A stretch of DNA of 64,000 nt. It comes from Artemia franciscana (Eukaryota > Arthropoda > Branchiopoda > Anostraca > Artemiidae). Position 1 is the stretch's first letter, and every line of letters begins with the position of its first letter. The notes under the pieces were generated by a model that had not been told where the DNA came from, made no database searches, and saw only the letters and a list, made by a program, of their open reading frames with translations. Location of the stretch: assembly GCF_032884065.1 (NCBI RefSeq), contig NC_088866.1:34180115-34244114 (forward strand), read 5' to 3'. Below, piece after piece: positions 1-64,000 of this stretch. A program made the translations under genes and the position numbers.

Positions 1-109
1 AATAACTTTTAAAAAAAACAGACTGAGGTGGGATATCTAAAAAATAACAAATATAATTTTTAAGAAATAGAAGAAAATATAGAGAAATAGAAGAAGAAAT
101 AGATTCTAT

Positions 110-500
110 CTTTTAAGAAATAGAAGAAGAAATAGAGGAAGAAAGAGGAAAAGAGCTAGAAGAACTTGGGCAAGAGGAAATGGACCTGCAGGACGTGGTC
201 GTGGACGGATTAGAAAAAGGGCAAGAAGAAAATGAGTATGAGGACACGTTGAAAAAAAACCTGAAGAGGCTGGGCTAAAAAAATTGGGCGGGCAGTTCCT
301 TCAAGTAAAACCGCTAACTTAAAAATTATTAACAGAGAAGAAGCCAGGCATTCTAAAGAATACAAGCGAGGCTCTGATATAAGTACCAAATATCAGATTT
401 TATTGGCCCTAAAAATGTAGTGAAGAAGTTTGGGGAGGGCATCCACCCTATGTTTAGGATAACCCTGAATCTTCAGAAAAAAGAAAGAAAAAGAGATTGA
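110..500 (+). pseudogene. Decayed coding-like stretch, acidic/charged, unknown family
   Basis: A frame from about 117 to 277 reads as a Glu-rich peptide (repeated EIEEE, then LEELGQEE, and DVVVDGLEKGQEE further on) that stops at TAA. After a one-base shift in an A-run it continues as a second plausible segment (VPSSKTANLKIINREEARHS) and, after another shift near 400, a third (KNVVKKFGEGIHPMFRITLN). No start codon or splice structure holds these together. I do not recognise the protein; a degraded transposon ORF1 or a broken host exon are both possible. Two near-copies of the purine-rich AGAAATAGAAGAAG block precede it, so part of the acidic run may be simple repeat. Confidence 0.25.
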
Positions 501-512
501 TTCTTTAAAAAT

Positions 513-723
513 ATTAAATGAAAAAACAAGTTTTTTAACTGAAAGTAAGGAGCGACATTAAAACCTAAAACAAACAGAAATTACTCCGTATATTAAAGGG
601 GCTTTTCCCTCCACAGCGCCCCGCTCTTTACGCTAAAATTTGACTCTTTCTCTCAACTTCACTTTTTGAAACAGTAAAAAACTTTAGCGTAAAGAGCAGG
701 GCGTTGAGGAGGGAAAAGCTAAA
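513..723 (+). repeat. Truncated palindromic head of the copy A-F element family
   Basis: The sequence starts ATTAAATG, runs through ACTGAAAGTAAGGAGCGAC and ACAGAAATTACTCCG, and then turns back on itself: CGCTCTTTACGCTAAA is answered by TTTAGCGTAAAGAGC, and the answering arm stops at about 723, short of its own outer end. It is the same fold-back seen complete at 41339-41642. It carries more changes than the copies at 41-54 kb, so it looks older. Confidence 0.75.
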
Positions 724-739
724 ACATATATATATCAAG

Positions 740-2020
740 TTTCATTAAGATCCGATCACCTATTCGTAAGATAAAAATACCCCAATTTTCACGTTTTCCA
801 AGAATTCCGGTTTCTTCCTCCAACTCCCCCCAATGTCACAGGATCTGGTCGGAATTTAAAATTAAAGCTTTAAAGCACAAGATCCTTCTAAATATAAAAT
901 TTTATTAAGATCTGGTCACCCATTCGTAAGTTACGAATACCTCGTTTTTCCGAATTACCCCCCCCCCCCCAAAAAAAAAAAAAAAAAACTCCACCACAGA
1001 GAGTGGATCCGGTCCGGTTATGTCAGTAAAGTATCTTAGACAGGTTTTTATTCTTCCCATCCACTTTCATCGTGATCTCTCCGCTTTAAGTATTTTCTAA
1101 GATTTCCGGTCCCCCCCCAATGACGCTGGATCCGGTTGAGATTAAAAATAAGAGATATGAGTTACGTGGTCCTTCTAAATATGAAGTTTCATGAAGATCC
1201 GATCACTCCTTCATAAGTTAAAAATACGTCATTTTTTCTTATTTTACAGAATTAGCCCCCCCCCCCCCCCAATAGAGCGGATCCTTTCCAATTATGTCAA
1301 TTACGTATCTAAGACTTCTGCTTATTTTTCCCACCAAGTTTCATCCCGATCCCTCCAAATTAAGCGTTTTCCATGATTTTACGTCCCCACCCCCCAAACC
1401 CCCCAGTATCACCAGATCCGGTCGGGATTTAAAATAAGAGCTTTGAGACACGATATACTTCTAAAATATCAAATTTCATTGAGATCCGATCATCCGTTCA
1501 TAAGTTAAAAATACTTCATTTTTTCTATAAAAAAATTTTTAATTAACCCCCCCCCCCAACTACCCCAGAGAGCAGATCTGTTCCGGATATGTCAATCATG
1601 TATCTAGGACTTGTGCTTATTTTTCCCACCAAGTTTCATCCCGATCCCTCCACTCTAAGTGCTTTCCAAGATTTTGGGTTCCCCCCTGCCAACTCCCCTC
1701 CAATGTCACCAGATCCGGTCTGGATTTAAAATAACAGCTTTGAGACACGATATCCTTCCAAACATCAAATTTCATTAAGATCTGATCAACCGTTCTTAAG
1801 TTAAAAATACTTCATTTTTCTATTTTTCCGAATTAACCGGCCCCCCACCCCCAGATGATCAAATCGGGAAAAACAACTATTTCTAATTTAATCTGGTCCG
1901 GTTCCTGATACGCCTGCCAAATTTCATCGTCCTAGCTTACCTGGAAGTGCCTAAAGTAGCAAAACCGGGACCGACAGACCGACGGAATTTGCGATGGTTA
2001 ATACCAAGTGCCATAAAAAT
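740..2020 (+). repeat. Satellite-like tandem array 1 (~290 bp unit)
   Basis: Consecutive diverged units share fixed landmarks in the same order: AGATCCGGTCGGGATTTAAA, ATTTCATTAAGATCCGATCA, CGTAAGTTAAAAATACCTCA, a poly-C block followed by GAGAGCGGATCCGTTCC, TCAATCACGTATCTAGGACT, and TTTCATCCCGATCCCTCCAC. Units vary through indels in the C-runs and A-runs. The array ends in a distinct terminal module (about 1850-2020) with AAATTTCATCGTCCTAGCTT, GACCGACAGACCGACGG and TTAATACCAAGTGCCATAAA. The same unit and module recur in array 2. No open reading frame is conserved between units. Confidence 0.85.
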
Positions 2021-2214
2021 TGAATCGATTTTATGTCCCGTTTTCAAATATCTATCTAATGTAAGCTTTTGCCACGGTTTTCAACACACTCCATTATGTT
2101 AGCACTATTTTTAACTGTATCTTAAACAAGATAGACATATACAAAATGTTGTATTTAATTATCACCTGTATATTACCTAGAGCATGAAGTGAATAAAATC
2201 CACTTCATTATTTA

Positions 2215-2440
2215 TGGGCAAGACTCAACTTTTAAGTTTTAGGGAGCAAGTCTAAAAGACGGAATTTTGAAAATACTAGGTACATCAAAAGAATTGGATT
2301 TTTATGCTGATTCCAAATATTTACCAGAATTGAATTTATTAAATATATTTATTAAATGTAAATTAGATTTATCAATATGTAAAATTTATTAAATTCTACG
2401 TTACCCATCAAAAATGACGAGCCTGGGAAAATTTGCCAAA
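2215..2440 (-). repeat. Old tail fragment of the copy A-F element family
   Basis: The segment with ACATCAAAAGAATTGGATTT, TATGCTGATTCCAAATAT and TACCCATCAAAAATGACGAG matches, with many changes, the reverse-oriented tail of copy E around 55100-55220. It was interrupted by extra AT-rich sequence near 2330-2395. Non-coding. Confidence 0.55.
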
Positions 2441-3048
2441 TTTTTGAAAAGGGGGAAATCTCCGAATGTCAAGCGCCGCCGTGCAAAAAGTAGGGCAGAA
2501 AAGTAGCAATGTTACTTGGCAGTTTTCAAATTTATAGGCAGATTTTTTCGGAGAATACGATTTTTGCATATGAACAAACTTTTTACTCAAAGAAAAGCCG
2601 ACAAAACACAAGTTGTGCAGCTTTGGTCTTTTATCTGCACACAAGTTGTGCAGCTAAAGTGTCGGCAGCTTTCGGAATTCGGTCAAATTTAGCTACTGGC
2701 AGCTTTGGAATTTTTTCCATAAATGGTCAGGCGATCTTATTGAAAATCACATAACCCGAGCCAGCATTTGGGGGAACCATAATGTAGATGTTTCAAACTT
2801 GTATCTACAAAAACGTGAAATCTTTTGTTTGCTTTTTTTATGGTCAGAAGAAAGATCATGGATGTTTTTTTTTTTTTTAGAGATGATCATAGCAAACCAA
2901 TTTTAAATTTGGATTGAGTTAAACTTTATTTAAAAAAAACGATACATCATTCAATCATTTGACAAGTAGCCGTCCAAGAAGAAACAAAGCTCGGAAGACA
3001 AACGACTAAAACAATCAATATCAATAAATTCAACTAAATTACTAAAAT

Positions 3049-3050
<2 letters not shown>
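2441..3050. other. AT-rich intergenic stretch, no gene seen
   Basis: Short frames here lack homology cues I recognise. A short direct repeat, ACACAAGTTGTGCAGCT, occurs twice near 2606 and 2639. Nothing else stands out. Confidence 0.4.

Positions 3051-3136
<86 letters not shown>
3051..3136. repeat. (AT)n microsatellite
   Basis: Uninterrupted AT dinucleotide run of about 86 bases. Predicted Tyr-Ile peptides across it are artefacts. Confidence 0.97.
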
Positions 3137-3138
<2 letters not shown>

Positions 3139-3264
3139 AAGAGCTAAGAGCTCATATGGCACTTGTGACGAGGTCGGAGGAGCCAAAAGCTCATATGGTA
3201 TGAGCTCTAGCAAAATTCTAAGAATCAATAGATTGCTTTAAAAGGACAATCAGAGGCCTAACGC

Positions 3265-5605
3265 CAGTCGGGTTTTAAAATAAGAGCTCTGAGTCACGAG
3301 GTCCTTCTAAATATCAAAATTCATTAATATCCGATCACCCACTCATAGGTTAAGAATACCTCAATTTTTCTAATTTTTCCTCACCCTTCAGCTCCCCAGA
3401 TGGTCGAATCGGGGAAAACGACTTTATCAAGTCAATTTGTGCAGCTCCCTGACACGCCTACCAATTTTTATCGTCCTAGCACGTCCAGAAGCACAAACTC
3501 GCGAAAGCACTGAACCCCACCTCCTAACTCCCCCAAAGAAAGCTGATCCCGGTTACGTCAATCACGCATGTACGACATTTATAAGCGTTTTCCAAGATTT
3601 CTGATTTCCCCCTCCAACTCCCCCCAATGTCAACAGATCTGGTCGGGCTTTGAAACAAGAGCTCTGAGACACGAGTTCCTTCTAAATATCAAATTCCATC
3701 AAGATCCGGTCCCCCGTTCTTAAGTTAAAAATACCTCGATTTTTCTAATTTTTCCAAACTAACAACCCCCAGCTCCCCCAAACAGAACGGATCCGTACCA
3801 ATTATGTCAATCTCGTATCTATAGCTTGTCCTTATTTATACCATCAAGTTTCATCCCGATCTCTCCACTCTAAGCGTTTTCCAAGATTTCTGTTTCCCCC
3901 TCCAAGCCTCTATATCCCCAGATCCGGTTCGAATTGAAAATGGAGCATCTGAGACATAAGATTCTTCTATATATCAAGTTTCATTAAGATCCGATCACCC
4001 ATTCGTAAGACACCTCGATTTTCACGTTTTCCAAGAATTCCAGTTTCCCCCTCAACTCCCTTCAGTGTCACCGGATCTGGTCGAGATCTAAAATGCAAGC
4101 ACAAGATCCTTCTAGATATCAAATTTCATTAAGATCTGATCACCCGTTCGTAAGTTACGAATCCCTCATTTTTTTTCTAATTTTTTCGAATTAGTCAGGA
4201 TCCGGTCGGGATTCAAAAAAAAGAGATATGAGTTTCGAGCTCCTTCTATATATAAAATTTCATTAAGATACGGTCACTGTTCTTAAGTTAAAAATACCTC
4301 ATTTTCTCTAATTTTTTAAAAATAGCCCTCTCCCCATCCTGTCAATCCTGTATCTAGGACGTGTGCTTATTTTTCCCACCAAGTTTCATCCCGATCCCTC
4401 CACTCTAAGCGTTTTCCCAGATTTTAGGTTCCGCCCCGCCAAATTCCCCTTCACCGGATCCGGTCGGGATTTAAAATAAGAGCTCCGAGACATGATTTCC
4501 TTTCAAACATCAAATTTCATTCAGTCCGATCACTCCTTCGTAAGTTAAAAATACCTCATTTTTTTAATTTTTCAGAATTAACCCTCCTCCCCAGACTCCC
4601 CCGAAGAGAGCGGATCCGTTCCGGTTATTTCAATCACGTATCTAAGACTTATGATTATTTTTACCACCAAGTTTCAACCCGATCCCTCCACTCTAAGCGT
4701 TTTCCAAGATTTTAGGTCTCCCCCAATGTCACCAGATCCGGTTTCCAAACATCAATTTCATGAAGATCCGATCACTCCTTCGTAATTTAAAAATACCTCA
4801 TTTTTTTCTAATTTTTCCGAATTAACCCTTCCCCCCCCTAACTCCCCCAAAGAGAGCAGATCCGTTCCAGTTACGTCAATCACATATCTAGGACTTGTGC
4901 TTATTTTTCCCACCAACTTTCATCCCGATCCCTCCACTCTAAGCGTTTTCCAAGATTTAAGGCCCCCCTCAATTCCCCCCAATGTCACCGGATCCAATCG
5001 AGATTTAAAATAAGAGCTCTGAGACACGATATCCTTTCAAACTTCAAATTTCATTAAGATCTGATCACTCCTTCGTAAGTTAAAAATACCTCATTTTTTC
5101 TACTTTTCAGAATTACTCCCCCCCCCCCCTCCCCAAAACAGAGCAGATCCGTTCCAATTATATCAATCACGTATCTAGGACTTTTGCTTATTTTTTCCAC
5201 CAAGTTTCATCCCAATCCCTCCAGTCTAAGCGTTTTCCAAGATTTCAGGTTCCCCCCTCCAGCCCCCCCCCCAATGTCACCAGATCTGGTCGGGATTTAA
5301 AGACAGAGCTCTGAGACACGATATCCTTCCAAACATCAAATTTCATTAAGATCCCATCACCCGTTCGTAAGTTGAAAATACCTCATTTTTTCTATTTTTC
5401 CGAATTTACGGGCCCCCCCCACTCCTCCCCAGATGGTTAAATCGGGGAAAAGGCTATATATAGTTTAATCTGGTCCGGTCCCTGATACGCCTGCCAAATT
5501 TCATCGTCCTAGCTTACCTGGAAGTACCTAAAGTAGCAAAACCGGGACAGACCGACAGAATTTGCGATTGCTATATGTCACTTGGTTAATACCAAGTGCC
5601 ATAAA
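3265..5605 (+). repeat. Satellite-like tandem array 2 with hairpin-ended terminal module
   Basis: Eight or so units of the array-1 repeat, each ~240-300 bp, with the landmarks GGTCGGGATTTAAAATAAGA, TTTCATTAAGATCCGATCAC, and CCCGATCCCTCCACTCTAAG followed by CGTTTTCCAAGATTT. A degenerate copy of the terminal module sits near 3395-3520, and a complete one closes the array at about 5425-5605: ATCTGGTCCGGTCCCTGATA, GCAAAACCGGGACAGACC, then CACTTGGTTAATACCAAGTG, an 8-bp stem with a 4-base loop (5579-5598), and CCATAAAAA. Array plus fixed hairpin end suggests these are internal repeats of a mobile element, not a classic centromeric satellite. That reading is inference. Confidence 0.85.
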
Positions 5606-5626
5606 AACAATCTGTCTCACCAATAA

Positions 5627-5742
<116 letters not shown>

Positions 5743-5849
5743 GAAAAAAGACCACACAAACAATGGTTCCTCACCCTCCACTCCCAATAAATACTCCTTA
5801 AATCTTTTCTTAAATTGCTGTAGATGTTCAGCATTGTCCTAGACGGCTC

Positions 5850-6350
5850 ACTTGAACCAAAATCAAAATTTCTAGTACCTTTTTAAGTGATTGGAGGTCA
5901 ACTAGCCCCTCCTCGTGCCCCCTTTTCCCCAAAGACATCCAATCAAAATCATGAGATATACATTTGATTCAGCATAGTTAAAAGGTCCAATAACTATGCT
6001 TTTGGGATGACATGCCCCCCCCCCACAGTCCCAAGAGAAATGGCTGTAACATATAGGCAATTTTGAGATGAATTTTCTGCCCGGTGGGGGAGGGTGCACG
6101 GAAGAATTTTCTGTGAGGGAAAAAGTTTCCAGAATAAATTTTACACTGGGGAAGAGGGGAAGGAAGGGTAATTCCTGGTATGATTGGACATAAGGTAAGA
6201 AATTAAATTAAAAAAAGTTATTTTTAAAGTAAAATTAAGGAGCAATATTAAAACCCAAGACGAAAAGAAATTATTCTGTATATGAGGGGGACTGTCCCTT
6301 CCTCAACCTTTGCTCTTTACGCAAAAGCTTGACTTTCTTTTCTTTTCTTT
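5850..6350 (-). repeat. Old copy of the A-F element family
   Basis: Order and wording match copy E (reverse orientation) with heavy divergence: CTAGTACCTTTTTAAGTGAT, CCCCTTTTCCCCAAAGACAT, the CACAGTCCC motif, and then a head remnant at about 6235-6330 (TTAAGGAGCAATATTAAAAC, GCTCTTTACGCAAAAGCTTG). It holds no conserved ORF. Confidence 0.6.
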
Positions 6351-6912
6351 TTTATTTAATTTGGAATAAGGTCCAAGCAGAATTGAAATTTTTAGGGCAC
6401 TTGTCAGTCATCTTATCGTTATGTTTGGAATAAACATGTTTTCTTTTGTTTTCAAGACAATTCTTATCCTTTTTTTTACATATATACATCGCTTCAAAAT
6501 TTGTCATGCTCCAAAAAACAACCAGTTAGCCAGCCTTGCTGCTTTAATATAGCACATAGCTAAAATAGAAAATACCATTGAAATAGAAATAAGAAGGTAT
6601 TTTGTATTGTCTACGGAGACAATTGCCCCCCCCCCACCTTACCCCATTGGTACCCTTGCCAAAGAAATCATTTGGTGGATGTTTAAGTTGAATAGCTTCA
6701 GATACTCAAACGATCAGATTCACACACAAGTATCTTCAGATAAAAATAAAAGAAAAAAGAAGAAAGCTTTTGTTTTAACAGCCAAATTAGACAATGCAAC
6801 ATATTAATATGGTCAACAACATAACTAGAGAAAAATTTATCGAACATAAGCAAGTAACAAATACCTAACAAACTTGTGACTACTCAGTTTACACATAAAG
6901 ATATCCATAGAA
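6351..6912. other. Intergenic stretch, no gene seen
   Basis: A possible short frame at 6607-6807 begins in a poly-C run and has no recognisable motif. No RNA gene or structured repeat was seen. Confidence 0.4.
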
Positions 6913-6998
6913 AGAGGAATGAATGAATGAATGAATGACTGTATTTAAAGCCATTTTTCAGGCCGTATACATACATATATAACAACAAACAAACTAAA

Positions 6999-7715
6999 TT
7001 ATGTAACAATCGACTTTCGAATAACAAGACCCTTCCGGGCAAAATTTGCCACTGCTACTATATTTATTTTCGACGTCGACTTCAAAGTTCCAAGAAGGGG
7101 CTCACGACCATCCACCCCAAGAAAGCTCCCTCTTAACTCATTTAGCCCCTGACACCTGAAAAGAAAATGGTCTAGCCCATCAAGATCACCGCAAATTGGA
7201 CAAGTATACCGCATTTCCGGGTGACACCTATTTTTCCAAATACTGTGAAGAGGGAGACAGTTTGCTCGCACCTGCATCCAAGACCTCAGGGATTCTTTTG
7301 GAATCCCTAATTTAAAATATAACTCTTCACCATAATTTTCTTTCACCTTATAGTAAGAAATTAAGCTTTCCGACTGGCTAAGGTCATTCCATCATTTCTG
7401 AATTTCTTGGTCTTCCAGCCTTGTTTGGATCTCTGAGAGAAAGGCTTTTTGATCTGAGATTGGGCCCTCTCCTCCATTGCATGCATACGATAGACCTGTG
7501 CTGTCCAGTAGTTTTTTGACATGGAAGGGCCATGACAATTTTTGTCCCAGGGTAAGTAATTCATCATACGCTGCTCTGATGAGTCTTGAGGAGGGACATT
7601 GCAGTATTTTCAGCCAAAACTTAATTAATTGGATCTGTCTATGTTTTCTCATGGAGAAAAGTCCCAAATCTCCCTTGATGAAAAGTGTGTGAGTTGTGGC
7701 GTGCAGACCGAGCAT
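6999..7715 (-). pseudogene. LINE C-terminal domain with Cys-rich motif
   Basis: Continuation of the same retrotransposon ORF, in two or three shifted frames. The part at 7392-7715 contains GDLGLFSMRKHRQIQLIKFW. The part at 6999-7346 contains a C-x2-C then H-x4-C cluster (CPICGDLDGLDHFLFRC) of the type found at the C-terminus of many LINE polymerases, probably RNA-binding. A shift near 7350-7390 separates the two. Conservation of this tail with the RT supports one retrotransposed unit. Confidence 0.75.
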
Positions 7716-7850
7716 TCGTTTATAATATTGTAGCTGTAGTTTCTAATGAATTTGCCACTTCTAGGCCCCACACTTCCCCTCCATAGTGGAGGATTGGCCT
7801 TATTTTTGAGTTGAACATGTTTTTGTGCATCTTTAAGTCACCTATTCCCG

Positions 7851-9190
7851 TCAAATGAACAGCGTTGCCATTGCTGCTTTTCCTCGATTTGCCATCTTCG
7901 AAATATGATAGCTCCATCTTCCGTTCGATGTTAGATGGAATCCTAAATATATTGCCTGAGACACAACCTTCACAGCTTCACCAGTCAAATTAAAACTTTC
8001 TTCATCTTTATTTCCTGTTGATTGTCTACGGCAAAAAATCATCACCTCTGTCTTTTTTGTGTTAATTTCCAGTTTCTTTTCCTTTAAATATTCAGCTGTT
8101 AAATCTAACAGAGTTTGTAGCTCCGAATTGGATCTGGCGAACAAGGCAATATCATCGGCAAATAATAGTAATGATAATACTTTATTTCCAAGGTGTACAA
8201 CTGGCGCCCACCTTTTTTAAGGTATTCGGCAAGATCATTTATAAAAATAGCAAAAAGTTTCGGTGATAGGGTACTACCCTGTTTTACTCCTTTTACATTA
8301 AAAAAAACTCTAGATATACCGCTTCCTGATATCTTTACCACATTTCTGGTCAAACAATACATCGAGAGAAGAACCCTTAAAAAGGGTGACGGAATTCCTG
8401 TTCCTAAAAGCGTTCTAAACAGAATTATACGGTCAACATTGTCAAATGCTCTACTTAAATCAAGAAAAGCCACGTACAACTTTCCGTTTCCCTTGCAATA
8501 CTTACTAATCAATGCATTTAGAACAAACATTCGATCAGATGGTGAGTATCCTTTACGAAAACCGGCTTGCTCTTCTCTCAGAATTTGCCTCTCATCCAGC
8601 CATAATTCCAGCCTTTTGTTTAAGATTTTGTCCAAAATTTTTCCAAGACAGTTTCCTAAGCTGATTGGTCGGTAATTCTCGCGCAAACTTGCATCACCTT
8701 TCTTAAATAGGGGGATAACTACAGATATCTTCCAAGGATCAGGCCACTTTTTTTCTTTCATAACCAAGTTATACAACCCCAGAAGCAGAGGTAATAAAAC
8801 TACTTGTAGTACGTTCAAAGCCTTTGCTGGAATTCCATCTGGTCCTGGCGCAGACCCACCTATAGTTTGTTTTATGGCATCTTCTACTTCTTCCCGCTGG
8901 ATTTGGCGGCAAAGGTGATAATCTTCTTCCAGTAGGGGGTATTCAGTGTGGTCACAAGAGGGGGTTCCGACTTCTTCTGCCAGTTTTTCGAAATCGGATG
9001 GGGGCTGTTGTGTGCCAGATGCTGTACCTGCTTCTAGTTTCTCAAAGAAGGGGGGCCACTCGTCTTCCTGCGGAATACATTTGGGGAGCAGTCATTTTTT
9101 TTTATGTAACTCTTTTCCAGAATTCCCGGAAATCATTTGTCTTATAGAAATGCGCAAGTTCATTTTGTTCCCGCCATCGAAACTCTAGTT
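7851..9190 (-). pseudogene. LINE reverse transcriptase, frameshifted
   Basis: Read from high to low coordinates: a linker ending APGPDGIPAKAL (a standard RT motif, near 8830-8860), then RENYRPISL, EEQAGFRKGYS, KLYVAFLDLSRAFDNVD (the motif A region with the first catalytic Asp), and GVKQGSTLSPKLFAIFINDL. The frame then breaks at an A-run near 8205-8220. The next frame supplies the catalytic LLFADDIALF (about 8150) and continues as TKKTEVMIF and YLGFHLTSNG. All key RT residues are still visible, so decay is mild: mainly the frameshift plus a break near the 5' end around 9090. Its function would have been target-primed reverse transcription of its own RNA. Confidence 0.88.
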
Positions 9191-9205
9191 TCTTCATTTT
9201 TATCA

Positions 9206-9757
9206 TTAGTTTATATTCTTGAGAGGTGACTCAACAATATAATAATTTCAAGTCATCAAATAAATTTAAGAACGGTTAATTGAACAATGCATACAAACAG
9301 CTTCATTCACGGACGCATGCTTGATTTTACTTCGGTGGGCCTGTTACCACAATAATCTTTAATTTTTAGGATTATGGCTGCTTTTTGTGTGTGTGTGCTT
9401 TTTTTCATATACTTCGCTTCTTTTTACGAGTGATAAGTTCGGGGCACTTGAGAGTAGATGAGTGTTAAGTCTGGAGAACTACCAAAGCTCCAGCCTTTTA
9501 GATACCTCTTGTTCCAAGCCAGGTCGTTCTGGAGGTTTCAGCATAATTCACATATACCTGAAGCTAAAAAAAAAAAAAAATTCCACATTTTTTGCTTTAA
9601 TGTGACTTGTTGTCATATTGAGTCAAGTTTATGTTAATAAAATGTTTGAACTGAATTTAATTGAAAATATACTTAAAAATTTAGATAAAAAAAAACGCAT
9701 GTACAATAAATAATTAAGTAAGCATATGATAACAATATAACTCAGCAGATAGCTTAC
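9206..9757. other. Probable mib2-like intron sequence, no gene seen
   Basis: Lies between the LINE and the donor of the ZZ exon. It contains a short GT-rich run and a poly-A. No exon matching the second MIB/HERC2 domain could be found here. Confidence 0.45.
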
Positions 9758-9929
9758 CCAATAGAATCAACTAACAAGTATCTAACAAAGGCGTGAGAAG
9801 TATCATGTTTATCGGCCATATAGCAAAGGGTACAAAGATCATAGTTTGGGCAGACATTACATTTCCATAAGGTTCCTGGTATTCCATGCTTCCGACAATT
9901 ATCACACAAAACTTCTGGATGACTTACAC
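9758..9929 (-). CDS. mib2: Mind bomb 2-like E3 ligase, ZZ zinc-finger exon (partial gene)
   Basis: Internal exon, 172 nt, bounded by TTCCAG| at 9930-9935 and |GTAAGC at 9752-9757. With one base from the preceding exon it reads GVSHPEVLCDNCRKHG, TLWKCNVCPNYDLCTLCYMA and DKHDTSHAF: a ZZ zinc finger with paired C-x2-C motifs and the trailing His residues. In the Mind bomb family this domain directly follows the first MIB/HERC2 domain, as here. The wording (KHG, CYM..KH...HAF.RY) is closer to MIB2 than to MIB1 as I remember them. Mind bomb proteins are RING E3 ligases that ubiquitinate Notch ligands and act in muscle integrity. The exon ends in phase 2. The following exons (second MIB domain, ankyrins, RINGs) are not in the window. 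It is too short to stand out as a simple ORF. Confidence 0.88.
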
Positions 9930-12823
9930 CTGGAATAAAGGCGTTAAAGCATAGTAATAAACTAATCTATAGCACAGAGGTACGATTAAGAGAGAGATCA
10001 TTACCCCTAGATTTTGCAGGGACCGAAAAATAGCAAATGCAATATAAAAAATGAATAGAGTTATAATACTATAAATGGCAAATGCGCTATACAGACTTTA
10101 ACTTTAAGGCATTTTTAAAATGACATGGCAAGACATAGTCCCAAAAGAATAAATTAGATTTCGTCTTCATAAGACAAACATTGGATAGGGGTTAGATACT
10201 AACCATCCCTTTGGTTCTATTATTTTAAAAAGAGGCTAGAGTTGATTTCATTTGCAGATCGTCAGAGGAGATTCATGGGCAATAAGAAAAATGTTCTTCA
10301 TTAGTAAGAGCAGATGTTTTTCATTGCTCTCATCCTCATCTCATGGAATAATATGCGAATCCAAGTCAACAGAGAATCAAACAATCCCCCACTCAGTGGC
10401 TCAACAGCGTTATCAACCCTCATGAATCATGAGGGTCTAGGCTGACGGCCATCAGGCTTGTCTAAGTTATCATAGTTTAATGCAAAGAAAACAACTTAGA
10501 AAAACGCATAAAAATTTGTTTATATACATTTTGTTACGTTTTTACGAGTGGGACGAAGATTCGATGGGAGGGGGGAGGCTCAAAACTCTTCATCCCCCTC
10601 CACCTAGATATGACCTTGTTTATTAGTGTTAGGTCCAACTCTCTATGGCCCTAAAAAGTTTTAAATGAAAATAAGGAAGAAGACAATCAGATAATGTACT
10701 CACTTAGAAACTTTGCTTTAAGGCAATATGTAGCAGAATATTTCAAGAACAGCTTCCCAAAATTTTACATATGGGTGTGTACCCTATTTTTCATCAGACT
10801 GTTTTAGAGTAAACTACAGCTTGGCAAACTTTGCATAAAGACTAAAACTGATCTATTCATGAATATAGCATAATGCTGATGTTCATACAGTCAACCCCAA
10901 CCCGTATTTACGCCACTGGAGAGCCTTTACTAAAGCGTCTAGACCACTCAAACAAAGGACAATATTACAGGTAAATCTCTCTAACAAATATGCAAAGCAT
11001 GGCAAGAGAAAAAAACTAGAGAATAAGAAAAAATATAAGTCTTAAAAGCAATTAAGTTTGAATATTATGTGCAAGCTTAAAAGAAGCGTCTTGGCAAATC
11101 CTTCATTTCAGGAAGCAATTAGTAGAACAAGGGCCCTAAGCAAGAGCATACCCACCTCTCGGAGGTGTGAGAAAGGATTTCTATAAGTTTGATTTTAGAA
11201 AGAATGTACAAAGAATTACCTAATATGGTAGCATTTACTTTTTTATGAGTACTGGGAAAAAACACATGTCATAAGAAATTTATTGAATATTTCTTATCAA
11301 TTCCAGAAGTCTCGGGAAACACTGTGTCCCTTTTCTTTAGGGAAGTTCACGGATAGAAGGGAAGAGCTTCTGTTCTGACTGCAAAATTGGAAAGGTAATG
11401 CAACATATTGTCACAAGTGAACATATGATAAGACAAATAGGCTACTCAACTCCTTTAATGTTTTTGAAGAAATAGGGATCTTTCCCAGAGAGCAAAAACT
11501 ATTGAAGACTCGTACACAGATGTTCAAATGTTTTGAAATATATAAATAGCATAAATCCTCAGTACAAAACACGAAATGAAAGAAATTATTAAAAACCATC
11601 ATAAAAAGGAAACTTTAATATTCAGATATTTTGAAGATCTGTTGCCTTTAGAGTAACCATTCTTCGTAGGAAACACAAAATGTAAATCAACTTCAACTAA
11701 GAGTGGATAAAATCAGAATTAAAACTAGATACAAGTTCAGTTCAATTTATGAAAGAACAAATATGAATTAAACAAAGTTTTCAAATAGAAACTAGCAATG
11801 CAACAGCATGTCAAATTGATCTATAGGATCTATTACTACATTAATTTTATCAACAAAAAAGGTTACACCAAGACATATATAGCATGTTATTCCCCCCCCC
11901 CACATGACACTAAATCCATCTAGCCTATTATATACCTTATATGCATCCATTTTTTTCACTCCAATAGTGGAAAATTTTAACCATGGTTAATATCTACAAA
12001 CTGAATCTCAGAGGTGGCATTACAGTCTTTTACATATTCTTACATGCATGAAGGCATTCTTGTTCTATTCCTTTTTTTTTTATTTTGGTTCATTATAAGT
12101 ATAAAAATGTATTCTTTGACTCTCCTACCTGTAAAGATAGAAACAATTTCATTACTTTAGAAGCATTTAAAAGATTTCCAGAAATTCCTAGTTTTTGTCT
12201 GAAAACAAGACCTTGTTAATGCAGAAATTTGTATAGTTGCTAGAAGATTTATTAATTATTTATAAATAGCAGATTTATTAATATTGCCGAAGGTAAGAAA
12301 AGGCCATAATACTTCTAAATAATATAACAGAAAATATTTAATTCATAAGGGAGCTATTTGATAGATGTTCATCCCTGTTAAACCTGACAAAAATTTGGTG
12401 GCTCCAAAATTTAATTTTAAGTGGACCTTTATGAAGGAGTATTCTAGTTCATTGCAGATTTATTGCCTCAAAGAAAGCCAAGTACCACTTATCCAGCATA
12501 CTCATTCAAAACTTTGTTGTTGTTTTTTTTTTTACAACAAGGCTGGATTGAACTCCCCAGAATTGGTTTTAGGCTTCTTTTTTTTCATAAAGAGAAACTG
12601 CAGTTATTTTCAAAGTACTTTACCAGTCGGAGCAACATCCAATACCCTGAAATATTGTTACCCAATAATACACCATACTTAACAGATAGGAGAAGACTGG
12701 TCCAACTAAAAGGCTTTGATTGTGAGGCGAAGTCTGATGCCAGTAAAGTTTGTTTTTGGGCAATCTTTTTAAGTTTTCTAAAGAGGATGGCTCCCATATT
12801 CCTCCTTTATGAAAGTATTATAC
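9930..12823 (-). other. mib2-like intron (2894 nt, phase 1)
   Basis: Defined by the donor CACAG|GTATAA at 12822-12823 and the acceptor TTCCAG|GT at 9930-9931. Joining the flanking exons keeps the frame: GPTG runs into VSHPEV. The intron is AT-rich, with poly-C and poly-T runs and a segment at ~10500-10600 resembling one at 43710-43790. I see no gene inside it; frames at 12365-12858 are low-complexity shadows. Confidence 0.8.
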
Positions 12824-13062
12824 CTGTGGGACCATTATCCCAGATCCTTAAATCATAAGAATTCTGATATCCAATACGGTAGTTAGTTCTCCAGCCCATA
12901 TCCCATTGGACAACAACAGTTTTATCTGGGAGATTTTCACTGCCATGTGTTCCTTTGTCAATCACTGTACCAACAAATCCTTCACCACCATCTTGATTAC
13001 CCCACTTCCAGTCTGGTCCTCTTACGACCCTTACACCAACATCCATATTTTTATATATTGAC
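12824..13062 (-). CDS. mib2: Mind bomb 2-like E3 ligase, first coding exon (MIB/HERC2 domain)
   Basis: The exon runs from the acceptor CTTTCTTACAG| (preceded by a pyrimidine tract) at 13063-13064 to the donor |GTATAA at 12823. It starts with ~16 nt of 5' UTR, then ATG at 13044-13046. The 74 encoded residues are a MIB/HERC2 domain from almost the first residue: [20 protein letters not shown], then [18 protein letters not shown] and YDLRIWDNG. This domain recognises Notch ligands in Mind bomb proteins. The start is chosen because it is the first ATG after the acceptor and leaves the domain intact, as in MIB2 proteins that begin close to the domain. A spliced 5' UTR implies a further non-coding exon upstream (higher coordinates). 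The frame remains open past the donor for a few residues by chance. Confidence 0.9.
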
Positions 13063-16000
13063 CTGTAAGAAAGAGGGGAAAATGTCAGCTTTATTTTAAA
13101 ATTACTCAGTTCATTGCACCATAGTCAACACAGTATGATTAATCATAGTCAATACAGTAGCACTGCCTTAGCATAGAAGAAAGTGTCTTCTTTGTATTAC
13201 CTTTTTTCTCTTCCCACTTAGTATGGAAGGGTTAATTGAATAAACTTGGTGCTCATTTGATCTGAGTCCCTCGAACAAGGGCCAAAAATTATACAAGTTC
13301 CCTATTGTTCACATACAGGTTTTAGTAGAAACAAGGATGGTATGTTTGGCCTTAGCTGTCTGATTGGCTTGAAACTTTCATGAACTGTTCTCTAGGTTCA
13401 TAGAGTCCCAAATTTTGCAAGGAAGGGCTTTTGGCCAAAAAATTGTTTGGCTCTGCCTGGCCTAAAACTTATATCCATAAGTTTATAAAATTAGGCCATT
13501 AAGCCTTAATGTACAAAAAAATAGAGGTTAAAGTCACATGATCCCTCCCCAAATTGGCCAAAAGCAGCATTTCCTATCAGATTGAAACTACTTAGTATAC
13601 CCATAGGTCCTTAGCCCGAACAACCGCAATGCACAAAACAACTGAAAAACAATATTTTTTATAATTAAATTCTTTGATCTTGTCCCATTGGCTTAAAACT
13701 TTCAAGGATTGTTCTTTTTACCAAGGGGACCTCAAGTTATCATGGAGGACATTGGCGTCCAAAAAATAAGTCGAAAAACTTCATAGGCTACTCTTATAGG
13801 TTTGAAACTGACACTCTCAAGTCTTTAGATTAACAGGACCACAATTTGCAAAAAAAAATGGTTGAACACATCCACCCCACAAAAATAGGTGATTTCTTTC
13901 TAATCAGCTTTAAACTTATGGCCTTGAGTCCTTAGTAAAATGGGCCCTAGTCAAATAAAGTACTTAAATAGCGCTTGTTTAGTAGTGGAAAAGAGTGCGT
14001 TGGTATTTTTAACTGAAGTAGTTTCTATTTTATTTTGTTTATCTTTACTGTTCTGTATCTTAAAGCACTTAAATAGCACTAGAAATACAAAGAAAAAAAA
14101 AGCTACATACCAAGCAACTCTGTGAATGCAATATTTTTGTATTTAATGATTAAGATTGATAAGCTAGTTTTTTTGTGGCAAAACTATCATACTAAAAAAC
14201 AGTTGGCTTTGAGAATTGTTTTCTTATGTGCAAGCTTCTTTCGTTGAAAAAATTAATTTTATTTGTCAAAAGAAGAGATTTTGCTTTTTTGTCATTGTGA
14301 CCATAAGAAGCTAATGTAGTGACAAAGGAGGCCTGCAGAAACTTTTCAGGGATGGGGGCAGACATCAGAGTGATGGGTGGGGGCATGGGAATATACTTAG
14401 AATACATTTTCTTAGGAATAAATTTATTTTTAAATTCATTTAGAAATAATTTTCAATTAAAAAGAACAACTAACTTTACATGCAAAATGAAACAAAGCTA
14501 GATTTTAAAATGGTCACAAAGAAAATTCACAATAGCAAAAAAAAATTATATTCCATCTTACAATCCAGCTGTGAAATCGACCCTCTTTTTTCAATACCCC
14601 AATTCAACTGAACAAAATGGACAGGTTCAAATAAAAATGTTTATTACAAGAAAACATCATCAAACAGTTTGTGGTAAAAAACTGCAAGCAAGGAGGAGCT
14701 TGGGCCAATTTCCACCAAAACCCTAAAAACAGAATTTTGATGACAAATGACATGTTAATAGATTTAGATTTTTATCCCGATTCTAAATATATAAAATTAA
14801 TTCAGTTTATTGTTACCACCTAAAAGCTACAAATATGAGAAAAATTACCTGATTTTCCAAAAAAGGGAGTAGCACCCCCAAAAAAGCAAGCAATATTAGT
14901 GGAAATTGTTTTATTAGGTTCATCATATCAGAAACAAATCAGAGAAAAAGCTTCGAGCTCTAGTCTACAAAATGTGGAATTTTGCATATTTTCCCCCCCA
15001 GACTAAAGATTGTGGATACATTTTTCCCCCGGGGTTGATCATATCAAACTGAAGGTCAAGAGAGCTTATTTAAACATTAATTAAAAGTTGGCATGCCATT
15101 TTTAAGCAGCCAAAAAGATTATGCCATGGGAAAGTGAGGTTTTCTGCCATGTTACAGCACCAAACAAACGATTTTGCCTCAAAGAGGACCAATTTACAAT
15201 CAATCGAAAATTCTTACAAAGAATCAATTCAAAAACATCAAAAAACTCTATTTTATGCTTTCTAGTTGCAGAGGTAGTCAAACTAAAGTACTGAATTTAA
15301 CTAAATTAATTCATTTTATTTTTGTAAAACTATGTTTAGTGATGTATATACTGTATTTATACTTCAGAGAATTTGTAGAGGTTGTGATGGCTTCAGCCAT
15401 GTAGAGGTTTAAAAGTTACACCAAAGTCCTTACACCCCAAAATTTTGCAACAAAAATATCATTAAGCAAAAATACTGGCCATTGCAAATTTTGACAATAA
15501 ATCCGAATTTTAATTCTTAAGCAGAAAAACTGAAAAATTGGGGTAGTACTAATCAATTTAAAATTATTAATATATACAATTTAACAGCAAGAAACTGGGG
15601 AGTTTAAGGGGCCAGTGCCCCACATTATATCTTGGTTAGACCTGGGCATGATTTGGAAAACAATCAGATATTAAATATCAAAATGTAGCTTTTTCAACTG
15701 AACGTAAGGTGCAGCTTTGAATTTAAAATAAACAGAAATCACAGCATTCCTTATATGATGGGGACTGTCTCCTCCATAACTCCTTACTTTTTACTATAAA
15801 GTTTAATGTTTTGTCCAAATTCTTTAAGAACATTTTTGGAATCACCATAAAAAGCAGATTCATTGATTTAATGTTATGAAAATTTAGGTTCTTAAGCCTT
15901 TGTTATTAATAAGAATTACTATTTACTTACCACTTGAAGAATTTGTTTGTTTGTTTGTTTGTTTTTTTTTTTTTTTTTTACTCCAAAAAAATCACACAGA

Positions 16001-16200
16001 GAAAGTGTTTGCACAAAAACAGAAGGAGGCCTTTCAATCACAAATTAGAACTCGTATTGCCTCTGTTAAGGTACATAACCTATTTGTAGGCAGTCAACCA
16101 TGGGCCCCCACAAGTGTTTTTTCAATTTGCTATTATGCTTTTTCTTTACCACGCCCTCTTTCCTTTGGTTTCCTCATGATTACTAGATGTCACTGATTTC
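13063..16200. other. mib2-like 5' region with degraded repeats, no gene identified
   Basis: 13300-13960 contains loosely repeated phrases (GATTGGCTTGAAACTTTCAT and CCATTGGCTTAAAACTTTCA, ~330 bp apart), apparently an old tandem repeat. 14690-15010 and 15640-15830 hold worn pieces of the A-F family (for example ACAAAATGTGGAATTTTGCA and TATATGATGGGGACTGTCTC). A non-coding first exon of the mib2-like gene probably lies here or further right, but I could not place it. Confidence 0.45.
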
Positions 16201-16339
16201 CAGGAGAAGCCCCATTTTTCCGTTGAGTCGATGTCTCTGGATTGGATTTGATATTTACCCTAAATCAAACGTCCAGGAAGATAAGATGGTAAAGAGTGTC
16301 CTGTAGAACATCTTGCTAGTGGTGTGACATGACTGTGGT

Positions 16340-16633
16340 TTGGCATTCCATGTTATGGTGCACTGTATAGGCCCAGATATGGTCAACTCCTTTCTTGAAT
16401 ACGTCTATGGTTTGGGGCTGGATGGTGGCTTTGGAGAGGCTGTCATAGTGAGGGACAGCACATACAGAGAAGAAGTGTCAATGCTCATGTCAATGGCAAC
16501 AAGGGACTTGCAACTTCTTCGTGTAACCTCAAGAAATGAGGGGAAGACTGGAATTGAGAGCTTGTTTCTGCAGCTCTCAAGTAGTGATAGCATCTCCTCT
16601 CTTCCTTTGATAGACTACGGTGGGTTTAAATGA
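16340..16633 (+). CDS. Unrecognised 97-codon open frame
   Basis: The frame reads MAFHVMVHCIGPDMVNSFLE, then YGLGLDGGFGEAVIVRDSTY and SMLMSMATRDLQLLRVTS. It is longer than chance frames nearby and compositionally balanced, in a locally less AT-rich patch. I recognise no domain, signal or family. The opposite strand is also open over 16405-16593, so the patch could be a fragment of a repeat or transposon read in either direction. No splice sites stand out. Could be a transposon remnant; low confidence that it is a host gene. Confidence 0.2.
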   Translation: MAFHVMVHCIGPDMVNSFLEYVYGLGLDGGFGEAVIVRDSTYREEVSMLMSMATRDLQLLRVTSRNEGKTGIESLFLQLSSSDSISSLPLIDYGGFK

Positions 16634-17037
16634 GTTGTTGGAATCATGTGCTACTCCCCTGCCCAACTTGAGATTTTGGGGATTGTTAAGGCAAGTGACT
16701 AGATTATGGACTTTGTTTATGTGTCTTTTGTTGGTGTTGTTCCTTCCCTGTTACTTCCTGGCCATGAAACCTTATGGGGATATTATTTTGCAGTTGATTT
16801 TGCTTTAAATTTATTGATAAATAAAATAACTCAAAAATCCACATATTTCATATTGAGTAAATACAGCAAAAAAAAAGTAAGTTCTTTGGTTGACATTTTT
16901 TAAAGCCAGGGAACTTGTTTCTAAAAACCGGATCTCTTTCAACACTTAGAAAAAGTAAGGTATAGCCCTTTTCTCTGCCCTTGAAGAACAAAGAGCTATA
17001 AATTGTTTTTTGTTGTTTTTTCTGTACTTTTGTGGAG

Positions 17038-17133
17038 GCATTCAAGGGAGCTGTGGACAAAGATTGGTCGTCTAAACCATGGCTTCGAGAATGGGATGCA
17101 GCCAAAACGTTGCCTGACAACGTTCTTGACTAA
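17038..17133 (+). CDS. Possible 3' terminal exon of an unknown gene
   Basis: After a T-rich tract ending TTTTGTGGAG|, 31 codons read AFKGAVDKDWSSKPWLREWD then AAKTLPDNVLD and TAA. The peptide looks protein-like (Trp/Lys/Asp-rich, no low complexity), but the acceptor is weak and no partner exon was found. I do not recognise the family. It could equally be a frame inside a repeat. Confidence 0.18.
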   Translation, partial: AFKGAVDKDWSSKPWLREWDAAKTLPDNVLD

Positions 17134-17929
17134 CCAGCACCTACAGGATAATTCCTTATTAACTGGAAAATACGATGTAAGGTAATTAGTAACACTAGTG
17201 TGATTTTGATAGAATTGTGGATAAAAACATTATTCAAAATTATGGTATTAACCTACAAATGGGACTATTGAGAAGGAAACATGTCAAGAAAATAATTCTT
17301 AAGTCATAATATACAGAAAATATTGTAGTGAACACATTTTGGAGGCTGTTCCACTATAATTTATCATCACCACCCCTTTTATGCAGGTATCTAGCCTAAA
17401 TTATATATTTCCCATGTATCACTTTTGTTTTAATCCATGAGCCTGTAAATACTTACAAAATCAAGAAAGCAAAAAAGACATGGGATCTATATAATTAGGG
17501 CTATAAAATTGCACATTAGGGGGGTTTGGGGGTAAAGCATAGTGGAAGTGCCTTTAAAATGTATTTATTTTAATTTTTTGGCAAACTATGAAGTAAGAAG
17601 ATTAACATGTTCCCTTGTCAATGGCCCCAATTATAGGCAAATTCTAAAATGATTTTAAAATGCAAATGAAAATGGAAAAAAAACTAAGAATCTGATTAAA
17701 ATAAATATTTTACATATTATGAAGTAAAATCTAATGTTTTATCATTATATCCTAGAACTATATCTGGGATCATAAGGGGCTAGGAGGAGATTAAACTGTC
17801 AAAAAACACACATTATATTCAGAAAGAGCAGAAAATCAGGAATCCAATTATAGGCACAACTTAGCCTATATTCTATTAGCAAGTTGCCCTTATAAGAGCC
17901 AATGTTACAAAGGTAGAGCATTGGAGGAC
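17134..17929. other. Intergenic, no gene seen
   Basis: AT-rich sequence with no repeat boundaries or frames I can support. Confidence 0.4.
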
Positions 17930-18960
17930 CCTTGAAAACATCCAGGCACCTAAAACAAGGTTACTATGCTAAAGGAGATCCTAATGACAGATTTCTACAA
18001 CTACTTACAACAACTCACTGGGACACCAAGCTGCCTGAGGCCAATACAGCTATGCATGCTCTTCTTTCACCCCAATATATTCAAAGCCTCCCTCTTTCCA
18101 CACTCCCAATATTTCCCACTCGCTTTAAATCTTTCATTATGACATCCTTCCACCCCATTTTGGAAACTTGGGACACACCTCCACCCCACTTTTCTTTGAC
18201 CCTAGATGGTTGGCCAAGAAGGACAATCTGCCATCCTTCATCTGAAAAATTTGTCCTAGCCATCTCATCTTTTCACCATTATAGCCCTAAAAAGTGGGAT
18301 TGAGCAATATTTTTTGAACAGCTTGCTACTTATGATATAGTTAGTCAATTAGGTACCTAAAACAATCCATAGGCAATTTCTGTCAAAAACATACACCAAC
18401 TCCTCTTGTGTTTTTTGGAGCACTCACACTTCAGAACCATACTTAACTGCTGTCATCAGTGTAGCTTCCAGCATTCTAATCTTGATTCACAGACTTATCT
18501 TCCTACTCTTGCAGACTTTTTTCAAATGTGAAGAACACCCTGAGCATTGGCTATTCTATTTTTACACCTTCACTTTGCCCACCATCTTTAGTAATAAAAT
18601 CCATCAGTCACTAGTAGCTCTATCAGTTTGTTCTACAGGGGCATATACCACTATGACTTATAGACTGCACTTTTTAGTCATAATATGAGTGACAAACATT
18701 CTACTATTAATGCTTTCCCCACCTTTAAAGACTTGGCAGGTTCCTTATTCATCATGAGCCTTACTCCTAGCCTAAGCACCCTATCCTTCCTGCCTAGTAA
18801 ATTCTATATGTATCACCTAATTTCATGTTTTTCCTACCCCTGGGATATGTGATGAAACTCCAAGTATGTCCAGTTCGAAGTGTCTGAATTCATCAGTTAA
18901 AATGTTGACATTGTAGCTGTTTTTTAACATTGTTACGTTTTAATTTTCATATTCTTTAAA
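17930..18960 (-). mobile_element. RTE-like LINE fragment with internal deletion
   Basis: Minus-strand translation, frame by frame, gives endonuclease-type phrases near 18650-18900 (LDILGVSSHIPGVG, ESINSRMFVTH, VIVVYAPVEQTDRAT), then jumps to a polymerase C-terminal region near 18300-18470 (MTAVKYGSEV, RNCLWIVLGT). It ends with MVKR, MKDGR and KMGWKDVIMKDLKRVGNIGS at 18081-18263. The reverse transcriptase core between the endonuclease and the C-terminus is absent, and stops are frequent. The arrangement and phrases recall RTE/BovB-type elements known to me from many invertebrates. Clade assignment is tentative. Confidence 0.65.
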
Positions 18961-19229
18961 TCATTGAAATTATTACAGCCTTAGGAAAAGCAATGGTCCC
19001 AGAACAAGTGTAGGATGGGGACTAACATATCTTTTCAAATCTATATGAAGCAGTTCATCTGGCTAAGAGCCAGACAGCAAAAAGTCCCAGGGACCTCCAG
19101 TTGAATACAGGCTTCGTGCAATCCTGGACTCATCTCGGTCAAAAGACAGTTTTCCACACTTGGTTATTGCTCTTCTATCAGCAAGAGTTGAAATCCTGCA
19201 ATGACAATTTTAAACCTAGGATAATGTTT
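18961..19229. other. Short intergenic spacer between two LINE remnants
   Basis: No feature recognised. Confidence 0.4.
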
Positions 19230-21980
19230 ATATTTATTCATTGATTAATACCAAAATATGGTAAGCTTTATCAAGCTTGTCACACTAAACATTATAAAAA
19301 AGATTATGACGATGCTGACAGGTTAATGCACACATACAAATCTATGAAAAATAACCCACTACGAAAACATATAGGTCACAAAACAACTAATACAAAAAAC
19401 AAATTATCAAAATGGATTGTGATAAGACCAAGCATGGAAATCTGTAGAGGCTAAACTACTTTTGAAAAACTGGACCATGGTAGTTGCAACTGTTTCTGAT
19501 GGAAGTCCCTTCTAAATCTTCCATACTCAGCTAGATAAAGAGTTTTGGCCAATCTTTTCTGTGAACATGGTGGTTATATTTTGTGTTGGTGTTGACAGGT
19601 ACTACTGTATTCTTTAAAAGTGAAGAAGTGAGTTGGAGTGGTATTATCAATGTTCCTGACAATGCAGAATTTATTTATTAGGGCAGCTGTATCATGTCAG
19701 AACTGAAGACTAGGCAACTGTAGTCTGTCCATTTTCTGGTTGTATGGTAGATGTCTCAGGTAAGGCATAAGTTTGGTGCCCCTATGTTGCACTTTCTCAA
19801 CTCTTTCTCTATCTCTCTTATTAAGAGGATATCATACTGATGAACAATACTCAAGTATTAGACATACAGTGGATACATAAAGTGAAATCAATGACTGGAG
19901 ATTAAACTTAGAAAATGTATGCTTTAGACATAATAATTGGTAATTTGCCTTATGGGTGATTTCTGATACATGTTTATCAAATTTGAGACTTGAATCAAAG
20001 AAAACCATAAGGTCTTGAACACACCCCATGCTTGAACTTGATTTACCATCAACCAAGTAATGGTAATATTGAGGAGTCCATGCAAATAGTGCACTGCATT
20101 GCACTTGATTTTGTTCATGAGCATAAGAGTTTGCTGCACACCACCAATGCAGAGCAACCAAATCCTCTTGAAGTAAGGAAATCTCATGTTCATTCATGAC
20201 TGACCTGTAAACTTTCACATCATCCACAAACAATTTTAATGTCAAATTGTAACAACACATGGTAAATCATTGATAAAAAGGCAGAAGAAAACCATCCAAA
20301 GATAACTGCCTTGTGGAACTCCACTTAAGACAGACATAGGTGATAACAGAGCATCACCTACTTCAACCTCTTGGGTTCTATTTGTAAGATAATCCATTAT
20401 CTATGCTTTAGTTTGCAGTCAATACCATATAGTTGACATTTATTTATCAAAAGTGGGATAGAAACTTTGTGACACCCTTGGGAAAAGTCAATATAAATAC
20501 AATCAAACAAAATACCATTATCTGCCATTAACTGAAAATCATTAATCACCTCCAGAAATTGTTTGTTACACTTACAGAAACCCATGCTGAGCTGAATGCC
20601 ATAAGTTATTTTCTTCAGAATGTGCCTGGATTCTGCTCACCAGAACTTTCGCCATTATATGGGAAAATATTAATGTATTTGAAATTGGTCTGTAATTTTT
20701 AAAATGGGGAACCATTCTTGTACAATTGCCTAATGATGGTTCTTTTTAAAGCTTAAGGACATACTACACACAAGAGACAGAGATTAAAGAGATAAGTGAC
20801 TGGTCCAGCAAGCATTGATGCAAGTTTGCACAGCATCATATTTGAAAATCCATCAATATCTGGTACCTTTCCAGGATCAAGATTTTGGAGTGTTTAGTAA
20901 ACCTGCTGGACCAAAAAATCTGAATAATCAAATTCTTTTGTTAAATATGGTGGAGTGAATTGAGCATTAATATAATCTATATACAAAAGAGTTTCAGGAT
21001 CTATAAAGGAAGTGGATGATAGGGCTTATGAAACTTGATTCCTTCTTACATACTTCCAAAATCTTTTTGGGCAACTATGGACTGATGCAATAACATTCAA
21101 CTCAACCTCTTGATGACTTAGATAAAGGAACTTAGTTGCTCTATCTCTTTTATATTTTGATGATGAATCAAACGTTTTAAATTTTACATGTCCATGCCAC
21201 CTATCACATTTTTCTTTTAGCATTTGTACAATATACTAAGGAAGGAACTGTCTATTTTTGGAAAACTGTCTGCTCATAGACATTGGTACATACCAATCTT
21301 TACCTTCTGCAAGGGCCTGCTTAATCAAATCAAAGTACACATCAGTGGTACCCTTACATTGCTGTAACTTCTCTTGGATAGAAAAAGACAAAATATAATC
21401 AGAAAATGCAATGAAATTTGCTGTACGATGATCATATTTGGGAGAAGTAATTGGAACATCAGCACAACCCAAAAAACAATTTAGTAATATCACCAATACC
21501 AAATGATTGATTTTTCCTAGCAGTGGTAAAAACTTAACACTAGCAATATCTTCAGGTGATTTTGTAATTACAAGGTCTAAGACCAAAGGGGTTGAATTGT
21601 CACACAAATGAGTAGGATTTTGAATGTGCTGATACAAGTCAAGCTCTTGTAAAGTTTAAAGGAATTGATTTTCAAATGACTCACCAGAAAGTTGCATTGT
21701 AATTGAGGTCCAATCAATAAAGGGTAGTTAAAGTCATGAACTATTAGAAACTTAGAACTAAGTAAAGAAACAGAGAACAAATACTGCAATATTTTTTTAT
21801 TATTAAGTGTAGACAATTCAATAACAATAGGACTATGATAAATGGCTACAACTCAAACAGCACTTGTGGACCCAGGGAACTTCACATCAACAACTAAACA
21901 TTCACTTATACTCAAAGAGATTGTGTCATTAATTTCCACATACTTCAATGAGGTATGAACATACAGAAAATTCCATGCTT
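19230..21980 (-). mobile_element. Decayed LINE (Jockey/CR1-like), endonuclease to C-terminus
   Basis: Read on the minus strand: endonuclease region 21577-21970 (SLKYVEINDTISLSISECLV, FLIVHDFNYPLL where active elements have GDFN), its end with LDLVITKSPEDIASVKFLP at 21236-21637, a linker KRFWKYVRRNQVS (21026-21223), RT motifs IYIDFSQGCHKVSIPLL (20397-20585) and LKLFVDDVKVYRSVMNEHEI (19832-20260; the catalytic box is FVDD), then a C-terminal region with KVQHRGTKLMPYLRHLPYN near 19750-19800. Multiple stops and frame changes make it a fossil. The right end is close to the fold-back element at 22088. Confidence 0.85.
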
Positions 21981-22087
21981 ATAATACTGTTACATTGAAA
22001 TTATATTTAAAGATCCTTTCTGTTGACTGGGGCAATGGCTCCTATATTAACAGACTAGGTTAAACACCATAACTTCTATTAACCTCC

Positions 22088-22928
<841 letters not shown>

Positions 22929-23027
22929 GACATTACCCCTAACCTCTTACTTCTGATTAATAATATATTTATGCCTATAAATAGTGTGCTATTATGGGGA
23001 GGCAACCCATGATAGATAACTCAGCAG

Positions 23028-23775
23028 TAAAATTCTAGTTTAGTGACTTTTGGCTATCTTGGAGAGGGGTTAGGTTAGAAAAATTGAATTTTCAGGGATT
23101 GATCTATAGGCTAAAGTATATCCTGGGAAGGTATTTTAAAGTACCCATCTCTACTCCTTCTCTCTCTAGAGGGCCCTGAAATTCACCTAAATGACAGGTC
23201 TATACCTATTTAAATTTTTCAAAATTTAGGAAATATATTTGCATATCTTTAAAACCTTATAAATTGGGATTCAGCAAAGTTGTGAAGCTGAAAACAATTG
23301 TTTGTACTTCATTTAAGCAGAAGATCTATTTTTCAAGGTTTCACTTTTATAACACACATAGGCTATTGTTAAAGGTCATCAAAGGTCAGGACCCTTTAGA
23401 GGGAGAGGGAGTGGAGATAGGTAGCCTACTTCAAAATACCTTCCCAGGACATACTTTAGCATTTAGACCCATCCCTGAAACTTTCATTTTCCTAGCCTAA
23501 CTTCTTTCCAACATAGCCAAAAGTCACTAAATTAGAATTTTAGTACTAATTCTTGCTATTTTGGAATGGGACTAGGGTAGGAATATGAAACTTTCACAGG
23601 TAGGTCTACAGGCTAAAGTATGTCCTGAGAAGTTATTTTAAAGTAGCCTACCTACCTTTACTTGTTCTCTCTCTGGAGGGCCCTGACTTTAGATGACCTT
23701 TAAAAATATTGGGTAAAATTCTAGTTGAGTGACCTTTTCAAGATGGCAAAAAGTAGCCAAACTAGAATTTCACTG
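23028..23775. mobile_element. Fold-back MITE with a third arm copy
   Basis: TIR start AAAATTCTAGTTTAGTGACT (23028 on) and, inverted, the end AGTCACTAAATTAGAATTTT (to ~23541) agree with about two mismatches over the first 35 bp. Further inside, GGTATTTTAAAGTA and AGAGGGCCCTGAAAT are answered by ACCCTTTAGAGGG and TTCAAAATACC. A third arm copy in the left orientation's inner wording follows at ~23560-23775 (GTCTACAGGCTAAAGTATGT, GGAGGGCCCTGA, TCTAGTTGAGTGACC). A second member of the same family lies at 39378-40000. No ORF. Confidence 0.75.
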
Positions 23776-24079
23776 AGTTGCATTTTCAAGGATACCGAGA
23801 AATTACTCAAATTATCGAAATAAAATAGTTACAATGAAAAAAATAGTTACATAAATTTGCTTTGTAGGCTTAACCTAAGTGCCCCTGGTCACAGCAATTA
23901 GGCCTAGCCTACCATAAAAATAGCTGTGTTATATTGAGGACAAACCAATGGCATAGAGCGAAGTAATATGAAAAATCGAGAGAATAGAATGAACAAAACC
24001 TGAATAGAACAAAACGTTATCCACTTGGACGCTTCAGCCCCCTTGAGAATATTTTTCTTCCATTTCTTCATATAAGATA

Positions 24080-24150
24080 CAGGGTTGCCAAAAGTTTTTT
24101 GGACTAAAGTGTCAAATTCAGCAAAAAAGGGACACTTTTAGTGTCCTCCT
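24080..24150 (+). repeat. hAT left terminal/subterminal repeat
   Basis: Begins CAGGGTTGCC directly after the octamer ATAAGATA and includes GGGACACTTTTAGTGTCC, itself a near palindrome. Similar GTGTC/GACAC words are clustered at the right end. Confidence 0.85.
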
Positions 24151-24699
24151 AGAAAATTAGCCAATATACTTTAAAAGTTGACAAAAAAAGGCTTTAAATG
24201 GTTTTCTCGCAACTCCAGTGTCAGATTTGCATTCCTCTTTTTCAAGTAAAAGCAAAGCGGTTCTTCAAATAAGTAAAGTCCCATTTAAAACCTCAAATCG
24301 CCTTATACGCCAAGAAGAAAAAGAATTTAGTACAATTTCTCTGGTTCTCTCGAACCTTTAGTTGTAATAGTTATTCTTCTTCCGAAAACTCAGTAAAGCC
24401 CAACAGTTTTCGTTTTTGTCGTTTTCGGCAAAAAATTCGAAAGCGCAGTCTTATTTCAGGAGCTGCAGAAAATTTTGAGTCATTTGTGTTGCGTTTGTGG
24501 TTTTACAGGAACGTAAAGAAATGTTGGAGTAGCCTACAACTAAGATGAATGACAAATTGTGTTGTTTAGTTTATACGTTTTCAGCCAAAATGTCTACTCT
24601 GTACGGCAAGAAAACGAAAACGGCGATAAAACCTGTCTTCACTATGAGCCGCCCCAGCCGTCTCGGCCAAAAACAGCATAATGAAGACAGGGCTTAGAA

Positions 24700-27480
24700 G
24701 ATTTGCATCAGCAGACTACAGATACGATGTCTGTCGCTGCTGACACGGCTTAATTGCCCTCGTTCCCTCTTTTCTTTCAGTAGCATATCAGATCTTCTAC
24801 AAAATTTTGTCTATCATTTCCCACAGACTGGGGCTTAATCATTTTAAGCCCAGATTGGATAAAGATTCCTCTATCTCATGGTGGAGTAGTGGCTTTTTTG
24901 TAAGTGTACCCTCCCAAATCGGATTCTTTCATTTTCTGAAATAGAGAACAACTCAAAAACTGAAGTTTTATGGCTCTGAACCAGACCCAAAAACCTCCCA
25001 AAAGACTTATCTTGCATGATTTTTTGTATTATTTATTACCCTCCTCGTAGTGGATTTAAAAAGGAGCTGACGGCATATCTGCAACTTTATACTGACAAAA
25101 TTCGCCACAAGTACCCCTATGCTGCAATTACCTTATGTGGTGATTTTAATGAGCTAGACCAAAAGTGGCTTAGCGCTGCTCTTAGTCTTGATCAGGTTGT
25201 CAAGTCGCCTACACGCAGTGATAAAACCCTAGACTTGATTTTTACCAAAATTGAAGATTACTACTTTGCACCAAAAATATCCCCTCCATTAGGGACAAGT
25301 GACCATCTATGCATCTTTTAGATCCCTTTATCATCCTTTCCCCCTAAACTATTGATCAGTTATTCATATAGACCCATTACTGACGAGAAGATTTCCCATT
25401 TCAAAGTAAAACTTAACTCCAAATCCTGGGCCAATATCCTATGTCTTACTAATGGTGATGAAATGGCTTCTAATTTTTCAGCAAAACTTTTCCAGTTATA
25501 CTGTGACACCTTTCCAGTGAAAAAAGCCAATCGCAAATCCACTTGTAAACCATGGATAGATAAAAAAAACTTTGTGCTTAATAAATGAACGCGATAGACT
25601 CTTTAAGGAAGGATTTTTCCAAGAATCTCGAAAACTTCGAAACATTGTTATTAGTGAAATTTGTAAAGCAAGAAAAGAGCATGGTGCTCACGTACTCAAT
25701 AAGTATTCTAACCCTATTAATCTAACCCATAATACTGTATTCTAACCCTAAGAATTTCCACAAATGTATCCAAGATCTCATGGGAAAGGTCTCTTCTAAG
25801 TTTCTTTTGCTGGATAGTAACGGCGACCCAGTGAGTGCGGACATCATAAATGATTATTTTCCTTTAACTTGTTAAGCTCACCCACCACTCCAAAATATGC
25901 CGACCAACAGTGCAGTGAGTGAAATTCCTGTGATTGAAGTACATCAGACCCAGCTTAAACTCGAAAATCTTGACACAAATAAGTCAGTATACCCAGGTGA
26001 TATCCCTACCAAATTGATTGTGAAATGTGCCCCTTATTTAAGTGTACCTCTAACTGCAATTTTTGTTTTGTAGATGGTATTTTTCCAGTGTGTTTTAAGC
26101 GAGCTATTATGTCACCTATACCGAAAAACAAGACCCCAAAAGTTCCCTCCGACTTAAGACCAATATCAAAAACCTCTATTTTCTCTACAATTTTTGAAAG
26201 TTTTATTTACAATTTCCTCTTTTACGATATTCAAGATAAAATTAACCCGAATCAGTTTTGCTTAAGGCCGAATCATAGCACCACTCATTGTTTATGTTAT
26301 ATGCTTGACACTGTTTTCAAACATCTTGAGTTAAGTAGTTCCTACGTTGAGGCTGTTTTTGCTGATATTAGCAAAGCCTTTGACAACTTGGATCATCAGA
26401 CAGTTACTGATAATGCAAGGGCTTTAGGTGTCAGAGATTTTGTTTTACGTATGGTAGCTAGTTTTTTGTCTGATCGTGAGCAATGTGTAGTCCTCCCTAA
26501 CGGAGATTCATCAGATTTTACCTCGATCTCCTGTGGAGCACCCCAAGGGACTAAATTGGGTTCTTTAGTATTTTTAATTGTTTTTAACAATGTTTTACCA
26601 AATTTTGACAACACTTTTAAATTTGCGGATGAATTGACATTACTTATCCTTTGTCAAACCCCAAACACTTTGGGCGTTAAACTTGACTCACTCATTAACA
26701 ACTTAAAGAACGACCTTGACAATGTTAAACTCAATCTAAGCATACCGAAAAGCAGTTTAATGCTATTCTCCTTTTTAAAAAATGTACCCCCAATCAATAA
26801 TTTCCTTTCCATTCCAAATTTAAACATGGTTAAGCTGCTTAGTGTGCAGTTGGACAATGACCTTAAATGAAAATCTCACTCTTTTCACTTATTTAAAACA
26901 GGTGGTTTTCTCCTTAAATATTTCTCCCTTCTCAAACGATTCTCCAAATCAATCCAGAACCTTAAAATAATTTATTGTTCTTATATAAGACCTTATCTTG
27001 AATATTCTTGCCCTGTCTTGCACCCTGGGTTAACCACATCCCAATGTTCCAAAATTGAAAGCATTCAAAAAAGAGCTATAAAAATTACACTGGGGACGTC
27101 CTATACTACTTACGATGAAGGTTTTTCTAGACTTGAACTCACGACATTTGAATCACAACGTCACTTCCTTACCATGAACTTTGGGCACAAGTGCCTTAGT
27201 TCGAACTATCATCGACGTTTTCTTCCCCCCTTAAAAGAAAACCCCCCAATCCTTCCTAATACAAGACTTAGTGCTTGTAGAGCTCCAAATACCCAACTTG
27301 ACTCGTGTCCCCAATTGTTGACCATGAGGTACAAAAACTCTTTCGTTCCCTATTTTGTTTCACATTTCAATAATGGATTTAACTTTGTAACTATGTTTAT
27401 CCCTTAACATTTATTTTATCATTGTATTTGTTCTGACGTGCTTATGCTTTAATGCAGAATTAAACTTTAATGCAGAATTC
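24700..27480 (+). mobile_element. CR1-like LINE nested in the hAT element
   Basis: Plus strand: remnants of an AP endonuclease (IYYPPRSGFKKELTAYLQLY, ITLCGDFNELDQKW, KSPTRSDKTLDLIFTK, LGTSDH at 25016-25321), an RT (26025-26870), and a C-terminal region (27018-27407, beginning HPGLTTSQCSKIESIQKRAI). The 3' end carries a short direct repeat of CTTTAATGCAGAATT (~27448-27480), then sequence that appears to belong to the hAT. The start is not sharp; endonuclease-like phrases are visible from about 24760, and it may be 5' truncated. Because both hAT ends and the transposase flank it, it must have inserted after the hAT did. Clade by impression only. Confidence 0.8.
26025..27407 (+). pseudogene. Nested LINE reverse transcriptase with altered catalytic box
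   Basis: Motifs in order: KRAIMSPIPKNKTPKVPSDL then RPIS (fingers), NPNQFCLRPNHSTTHCL, VFADISKAFDNLDHQ (motif A, catalytic Asp present), SCGAPQGTKLGSLVFLIVFN (motif B), and FKFADELTLLI where functional enzymes have FADD. The second catalytic Asp is thus Glu-substituted, probably inactivating. One long frame (281 codons) covers most of it; it stops just before KSH and resumes in the C-terminal frame at 27018. Apart from the missing linker frame it is the best-preserved RT in the window. Confidence 0.85.
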
Positions 27481-27648
27481 CTGTACAAAAAATCTGTTCA
27501 AAGCTTCAGCTTTCATTTTTGAAAATAAAATCAATTTCTAGTGGTTAACCATTTTGGAGGAAAAAACCTTGGCTACATCAATCTGATTTCCGTTATTTGG
27601 TTTTCTGATTGGTCAGTCAAATAGGTCAGGTTCAGATTCATTCTCTAT

Positions 27649-28990
27649 TTACTCATCCTTGTCGTAAGCCTTGCAGCACCACCTCGAAAAGTTGTTAAGT
27701 AATATTGGCGGAATCTGCCACCGATCCACCGACGCAGCGCTACGAGTAACCATCTGCTTTACATGCATGAGGGAATCCACAGTTTTTATTTCCAACCGAT
27801 TTCGCAAGTTAGTTTTAATGTTTGTTAGTTGATAAAATTGTCTTTCGGCCACAACACTTGAGTGAGGTAACGCGCATAAGTTCAACATAAAGTTTGATAG
27901 TTCAAAGAATTTGAGAGTGCCGTCAGGATTCTTCACATCTAACAAGAGCTTCCATAAATAAGATGGTGAGGACACTAGCTCTTCACCACCAGACTTCAGG
28001 ATCATTTCTTCTTTGGAATCTGGCAGACTCAGCCACTGGTTTTCTAGAGTGTCTCTAGCAGACTCTATCTCGCTCTGACTTTTCCTCAGGAGTTTGCTAA
28101 ATCTGATGGTCAAAGGACTAATCGTTTTCAACAGTTCCATTCATGGCAACTCTCGGGTCTAAGTACTCGAGAGTTTGTAACGTCTTATCTTTATGATTAA
28201 CCCGCTTTCTCATCTGCTTCACCAGTTTGACGTAAAATCCCAAGCACGTCAGCCTAAACTGTTCAACAGCTTTCCCTGATGCTCTTTCTTCATTCAGATA
28301 AGCTTCTGTGTTGGGACCACACAACACATCTTTCACATCTTTGTAGTTTCGGGGATCAAGAGGCAACTCAAAAGCATTACTTCTGTTCAGGATTTCTAGT
28401 TTCACGAAGCATCTCATGATCGCTTCAATGTCGATCTGAAGCTGATTATCAAAGTATGGATCATTGTGTCCCCAGACTGGAACTGTGCGTTCAATGTATT
28501 TATCTTACCAAGCACAAAAGCCAGAAAGTACAGATATACCTTCGTTGTAGGTTCTTTCATGTAGGCTAGAATCTTGGATGCCTTATCTTTTGAAGCCTTG
28601 TCTGCAGAGGGTTCCTTTGACTGTTTCACAAAAAAGGTAACCAGGGGTGACCACACTGCATGTGATTGGGTAGGTACAATTTTGCCAATTTGCTTATGAT
28701 TTGGCTTGGAAGCTTGATTGGTTTCAATAATAGTTTCATGTAGGCTAGAATCTTGGATGCCTTATCTTTTGAAGCCTTGTCTGCAGAGGGTTCCTTTGAC
28801 TGTTTCACAAAAAAGGTAACCAGGGGTGACCACACTGCATGTGATTGGGTAGGTACAATTTTGCCAATTTGCTTATGATTTGGCTTGGAAGCTTGGTTGG
28901 TTTCAATAATAGTCTTCTGTTTCTCCTTTAAACAGTCCACCAGGTTACAGCATGTAAATCAAAACAATTTTCACTGCTGTTCTTGCATCC
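27649..28990 (-). pseudogene. hAT transposase, C-terminal half, frameshifted and partly duplicated
   Basis: From high to low coordinates: 28626-28940 (KPNHKQIGKIVPTQSHAVWS, LVTFFVKQSKEP), 28414-28656 (VYLYFLAFVLGKINTLNAQF), 28118-28417 (IMRCFVKLEILNRSNAFELP, ERASGKAVEQF) and 27649-28140 (LPHSSVVAERQFYQLTNIKT then NLRNRLEIKTVDSLMHVK). The last is the hAT dimerisation domain, normally at the extreme C-terminus. Frames change near 28460 and 28130, and a 179-bp duplication interrupts the top. The N-terminal BED finger and the first catalytic Asp residues are not visible upstream. It resembles the ZBED / P52-repressor-like group as I remember it. Confidence 0.85.
28555..28912. repeat. 179-bp tandem duplication, almost identical copies
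   Basis: 28555-28733 and 28734-28912 both run from TTTCATGTAGGCTAGAATCT to GGTTTCAATAATAG. I see one clear substitution (GCTTGATTGG versus GCTTGGTTGG). The period is not a multiple of three, so it shifts the transposase frame. The high identity means it is recent, or an assembly duplication. Confidence 0.92.
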
Positions 28991-29579
28991 TTTCATCACT
29001 TTGGGCAAAAAGAACATTTTCTTAGTTAGCACTTGGCACACTGGATGTGATGTTCAGTCTATGACAGTATTACATGTTCTTGAAAGTTACCAGAGAATTT
29101 TTCTAGTGGGTTAGACTGTACCCATATGGGACAGGGTCCACCCTCTCAAATGCATGTGAACCTAAACTGCACATTTACCAAAAGCTTAATGTCTTAATTC
29201 AGGAAATCAACTGAGGTTCACCCTCGTCCAAAAAATGATTAAGCAGCAGCAAATCAGATCAGGATAAGATAGTTTGCCAATAACTACTATCCAGGCCGCA
29301 CTTCTGCATACTCCTGTAGACTACAAGTCATAAAATAAAATAAGCTTTTACTTACCAGCAGTAATATGCTTGCTTCAGTTTTTTTTTATCAAAAAAACTT
29401 TTTCTAAACTCTCTTGACCAAGTCACATGTTTCACCACGTTTGAATTTTCACGCTTTTGAAAAGATAAGTAGTGTGGATACGATACAAAAATCCCTAAGA
29501 CGGAAACGAACCTGAAAAGCACAAATTAAAAGCAGTTGCAGTTAAGAGAAAACTGAAAATAAATACATATGGTACTGAT

Positions 29580-29705
29580 TTTGAAAAAATGCCAAAAAGT
29601 GTCCTTTTTTCAAAAAGTGGCTTTTTTTCACCCAATAGTGGCACGGTGTCACCCAGAGTGAAAAAGTGTCAAAAAAGCACTAAAAGTGTCCCTTTGGCAA
29701 CCCAG
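29580..29705 (-). repeat. hAT right terminal/subterminal repeat
   Basis: Contains at least five AGTGTC/GGTGTC-type words within ~110 bp (AAAAAGTGTCC, GTGTCACCC, AAAAAGTGTC, CTAAAAGTGTCCC), ending CTTTGGCAACCCAG. Clustered subterminal words are the usual transposase-binding arrangement in hAT elements; the binding role is inferred. Confidence 0.8.
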
Positions 29706-29713
29706 ATAAGATA

Positions 29714-30879
29714 TCCAGGCGCATTTTTAAATAACGAACAAACCAAAAGATATGTAGCCCTAAATGCCATTCCTTCTTTTAGCAACCAGTCTACCGCCCA
29801 GGACATTTATGCTATATGGCAGTTTCTAGACTGCCAGTAAAAATCAGCCTGAAATAACACAAAACGCAGCCTTGCGTATAGCCGTAGGCGTTAAATGAAG
29901 CTCACAATCTACATCCCTCTGTGAAGAGCCAGGAATTCAGTACTGGTTTCAGCGCTCCGAATTTTTCCTTGTAAAATATCTTAGTAAAACAGTGGCCAGC
30001 CAACATCAAATGCTGCAGAAGTAGATACGATCGTGGCCAAATTTCAGTTCCATACCTCCCTGGCTATCAATTTAGCATTAGTTGATACAAAATTCATTGC
30101 GAATGCTAAAAAGGAAGGATTAAGAAAACTCTGGCTCAGGCACAATTCCACCGCAAAGAGAACACAATGTACAAAATTTCCCCCCCCCCCCCCCAGTTCT
30201 TTTTTTAATCCCATTAATGTTTTTCATGAAAAAATGCCTTTTTTTATTTTCGCTAAAAAAACAGAAACAATTCTGACCCCTCTAGATTTTGAAAACAGCA
30301 ATTTGTTGAAAACAGCAAGGGTTAGAAATAGCAAAAAGAAAGTGAAAACTTTTTAAGTTGTAATGGTTTTGGAAAATATACATCTTTTTCGGGGAATGAG
30401 AACAGTAGTTCAAAAAACCGTCCGTTGCTAAAAGTTAAAAGAAAATTTGCGAGGAAGGGTTATGACAGCTTAAATTCAACTTTTTAGTTTTCAACGTATC
30501 TCTCTCAGAACATGAATCCAAAACTTGATAAATATATGCTAATTCCCAGGATGTTTTTCGCAAGTATATCCCAGAACAACCCTGTCTTTATTTAAAATTT
30601 AACATGTTATTCCCAAGCAATCCTCAAAGCTTTTCATCAATCTTTTACAGTCTCATTCAAACCACATTCAAGGTATTTACATTTTTTTCGTATCAACAGA
30701 CAATTTCTTTATAGTAACCAACCTGAACAGTTTTGAGCCAGTCTGTTCATAAGAAGACTAGTTTGGCACCAAATCAAAAGACTTTATTCCTGAAATGATC
30801 CTTAAACATTTTCTCTAGAAAATGTCCAGAATATTTCACTTGTCTATCTTTAATGAAAGAAAAAATTTTGGGCCTTCCT

Positions 30880-30937
<58 letters not shown>

Positions 30938-31861
30938 TAAACGAAATTCGACTTATATTTATTTATCGAATTCTACAAGAACAAAAGCGTTTATCATAGT
31001 GGAAAAACGTTCATTTAAACGCTGTTTACTTTCGATTGAAGTACTTTAGCTCTACAACTACCACATGTAATTTTATGTTCTACATATAGAGTTAAGGTAG
31101 AATTTCCGGAGTTTCGCCTCCTTAAATCCTCTAATTACAACCGTTTCCGCAAATGCTCTATATCATAGGTTTATAATGGGACAGGTTTTATTTCACTATT
31201 TGGCAAGTTTCCATATTTATTTCATCAAACATTCCGTTTTGGATACTTTTTCGCAGAAGCATTCTTTCTGGTCCCAATATTTGAATTATGCTGTATCCGT
31301 TTGGGACCATGAGAATGATTCTCTGAATAATTTCTTGACGTACTTGATTAATTTGGATTCAGTTTACGTTGGAGGTTGAATATTCAGGGAATTTCCTATC
31401 TTCGATGCCCTGATTCTACAGAATATCCTCCATCTTAAATTATCTATCTATAGGAAGCCCAACCACCATTATTCGCTATTTGCATTTCTTGTCAACCCCT
31501 CGTCTTTCTGCAAAAAAAGGCATGTTTATCATTTCAGCTGATCAAGCTCTAAAAATCTTTTCAGATTCTTTTCAGAAATTAATTTATTAGTTTAGTATGT
31601 TTTAGGAACGCTTATGTAGTTAATCGCTACAATCTCTGAACTAAATTTCCTAAGGCACTAGCGGTGTCTTGGTAAAGAGCGAAAGCTCTCCCTTGTATAA
31701 TTTACTTTTTTCCCCTTGGCCACTTTGCGTGGAGTTACCATAATACAGTTGTGACGATTTTCTTCTTTTGAAACGAGGACCGAATCCAAGCCATTCTGTT
31801 GTAGCCAAGAATAACGTTAAAGGAGAAACCAGTCCATTTCATGTGTTATTTGTCCCCATGC
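29714..31861. other. Intergenic, no gene seen; one (CT)n tract
   Basis: Contains a poly-C run near 30180 and (CT)n at about 30882-30933. Open frames at 29589-29840 and 30033-30356 have no recognisable motif; the first overlaps the hAT end. No structured RNA seen. Confidence 0.4.
30882..30933. repeat. (CT)n microsatellite
   Basis: Uninterrupted CT run of about 52 bases. Confidence 0.95.
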
Positions 31862-31888
31862 TTCCCACGTGGCATTTCCACGTGGGAA
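31862..31888. other. Perfect hairpin built from two CACGTG E-boxes
   Basis: TTCCCACGTGG, a five-base loop CATTT, then CCACGTGGGAA: 11-bp arms. The second arm is also the centre of GCATTTCC/GGAAATGC dyad symmetry. CACGTG is a bHLH E-box word; regulatory use is unproven. Confidence 0.6.
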
Positions 31889-34280
31889 ATGCTATGTCCC
31901 CAAGTATTTTCCCTGTGATTTAGGGATAAACACTTTTCTAAGAATATTTTAAAAATACAATAAATATGTCGTTGGATATGAGAGAACTTACGAACAGCGA
32001 ATATGGCCGTAAAAGATGGAACTTGGCTGTTCTTTAGTAATTTCTTTTATAGTGGAAAAGGCTTTCAATAAGGTGGACTTGTCTTATTGTGGTTTTAAGA
32101 TCAGTAACGGATCCCCAAAAAGGAAACGAATAGAATCCCCTCAAAATAGGGTCTGACAAAAGGACCAACAGACTCTTTCGGACAGATTGAAACACATGTT
32201 GTTAAGTTAATAGGCCAAGAAAATCTTAATACACAAAAAAAGTTCGGCTTAAAGCATGTATTCCCGAGAAGGGGACCAGTATTTTTTTTTTTTTTTTGTA
32301 TTTTATCAAAACTTTTTTTTTAACCCCTTCGGTCCTGGAAGATTCCATTGCGCAAGAATAGTCGAGAAAAAATTGTTTCAACCTAAATTGGGGGCTCAAA
32401 AAGGATATTTTTTTATTCTTTTTTTAAAGACTAAAAATTTATAAAGTTTTGGGCCAAGAGGTTCATCTGAAGATGGGGCCCTGAAAATCTTCCGAAAGAG
32501 CTTTGTTTAAACATATTAAAATTTGCAACTGAAGTCCATGGGGCAAGGAGAGCCTAGTATATTAGCAATAAACTTACTACAATGATCAAAGAAATTAAAA
32601 AAGAGCACTATTTCTGGTTACCCCAATAATGGGCTCGTATGTTCCTTGGCAAAAAGACACAAAAGAGAACTTTTTTTTAGGCTGGGCTCTCACCCTCCTC
32701 CTAAAATGAACCAATGAGGTATTTGCCTAAAATTGATCTAACTAAATTATTTTTTCCCTAAATTGAGGTCCAAAAAGGACGAAAACTTCTGGTTTCGGAA
32801 CTGCTTGAAAACCACATCCGAAAACCTTTGGGAGAAGGGGCTTCCGACGCAGAAATGCATTTTTAATTGGGGGCCCAAGCCTTTCTGATATTAGGTGCAA
32901 AGAAAAGGCGAATAGGCTTCATTCATTGTCCAGTTTGAAATATACATGTAAACAATCGAGACAAGAAGATCTGAACGCGCAAGACATACAACAACAAATA
33001 ATATTGACTAGCAAATATTTTTAAATAAATCTTTTGTAGGGCACCTTGAAAAAAAATTTTTCATCTGAAACCACTGCATCCAGAATGCTAACTGTTCTCT
33101 AGAGCGTTTATTTTTTCATTGGATTGTTATTTTTTTTTTGACGGTATAGGTAGATTCTTCTGCATTGTGATTGGCCTAAGCATAATCATGAATCCTTCCC
33201 CCTCCCCTCTGTCCTCCCCAGATAATCAAAGCTCTGATTATCCTTGATACAGTTAACCCTGAGCTATGAAAACACTTATTTTGTTGAAGTTAACTGTCCA
33301 AAATTTAATGGAACAACTATATAAACACCACATCAAACTCTTTAAAATGCATACAAAATGAAAGTAAATGCAACAGAAGCATTATACAACAATACATGCA
33401 CCTTTATTTGTTACTATATATTTTCAACTCTGCACACATTGCTACGCTCTTAAAGATGATATACCTTGCTACGATTCATACCATCAGGATCAAGATTTTA
33501 GCGATCATTACTATCACTGCATTTACTTCATATTTTAGCGTATATTTTACCGTGAATGTATGTAACTATTTTTTTCCTGCTTGGATTAAATTAGCTTTCC
33601 GAGTCAGCTTTTTCAGCCTTATGCAGTTAAAGCTAAAAGTTAAAGTTAGGTTAGATTATGTTAATTTAGGTTATGTTAGATCAAATTTGCTTGTAAACAT
33701 CAGAAATGGTTTAAAAACCTATGCTAACCAAACCTAATCTAACCTAACCTGTCATCATCAAACCTTGCATTAAACTGAAAAGTTTACTGGCAACGCTGGC
33801 TAAATCCAAGGAGAAAAATCGTATTCGGACGTCCATCGGTGAATGTTAACATTCATCAATTTCGGACATTCACGGTAACATATACATGAGACGATTCCAA
33901 CACAAGCGCCAAATACAAGCGAAGGCAACTACACGCCCGAACAAAAATGTGCCATGGCAATGGAAAAGATCTAATATTTAGTTTTAAGGTATTCAGACAT
34001 GATTAAATTCAATGATATACTGTCGATCCTCCTGCGGAAAATTAATATAATCGGGGCTCATCAAAGTTGTATACAGGATATTTTTAGGGGAGGCAGGGGG
34101 AGGGGCTACCAAAATGATTTTTCCGGAGTAGTGGATTAAGAGTCGTTTTATCTGCATTGTAAGACCAAATTGCGAGTCAGAGAAATAGTTTTCGGTATTT
34201 TAGGAGGAATATTTATTTCACGTGTTTCTTACGACCAATCTGCAACCGGGGGGGGGGATTATTCAGCACATAAGGAATTG
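31889..34280. other. Intergenic; arthropod-type AACCTAACC motif cluster and a palindrome
   Basis: 33640-33682 (GTTAGGTTAGATTATGTTAA and following) is an imperfect inverted partner of 33723-33752 (CTAACCAAACCTAATCTAAC and following). TGAATGTTAACATTCA at 33840-33855 is a perfect 16-bp palindrome. No gene was recognised; frames at 32256-32444 and 33396-33737 are low-complexity. Confidence 0.4.
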
Positions 34281-34289
34281 ATTTTTTTT

Positions 34290-34400
34290 TACAAAATTCA
34301 AACCCATAGCTATTGAATCGTGACCCTCAGATTGAAAAACGAGTGTCTGGACCATTAGCTCAATTCACTACGGTTAGCATCTCGCTGATATGAACTAGTC
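34290..34400 (-). repeat. tRNA-derived SINE fragment (candidate)
   Basis: Minus strand: GTAGTGAATTGAGCTAATGG resembles a tRNA A-box region. It is followed at tRNA-like distance by ATCTGAGGGTCACGATTCAA, close to a B-box (GGTTCRANNCC) with two changes, then GGGTTTGAATT and a short A-run. The acceptor stem cannot be paired, so it is not a functional tRNA. Confidence 0.45.
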
Positions 34401-34708
34401 CATCAGCGTAGAGTACGGGAGGCCAAGGGGCCAAAACCACTTCTGGAAAAAGATCAGAGGGGGATCACCCATCCTAACTCCCCGAAAATTAGGTTTCTAC
34501 TCTGAAACGGTCTGAAATGTCTAAAAAACATTACAGTTTTATTGACACAAGTGTTGAGCCCTCTCCCTGCCCCTCTAGGTGAATCTAAACTCTGTGCTTA
34601 TAGTCTATATAAACTTTGAAGCATGACTGTATCCTTCAGAGTTAATATACATAAAAGGTCTTCAATTTGGGTTGCCAAGCTACATGAACTGCCTCGGAGT
34701 AAAGTCGC

Positions 34709-34995
34709 TTATCTTAATCTACCTTTGGCTGATTGGACAACCCCAAACCAACCATCGACATCACCTTTGAATTCTGGATGATAAGAGACAATGTGATTCC
34801 TCACATAAATGTTTCTTGCAAATTTTCTATTGCAAGCTTTCACCGGACACTGAAATAGCATCTTCCCTCCACACTCGTATCTTGAATGCCTCCTATAAGC
34901 AGATTTGGAACTATACTTCTTACTGCAAGTTGAGCATTGGAAACAAACATGACCACTTGAATTTGTCATAATAATCGGAGGAATTTCGTCACCAC
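34709..34995 (-). CDS. lola: lola-like alternative 3' terminal exon 1: CCHC + C2H2 zinc-finger pair
   Basis: The acceptor TTCTTTTTTTAAG| precedes the exon, which starts GT and reads GDEIPPIIMTNSSGHVCFQC. Finger 1 is C20-x2-C23-x12-H36-x4-C41, ending in the RYEC signature. Finger 2 is C49-x4-C54-x12-H67-x4-H72. Then come HPEFKGDVDGWFGVV and a stop at 34709, giving 94 residues. The spacing and the HxRYEC motif are hallmarks of lola-family fingers, where many alternative last exons are joined to one shared BTB-encoding 5' part. The entry is phase 1, identical to the exons at 46733 and 58038. It would give the transcription factor its DNA-binding specificity in the nucleus. An ATG inside the exon (9th codon) is not the true start. 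The shared exons are outside the window. Confidence 0.85.
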
Positions 34996-35631
34996 CTTAA
35001 AAAAAGAAGCAACATTAGTCTCAAAGTCTACATTAGTACAGAAAATTGAATGTGCAAATAACATATTTGGCTCTATAAATTCAATAAACTTATACAATAG
35101 TATACAAAATCTAAAGAACAAATAAAAAAAATCTGAGAATCTGTCAATTCAATATCAAGCATATGGATTGTTGGATAGGACAAACAAAGTAACATAATAC
35201 TTTTGTCAAGCAAGTCTGTTTATTTCCTTCATCATATTTAGAAAACCCGCAAGTCATAAACAAGAATAAAAGCTAAGAGAGGGTCCATAAGCAGAATTAA
35301 CAAACTTTTTTTTATAACAGACAGCAGGCGAATTTTGCAGAAGCATCTATAAACGAATAGCGGTAGCAGCTATGTAAATTCAGTAACCTTGAAGAAAATA
35401 TATTGGAGATCTGAAATACGAGACTGAATAGTCTATCTATAAACATAGATCTAGAATAATCTATAAGTTCAATCTACAGTGTATAGTTTGTTGGCTAGGC
35501 TAAAAAAAGTAACGCTTTTGTTTAATAAGTCGGCCCGTAAAATAAGTCCCTGTATGAGATTCACCAATAGATATTAAGAAAAAATTTTGACGAAAAGGCT
35601 ATATTTATAATATTTACTACATTTTGTATTT

Positions 35632-35827
35632 CAGGGGGGGAGGTGGATCTGAACCAAACATGGCGGATGCTAAACCACCACCAACACCACCAGAACTGTT
35701 GCTTAGCATTAATGAGAAGATATATTTATATATTGTGTTATGTGTAACAAGATATATTTATATATATTGTGGTTATGTGTCTCTACATAAACCACCAAAA
35801 GGTTACCCCCGCTGTGACAATATATAA
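35632..35827 (+). other. Candidate exon with good Kozak start, unknown gene
   Basis: TTTTGTATTTCAG| is followed by G-rich sequence and AAACATGGCGG (A at -3, G at +4), then MADAKPPPTPPELLLSINEK. A 33-bp tandem duplication (ATATATTTATATATTGTG and following) comes next and the frame ends at 35827. No convincing donor and no recognised domain. It may be chance. Confidence 0.2.
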
Positions 35828-36847
35828 AAGTAAGAAAAGCCATAAGAACAGATGCAACTTGAAATCCGGCCCAAAAAACAGACAAACAGTGAATAAACAG
35901 CTTAAGGCTGTATTCAGTAAATAATATACGTTGATAAAAAGCATCGAGCCTTTAAACTGACAAAGACGAAAAATGAATTTTAAGAGCTACCCTGTTATTT
36001 TGAAGTAACAGTACACAAATACCAATATATCGGAGTCACAACTGAATGCAAACAATTCAGACTGGTCCGAGTCAAGTCATCTATGAAACAACGAAATTCA
36101 GAACGATCCGAATCAAGACACCTATGTATTTGAGGGCAAATAATATTTTTCAAAATAGCTACTGCAGCTGAAATCTTACTTGCATTGAATTTCCAGAGAA
36201 GCTTTTCTTAACAAAAACCAGCTCTTATGGTGATTTAATGGTTTGTTTTGTTTTACGGACGAAAGTTAACGCCACTAAGCCGTCCCAAACTCGGCGAGAA
36301 GGGGGGGGGGCAAATTGAAGTTTTTTTCTTGGAAGGAGTCAACAACACACTAGCTGTATTCTAGGCTATAATTTTATATTTGCATCCTATTTGCAGGTAT
36401 ATTGGCTCAAAAGTCAATTTCATAAAAAAAAAAAATTCTTCTATTTAATCTAATTATATAGTATTATTTCGTTGCAGAATTACAGATGATAATGATAATT
36501 AATTACAAATGGTAAAAAAGCTAAACAGAATTACCAGCCATGACTGATTTATCAGGAAAACATGTAAATAATGTATCCTTCTTACGCCTTAAAGTAAAGA
36601 AAGCCATTTCATCATTAAAATTTCTAGCAGTCTTCGTGCAGTAATGCACTCTAGAGCTAGTACGATATATACGCAACATGGTGGGAGTCTTGGCCAATAA
36701 TGTCCATCCAGAACAGCTTTTTTTCACAAATCTTGATATACGAGGGCACGAGAAAAGTCCAAAAGTCAGCATACTACTCGAAATCGACAATGTTTAAAAG
36801 TAGATGACACTATACAAAAGTAACAAGACGAAGTAATTCAACTCATA
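35828..36847. other. Intron/intergenic, one unassigned ORF
   Basis: A minus-strand frame at 36521-36790 reads LFSCPRISRFVKKSCSGWTL, then MLRIYRTSSRVHYCTK and ending DKSVMAGNSV. It has a balanced composition, but I do not recognise it; it adjoins a LINE fragment and could be transposon-derived. Confidence 0.25.
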
Positions 36848-36925
36848 GATTTAGGAGCGAGAGATCTCGCTCCTAAATCTCGTTCTCGAATAGATCTCGT
36901 TCTCCGAACGAGAGATCATATCAGC
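36848..36925. other. Paired short palindromes
   Basis: GATTTAGGAGCGAGA (36848-36862), two bases, then TCTCGCTCCTAAATC (36865-36879): a perfect 15-bp inverted repeat. Just after it GATCTCGTTC..GAACGAGAGATC forms a second, imperfect one. Confidence 0.7.
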
Positions 36926-37075
36926 CGAATAACAGCAAAAGCAGCTGGTTTCCTAAAATCCTTTGTAAATCTCATAAGGTTTGGAATGACAGAGCAACTC
37001 CTTCTTTCGTGCAATAAAACTTATGTCATGCCCGTAATAATGTGGCGCCCATGTTTCAATGCTTTTAGACTTACA
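36905..37075 (+). mobile_element. LINE reverse transcriptase C-terminal fragment
   Basis: One frame reads HISRITAKAAGFLKSFVNLI, then KTYVMPVIMWRPCFN, matching the region after the RT catalytic box in many LINEs (...HI..I..KA...GFL..., ...YV.PVI.Y...). It is too short to classify. Confidence 0.45.
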
Positions 37076-37460
37076 AGTAGTTGAAATAGAAGTAATAGTT
37101 GAATTAGTAGTAAATGGAGCAGTGATAGTAGCAGTAGCGTGACCATATTGCATTTGAGTCAGGTGATCTCTCCCTTTAACCATTCTCTGAAAGTTCCAAC
37201 TTAATACTCAAATAAATTCTTGGGAAATACTCTTTTGACAATGTAAATGCACATAGCACATATTCATTTAGTTCAAATTTCCCTTCAGTATTGTAAATGG
37301 AGTACTGTGGTAGTAGTAGTGGTAACAGTACTAGTAGTGGTAGTTGTAGCAGTAGTGGTAGCATGCAAATATTGCCTTTTTGGTCATCTCCCTTATCATT
37401 TCCTAAAAGTTCCAAATTAATATACTCAGTAATTCCAGAGGCACGACCTTTCGACAATCT
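37076..37460 (+). repeat. Two diverged copies of a (GTA)n-headed repeat
   Basis: AGTAGTAAATGGAGCAGTGATAGT and following (37105-37230) and GTAAATGGAGTACTGTGGTA and following (37290-37440) both pass from a GTA/GTG-rich run into TTGC, GGTGATCTC or GGTCATCTCCC, and AAAGTTCCAACTTAATACTC or AAAGTTCCAAATTAATATAC, ~190 bp apart. The Ser/Gly-rich frame over it is an artefact. Confidence 0.6.
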
Positions 37461-37619
37461 TTATATACATAACGTGTTTAGATTTAATTCAACACTCTTC
37501 TCAAAACTCTTTGAAAGGCTTTTATGCGCTTCGTCTTTTCGGAAAGTAGAGATCAAAATGAATACCTTTCAATAACTTACGCTATATGTAAACAATGTTA
37601 CGCTATATGTAAACAATGA

Positions 37620-39190
37620 ACAAATTGCTTAACTTACAGCCATTGCCCTGAGGACTGTGGGGAGGTTGACATCCCCAAAGATATAGTTACTGGACCTTTC
37701 AACAATGCTGAACAAAAAAGCTCTCTTAGAACATGATCGAACGTGTTTTGAGAAATAATAGACTATGAGGGGGATGACTGCCCTCCATTCACTTTGGACT
37801 CTTAAAAAGGCAACTAGAACTTCTGACTTTCAATCAAATAAGCCCCATCCGATCCGAAGTTTAAAAAACTATCTGTTCCATAAAAACCTTATATGCCCCA
37901 GGGCGTATCTCACAACCCTTGTCCCCGGGCTACGGGCGGGGGTCCACCCTGAAGATATTGTTATATGCTCTTTGAACTATTGTGAACAACATGGTTATCT
38001 CACAATTTGGATCAGATGCGTTTACGGAAAAGAGGATGTCAGGGGAGGGGGGCTAGTTGCCTCAAGGGGGGGGGGGGGTATTTTCAATCAAATAAGCCTC
38101 GTCCAAAGTTAATACGACTAATCCTTCCATTTAATACTTATATGCCCCCAGGGACTAACTTACAACCCTTAAGCATGACGAAAATAATTCCTTAAACCAC
38201 AATGGCCTGCCATAACATAAAGAAAGAAAACGATCAAAAATGGTAATCCCTGAAATAAATGTCGAACCACTTCCCCAATCACATAATCAAATACATTATC
38301 AACCCCTTAGGTCTCAACGGGTATCCGCAAGAAATGCAAAGGTTAAAATCAGAAATCAGGCGACCTAGTTCACCAATTTATTCAATTGCTGCTTCGTTTG
38401 TTTGAGTGAATGGAAAATTTTTTTTCTTTTATTTCTAAGTTGTTCGTTAGTATTCGTCGTTGGCAGTTCGATTTTGTTTGGATTTAATGCAAATCGCAGA
38501 TATTGGCGAATAACTCACTTTATTGTTTGTTAAGTATTTGATTTTAATTCTTTAAATTTGTGATCTTTTATTTAATTTTTTTGGCGGTTTTTTATATTAG
38601 TTTTGTTGTACTTTCCGTACTTATTTTTTGGTTTTTGTTTTTCCTTGATCTTATTATTTTGTTTGCGCTGAAGAAGAGAGGTGGGTCTTCTCTCGAAATA
38701 TTCGCTTTCTGTGTTTTCTTCAGTATTTTCATTTGGCCTTTAAAAATCCCATTTTTAATCGTTTTCTTTCTTTATGTTACAACCCTTGCCCTCAGACTTT
38801 GGGGGAGGGGCTGCGTCTACCCCAAAGGCCTTGTCATGTGATCTTTGGAATATTTTTGAAAAAAATTTCGATGTCAAAATTTATACGACTATCCTTTCTA
38901 TGAAAACCTTATCAACCCCCGGGGCATAACTTCCAGCCCTTACCGTGAGGGCTGCTGCGCGAGGGTTGTCATCCTCAAAGACGTAATTTTCGGACCTTTC
39001 ATCTACGCGAAAGAAAATGGCTATCTAAAAATCTTGATTGGATGTGTTTGAGGAAATGATGGGCGGGGGGGGCTCGTTGCCCTCTAATCACTTTCGATTT
39101 TTGAAAGGGCACTAGAGCTTTCAGTTTCTCATTGAATTAATCCCTTACAAAGTTTCTAAGACAACTCTTTCAACATGAAGTGCCCAGATC
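37620..39190 (+). repeat. Worn tandem pieces of the A-F element family
   Basis: Repeated order of CAACCCTTGCCCTCAGACTT-like, GGGGAGGTTGACATCCCCAA, AGATATAGTTACTGGACCTT, CTATCTCACAATTTGGATCA and GACTCTTAAAAAGGCAACTA words, seen at 37625-37840, 37900-38170 and 38775-39180. They correspond to the copy C-F segment around GGGGGAGTAAGTCATCCCCA. Old and non-coding. 38190-38775 between them is AT-rich with no gene. Confidence 0.6.
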
Positions 39191-39377
39191 TAAAAAAAAT
39201 TAAAAAACACTAAACATATAGAAAAAAATCAATAGCCATACATTGTGCACACATTGCTCTTTACTTAGGCGGCTCAATAGCACTGCCTTTGATTATTAAA
39301 GTTTTCCCCAAGAGGCACTTCATATGGAAGAGGTGGTCGCATAGAATTCAAGGGGGCTCGTACAAAACCGGAAGTTT

Positions 39378-40000
39378 GAAAAAATTCTAGTTAATTGACT
39401 TCTTGCTGTCTTGGAAAGGGTTTAAATTAGGAAAATGAAATTTTCAGGGATGGGTCTACAGGTTAAAATATGTCCCGGGAAGGTATTTTAAAGTACACTT
39501 CCACTCCTTCTCCCTCTAGAGGGCCCTGAAATTTGTCTACATGACAGGTACTGTACCTATTGAAATTTTGAAAAAACAACATTTTACGTTAATTTTCAGT
39601 TACTAGTTGTTTTTTCTCTGCCTTTAGTTTCCTAAAAATTCCTAAATTCCTGTTATTTGAGTAGAATTTTGAGCCATATCAATGTTTTCAAAATTTAGGA
39701 AATATATTTGCATATCTTTAAAACCTTATAAAATGGAACTGAGCAAAGTTATGAAGCTGAAAACAATTTTGTTGTACTTCAATTAAGCAGAAGATCTATT
39801 TTGCAAGGTTTCACTTTTATAACACACATATTTTTAAAGATCATCAAAGGTCAGGGCCCTCTAAAGGGAGAAAGAGTGGAGGTAGTTGCTTCAAAATACC
39901 TTTCCAGGTCATACTTTAGTTTGTAGATTCATCCCTAAAAGTTTCATTTTCCTAACCTAAACCATTTCTGAGACAGCAAGAAGTCAATTAACTAGATCAA
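39378..40000. mobile_element. Fold-back MITE, second member of the 23-kb family
   Basis: TTCTAGTTAATTGACTTCTT at the left is answered by AAGAAGTCAATTAACTAGAT at the right. Inside, GGTATTTTAAAGTACACTTC and AGAGGGCCCTGAAAT are answered by GGGCCCTCTAAAGGGAG and TTCAAAATACC. The arms are ~150-180 bp and the centre is ~270 bp. Non-coding. Confidence 0.75.
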
Positions 40001-40009
40001 TTAACTAAA

Positions 40010-40660
40010 ACTTTTTAAAGTCAAAGTGATTGGAGGGCAATTAGCCCCCCCCACAGGACCCTTTTCCCCAAATACATCTGATCATAGTTATGAGACAGGA
40101 ATTTTGTTCAAAACACCTCAAAGATCAGATAACAAAAACTCCAGGTCAAACACAGCCCCCTAGAACCTGGGAGCAAGTGCTGTAAGTTATGCCCCGGGGG
40201 CATATAAAGTTTTTTATGTAAGGACTGGTCATATAAACTTCAAAGGGGGCTCGTTCGATTGGAGACTGAAAGTTTTGGTCCCCTTTTTCAGAGCCAAAAG
40301 TGATAAAAAGGCAACAAGCACACCCCCCCCCTCACACCCTCTTTTCCCCAAATGCATCCAATTGATTTTGTTTATAGTCATTTTGTTCAAAGTAGACCAT
40401 TGATTGAAAGGCATCAACCCCCCCCCCCGCTCTCTTTTCCCCAAATGCATCCGATCAAAATTTGAGACTGTCATTTTATTCAAAATACTCTAAAGATCAT
40501 ATAACAAAACCCCACGGTCAATATACTTCCCAGAGCCCTGTGGGAAGGGCTGTAAGCTATGCCCCGAGGTATATAAGGTATTTATGGAAGAGGCGGTCGT
40601 ATAAACTTCGGAGTGGGCTAAATGATTAGAAATTGGAAGTTCTAGTTCCCTTTTTAAGAG
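40010..40660 (-). repeat. Worn tandem pieces of the A-F element family, reverse orientation
   Basis: Three units of GTGATTGGAGGGCAATTAGC, CCCTTTTCCCCAAATACATC, TTTTGTTCAAAACACCTCAA and GGAGCAAGTGCTGTAAGTTA-like words. Non-coding. Confidence 0.55.
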
Positions 40661-40901
40661 TCAAAATATATCATAAGACAATTGCCCCCCCTCCACACAA
40701 CCCCAGCAAAAACTAAATGAACAACCATAGTAAACAAACATAGATCCAGTATCGTATGAATGAACAAACAAATCATAAACAAGTAAAAGTTATATTGAAT
40801 ATGCAAATCAAGCCTAAAACAAAAAAAAACCTTTACTATTAAAGAATAAATAAAACACAAAACGAACAGAAATTATATAGACAATGACAACCAACTACCT
40901 A

Positions 40902-41338
40902 CAAACAAGAGTTGGCTACTGCCTTAGTAACGGTAAAAATACGATGCCTATTGCGTCATTGACGCTTTACTGAAAGCTATAAGTGTCTTGAACGGTCTTG
41001 GAAAGAACTAATGAAGATAGACTGAATATTTGATATATAATTATAGCTACAATTTTCATTGCTGAAATTTTCAATTTTATAAAAAGTACAAAAGAAAACA
41101 TTTGTATAATATGATTTGTTTTAGTAAAGCACCAAATACGCAGTAGGCTTTGTAATTTTACAAAAAGTATCAGTTCTAGATTTTAATTCGCAGTAATTTT
41201 CATTTTATTTTCAATGTTGTTATAAATGCAAAAGAAAATATTGGCAGCTTAATCCGTTTTCAGTAAAGCGTCAATGGCATAATAGGCTTTATACTTTTAC
41301 CGTTAGCGAAGGCGGCAGTAGCCAAACTCTTGTTTGTA
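40902..41338. mobile_element. Fold-back MITE abutting copy A
   Basis: ACAAACAAGAGTTGGCTACT, AACGGTAAAAATAC and CATTGACGCTTTACTGAAA (40902-40976) are answered by TCAGTAAAGCGTCAATGGCA, CTTTTACCGTTAGCG and AGTAGCCAAACTCTTGTTTG (41263-41338). The arms are ~76 bp and the interior is AT-rich. No ORF. Confidence 0.75.
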
Positions 41339-43099
41339 TTAAATAAAAAAAAAACTAATTTTTTTTAGCTGAAAGTAAGGAGCGACATTAAAACTTAAAA
41401 CGAACAGAAATTACTCCGTATATGAAATGAGTTGTCCCCTCCGCAATCCCTCGCTCTTTACGCTAAAGCTTTAAATTGTTTTAAAAAGTAGAATTGTGGC
41501 AAAGAGTCAAACTTTAGCGTAAAGAGCGAGGGATTGCGGAGGGGACAACTCATTTCATATACGGAGTAATTTCTGTTCGTTTTAAGTTTGAATGTCGCTC
41601 CTTACTTTCAGCTAAAAAAAATTAGTTTTTTTTTTATTTAATTTCTGAACGTTTTTGAATTAATGCATGAATGGTTTTGGCTCTCCGCACATAAATTATT
41701 AAAATGAAATTTGTATATTAATTATTTTTTTGGCTAAATGGCTTTCTATTAGTTTTGATCAGACGATTTTGAGAAATAAGGGGTGGAGAAGGAGGCCTAG
41801 TTGCCCTCCAATTTTTCGGTTACTTAAAAAGGCAACTAGAAATTTAATTTTTAACGAACGTTTTTATTAGTAAAAAATATACGTAACTTAAGAATTAACT
41901 TACGTAACAAACTTTCATAACCTTATATTTTTATTATGTAAACGAGGGGATTTGTACCCTCGTTAATACCTCGCTCTTTACACTAAATCGTAAGTTTTGT
42001 CCCAATTCTTTAAGAATGGCCCCTGAATCAGAAAGGCCGTAGAATAAATAGTTGAAATTACTAAAAAATACTTTAGCATAAAGAGCAAGGTATTTATCTC
42101 CTCCTAAATACCTCGCTCTTTATGCTAAAGTATTTTTAGAACCCCTCATATGCGTAATAATCTCTGTTTGTTTTAAGTTTCAATGCTACTTCTTCCTTTC
42201 ATTTGAAAAAACGGTTTCATGTTTATTTTTCATTGTTTTCTTATAGTAATGCTAGAGAATCCTGCGCCCTTGTCATTGAATTTTTCTTCCCCCATTACAG
42301 ATTCCTCCAAGGAAAGATCCTCCAACATAGCCCCCTCTCCTCAGCCCCACCCCCAAACAAAATAAAATCCCCCTGAAAACGTCTGTACACTTCCCAATAA
42401 CCATTACTATATGTAAACAATGGTCAAAGTTTGTAACTTGCAGCCCCTCCCCCAGGGATTGCGTTGGAGTAAATCATCCCCAAAGACATAGTTATTATGG
42501 TTTTCGACTATGCTGAACATAATGGCTATCTCAAAATATTTTATCCGTTGACTTTTGGAAAAAAATGAGTGTGGGAGGGGGCCTAGATGCCCTCCAATTT
42601 TTTTGGTCACTTAAAAAGGGCACTAGAGCTTTTCATTTCCGTTAGAATGAGCCATCTTGCGACATTCTAGGACCACTTGGTCGATACGATGACCCCTGGG
42701 GAAAAGAAAAAAAAACAAAAAAAAAAAACAAACAAATAAACACGCACCCGTGATTTGTCTTCTGGCAAAAAATACAAAATTCCACATTTTTGTAGATAGG
42801 AGCTTGAAACTTCTACGGTATGGTTCTCTGATACGCTGAATCAGATGGCGTCATTTTCGTTAAGATCCTACGACTTTTAGGGGGTGTTTGCCCCTATTTT
42901 CCTAAATAAGACAAATTTTCTCAGGCTCGTAACTTTTGATGGGTAAGCCTAAACTTGATGAAACTTATATATTTAAAATCAGCATTAAAATGCGATTCTT
43001 TTGATGTAGCTATTGATATCAAAATTCAATTTTTTAGAGTTTTGGTTACTATTGAGCCGGGTCGCTCCTTACTACAGTTCGTTACCACGAACTGTTTGA
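41339..43099 (+). mobile_element. Palindrome-headed element, copy A (full length)
   Basis: Head: ATTAAATAAAA then AGCTGAAAGTAAGGAGCGAC, TAAAACGAACAGAAATTACT and CTCGCTCTTTACGCTAAAG form a ~130-bp arm, a ~45-bp loop, then the mirrored arm to TTATTTAAT (~41642). Middle: a second set of inverted words at ~41960-42140 (ACCTCGCTCTTTACACTAAA, ACTTTAGCATAAAGAGCAAG). Tail: GCCGGGTCGCTCCTTACTAC then CAGTTCGTTACCACGAACTG (43075-43094), an 8-bp-stem hairpin, and TTTGA. The head, its mirror arm and the tail all carry GTAAGGAGCGAC or its complement. No conserved protein; a recurring ~70-codon frame is a by-product of the repeat. Confidence 0.88.
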
Positions 43100-43651
43100 C
43101 TGATTTTCGTTCGTTTTTAGCTTGAGTTGCAAGCTGAAATTTAAGTTTTACTTAGATTTATTATTTAAGATTTAATTATTCATTTATCTTGGAAGGTACC
43201 TGTTGTATGTTTGTTTGCTATGATTGTTTATTTAATTTTTATTTGTTTTGGGTTTTATTTATTCTTTAATAGTAAAATATTTTTGTTTGTTTTAAACTTG
43301 ATTTGCATGCTCAATTTAAGTTTTGCTCGTTTTAAGATTTATTTATTCATTTCTTTGGTATCGTTTGTATGTTTTTTCATTTAATTTCTGCTTGCTTCGG
43401 GTTTCATTTATTCTTTAATAACAATTTCTGTTCATTTTGAGCTTGAATTGTTATAGATTCTTATTTCTGCTGATCTTAAGTTTAAAATGTCATTTTCTTT
43501 TCTTTGAAAAACTTCTTTTTCGGAATTTTTTTTTTTCAATTAATTTCTTCAGTAAATTATTTCTTTTTCTTGTTGTAGCTTCTTTGGGATGTCGAAGAAG
43601 ACGCGGAAAATAAGGACTCTTGCCTAATCACCAGGGCCGTATCTAGAATGT
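43100..43651. other. Intronic spacer, T-rich, no gene seen
   Basis: Loosely repetitive TTTGTTT/TTTAATT text without features I can support. Confidence 0.4.
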
Positions 43652-43862
43652 CTTTTACAGAGGGTGTTTTACACAGAGATTTTTTCAGGGGCTGAGGGGG
43701 TTACACAAAAAACCGAAAAAACGCATAAAAATTTGTTTACATCCATTTTTGTTACGTTTTTATGAGTGAGACAAACATTTCGAGGGGGATAAATACGATT
43801 ATTAGTGTTAAAATTAATTTTTTTTACAGAGGGTGTTTTACACAGAGATTTTTTCAGGGGCT
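43652..43862 (+). repeat. 41-bp direct repeat pair
   Basis: TTTTACAGAGGGTGTTTTAC and following through TTTTTTCAGGGGCT is identical at 43652-43692 and 43822-43862. The second copy runs straight into the half palindrome of copy B. The text between resembles ~10500-10570. Confidence 0.8.
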
Positions 43863-45713
43863 ACGCTAAAGTTTTTAATTGTTTTAAAAATTAGAATTGT
43901 GGCAAAGAGTCAAACTTTAGCGTAAAGAGCGAGGGATTGCGGAGGGGAAAACCCATTTCATATACGGAGTAATTTCTGTTCGTTTTAAGTTTTATGTCAT
44001 TCCTTACTTTCAGTTAAAAAAAATAGTTTTTTCCCCCACCGTGAATTAGCCTGATAGAACCTCAACAGATTGATCCCAGTATGAATTAGCATTAGAGGTT
44101 GACTCTAGTTCAGCATTGTGGAGTGACATGGATAAGAGGAAAATTTTCGATTAGTCAACCCGTAGTCAACCTGCGTGTGTTCCCCAGGGAGAACCTCCAA
44201 CAGGTACGACTCTAGTTCGGCATTGTGGAGGGACATGCATGCACGGAGAGGTGTAGCATAAATAGGAGACAGTAACAATGGCAATCAAAGGGGTAAAATT
44301 GACCTTGACTCGGCTGCCCACTTAATTAGACAATCTGTCTTGGCTTTTTTCTACAATTGGCCATGACTTTGACTTTTCCCACAACTATTCCCTTTTTTTA
44401 AATTCAGAAATCAACGGCGTAGTTGCCCTCCAACTTTTTGGTTACTTAAAAAGGTAACTAAAACTTTTAATTTTTAACGAACGTTTTTATTGGTAAAAAA
44501 TATACGTAACTTAAGAATTAACTTACGTAACAAACTTTTATATTGTTATATTTTTATTATGTATATGAGGGGGTTTGTCCCCTCGTTAATACCTCGCTCT
44601 TTGTACTAAATCTTAAGTTTTATCCCAATTCTTTAAGAATGACTCCTGAATCAGAAAGGCCGTAGAATAAGTAGTTGAAATTACTAAAAATACTTTAGTA
44701 TCAACAGCGATGTATTTATCTCCTCCTAAATACCTCACTCTTTATGCTAAAGTATTTTTAGAACCCCTCATATGCTTAATAATCTCTGTTTGCTTTAAGT
44801 TTTAATGCTACTCCTTACTTTTTCAACTGAAAAAACTTGTTCATGTTTATTTTTTCTTTGTTTTTTTTTTTATAGTAATGCTAGAAAATCCTGCGTCCTT
44901 TTCATTGATTTTCTCTTCCCCCATGACATATTCCTCCAAGGAAAGATCCTCCCACATAGCCCCCTCCCCTCAACCCAACCCCCCAAAACCAAAAGAATCC
45001 CCCTGAAAACGTCTGTACACTTCCCAATGACCATTACTGTATGTAAACACTGGTCAAAGTTTGTAACTTGCAGCCCCTTCCCCAGGGACTGTGGGGGAGT
45101 AAGTCATCCCCAAAGACATAGTTATTATGGTTTTCGATTATGCGGAACGAAATGGCTATCTCAAAATTTTGATCCGTTGACTCTGGGAAAAAAATGAGCG
45201 TGGGAGTGGGCCTAGGTGCCCTGCAGTTTTTCTGGTCACTTAAAAAGGGCACTAGAACTTCTCGTTTCCATTAGAATGAGCCCTCTTGCGACATTCTAGG
45301 ACCACTTGGTCGATACGATGACCCCTGGGAAAAAACAAACAAACAAATAAACACGCACCCGTGATCTGTCTTCTGGCAAAAAATACGAAATTCCACATTT
45401 TTGTAGATAGGAGCTTGAAATTTTAGCTGTGGGATTCTCCGATACGCTGAATGCGATGGTGTGATGATTTTCGTTAAGATTCTATGACTTTTAGGGGGTG
45501 TTTCCCCTTATTTTCCAAAATAAGGTAAATTTTCTGAGGCTCGTAACTTTTGATGACAAAGACTAAATTTGATGAAACTTATATATTTAAAATCAGCATG
45601 AAAATCCGATTCTTTTGATGTATCTTTTAGCATCAAAATTCCGATTTTTAGAGTTTCGTTTACTATTGTGCCGGGTCGCTCCTTACTACAGTTCGTTACC
45701 ACGAACTGTTCGA
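43863..45713 (+). mobile_element. Palindrome-headed element, copy B (interrupted)
   Basis: Starts inside the palindrome loop, keeps only the right arm (to ~44030), and is then replaced or interrupted by ~365 bp of unrelated sequence (44031-44400). That sequence holds its own ~105-bp spaced repeat, GACTCTAGTTCAGCATTGTG / GACTCTAGTTCGGCATTGTG. It resumes at GTAGTTGCCCTCCAACTTTT and ends with the hairpin CAGTTCGTTACCACGAACTG (45689-45708). Less like A than C and D are. Confidence 0.8.
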
Positions 45714-45879
45714 AAATTATACCCCACTTAAAGATTGTCAGAAACCATCAATCATAGTATTTCATATTACTTGCAACAATACTTTTAAGGCCTCAAAGGC
45801 TCACAATTTTATTTTGCTATCAATTCTATCACTGTTTTTGTATTGTATCGGATTTATGACGCTTCTTGACTACTAAGGT

Positions 45880-45990
45880 CCTCGTATCGGCCGTGTAGTG
45901 TTTTGCTACAGCCGGGTTCGATCTCTGGGTCCATTATAACCAGGCTGAGGTCAAAGCCACTGCATATCAAGCCAATCATATCTGACATTA
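45880..45990 (+). repeat. tRNA-derived SINE fragment (candidate)
   Basis: TCGGCCGTGTAGTG (A-box-like, ~45886-45900) and, ~25 bases on, CGGGTTCGATCTCTGG (45912-45927), which matches the B-box GGTTCRANNCC except for its last base. The spacing is shorter than a tRNA's, suggesting a degraded SINE. Confidence 0.35.
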
Positions 45991-46732
45991 TTACGCTTTT
46001 GAAATAACTAACAAAAACATCTTTTTAAGTTGTTCTCAAAGTGAAGATTAGCAGGAAAACATCATACTTTGAACCTCCTCACCCTACACAACCCAACTGA
46101 TCCTTCAATTGAGATAAGCTTACCAGTACGTTTTGCCAATTACCCCATAAGCAAAAAAAATGTCAGATAAGACCTTTATGTGTGGCAGTGATGATGTACT
46201 ACTAGTTTTAACTACTAGTCCTTTAGCTCTTCTGTTTAGCCCTTTAGCTGTGCTACTAACCCTTTCGCTACTATAACATATGTAGAAACTAAACAGGCAC
46301 GTCAAATATTGTCGGTGTATTCTTAAGTTGAATCTTATGCGAAAATATGTTGTATTTATTGACCTGTGATGTTATGACACAAAAGTAATTAGAAGCACAG
46401 AAAAATGATTAGAAGGAGAAAAAAAACACACTACATGGGCATAAAACACAACTAATTGTCTTAACTTAACTTTTTAAGAATTCACTTTTGTAATTCGACC
46501 AGTCAGTATGGTGATTCTAAAACCCAAACTAAAGTGGACGCATCAATTTTGAGCAATCGATAATGGGGTGGTATGCATACTTAGAAAAGCAGTTAGATCT
46601 TAAGAAATTACTTTAATTGATAAAATAACTTGAGACAAATTCAGACATATTGTAGAATATTCACAGACATACAATCTTTCCTCACATCAAAATCCATGAT
46701 TTCTAGCAGTTTTTCTGAATTGATTCTAAGTT
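45991..46732. other. Probable 3' flank/UTR of the 46.7-kb zinc-finger exon
   Basis: AT-rich. Minus-strand sequence downstream of the exon's stop has an ATTAAA word (~46615), a possible weak poly(A) signal; no AATAAA stands out. No other gene seen. Confidence 0.4.
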
Positions 46733-47043
46733 CTAATTTTTTTCTAAATTCTTTCTGCGTTGACCAGAAATGGTATCTCCATACCATTCATCTCCACTAG
46801 CAACAAAATCTGGATGATCGGTCAAAATATGGTTTTTCACATGAATGTTTCTCGCGAAGTTTTTCCAACACTTCTCAATTGGGCACTGAAAGGGTCTTTT
46901 ACCGCTGCATTCATATCTCACATGTCTTTTATGAGTTGATTTTACTTGGTACTCTCTACCACATGTAGCACATTTGTACAAAGTCCTTCCATCTTCAGTT
47001 GTAACAGTAATTGGAGCTGATTCATCTTGATAACCAAATTCAC
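46733..47043 (-). CDS. lola: lola-like alternative 3' terminal exon 2: CCHC + C2H2 zinc-finger pair
   Basis: The acceptor TTTTTTTTCTTATAG| is followed by GT and EFGYQDESAPITVTTEDGRT. Finger 1 is C24-x2-C27-x12-H40-x4-C45 (HVRYEC). Finger 2 is C53-x4-C58-x12-H71-x4-H76. The tail HPDFVASGDEWYGD resembles the HPEF...GWFG tail of the 34.7-kb exon and ends at 46733, giving 102 residues. FARNI occurs in finger 2 of both, so these two exons are the closest pair and probably arose by duplication. There is no internal ATG that would make a sensible start; the exon must be spliced to an upstream shared exon. It lies between element copies B and C. Confidence 0.87.
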
Positions 47044-47435
47044 CTATAAGAAAAAAAACCGCATTAAATCCAAATTCATAGATTAAATGGAAAAAGATCA
47101 GCCAAGATGAGGAAAAAACTTTGTATTTGTAAACAATAATCCATGCGTCATAGAAATTTCTTTTTGGTCTTTACCGCCTGAGACTGATCCTCTTTCATTG
47201 GTTTTACGTTCTATCAGCCCAATAGAGCTAATAAAAAATTGAGAAAGTAAAATAGTGACGCTACACTCCACTATTTTACCGGCTCAAATTTGTTATTTGA
47301 ATGGCTGAAAACATAGAGTAGGGCGTCCTCCTCCCACTATATGCTACACCCCTACCAACAACTAGAGTAAATGATACCAGTTCACCCCTTGCGATCAGGA
47401 AGGCGTCCACTAGGCGCAATCAAGAGGCTCCGGTT
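47044..47435. other. Intronic, no feature seen
   Basis: Short AT-rich stretch upstream of the zinc-finger acceptor. Confidence 0.4.
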
Positions 47436-48060
47436 GAAGTACCTTTAAGGGGCATTTTTTTCTAATTAAATTTAAATAACAAGGAGTCAAACGCTAAATC
47501 AATATTGATCAAATTTAAAATTGGAAGAGCTTCTAATTCCAAATATGCAAGCAATGGTTTAAGCAAAGAAGTTTTCAAAAAGACATAAATCCCCCTTCAC
47601 AAAAAAAAGTATTTGGTATCGTCCATTGGGCGTACATCAGAAGGTTTCCCATCTGAAGTACCTTTAAGGGGCATTTTTTTCTAATTAAATTTAAATAACA
47701 AGGAGTCAAACGCTAAATCAAGATTGATCAAATTTAAAATTGGAAGAGCTTCTAATTCCAAATATGCAAGCAATGGTTTAAGCAAAGAAGTTTTCAAAAA
47801 GACATCAATCCCCCTTCACAAAAAAAGTATTTGGAATCGTCCATTGGGCGTACATCAGAAGGTTTCCCATCTGAAGTACCTTTAAGGGTTTTTTTTTTTT
47901 TTTTTTTGATTTAGATGACAAAGCAAATTCAAAACTGACAGATTCCCTTTTTCCAATCAATGAGGCAATAGCTTAAGTGAAGAAAGTTTTCAAAAAATCA
48001 CCGAGCCTTGTTCACAAAAAAGTATTAAGTATCGTCCAAGGCGTTCCTCAGAACGCCTTG
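47436..48060 (+). repeat. ~218-bp tandem repeat, 2.8 copies
   Basis: GAAGTACCTTTAAGGGGCAT starts units at 47436, 47655 and 47873. The first two differ by a handful of bases (for example CAATATTGATC versus CAAGATTGATC). The third is strongly diverged but keeps GAAGTTTTCAAAAA-like and GTATCGTCCA words. Confidence 0.9.
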
Positions 48061-48537
48061 GATTCTTCCCCAGATTCTCCTGTCGTAATTACCTTTACTT
48101 GCATGGACTACGTAATTTGGCAGAAAACACAGCAAAACGGCAGAAAACGCCGCTTTCCCGTGGCGCTTTTTGGTCACTTTAAAGAAGCTGTAAAACTTTT
48201 AATTTCCTTTGTAATGAGCCCTCTCTCTACCTTACGGAACCTTCGACTGAACAGGATTACCCCTGGAAAAAAGCAACAAATGAAAACACATTTGTGACAT
48301 TTTTTGGGAGGACACCATATATTCAACACTAATATTTGAATACAGGTAGAATTTTCAAGAATCCCTTATTTTCTTCATTCTTTTTATTTGTCTTAATTTA
48401 CCTTTGGTTATTCAGTCTTACATGTCAAAGGAATTATCCAGGGGGAATTGTCAGCGCTGTATTTTTTGCCTCAGGAATTTCCGAGAATTTTGGACGGGGA
48501 ATTTCCCGCTAGGAAAATTTTCCGGTTGAAAATTTTC

Positions 48538-49205
48538 ATTTGAAAGGAAATTGATATACCTAGGTGTTTTTGTGAGTACCAAAACATGATATCGAAAATA
48601 AAATACAATTTTCGACAAAAACTCGGCCTTCTTATACAAGATGATGTCATATTTGAATGACCCTGTTGTCTGATTCCCTGGGGTTCATTCTTTACTATAT
48701 CCAGCTAAGAAAATGCCGAAGGCTTCTCACCTGTCTGTGATATATGTCATAATCATAAAAGTCATGGTTCCAGCGATAACTGCAACCTAATAATGGACAA
48801 ACAACGGCCTACAGAAGCAAAAAAAAAAAATTGCTTGATACATCCATTTCCGGTGGAAGGAAAGAAAACGCTAGACCCTCTGTTTGAGGGTGCATTTGAA
48901 AGGAAATTGCTATACTTAGTTTTTTTATGAGTACCAAAACATAATATCGAAAATAAAATAAAATTTTTGACAAAAACTCGGTCTTCACATACAAGATGAT
49001 GTCATATTTGAATGACTCTGTTGCCTGGTTTTCTGGGGTTCATTCTTTACTATATCCAGTTAAGAACATGCCGAAGGCCTCTCTCCAGTCTGTGACATAT
49101 GGCATAATCATAAAAGTCATGATTGCAGCGATAAATGCAGCCTAATAAAGGACAAACAACTGCCCAAAGTAACCCCCCCCCAAAAAAAAAAATTGCTTGA
49201 TATAT
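48538..49205 (+). repeat. ~310-bp direct duplication, period ~357
   Basis: 48538-48841 and 48895-49205 both run TTTGAAAGGAAATTG, GAGTACCAAAACAT, CGAAAATAAAATA, ACAAGATGATGTCATATTTG, GGGGTTCATTCTTTACTATA and AATTGCTTGATA. Roughly nine-tenths identical by eye. Confidence 0.88.
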
Positions 49206-49212
49206 CAATTTT

Positions 49213-49290
49213 TTGACATTACTGCAGAACGATTCGAACTTCAATCTTCTTTTGCAGGGGAGGGAGTACTTTAGCCACTGCACTGCCATT
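49213..49290 (-). repeat. tRNA-derived SINE or tRNA pseudogene (candidate)
   Basis: Minus strand: GGCAGTGCAGTGGCTAAAGT (A-box-like), CCCCTGCAAAAGAAGATTGA, then AGTTCGAATCG (B-box GTTCGAATC). A to B spacing is near tRNA length, but the acceptor and anticodon stems do not pair well. Confidence 0.45.
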
Positions 49291-50640
49291 GCTCACCAGT
49301 CCCTGGGGTAAGATCTAGTTTTGGTGAAAAATTTCTCAAATGGTTATCAGAAGATTCACTACAATAATGTGGAATGCTATAACTTGCATTATCTGCGTCA
49401 ATTATTTCAAAGGTTGTTAAAAAAAAGAACAACCTGACTATTAAACGTGACAAGACCAATCCGAACAGCTAAAATAAAGGACATGGAAAATATGTCTGAG
49501 GTAATGATGAACGATAATGAATCGCAAAGAATATGCAGTTAGAAGACAAGCAACAGTCTGGACCCACGAACGTAACAGGACTAATCTAAAGAGCTAAAGC
49601 AAAGGGCATTGAAAAAATGTTTGAGGTAATGATGAACGAAAATGAAGAGCAAAGACATAACCCTTGTAAAGCCCGGAATCAACTACCAACAATCAGATTC
49701 CGGTTACGGAACCAACAATGTTGGTTCCAATTACGGTCACATTCATCTATATCCATATTAGAATTTCAAGAGCAAATTACGTAATTTTCCCCCAGGGGTG
49801 GAATCACTTTTGGTTTTGTGACGCATGCGCAAAAATCAAGTTGAATTGCAAAAATGTTGTAATATGAAATATTATGTTAGAAGACAAATCACAATTACAA
49901 TGGAATGAAGGAACGTGTCATTATAGCACCCAAAAGGCATGTCGAAATACATTTAAATAAAGAACTGAACACTGGTACATTTACATATAGAAATTCATTT
50001 ACCTAAAAGAACAAAACATTTGTATATTTATATTTAGAACTGAACACTGCTATTTCTAAATAAGGACCAAATAGAATAAAATTCTCAGTAGACACCTCCT
50101 AAAGGAGTTCTTTTTTCAGAACACATCAACTATTTTTTAGAAAAATTATTGACCGGGGCTCGCTCTTTGCTGGGCTAAAGCTAGTGATGAAGTCATGAAA
50201 ACCAACTTTGAAAACGTGGCCTGACAGATAAGAGTTGGATTCATAGAAACAGCTAAGTTGTGTGGCTTATTTTGTACGGCTGAGTACATAAGGAATGTCC
50301 GGGTCCGTAGCTTCAGTTCTTACTTTTTGCCCCTAAAACCACTTGTGTTGTTCTTGGAATTTTTCATATTGTAATCTAGTCTACTGATGGAGTTCAAGTA
50401 AAGTATTATTTTTACTTCTTTTAAGACTAGAGAATCTAAATATGATGTCAAAATTCAATATTTAATGCTATTTTAAGCATAACCTGCCTGGTATGGCACT
50501 TGGATCTTAACATTTATTAAATTAAAAACAAAAAGCTTTTTTAACTGAAGTAAAGGCCCTGAAAGTGTCAAGTCAATACCCTTAAGCCGTGCTTAATATA
50601 TTGCGCATACACTTTTGATAATCTGGAAGCAAATAGAGCA
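49291..50640. other. Intronic, one weak tandem repeat
   Basis: 49446-49520 and 49570-49645 share GCTAAAATAAAGGACATGGA / GCTAAAGCAAAGGGCATTGA and GAGGTAATGATGAACGA, period ~123. Otherwise no feature. Confidence 0.45.
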
Positions 50641-51084
50641 ATTTGATTTCATTCGGCACCCCCTTGACATTCCATGAAGTTTTCACTTTAATAGCCTATT
50701 CAGACAAACCCAGGAGAAAACAACCCCCCCCCTTCCCAATGATAAACCCTCTTGGTAAAAAATGGACACACGGCACAATTTGTAACCCATACCCGGAGGG
50801 CTGTGGTTGGCGTGGCGTCACCGGAGGCATAGTTATTAGAACTTTCGATTATTTTGAACAAAATTGCTGTTCAAATTTTGACCAGTGTTGGGCTTGGGAT
50901 GTCTAAAAAGAACAAGAGAGACTAGATGACCTCTAATCACTTTCCAGCATCCCCTTCAACAAGCCCTCAGAGTTTCAACTTAATAACCTCAGCTGTTTCT
51001 GAGAGATTTTTGATACGCCTTTTTGACGACCAGCGTGCAAATAATATGTTTTCATCAATATCCCATAAATATTATCTGATAGTA
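50640..51084 (+). repeat. Worn piece of the A-F element family
   Basis: ATTTGTAACCCATACCCGGA, GGGCTGTGGTTGG, GGCATAGTTATTAGAACTTT and GACCTCTAATCACTTTCCAG follow the family order with heavy divergence. Non-coding. Confidence 0.5.
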
Positions 51085-52735
51085 GTCCGCAATCCCTCGC
51101 TCTTTACGCTAAAGCTTTTAATTGTTTTAAAAAGTAGAATTTTGGCAGAGTCAAACTTCAGCGTAAAGAGCGAGGGATTGCGGAGGGGACAACCCATTTC
51201 ATATACGGAGTAATTTCTGTTCGTTTTAAGTTTTAATGTTGCTCCTTACTTTCAGCTAAAAAAATTAGTTTTTTTTATTTAATTTCTGAACGTTTTTGAA
51301 TTAATGCATGTTTGGTTTTGGCTCTCCGCACATAAATTATTAAAATGAAATCTGTATATTAATTCTTTTTTTGGCTAAATGGCTTTCTCTTAGTTTTGAT
51401 CAGACGATTTTGGGAAATAAGGGGTGGAGAAGGAGGCCTAGTTGCCCTCCAATTTTTCGGTTACTTAAAAAGGCAACTAGAACTTTTAATTTTTAATGAA
51501 CGTTTTTATTAGTAAAAAATGCACGTAACTTAAGAATTAACTTACGTAACAAACTTTCATAACCTTATATTTTTATTATGTATACGAGGGGGTTTGTACC
51601 CTCGTTAATACCTCGCTCTTTACACTAAATCGTAAGTTTTGTCCCAATTCTTTAAGAATGACCCCTGAATCAGAAAGGCCGTAGAATAAATAGTTGAAAT
51701 TACTAAAAATACTTTAGCATAAAGAGCAAGGTATTTATCTCCTAAATACCTCGCTCTTTATGCGAAAGTATTTTTAGAACCCCTCATAGGCGTAATTATC
51801 TCTGTTCGTTTTAAGTTTCAATGCTACTTCTTCCTTTCATTTGAAAAAACGTTTTCATGTTTATTTTTCATTGTTTTCTTATAGTAATGCTAGAGAATCC
51901 TGCGCCCTCTTCATTGAATTTTTCTTCCCCCGTGACAGATTCCTCCAAGGAAAGATCCTCCAACATAGCCCCCTCTCCTCAGCCCCACCCCCAAACAAAA
52001 TAAAATCCCCCTGAAAACATCTGTACACTTCCCAATAACCATTACTATACGTAAACACTGGTCAAAGTTTGTAACTTGCAGCCCCTCCCCCAGGGATTGT
52101 GGGGGAGTAAGTCATCCCCAAAGACATAGTTATTATGGTTTTTGACTATGCTGAACAAAACGGCTATCTCAAAATTTTGATCCGTTGACTTTGGAAAAAA
52201 ATGAGCGTGGGAGGGGGCCTAGATGCCCTCCAATTTTTTTGGTCACTTAAAAAGGGCACTAGAACTTTTCATTTCCGTTAGAATGAGCCCTCTTACGACA
52301 TTCTAGGACCACTTGGTCGATACGATGACCCCTGGGGAAAAGAAAAAAAAAACAAAAAACAAACAAACAAATAAACACGCACCCGTGATTTGTCTTCTGG
52401 CAAAAAATACAAAATTCCACATTTTTGTAGATAGGAGCTTGAAACTTCTACGGTATGGTTCTCTGATACGCTGAATCTGATGGCGTCATTTTCGTTAAGA
52501 TCCTACGACTTTTAGGGGGTGTTTCCCCCTATTTTCTTAAATAAGGCAAATTTTCTCAGGCTCGTAACTTTTGATGGGTAAGACTAAACTTGATGAAACT
52601 TATATATTTAAAATCAGCATTAAAATGCGATTCTTTTGATGTAGCTATTGATATAAAAATTCATTTTTTTAGAGTTTTGGTTACTATTGAGCCGGGTCGC
52701 TCCTTACTACAGTTCGTTACCACACGAACTGTTTG
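51085..52735 (+). mobile_element. Palindrome-headed element, copy C (left-truncated)
   Basis: Begins inside the left palindrome arm at GTCCGCAATCCCTCGCTCTT, has the complete right arm, the middle and the tail, and ends with CAGTTCGTTACCACACGAACTG (a 2-base insertion in the hairpin) then TTTGA. Very close to A and D by eye. Confidence 0.87.
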
Positions 52736-52896
52736 ATACTTATCAATCCTAGTAAACACGACAGATACTCATGTCAGAAATTTGAGACGCTTTCTCTTTT
52801 CTTGTTTGTTTGTACGTGAGCTACGGTAAGGTTTCAAACTGGCTTGAGGATTAAAAAAAATTAAAGATTGTTCAAAACATGCTAATTCTTACTAAG

Positions 52897-54258
52897 ATTA
52901 AATAAAAAAAACTAATTTTTTTAGCTGAAAGTAAGGAGCGACATTAAAACTTAAAACGAACAGAAATTACTCCGTATATGAAATGAGTTGTCCCCTCCAC
53001 AATCCCTCGCTCTTTACGCTAAAGCTTTTAATTGTTTTAAAAGGTAGAATTGTGGCAAAGAGTCAAACTTTAGCGTAAAGAGCGAGGGATTGTGGAGGGG
53101 ACAACTCATTTCATATACGGAGTAATTTCTGTTCGTTTTAAGTTTTAATGTCGCTCCTTACTTTCAGCTAAAAAAAATAGTTTTTTTTTATTTAATTTCT
53201 GAACGTTTTTGAATTAATGCATGTTTGGTTTTGGCTCTCCGCACATAAATTATTAAAATGAAATTTGTATATTAATTCTTTTTTTGGCTAAATGGCTTTC
53301 TCTTAGTTTTGATCAGACGATTTTGAGAAATAAGGGGTGGAGAAGGAGGCCTAGTTGCCCTCCAATTTTTCGGTTACTTAAAAAGGCAACTAGAACTTTT
53401 AATTTTTAATGAACATTTTTATTAGTAAAAAATATACGTAACTTAAGAATTAACTTACGTAACAAACTTTCATAACCTTTTATTTTTATTATGTATACGA
53501 GGGTGTTTGTACCCTCGTTAATACCTCGCTCTTTTCAATAAATCGTAAGTTTTGTCCCAATTCTTTAAGAATGACCCCTGAATCAGAAAGGCCGTAGAAT
53601 AAATAGTTGAAATTACTAAAAATACTTTAGCATAAAGAGCAAGGTATTTATCTCCTCCTAAATACCTCGCTCTTTATGCTAAAGTATTTTTAAAACCCCT
53701 CATATGCGTAATAATCTCTGTTCGTTTTAAGTTTCAATGCTACTTCTTCCTTTCATTTGAAAAAACGTTTTCATGTTTATTTTTCATTGTTTTCTTATAG
53801 TAATGCTAGAGAATCCTGCGCCCTTGTCATTGAATTTTTCTTCCCCCATGACAGATTCCTCGAAGGAAAGATCCTCCAACATAGCCCACCCCCCTCAGCC
53901 CCACCCCCAAACAAAATAAAATCCCCCTGAAAACGTCTGTACACTTCCCAATAACCATTACTATATGTAAACACTGGTCAAAGTTGTAACTTGCAGCCCC
54001 TCCCCCAGGGACTGTGGGGGAGTAAGTCATCCCCAAAGACATAGTTATTATGGTTTTCGACTATGCTGAACAAAATGGCTATCTCAAAATTTTGATCCGT
54101 TGACTTTGGGAAAAAAATGAGCGTGGGAGGGGGCCTAGATGCCCTCCAATTTTTTTGGTCACTTAAAAAGGGCACTAGAACTTTTCATTTCCGTTAGAAT
54201 GAGCTCTCTTGCGATATTCTAGGATCACTTGGTCGATACGATGACCCCTGGGGAAAAG

Positions 54259-54332
<74 letters not shown>

Positions 54333-54692
54333 AACACGCACCCGTGATTTGTCTTCTGGCAAAAAATACAAAATTCCACATTTTTGTAGGTAGGAGCTTG
54401 AAACTTCTACAGTAGGGTTCTCTGATACGCTGAATCTGATGGTGTCATTTTCGTTAAGATCCTACCACTTTTAGGGGGTGTTTCCCCCTATTTTCCTAAA
54501 TAAGGCAAATTTTCTCAGGCTCGTAACTTTTGATAGGTAAGACTAAACTTGATGAAACTTATATATTTAAAATCAGCATTAAAGTGCGATTCTTTTAATG
54601 TAGCTATTGATATCAAAGTTCAATTTTTTAGAGTTTGGTTACTATTGAGCCGGGTCGCTCCTTACTACAGTTCGTTACCACGAACTGTTTGA
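52897..54692 (+). mobile_element. Palindrome-headed element, copy D (full length)
   Basis: Complete head palindrome 52897-53195, middle inverted words at ~53515-53700, hairpin tail 54668-54687. Contains a 72-base poly-A at 54259-54330 where A and C have a mixed A/CAAA tract. Lies ~160 bp after copy C in the same orientation. Confidence 0.88.
54259..54330. repeat. Poly-A tract, 72 bases
   Basis: Uninterrupted; specific to copy D. Confidence 0.97.
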
Positions 54693-55036
54693 TTAGAGAA
54701 AAGAGGGCAATGACACGAGTTGCATTTCAACCCCGAACTTCAGTTTTTAAAAACGCCTATTCACCATAATCCATGTTTGACACCTCAAGACAAGTAGAAA
54801 AAATTAAAATGGATTTAATATTGTTTGGTTTATCCTGGACAATAGAAATTATTATGGCACAGAATTATCTGTTTCTATAATACACATTTATTGCTAATCT
54901 TAAAAAAAAAATAGTTACTGAATTTACTTGACCGTTTATTCCACTTTCTTTCATAATTAAATTTTTCAACGTTAAGGACTTGTTTTTGTTGAACATACAT
55001 CTAAAAATAAAGACGAAAAAAAGATTTCGAACGAAA
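54693..55036. other. Spacer between the facing tails of copies D and E
   Basis: 344 bp of AT-rich sequence with no feature seen. It would be the loop if D and E paired. Confidence 0.5.
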
Positions 55037-56744
55037 TCAAACAGTTCGTGGTAACGAACTGTAGTAAGGAGCGACCCGGCTCAATAGTAACCATAACTCT
55101 AAAAAATGGAATTTTGATACAATAGCTACATCAAAAGAATCGCATTTTAATGCTGGTTTTAAATATATAAGTTTCATCAAGTTTAGTCTTACCCATCAAA
55201 AGTTACGAGCCTGAGAAAATTTGGGGGAAACGCCCCCTAAAAGTCATAAAATCTTAACGAAAATCACACCATCAGATTCAGCGTATCAGAGAACCCTACT
55301 GTAGAAGTTTTGAGTTCCTCTCTACAAAAATGTGGAATTTTGCATTTTTTGCCAGAAGGCAGATCACGGATGCGTGTTTATTTGTTTTTTTTGTTTTTTT
55401 TTGTTTTTTTTTCTTTTTCCCAGGGGTGATCGTATCGACCCAGTTGTCCTAGAATGTTGCAAGAGGGCTCATTCTAACGGAAATGAAAAGTTCTAGTGCC
55501 CTTTTTAAGTGACCAAAAAAATTGGAGGGCACCTAGGCCCCCTCCCACGCTAATTATTTTCCCAAAGTCAACGGATCAAAATTCTGAGATAGCCATTTTA
55601 TTCAGCGTAGTCGAAAAACCTTATAACTATGTCTTTGGGGACGACTTACTCCCCCACAGTCCCCGTGGGTGGGGCAACAAGTTACAAACTTTGACCTGTG
55701 CTTACATATAGTAATGGTTATTGGGAAGTATACAGGCGTTTTCAGGAGGATTTTTTTGGTTTGGGGGAGGGGTTGAGAAGAGGGGGATATGCTGGGGGAA
55801 CTTTCCTTAGAGAATTTGTAATGGGAGAAGAAAATTTCCATGAAGGGAGAGCAGGATATAGGCTACTAGCATTATTTAAAAAAAAACAATTAAAAAATAA
55901 AAGTGAAAAAGCTTTTTCAGCTGGAAGTAAGGAACAGCAATAAAACTTAAAACAAACAGAAATTATTACCCATATGAGGGACTCACCTCCTTCTAATACC
56001 TCGCTCTTTACGCTAAAGTATTTTCAGTAATTTCAACTACTTATTCTACGGCTTTTGTGATTCAGGGGGTCATTCTTAATGAATTGGGATAAAATTTAAG
56101 CTTTAGTGTAAAGAGCGAGGTACTGACGATGGGGCGAATCCCCTCATATATGTAATAAAAACATGAGAATACAAAAGTTCTTTACGTAAGCTAATTTATA
56201 AGTTACGTAAATCTTTTACCAATAAAAAGATTCGTAAAAAATTAAAAGTTCTAGTTGCCTTTTTAATTAACCAAAAAATCGGGGGGCAACTAGGTTTCGT
56301 CCCCCGCTCTTTTTATCTCAAAATCATTCGATCAAAATTATGAGAAAGCCATTAAGCCAAAAAAAAAAAATATGCAAATTTCGTTTTGATTATTCCTCTG
56401 CGGAGAGCCAAAATCAAAACATGCATTGATTCAAAAACGTTCAGAAATTAAATAAAAAAACAAGTTTTTTTAACTGAAAGTAAGGAGCGACATTAAAACT
56501 TAAAACGCACAGAAATTACTTCGTATATGAAAGAGGCTGCTTCCTCATCAACGCCCCGCTCTTTACGCTAAAGTTTTTTACTGTTTTAAAAAGAAGAATT
56601 GAGAGAAAGAGTCAAACTTTAGCGTAAAGAGCGGGGCGTTGATGAGGAAGCAGCCTCTTTCATATACAAAGTAATTTCTGTGCGTTTTAAGTTTTAATGT
56701 CGCTCCTTACTTTCAGTTAAAAAAAATTGTTTTTTTTATTTAAT
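55037..56744 (-). mobile_element. Palindrome-headed element, copy E (inverted)
   Basis: Starts TCAAA, then hairpin CAGTTCGTGGTAACGAACTG (55042-55061) and GTAAGGAGCGACCCGGCTCA, and ends with the head palindrome 56449-56744, whose arms include CAACGCCCCGCTCTTTACGC and its mirror. More diverged from A, C and D than those are from each other. Confidence 0.88.
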
Positions 56745-57769
56745 CAGTCAACAAAAACGAGTAAAAAACATAACAATCAATAACGCAAGTCTACCCACAT
56801 TAAAAAAAAAACATAAGGCAAATCTATTTTTATTTCATAAACAGATAATGTATATTACAACTATAAAAAGTAATATAGAAAGAGCAAGTCAAAAGAAAAT
56901 CTCACATTCTATTAATTTCTGTTATTTTAACGCACATAAAGACAATTCACAGATAGAAACAAGATTAAATAAAAAACAAATATTATTCATTAAGTTAATA
57001 GAAGAGACGAAAAAGTATTTTAAGAGGAGGGAGTCTGACTCCCTGACGACGCCCCAATACGAAGTTAGCTTTTAAAGTTAGAATTATAACAAGTAACTAT
57101 AATTCCGGCAATTTTAAAGGCGGAACTTTTAAGGCATAACACAGGACAAAGACATTTTCAAATTTTCCCTTGTTTAGAAAAAACAGAAAAATTTCTCGAA
57201 TGACATTTAAAAAAAAAACAAAAAACAAAGAAGTTTTTTTTATACAAAGAAATGTATAACACAGGACAAAGACATTTACAATTTTTCCTTTATTTAGAAA
57301 ATGCAGAAAAATTTCTGGGATGAGATTTTTCTACTCAGTCGACAGAACTAATATCTGCTTTGTTTTTATTTACAATCGACTTAATTCCAGAAACGTCAAT
57401 ATTTAGCAGATTATATACCAGCTATTGGATGGTAACAGCCTGGTTTTGGATTTAAATACATAAATTTTGACTTAAAGTCAACTGAAATTCCAGAAGTGCC
57501 CGTGTATGCAAAAACAAAGTACAAGCACTGGATAATTTGAAAGTTTACAGCTTCACATAAATAAATATTCCTATTATACATTAAATTTACCCAAGGTTGA
57601 TCTCATCAATAAACCATCTATCGATGACTCCATAATCTGCTAAATTTTAATGTTTATATAAAAAAAAGCTTGGTATTCTTGAGGAAGGTACTCCGCCAAT
57701 AAGACAGTGCTGTTGAAATGGGAACCAACCAATAACAGGTACATTAGGGTGTGTATTTCATAAAGCTCA
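56745..57769. other. Intronic; one ~115-bp direct duplication
   Basis: 57133-57208 and 57250-57325 share ATAACACAGGACAAAGACAT, TTTAGAAAA and CAGAAAAATTTCT. No gene seen. Confidence 0.5.
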
Positions 57770-58095
57770 GAGATTTAGGAAGATGAAATGCCACCCAGCC
57801 CTTCCCTTACCTAACATCCCTGTTTAAAAACCAGGATGCCATAAACTGACATGGCCCTTCCTTGCTATTTACCTCAGGGAGCCTTGAGGAAGAGAACATG
57901 CCCCTAACTTCCCCCAATTGACATCCCGTCTTAAAAACCTAGATGACACAAATTGATATGAATCCTAACAGTAATTTACCTCAAGAAAATCTTAGAAATA
58001 TGACATGCCCGTGATCTTCTTTGAGTGACATCCCTGCTTAGAAACCAGGATGGCACAAATTGATATGACCCCTCAAAGTCATTTTCCTCGAAAAT
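57770..58095 (-). repeat. 107-bp tandem repeat that begins within the zinc-finger exon
   Basis: On the minus strand the anchor CATATCAATTTGTGCCATCC (end of the third zinc-finger exon) recurs as CATATCAATTTGTGTCATCT and CATGTCAGTTTATGGCATCC. The three are spaced exactly 107 bp apart (positions 58049, 57942, 57835), each followed by GGTTT.TAA and a GGGATGTCA-like word. The first unit covers the last ~20 codons; the others lie in what would be the 3' UTR. Confidence 0.8.
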
Positions 58096-58279
58096 CTTTT
58101 CGGACATCCTTCCACTGGACATAGAAACGGTAGCTTGCCACCACATTCATAGGATACATGTCTACGATGCGACCTTTTAGATCGGTATGTCCTTCCACAT
58201 TTCCAACATTTAAAAATCTTTTGACCTCCTTCTGATAAAAGAATAATTGGATCATTTCCATACTGGACATAGATTTCAC
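58038..58279 (-). CDS. lola: lola-like alternative 3' terminal exon 3: CCHC + C2H2 zinc-finger pair
   Basis: The acceptor TTTTTTTTCTTTTGTAG| is followed by GT and EIYVQYGNDPIILLSEGGQK. Finger 1 is C24-x2-C27-x12-H40-x4-C45 (HVSYEC), and finger 2 is C53-x4-C58-x12-H71-x4-H76. The frame closes two residues after HP, giving 79 residues; the acidic/aromatic tail seen in the other two exons is missing. A longer ATG-started frame on the same strand (58079-58279) is in the wrong phase and hides this one. Phase and finger spacing match the 34.7- and 46.7-kb exons exactly. The stop lies inside a 107-bp tandem repeat, which may explain the shortened C-terminus. Confidence 0.85.
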
Positions 58280-59364
58280 CTACAAAAGAAAAAAAAAATG
58301 TAAATACAGTTATTATTGAATATAAACTTTACAACAGAAGAAACTTATCTACCTATATAATTGGTTATGTCAGTAGCTCCCAGCCTTCAGCTTTGAAAGC
58401 AACAGTGACCACATACAACGGGAAATAAGGAAGAAAACAAAATAACGTTTTGGATTTCTTTTTTTTATATGTAGGGCTGTCATTACTACATAAAAATTAC
58501 CGTAGCACCCTTAAAAAATCACTAGATTACAAAAAAAGTAACTGAATTGCAATTATTCAATTCATTTGTCGGTATCATCGAAGTTTTTCTAAGTTTAATT
58601 TAGATATTTCAACAAGCAAAGCCCTAGAGAAATGACTTCATATACGAGTATATTGACTTTTATAAAGCCCAAGTCTATTTCAAAACTAGAGTTTCCAGAG
58701 AAATTCAACTGAACGTTCCTGGAAAATCTAACAATATGAATAAAATAAAACAAAAAAAAGTTCTATTGCAAAAATTATTGGAAACGAAACAGAGGTCAGA
58801 AAAACTAATCACAAAAACTGGTGATGGATCATAAATGATGGCAGCCATGTGTTTATATGACAGCAGTTGAAAGATAGAGAGGAACACACATCAAAGAAGT
58901 AAGAAAGTTGATCTATTAGTATTGGCACTGCACCTTCTGTGGAGGCCAGAATTCCTGTAATAACCAACACCGAAAAAGCAATTAGTCAGTTGTCAGTTGT
59001 TCAAATATAAATGGCATTTTGGCTTGCGGCAGCAACAAAAGGCGTTATCTTACATGACATGAATATTCCAAGAGAGGAAAAAAGGAAGAAATGTGTGTTT
59101 GGGATTGTTTACTGCTATTCAGCACATGTTGGGTACACATCCAACTTTTTTGACATCCAAGATACATCAACAAATACTCTGATATGACTAACTTCAGGTT
59201 TCAATGTTTTTTGTGAGTGAAAAAAGCAGATACAACCTATCTTGAAAAGCATACATGCTTCCTAGCATCTCGAGAATGTGATAAGAGAAGACACCTGAGA
59301 CAAGTCCATTCAGCAGACAGTGCTGAGTTTGAGCATATGACACATAATTCTAAGCTTTACATAT
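58280..59364. other. Intronic, no gene seen
   Basis: AT-rich sequence upstream of the third zinc-finger exon. Nothing recognised on either strand. Confidence 0.4.
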
Positions 59365-61052
59365 ATTAAACAAAAAAAAAGTTTTTTAAATGAAAGTAAG
59401 GAGCGACATTAAAACTTAAAACGAACAGAAATTACTCCGTATATGAAAGAGGCTTTTCGTCCTCAACGCATCCCTCTTTACGCTAAAGTTTGACTCTTTC
59501 TCTTAACTCGACTTCTTAAAAATTTAAAAAACTTTAGCGTAAAGAGCGAGGCGTTGAGGACGAAAAGCCCCTTTCATATACGGAGTAATTTCTGTTCGTT
59601 TTAAGTTTTAATGTCGCTCCTTACTTTCATTTAAAAAACTTCTTTTTTTTTGTTTAATTTCTGGACGTTTTTAAATTAATGCATTTTTTGATCTTGGCTC
59701 TCCGCGCATAAATAATTATAACGAAATTTGCATATTAATTTTTTTGGGCTAAATGGGTTTTTCATAGTTATAATTGGAAGATTTTGAGAAAAAAGGAGCG
59801 AGAGAGGAGGCCTAGTTGCCCTCCAATTTTTTTATTACACAAAAAGGCAACTATAACTTTTAATTTTTTACTAACGTTCTCATAAGTAAAAAATATACGT
59901 AACTTACGAAGCGTAACGAACTTCTATATTCGTATGTTTTATTGCGTATATGAAAGGGCTCACCACTCGTCGATACCTCACTCTTTACACTAAAGCTTAA
60001 ATTGTGTCCCAATTCCCTAAGAATGACCCCTGAATCACAAAGGCCGTAGAATAAATAGTTGAAATTACTAAAAATGATTTAGCGTAAAGAGCGAGGTATT
60101 ACGAGGAGGTAAACCCCTCATATGCTTAATAATTTCTGTTCGTTTTAAGTATTAATGCTGCTCCTCACTTTCAGCAGAAAAAACTTTTCATATTTATTTT
60201 TTCATTGTTTTTTAAATAATGCTAGAAAATCCTGCGCCCCCTCCATTGAAAGTCTCTTCCCCCATGAAAAGTTCCTCCATGGAAAGATCCTCCCACGTAC
60301 CCCCCCTCAATTCTCCCCCCCCCCAAACTAGAAAAACCCCCCTGAAAACGTCTGTACACTTCCCAGTAACCATTACTATATGTAAACACAGGTCAAAGTT
60401 TGTAACTTGCAGCCCCTCCCACGAGGACTGCGGGGGAGTAAGTCGTCCCCAAAGACATAGCTTTAAGGTTTTTCGACTATTGTGAATAAAATGGCTATCT
60501 CGGAATTTTGATCCGGTGACTTTGGGGAAAAAGTGAGCGTGGGAGGGGGCCTAGGTGCCCTCCAATTTTTTTGGTCACTTAAAAAGGGCACTAGAACTTT
60601 TAATTCCCGTTAGAATGAGCCCTTTCGCGACATTCTAGGACCACTGAGTCGATACGATCACCCCTGGGGAAAAAAAAATAATAAAAAACATAAACACGCA
60701 TCCGTGATTTGTCTTCTGGCAAAAAATGCAAAATTCCACCTTTTTGTCGATAAGGGCTTGAAACTTCTGCAATAAGGTTCTCTGATATGCTGAATCTGAT
60801 GGTGTGATTTTCGTTAAGATCGTATGACTTTTAGGGGGTATTCCCCCCTATTTTCTAAAATTAGGCAAATTTTCTCAGGCTCGTAACTTTTGACGAGTAG
60901 GACTAATCTTGATGAAATTTATATATTTAAAATCAGCATTAAAATGCGATTCTTTTGATGTAACTATTGGCATCAAAATTCCATTTTTTAGAGTTTTGGT
61001 TACTATTGAGCCGGGTCGCTCCTTACTACAGTTCGTTACCACGAACTGTTTG
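59365..61052 (+). mobile_element. Palindrome-headed element, copy F (full length)
   Basis: Head TTAAACAAAAAAAAAG, TGAAAGTAAGGAGCGACATT and the palindrome to ~59662, middle words at ~59975-60110, hairpin CAGTTCGTTACCACGAACTG at 61029-61048, then TTTGA. Its start TTAAACA and the complement of its end (TCAAACA) suggest a short imperfect terminal inverted repeat. Confidence 0.88.
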
Positions 61053-64000
61053 ACTGTCACACAGCACCTTTATAATTACCAAGCTGATCCATTTGTGTAT
61101 AAACCATGAAAGTACTGCTGATGAGCAGCATTGTTAGAATCAAGACCAGCGTCCAAAGTGACAAGCGACAAAGTGACCAAATAGCGTTCATTTTTCTTGA
61201 TGGACGTAAGTTAAAAAACGAAGTTCGATGTACAGTTCCTATCCTACCTGATTCTAGTTGCTACTGAACTTCCAATTTAATAGATGACCATTACGGCATA
61301 CGGCAAGGATAGGCGCCCCATAAGGAAATCAGAGATTAAGAGCAAAAAGTGCTGAAGAATAGCAGGCGAGAACGCCGGGATTTTTCTGGGGGGGGTAATA
61401 ATAATAAAACATTTCTTTAGACATAAATCAAACTCCATATACATTTCTTCGCTTTTCTCCTCTCTAGAGTTGTGCTTTTAGGCACCGGGTTTGAAGCGTG
61501 TTTTGAGCGGGTTCGACAAAAATCGTTTTCAGGTTCTCCGTGTTTAACTCGGCAAAATTTTAAATCGTTTTCATCTTACGAGTTCCAGGCGTGTTGGACA
61601 CGGGTTCCTCAAAATTGTAACCCGCCAAAATAGCATGGTTGAACACGGGCTCTGAGCAGACCCAAACCCGTGCTGACTACGGCACTCAATACGATAATCT
61701 GCACAACTTGTGTCGAACTCCCTGCTGGATATATGTGGCCAGAAAACGGAGCTCTGAAAAATTTATATCGTGTGACATAGCGCCTTTTGCACTGTTGCCA
61801 GCCAAAATGTCATTTATCTTTGAAGAATGAAAGCTGGTTGCTTTTTAGGAGTTGGTTATTACAACAGTTCTTTCGGCAACAGATAACACAGCCCCATTTC
61901 TAATTGATCATGTTTCTTACTCCTTTGATGCGTATACCTGTCTATCTTTCAGTTACTGTCATATATGTACGCATGGTTGCCATCGTTAATGATCCATCGT
62001 TAGATTTAGTGAATATTTTTCTTCGATGGTGTATATTTTTTCTGAAATTTTTCTTGAATAAGTGCCAAGAAATTCAAGAGAATTTAGGATTTTGATGGGC
62101 TCGGATGACAGCTCTCAAATCCTCCATTTACAAGAACAGTTTACAGTATTCCAAATTTTGTCAAGTGGTTAGGTTTCTCCAATTCTGCTGTTAAAGCTTC
62201 TCAAATAGTAAGCTCAAAGATAACTTAACCCGACTTATATCTTAGTATCTGAAATAAATAGAGCAAAGTGGCCTGATGCTATGACAGACATTGCCAAATT
62301 CATAGGTCAATTATCTAAGGAAATACTTTTTTTTGCAGGTACATAATTTTCCGTCTCGAGATACGCCATAACTAATAAAGAAGCCAAGACAAGTTAGATG
62401 CCCTTCGCATAACATCTACACATGGGGAGAGGGAAGACTATAATCTTGACCCAAAAGATCCCTCCACTCTTACAGAGGAATTGAAAAATTATGGACTATA
62501 AGCTAGGACCTGTATGGATATATGCTCTTACCTGCGGTAAAAAGCCTGTGGACCACTACTTTTTCGGCGGAGTCGCGAAAAAAGGATTGCTGCATTGGAC
62601 ATATTCACAAAACTAGGATTTTGTCAAAAAAGAAAATTTATTTTTTCAAATTGAATCTACAATTTACTCGAGACTAGTGAATAATTATCGTATAAAATTA
62701 ATGGTACTTCACAATGGGAAATAATGGGGAAGAAAATATTCCTCGAAACGTAGAGCCAATCTAAAGACATTACGTACATCCATGTTGTCAAAAAGGCGTA
62801 TCTGCAATATCTCAGGAATGACAAAGAGTATAAAGTTGAAACTTTCACCGCGTGTTGATGGGGATTTTACCCAGGACCACATTGCCTTTTTATTGAATAT
62901 AAGCCAAGAATTAAAAACTAAAGAAAGCGAGGACTAATATTCGAAGATGGTGGTATGGAAAACACAAACAAACAAAAATATGATTATTTCATTATACTAT
63001 CGACTGCTGAGTGCAGTGAAGCGTTGAATGGAGCTTACTGGTTTTTTATTTATTTTTATTTTTTATTTCACTTACCTGGAAAATGTTCTATTTCTTTTCT
63101 TATTATATGAAGGATTGCTGTAAACAGGGGCTGCACGAAGAACGGATAATTTCTATGAAATCAAGCATGTTCTGGGGTTCAATGAGTTAAATTCGAGATT
63201 ATTCCGGAATTTAATATCATGATTTATCCAGACAATACAGAAATCGAATTAGAAAAAAAAGTTTTTTACATTAATAACAGTTTTCAATTGACAACGTGAT
63301 TATTGCAACGGGACTGACGTAAATAACACATAGCTATCCTGCAAAAAAAAAATTAACCTCAAACTTTAAAGAATATAAAATTTAAGCGGTGGAGTACGAA
63401 AATTTCGACAAAAATTTCAAAATACTTCTTCTAAATATGTACACGAGATCTTTGTAGTTTGTAATTTGACTCATTCCACATAAAGTCAGCCAGCCATTGC
63501 AGATTCACTCAGATCAGAAAATGGTCTCATAGTCTCTCAAAGCAGTAGCTGGGCCTGTAAAGGCATTACTGCTAGACCATTTTATAGACTAAGCATCCAT
63601 TTTAACAGCGTGTCTGGACCACTTTAACAGTGTTTTAAGGAAACGAAAGGGCAGGGCAGACCTAGCGTTTTATTCAAGCGCTTTAAGCGCAGGCGTGTGC
63701 AAAGAACAAGCTGGCCTTTCCAAGAAAACATAACATATTCTTGGAAAATCATTATAACTTTCTAAACATGGGCACTCGGCAAAGAAAATTTTCTCGGCCA
63801 AGCCATCAAGTAGCATAGTGAGGTAGCATTCATTGAGCAAGAAATTCAGTGAATCTTACATTGAAAATATTACGGAAACAATATCTCAAATTTAAAAGGC
63901 ACCCTAATAAACGCACAATATGAGCTTCCACCTAGAAAGAGATCACAACACAAAAACTGGCATAAAATGCGTCCGTTCATCTTCTGAAAACATATCAGAT
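61053..64000. other. No gene or repeat recognised
   Basis: 61380-61830 is locally richer in GC and CG dinucleotides (CACCGGGTTTGAAGCGTGTT, GACACGGGTTCCTC) and has a 63-codon frame without recognisable motifs. The remainder is AT-rich. If the lola-like gene continues rightward, this is its intron. Confidence 0.4.

Follow-up and report, generated by a model that had tools for sequence, protein, structure and literature searches.

A lola-type BTB zinc-finger locus of Artemia franciscana with about 50 putative alternative terminal exons and an inverted head-to-head copy

Genes of the lola type are described, in the available text of PMC11426971, as well-known animal cases in which one front end is offered to dozens of DNA-reading ends, partly across separate RNAs, by a mechanism called unclear. 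A stretch of 64,000 nt from Artemia franciscana, hereafter the window, was proposed in an earlier note to hold a cluster of three lola-like alternative terminal zinc-finger exons, which raises the question of whether these exons are the ends of such a gene and, if so, where its front part lies and how many other ends it has. The 250 kb to the right of the window were read for further exons, and the 1.27-Gb assembly, in which the locus lies on contig C4, was searched. The window exons are very probably alternative last exons of a BTB zinc-finger gene of the lola type, which is duplicated head to head and in which one hub donor would serve about 50 ends.

All three exons are present on the minus strand where the earlier note had placed them (Table 1), and the anatomy that it described, namely a common phase-1 acceptor, a CCHC finger followed by a C2H2 finger at constant spacing, and an in-exon stop, was seen in each. 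The acceptors of exons 1, 2, and 3 read cttctttttttaag, ttttcttatag, and ttcttttgtag, each followed by GT, so that two bases precede the first complete codon. The finger spacing is the same throughout (C-x2-C-x12-H-x4-C, seven residues, C-x4-C-x12-H-x4-H), and in exon 3 the stop falls three codons past the last finger histidine. A six-frame scan of the window found the joint pattern three times, always on the minus strand, and it was seen in none of 200 first-order Markov simulations of 64 kb. The poly(A) distances in Table 1 run from each stop to the first AATAAA or ATTAAA. Exons 2 and 3 share 43 to 46% protein identity with exon 1, and the pairwise dN/dS values of 0.24 to 0.27, with dS near saturation at 1.9 to 2.1, suggest that the three are old paralogues maintained by purifying selection.

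Table 1. Predicted features of the locus; coordinates are those of the window, or of contig C4 where so marked.
Feature	Coordinates	Strand	Basis
Alternative terminal exon 1, most distal of array	34709..34995	-	phase-1 acceptor, CCHC + C2H2 fingers, in-exon stop; Pfam zf-C2H2 E 9.8e-07
Alternative terminal exon 2, anatomy as exon 1	46733..47043	-	Pfam zf-C2H2 E 2e-05
Alternative terminal exon 3, anatomy as exon 1	58038..58279	-	Pfam zf-C2H2 E 4.4e-06
Predicted 3' splice acceptor and pyrimidine tract, exon 1	34996..35015	-	sequence
Predicted 3' splice acceptor and pyrimidine tract, exon 2	47044..47063	-	sequence
Predicted 3' splice acceptor and pyrimidine tract, exon 3	58280..58299	-	sequence
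Candidate poly(A) signal AATAAA, 166 nt past exon 1 stop	34538..34543	-	sequence
Candidate poly(A) signal ATTAAA, 116 nt past exon 2 stop	46612..46617	-	sequence
Weak candidate poly(A) signal ATTAAA, 387 nt past exon 3 stop	57646..57651	-	sequence
Predicted constant exon 1, minus copy	C4 34372683-34372510	-	sequence
Predicted constant exon 2, minus copy	C4 34368425-34367795	-	sequence
Predicted hub exon 3, 63 nt, minus copy	C4 34365489-34365427	-	sequence
Plus-copy exon 1	C4 34404714-34404887	+	sequence
Plus-copy exon 2	C4 34407508-34408144	+	sequence
Plus-copy hub	C4 34414232-34414294	+	sequence

Above its cut-offs, Pfam found only generic C2H2-type fingers in the window exons, with no FLYWCH domain at E up to 1. 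Among the PDB matches listed (60 of 159, 60 of 92, and 55 of 55), which were generic C2H2 fingers and other BTBs, there was no chain named lola. Relatives of the window exons were confirmed in none of the viral and genome contigs searched, and the window gave no matches to Rfam or in a tRNA scan.

Two further statements of the earlier note hold in part. Mobile elements were said to separate the exons: 47% of positions 35000 to 58000 recurs at other places in the 314-kb region (0% for the window exons themselves), but the fragments that Pfam names, from reverse transcriptase and hAT elements, sit to the left of exon 1 and not between the exons. One exon was said to be hidden behind a longer wrong-phase open reading frame, which is true only if frames are required to start with ATG: the exon with its acceptor at 58279 then has 63 residues in a wrong frame versus 14 in its proper frame, and the exon at 47043 lacks any ATG in its right frame. 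Read from stop to stop on the minus strand, the right frames are the longer ones (96 versus 66 residues at 58279 and 145 versus 48 at 47043).

The predicted front part of the gene lies outside the window. No BTB domain was found to the right of the exons within the window, either with Pfam (58281 to 64000, minus strand, three frames) or with a BTB query compared with every frame. A BTB exon ending in phase 1 had been predicted to the right, and such an exon, constant exon 2, was indeed found there on the same contig and strand, together with a further constant exon, the hub, that also ends in phase 1. Together, the predicted constant exons of the minus copy code for 288 residues, made up of a BTB domain and a linker; exon 2 ends in ...CTA GTC TCA G before GTATGG and hub exon 3 in ...CAA CAA G before GTGAGT, and both copies of the gene have phase-1 donors on exons 2 and 3. 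Pfam recognized the BTB domain in joined exons 1 and 2 of the two copies (E 2e-24 and 7.5e-24), and tblastn of 264 kb with a lola BTB gave four strong places, two per strand, with all others at E >1. No relatives of BTB exon 2 were confirmed in the viral contigs searched. The hub lies 127 to 150 kb upstream of the window acceptors, across 47 other terminal exons.

More exons of this kind had also been anticipated, and the same contig carries 50 minus-strand finger exons, with the window's three as the most distal and open frames running from 34357582 down to 34214826 on C4 (143 kb). The reading as lola-like alternative terminal exons is thereby supported, but a cluster of three is not the extent of the array: the three are the tail of about 50 minus exons that are loosely spaced at the distal end only, in one of two head-to-head copies. 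Likewise, the loose spacing of about 12 kb applies to the window's exons (gaps of 12.0 and 11.3 kb) but not to the array, whose median over the 50 exons is 2.4 kb. Exons were counted at a profile cut-off of E 1e-4, which leaves out three weaker plus-strand rows (E 0.1 to 0.9) and includes a partial minus-strand match at 34293852 (E 1.3e-5). With the 13 exons of the plus copy, 63 finger exons are recognizable; the 60 beyond the window's three were found with a finger-pair profile, which selects finger pairs and not FLYWCH. The joint CCHC-then-C2H2 pattern occurs in 55 of the 63, the other 8 being deviant or incomplete. By a home-made splice-site score, the best AG upstream of the first cysteine is in phase 1 in 59 exons (39 of these with AG followed by GT) and in another phase in 4; if AGs of any quality are counted, all 63 exons have at least one in phase 1, whereas 48 have one in phase 2 and 46 have one in phase 0. 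Enrichment of poly(A) signals is modest: AATAAA or ATTAAA occurs within 400 nt of 52 of 63 exons versus 60% of random stretches, and AATAAA alone of 40 of 63 versus 42%. In a tree, the window's three and the next exon outside the window form one clade (support 98/99).

The plus-strand copy consists of a BTB, a hub exon, and 13 recognizable finger exons in mirror order to the minus copy (rho -1.0 over the 8 clear pairs and -0.97 when each of the 13 plus exons is set against the minus exon that it matches best). These 13 match 11 distinct exons among the 50 of the minus array, and 9 of them are well-supported sisters of a minus exon. All 13 pairs have dN below dS (dN 0.06 to 0.28, dS 0.22 to 1.67); between the copies, constant exon 2 gives dN 0.078 and dS 0.378, and constant exon 1, taken 9 nt short in both copies for this and the last-common-intron comparisons, gives dN 0.016 and dS 1.03 (54 of 57 codons). 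Judged by a dS of 0.2 to 1.7 between copies, the gene is duplicated as an inverted head-to-head pair by an old event and is not represented by two haplotypes. The plus array was read up to 34494000; from 34489043 to 48.8 Mb there was no plus-strand C4 finger match among the 150 of 1483 and 150 of 2644 candidates scored in two whole-genome finger searches, and those at 33.2, 48.8, and 49.4 Mb among the same scored candidates sit within longer open frames.

Could the window exons instead be independent zinc-finger genes or decayed relics, unconnected to a BTB gene? Very wide distal spacing and fingers of only a generic C2H2 type would be in keeping with this, but the acceptors are in phase 1, have pyrimidine tracts, and fit the frame of a BTB hub on their own strand; the exons are open, with a dN/dS of 0.24 to 0.27, and lie outside the local repeats. 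All of this speaks against such a reading, and we consider it very improbable. It is also highly unlikely that the plus copy is an artefact of assembly or haplotypes, although misjoined haplotigs can yield inverted copies: matched exons differ at dS 0.22 to 1.67 and constant exon 2 at 0.38, the copies have 13 and 50 finger exons, and three plus exons cluster in the tree, a sign of later copying.

The open frames, strand, phases, BTB, mirror order, and selection read from the sequence fit a gene that is transcribed leftwards, with a BTB-and-linker front part whose phase-1 donor may be spliced to any of about 50 terminal exons downstream. Each of these would supply its own DNA-binding end of two fingers together with a stop codon and a 3' end. 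Because one hub donor could be joined to any terminal exon, a single front part, which would multimerize through the BTB, might be given some 50 DNA-reading ends, whose different fingers would presumably bind different DNA sites. To reach the distal exons, the gene would need either very long transcripts in cis or, as is reported for fly lola, trans-splicing of distal transcripts that have their own starts. Within this explanation, we hold only tentatively, at somewhat less than an even chance, that distal exons of the window type are separate short transcripts from internal promoters trans-spliced to the hub. The 3'-most alternative exon of fly lola has clear support for trans-splicing according to the available text of PMC4528330, and the window exons hold the same 3'-most position, 127 to 150 kb from their hub; similarly, intron 4 of mod(mdg4) is described as carrying sequences that promote trans-splicing (available text of PMC12692577), and the last common intron here contains a structured, strongly conserved element in both copies. 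However, fly lola and mod(mdg4) are each reported, in what is available of PMC10645366, to have a strong U1-binding sequence in their last common intron. At the C4 locus, the top-scoring U1 duplex sites differ between the two copies. The last common intron there has no match with at most one mismatch to an 11-mer U1 complement. Moreover, the finger exons share a strand with their own hub in 50 of 50 cases for the minus copy and 13 of 13 for the plus copy, so that trans-splicing is not forced.

The label lola rests on comparison with fly sequences. Among five fly BTBs used as queries, the minus-copy BTB is 57.5% identical to lola versus 51, 49, 48, and 39% to ttk, fru, br, and mod(mdg4). Against the genome, the fly lola BTB scores 145.8 bits at C6:27.8 Mb and 133.4 bits at C2:48.5 Mb, and, at split BTBs, 85.2 + 58.3 at C9:38.6 Mb, 78 + 56 on C1093, 75.3 + 58.2 on C16, and 73.9 + 58.8 and 73.1 + 57.7 for the two C4 copies. 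The locus is, on this evidence, of lola type; since several other BTB genes of the genome score equally well or better, it is at most a candidate for the one-to-one orthologue of fly lola.

Drosophila lola, with 20 isoforms of which 17 have fingers, likewise joins a BTB front part to many alternative finger-bearing terminal exons (available text of PMC11426971 and PMC1947980), whereas the C4 locus has about 50 exons over 143 kb, is duplicated head to head, and showed no shared strong U1 site in its last common intron. In lola of Nasonia (>180 alternates, 350 kb) and Apis (58, 200 kb), a single hub exon also branches to long 3' exon arrays, but with six common 5' exons, unlike the C4 locus, and with no duplicated locus described in the available parts of PMC5000498, according to which no comparably large expansion was seen in nonhymenopteran insects. 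In mod(mdg4), a BTB hub is again combined with many 3' variable exons, and sequences of the last common intron matter for trans-splicing, but these exons mostly encode FLYWCH domains (PMC4667647 and PMC12692577, as far as available), whereas those of C4 encode C2H2-type pairs. The mod(mdg4) exons occur on both strands in several species, including D. melanogaster but not mosquitoes (same portion of PMC4667647), whereas each C4 array keeps to the strand of its own hub. Lola and Br-C are stated to be expanded in barnacle genomes, for which whole-genome duplication is described, with no exon array or head-to-head pair mentioned in the available text of PMC11331182. We found no previously described lola head-to-head duplicate or element like the one below.

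The duplicated locus provides a built-in comparison, in which anything that the hub intron needs should be retained by both copies as the remainder diverges, and in which birth and loss of terminal exons after duplication may be followed. It was this comparison that exposed the hub exon, which is short, and, within the last common intron, an element of 213 nt that starts 2.8 and 2.7 kb behind the hub in the two copies. The element is better conserved between copies than the coding exons and is predicted to fold into two hairpins. It occurs at two places in the genome search, which disfavours a transposon. Fold z-scores for the 213 nt are -4.0 (minus copy) and -2.2 (plus copy) in the sense orientation and -3.4 and -4.2 in antisense, values that assign the element to neither RNA strand. 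For a 401-nt stretch, the values are -3.7 in the minus copy and only -0.4 in the plus copy, with -2.3 for minus-copy antisense. Rfam, searched with the surrounding 1101 nt at E up to 5, gave three matches, all under gathering scores. Both hubs end in the same phase, so that either could be trans-spliced to exons belonging to the other copy; that the copies form one compound locus, with the two-hairpin element guiding a hub to distant terminal exons and with minus-only exons, the window's included, also serving the plus hub, is a speculative and rather unlikely extension. Runs of 54 and 69 nt are identical at every base between copies, and the constraint is therefore taken to act on nucleotides. 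A coding reading was also considered, and in the plus copy the element might still be translated or serve as a terminal exon; the open frames in it span 74 codons in the plus copy and 41 codons, after a stop, in the minus copy.

The earlier note had placed three minus-strand zinc finger exons in the window, all with AG|GT acceptors in phase 1, the same finger spacing, and an internal stop codon, and the sequence bears out each of these observations. The joint CCHC-C2H2 pattern occurs three times in the window versus in 0 of 200 simulated windows, and a looser single-finger pattern occurs seven times versus a simulated mean of 0.78. Exons 2 and 3 are 43 to 46% identical to exon 1, with a dN/dS of ~0.25 among the three and dS near saturation. 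A profile built from the three exons gave no other hit in the window below E 0.3. A 107-nt repeat (57827-58098) takes in the final codons of exon 3 together with its stop, with about two more copies in the 3' flank.

The window lies at 34180115-34244114 of contig C4, in an assembly of 1.27 Gb and 6468 contigs. Iterated profile searching of C4 34180115-34494000 (313,886 bases; cut-off, E 1e-4) called 63 finger exons, comprising a minus array of 50 and a plus array of 13; neither array contained an opposite-strand finger exon at this cut-off. Minus-array exons are spaced 0.3 to 12 kb apart (median, 2.4 kb), and the three in the window are the most distal. A fourth (open frame 34244859-34245254) starts 0.7 kb beyond the window and forms one clade with them (support, 98/99). 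Among the matches listed by a whole-genome search with exon 1, none but these four (exon 1 among them) fell below E 1e-10, and thus no plus counterpart of the distal subfamily was seen. The full pattern is present in 55 of the 63 exons; of these, the ones with a C-x4-C second finger are the four distal exons, four from the proximal part of the minus array, and one from the plus array. Another plus exon, at 34447386, has no finger 2.

Acceptors were predicted by ranking the AGs ahead of the first cysteine by score, with phase ignored. The top-scoring AG is in phase 1 in 59 exons (phase 2 in three, phase 0 in one), with AG|GT in 39 of the 59 and another start in 20. When AGs are counted whatever their score, all 63 exons have one in phase 1, yet 48 have one in phase 2 and 46 in phase 0; the rank of the phase-1 AG is therefore strong evidence, and its bare presence weak.

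A BTB exon ending in phase 1 had been predicted to the right of the window. A fly lola BTB query found four strong BTB places in 264 kb, two on each strand, and constant exon 2 of the minus copy has the predicted phase-1 end, so that both the original observation and its testable prediction hold. Pfam identified the BTB domain in both copies, and constant exons 1 and 2 of the plus copy resemble those of the minus copy (predicted ends). Once the repeats of the region are set aside, the last common introns of the two copies, which separate the shared front part from the terminal exons, retain few collinear blocks. Among these is a predicted 63-nt hub exon, found by this comparison, whose acceptor, frame, and GTGAGT donor are all kept and whose final G would form a glycine codon with the GT of a terminal exon. 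In each copy, a 120-nt block (C4:34385212-34385093, minus; 34392389-34392506, plus) precedes exon 1 by ~12.4 kb; it is 82.5% identical between copies and perhaps a first exon or promoter.

Features of the locus, its surroundings, and further split-BTB hubs (bare coordinates are window positions)
Feature	Position	Strand	Basis or remark
Window exon 1	34709-34995	minus	
Window exon 2	46733-47043	minus	
Window exon 3	58038-58279	minus	
Minus array, 50 finger exons	C4 34214826 to 34357582	minus	profile search
Plus array, 13 finger exons	C4 34438854 to 34489043	plus	profile search
Constant exon 1, minus copy (predicted)	C4 34372683-34372510	minus	ACAATG follows acceptor; GTAAGT donor, phase 0
Constant exon 2, minus copy (predicted)	C4 34368425-34367795	minus	phase-1 end, G|GTATGG
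63-nt hub exon, minus copy (predicted)	C4 34365489-34365427	minus	phase 1 to phase 1
63-nt hub exon, plus copy (predicted)	C4 34414232-34414294	plus	phase 1 to phase 1
213-nt intronic element, minus copy	C4:34362591-34362379	minus	off window's right end
213-nt intronic element, plus copy	C4:34416959-34417171	plus	off window's right end
Split-BTB hubs	C1093:227404-231023; C1093:376212-370678	plus; minus	same break point as C4
Split-BTB hubs	C9:38602673; C9:38710973	plus	same break point as C4
Split-BTB hub	C11:87965	plus	same break point as C4
Split-BTB hub	C16:2627354	minus	same break point as C4
MIB_HERC2-domain exon	12807-13124	minus	Pfam, 1.1e-23
Two reverse-transcriptase fragments and hAT dimerisation domain	8105-9091; 26001-26870; 27649-28140	minus; plus; minus	Pfam

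The minus partners of the plus exons lie in mirror order (rho -1.0 for eight clear pairs; -0.97 over all 13 plus exons, whose partners are 11 distinct minus exons). In the tree, nine of the plus exons each pair with a minus exon as well-supported sisters, one has no resolved placement, and the other three cluster beside a single minus exon, which points to later tandem copying. The 13 plus/minus pairs have a dS of 0.22 to 1.67 and a dN of 0.06 to 0.28, and constant exon 2 has a dS of 0.38 and a dN of 0.08 between copies. Judged from sequence, the two copies stand head to head as the product of an old duplication, in which there was loss or the extent was unequal, and the reading as haplotypes is rejected.

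The last common introns also share a 213-nt element of equal length in both copies, starting 2.8 kb (minus) or 2.7 kb (plus) behind the hub exon and matched at two places in the genome search. Within it, two runs (69 and 54 nt) are identical between copies, and a third, of 36 nt, extends 3 nt past it; the longest identical runs in the coding exons are 38 nt (exon 2) and 19 nt (exon 1). A 261-nt query over the element is 92% identical between copies, compared with 85% for exon 1 and 88% for exon 2. This identity could also stem from recent gene conversion confined to that stretch. The predicted fold has two outer hairpins, the same in both copies, with no clear preference for either RNA strand; a longer plus-copy stretch folded no better than shuffles, and no strong U1 site common to the two introns was found. 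We take the stretch to be a putative regulatory element, acting as RNA or as DNA and perhaps in splicing.

The strand, order, phases, domain content, selection, and duplication of the locus are all taken from the DNA itself. Transcription would begin upstream of constant exon 1, and the hub donor would splice to one terminal exon per mRNA, which would yield a BTB-multimerised transcription factor with an interchangeable two-finger end. The window exons lie 127, 138, and 150 kb from the hub; either transcription would pass 47 to 49 upstream terminal exons or distal transcripts would start separately and join in trans. At the usual DNA-contact positions, 57 of 63 residue combinations are distinct in finger 1 and 48 of 59 in the last finger, a variety consistent with different DNA sites.

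Published work gives fly lola 20 isoforms, 17 with fingers (PMC11426971), describes one hub exon serving >180 alternates in Nasonia and 58 in Apis (PMC5000498), and states that barnacles have expanded Lola genes (PMC11331182). Set beside those Nasonia and Apis arrays, an array of 50 terminal exons is of a known kind; how a hub reaches a distant terminal exon can be tested with the help of the mirrored duplicate and the kept element. No duplicated or head-to-head lola locus was recognised among the titles and abstract openings listed in searches of open-licence papers.

A BTB search of the genome listed 98 matches, including several split BTB genes sharing the C4 break point, on C9, C1093, C11, and C16, along with more divergent ones. 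C4-type finger exons follow the split BTB on C1093 and C9, and C4 has the most such matches among those listed. The C1093 hubs face each other with finger exons in between. The top score against the fly query belonged to a single-exon BTB on C6. Clusters of single-exon BTB domains at C2:60.18-60.97 Mb and C15:38.15-38.28 Mb are an expansion of this BTB group.

Elsewhere in the window, the MIB_HERC2 exon is probably part of a neighbouring mind-bomb-like ubiquitin ligase gene, and the reverse-transcriptase and hAT pieces are mobile-element remains. A 179-nt tandem pair (28555-28913; 99%) adjoins the hAT piece, and a ~500-nt microsatellite, CT and then TA (22213-22713), yields long false IYIYIY frames. 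The stretches 47435-47888, 1129-1823, and 4504-5425 hold a 219-nt tandem pair (98%) and minisatellite-like arrays whose units measure ~250 to 295 nt.
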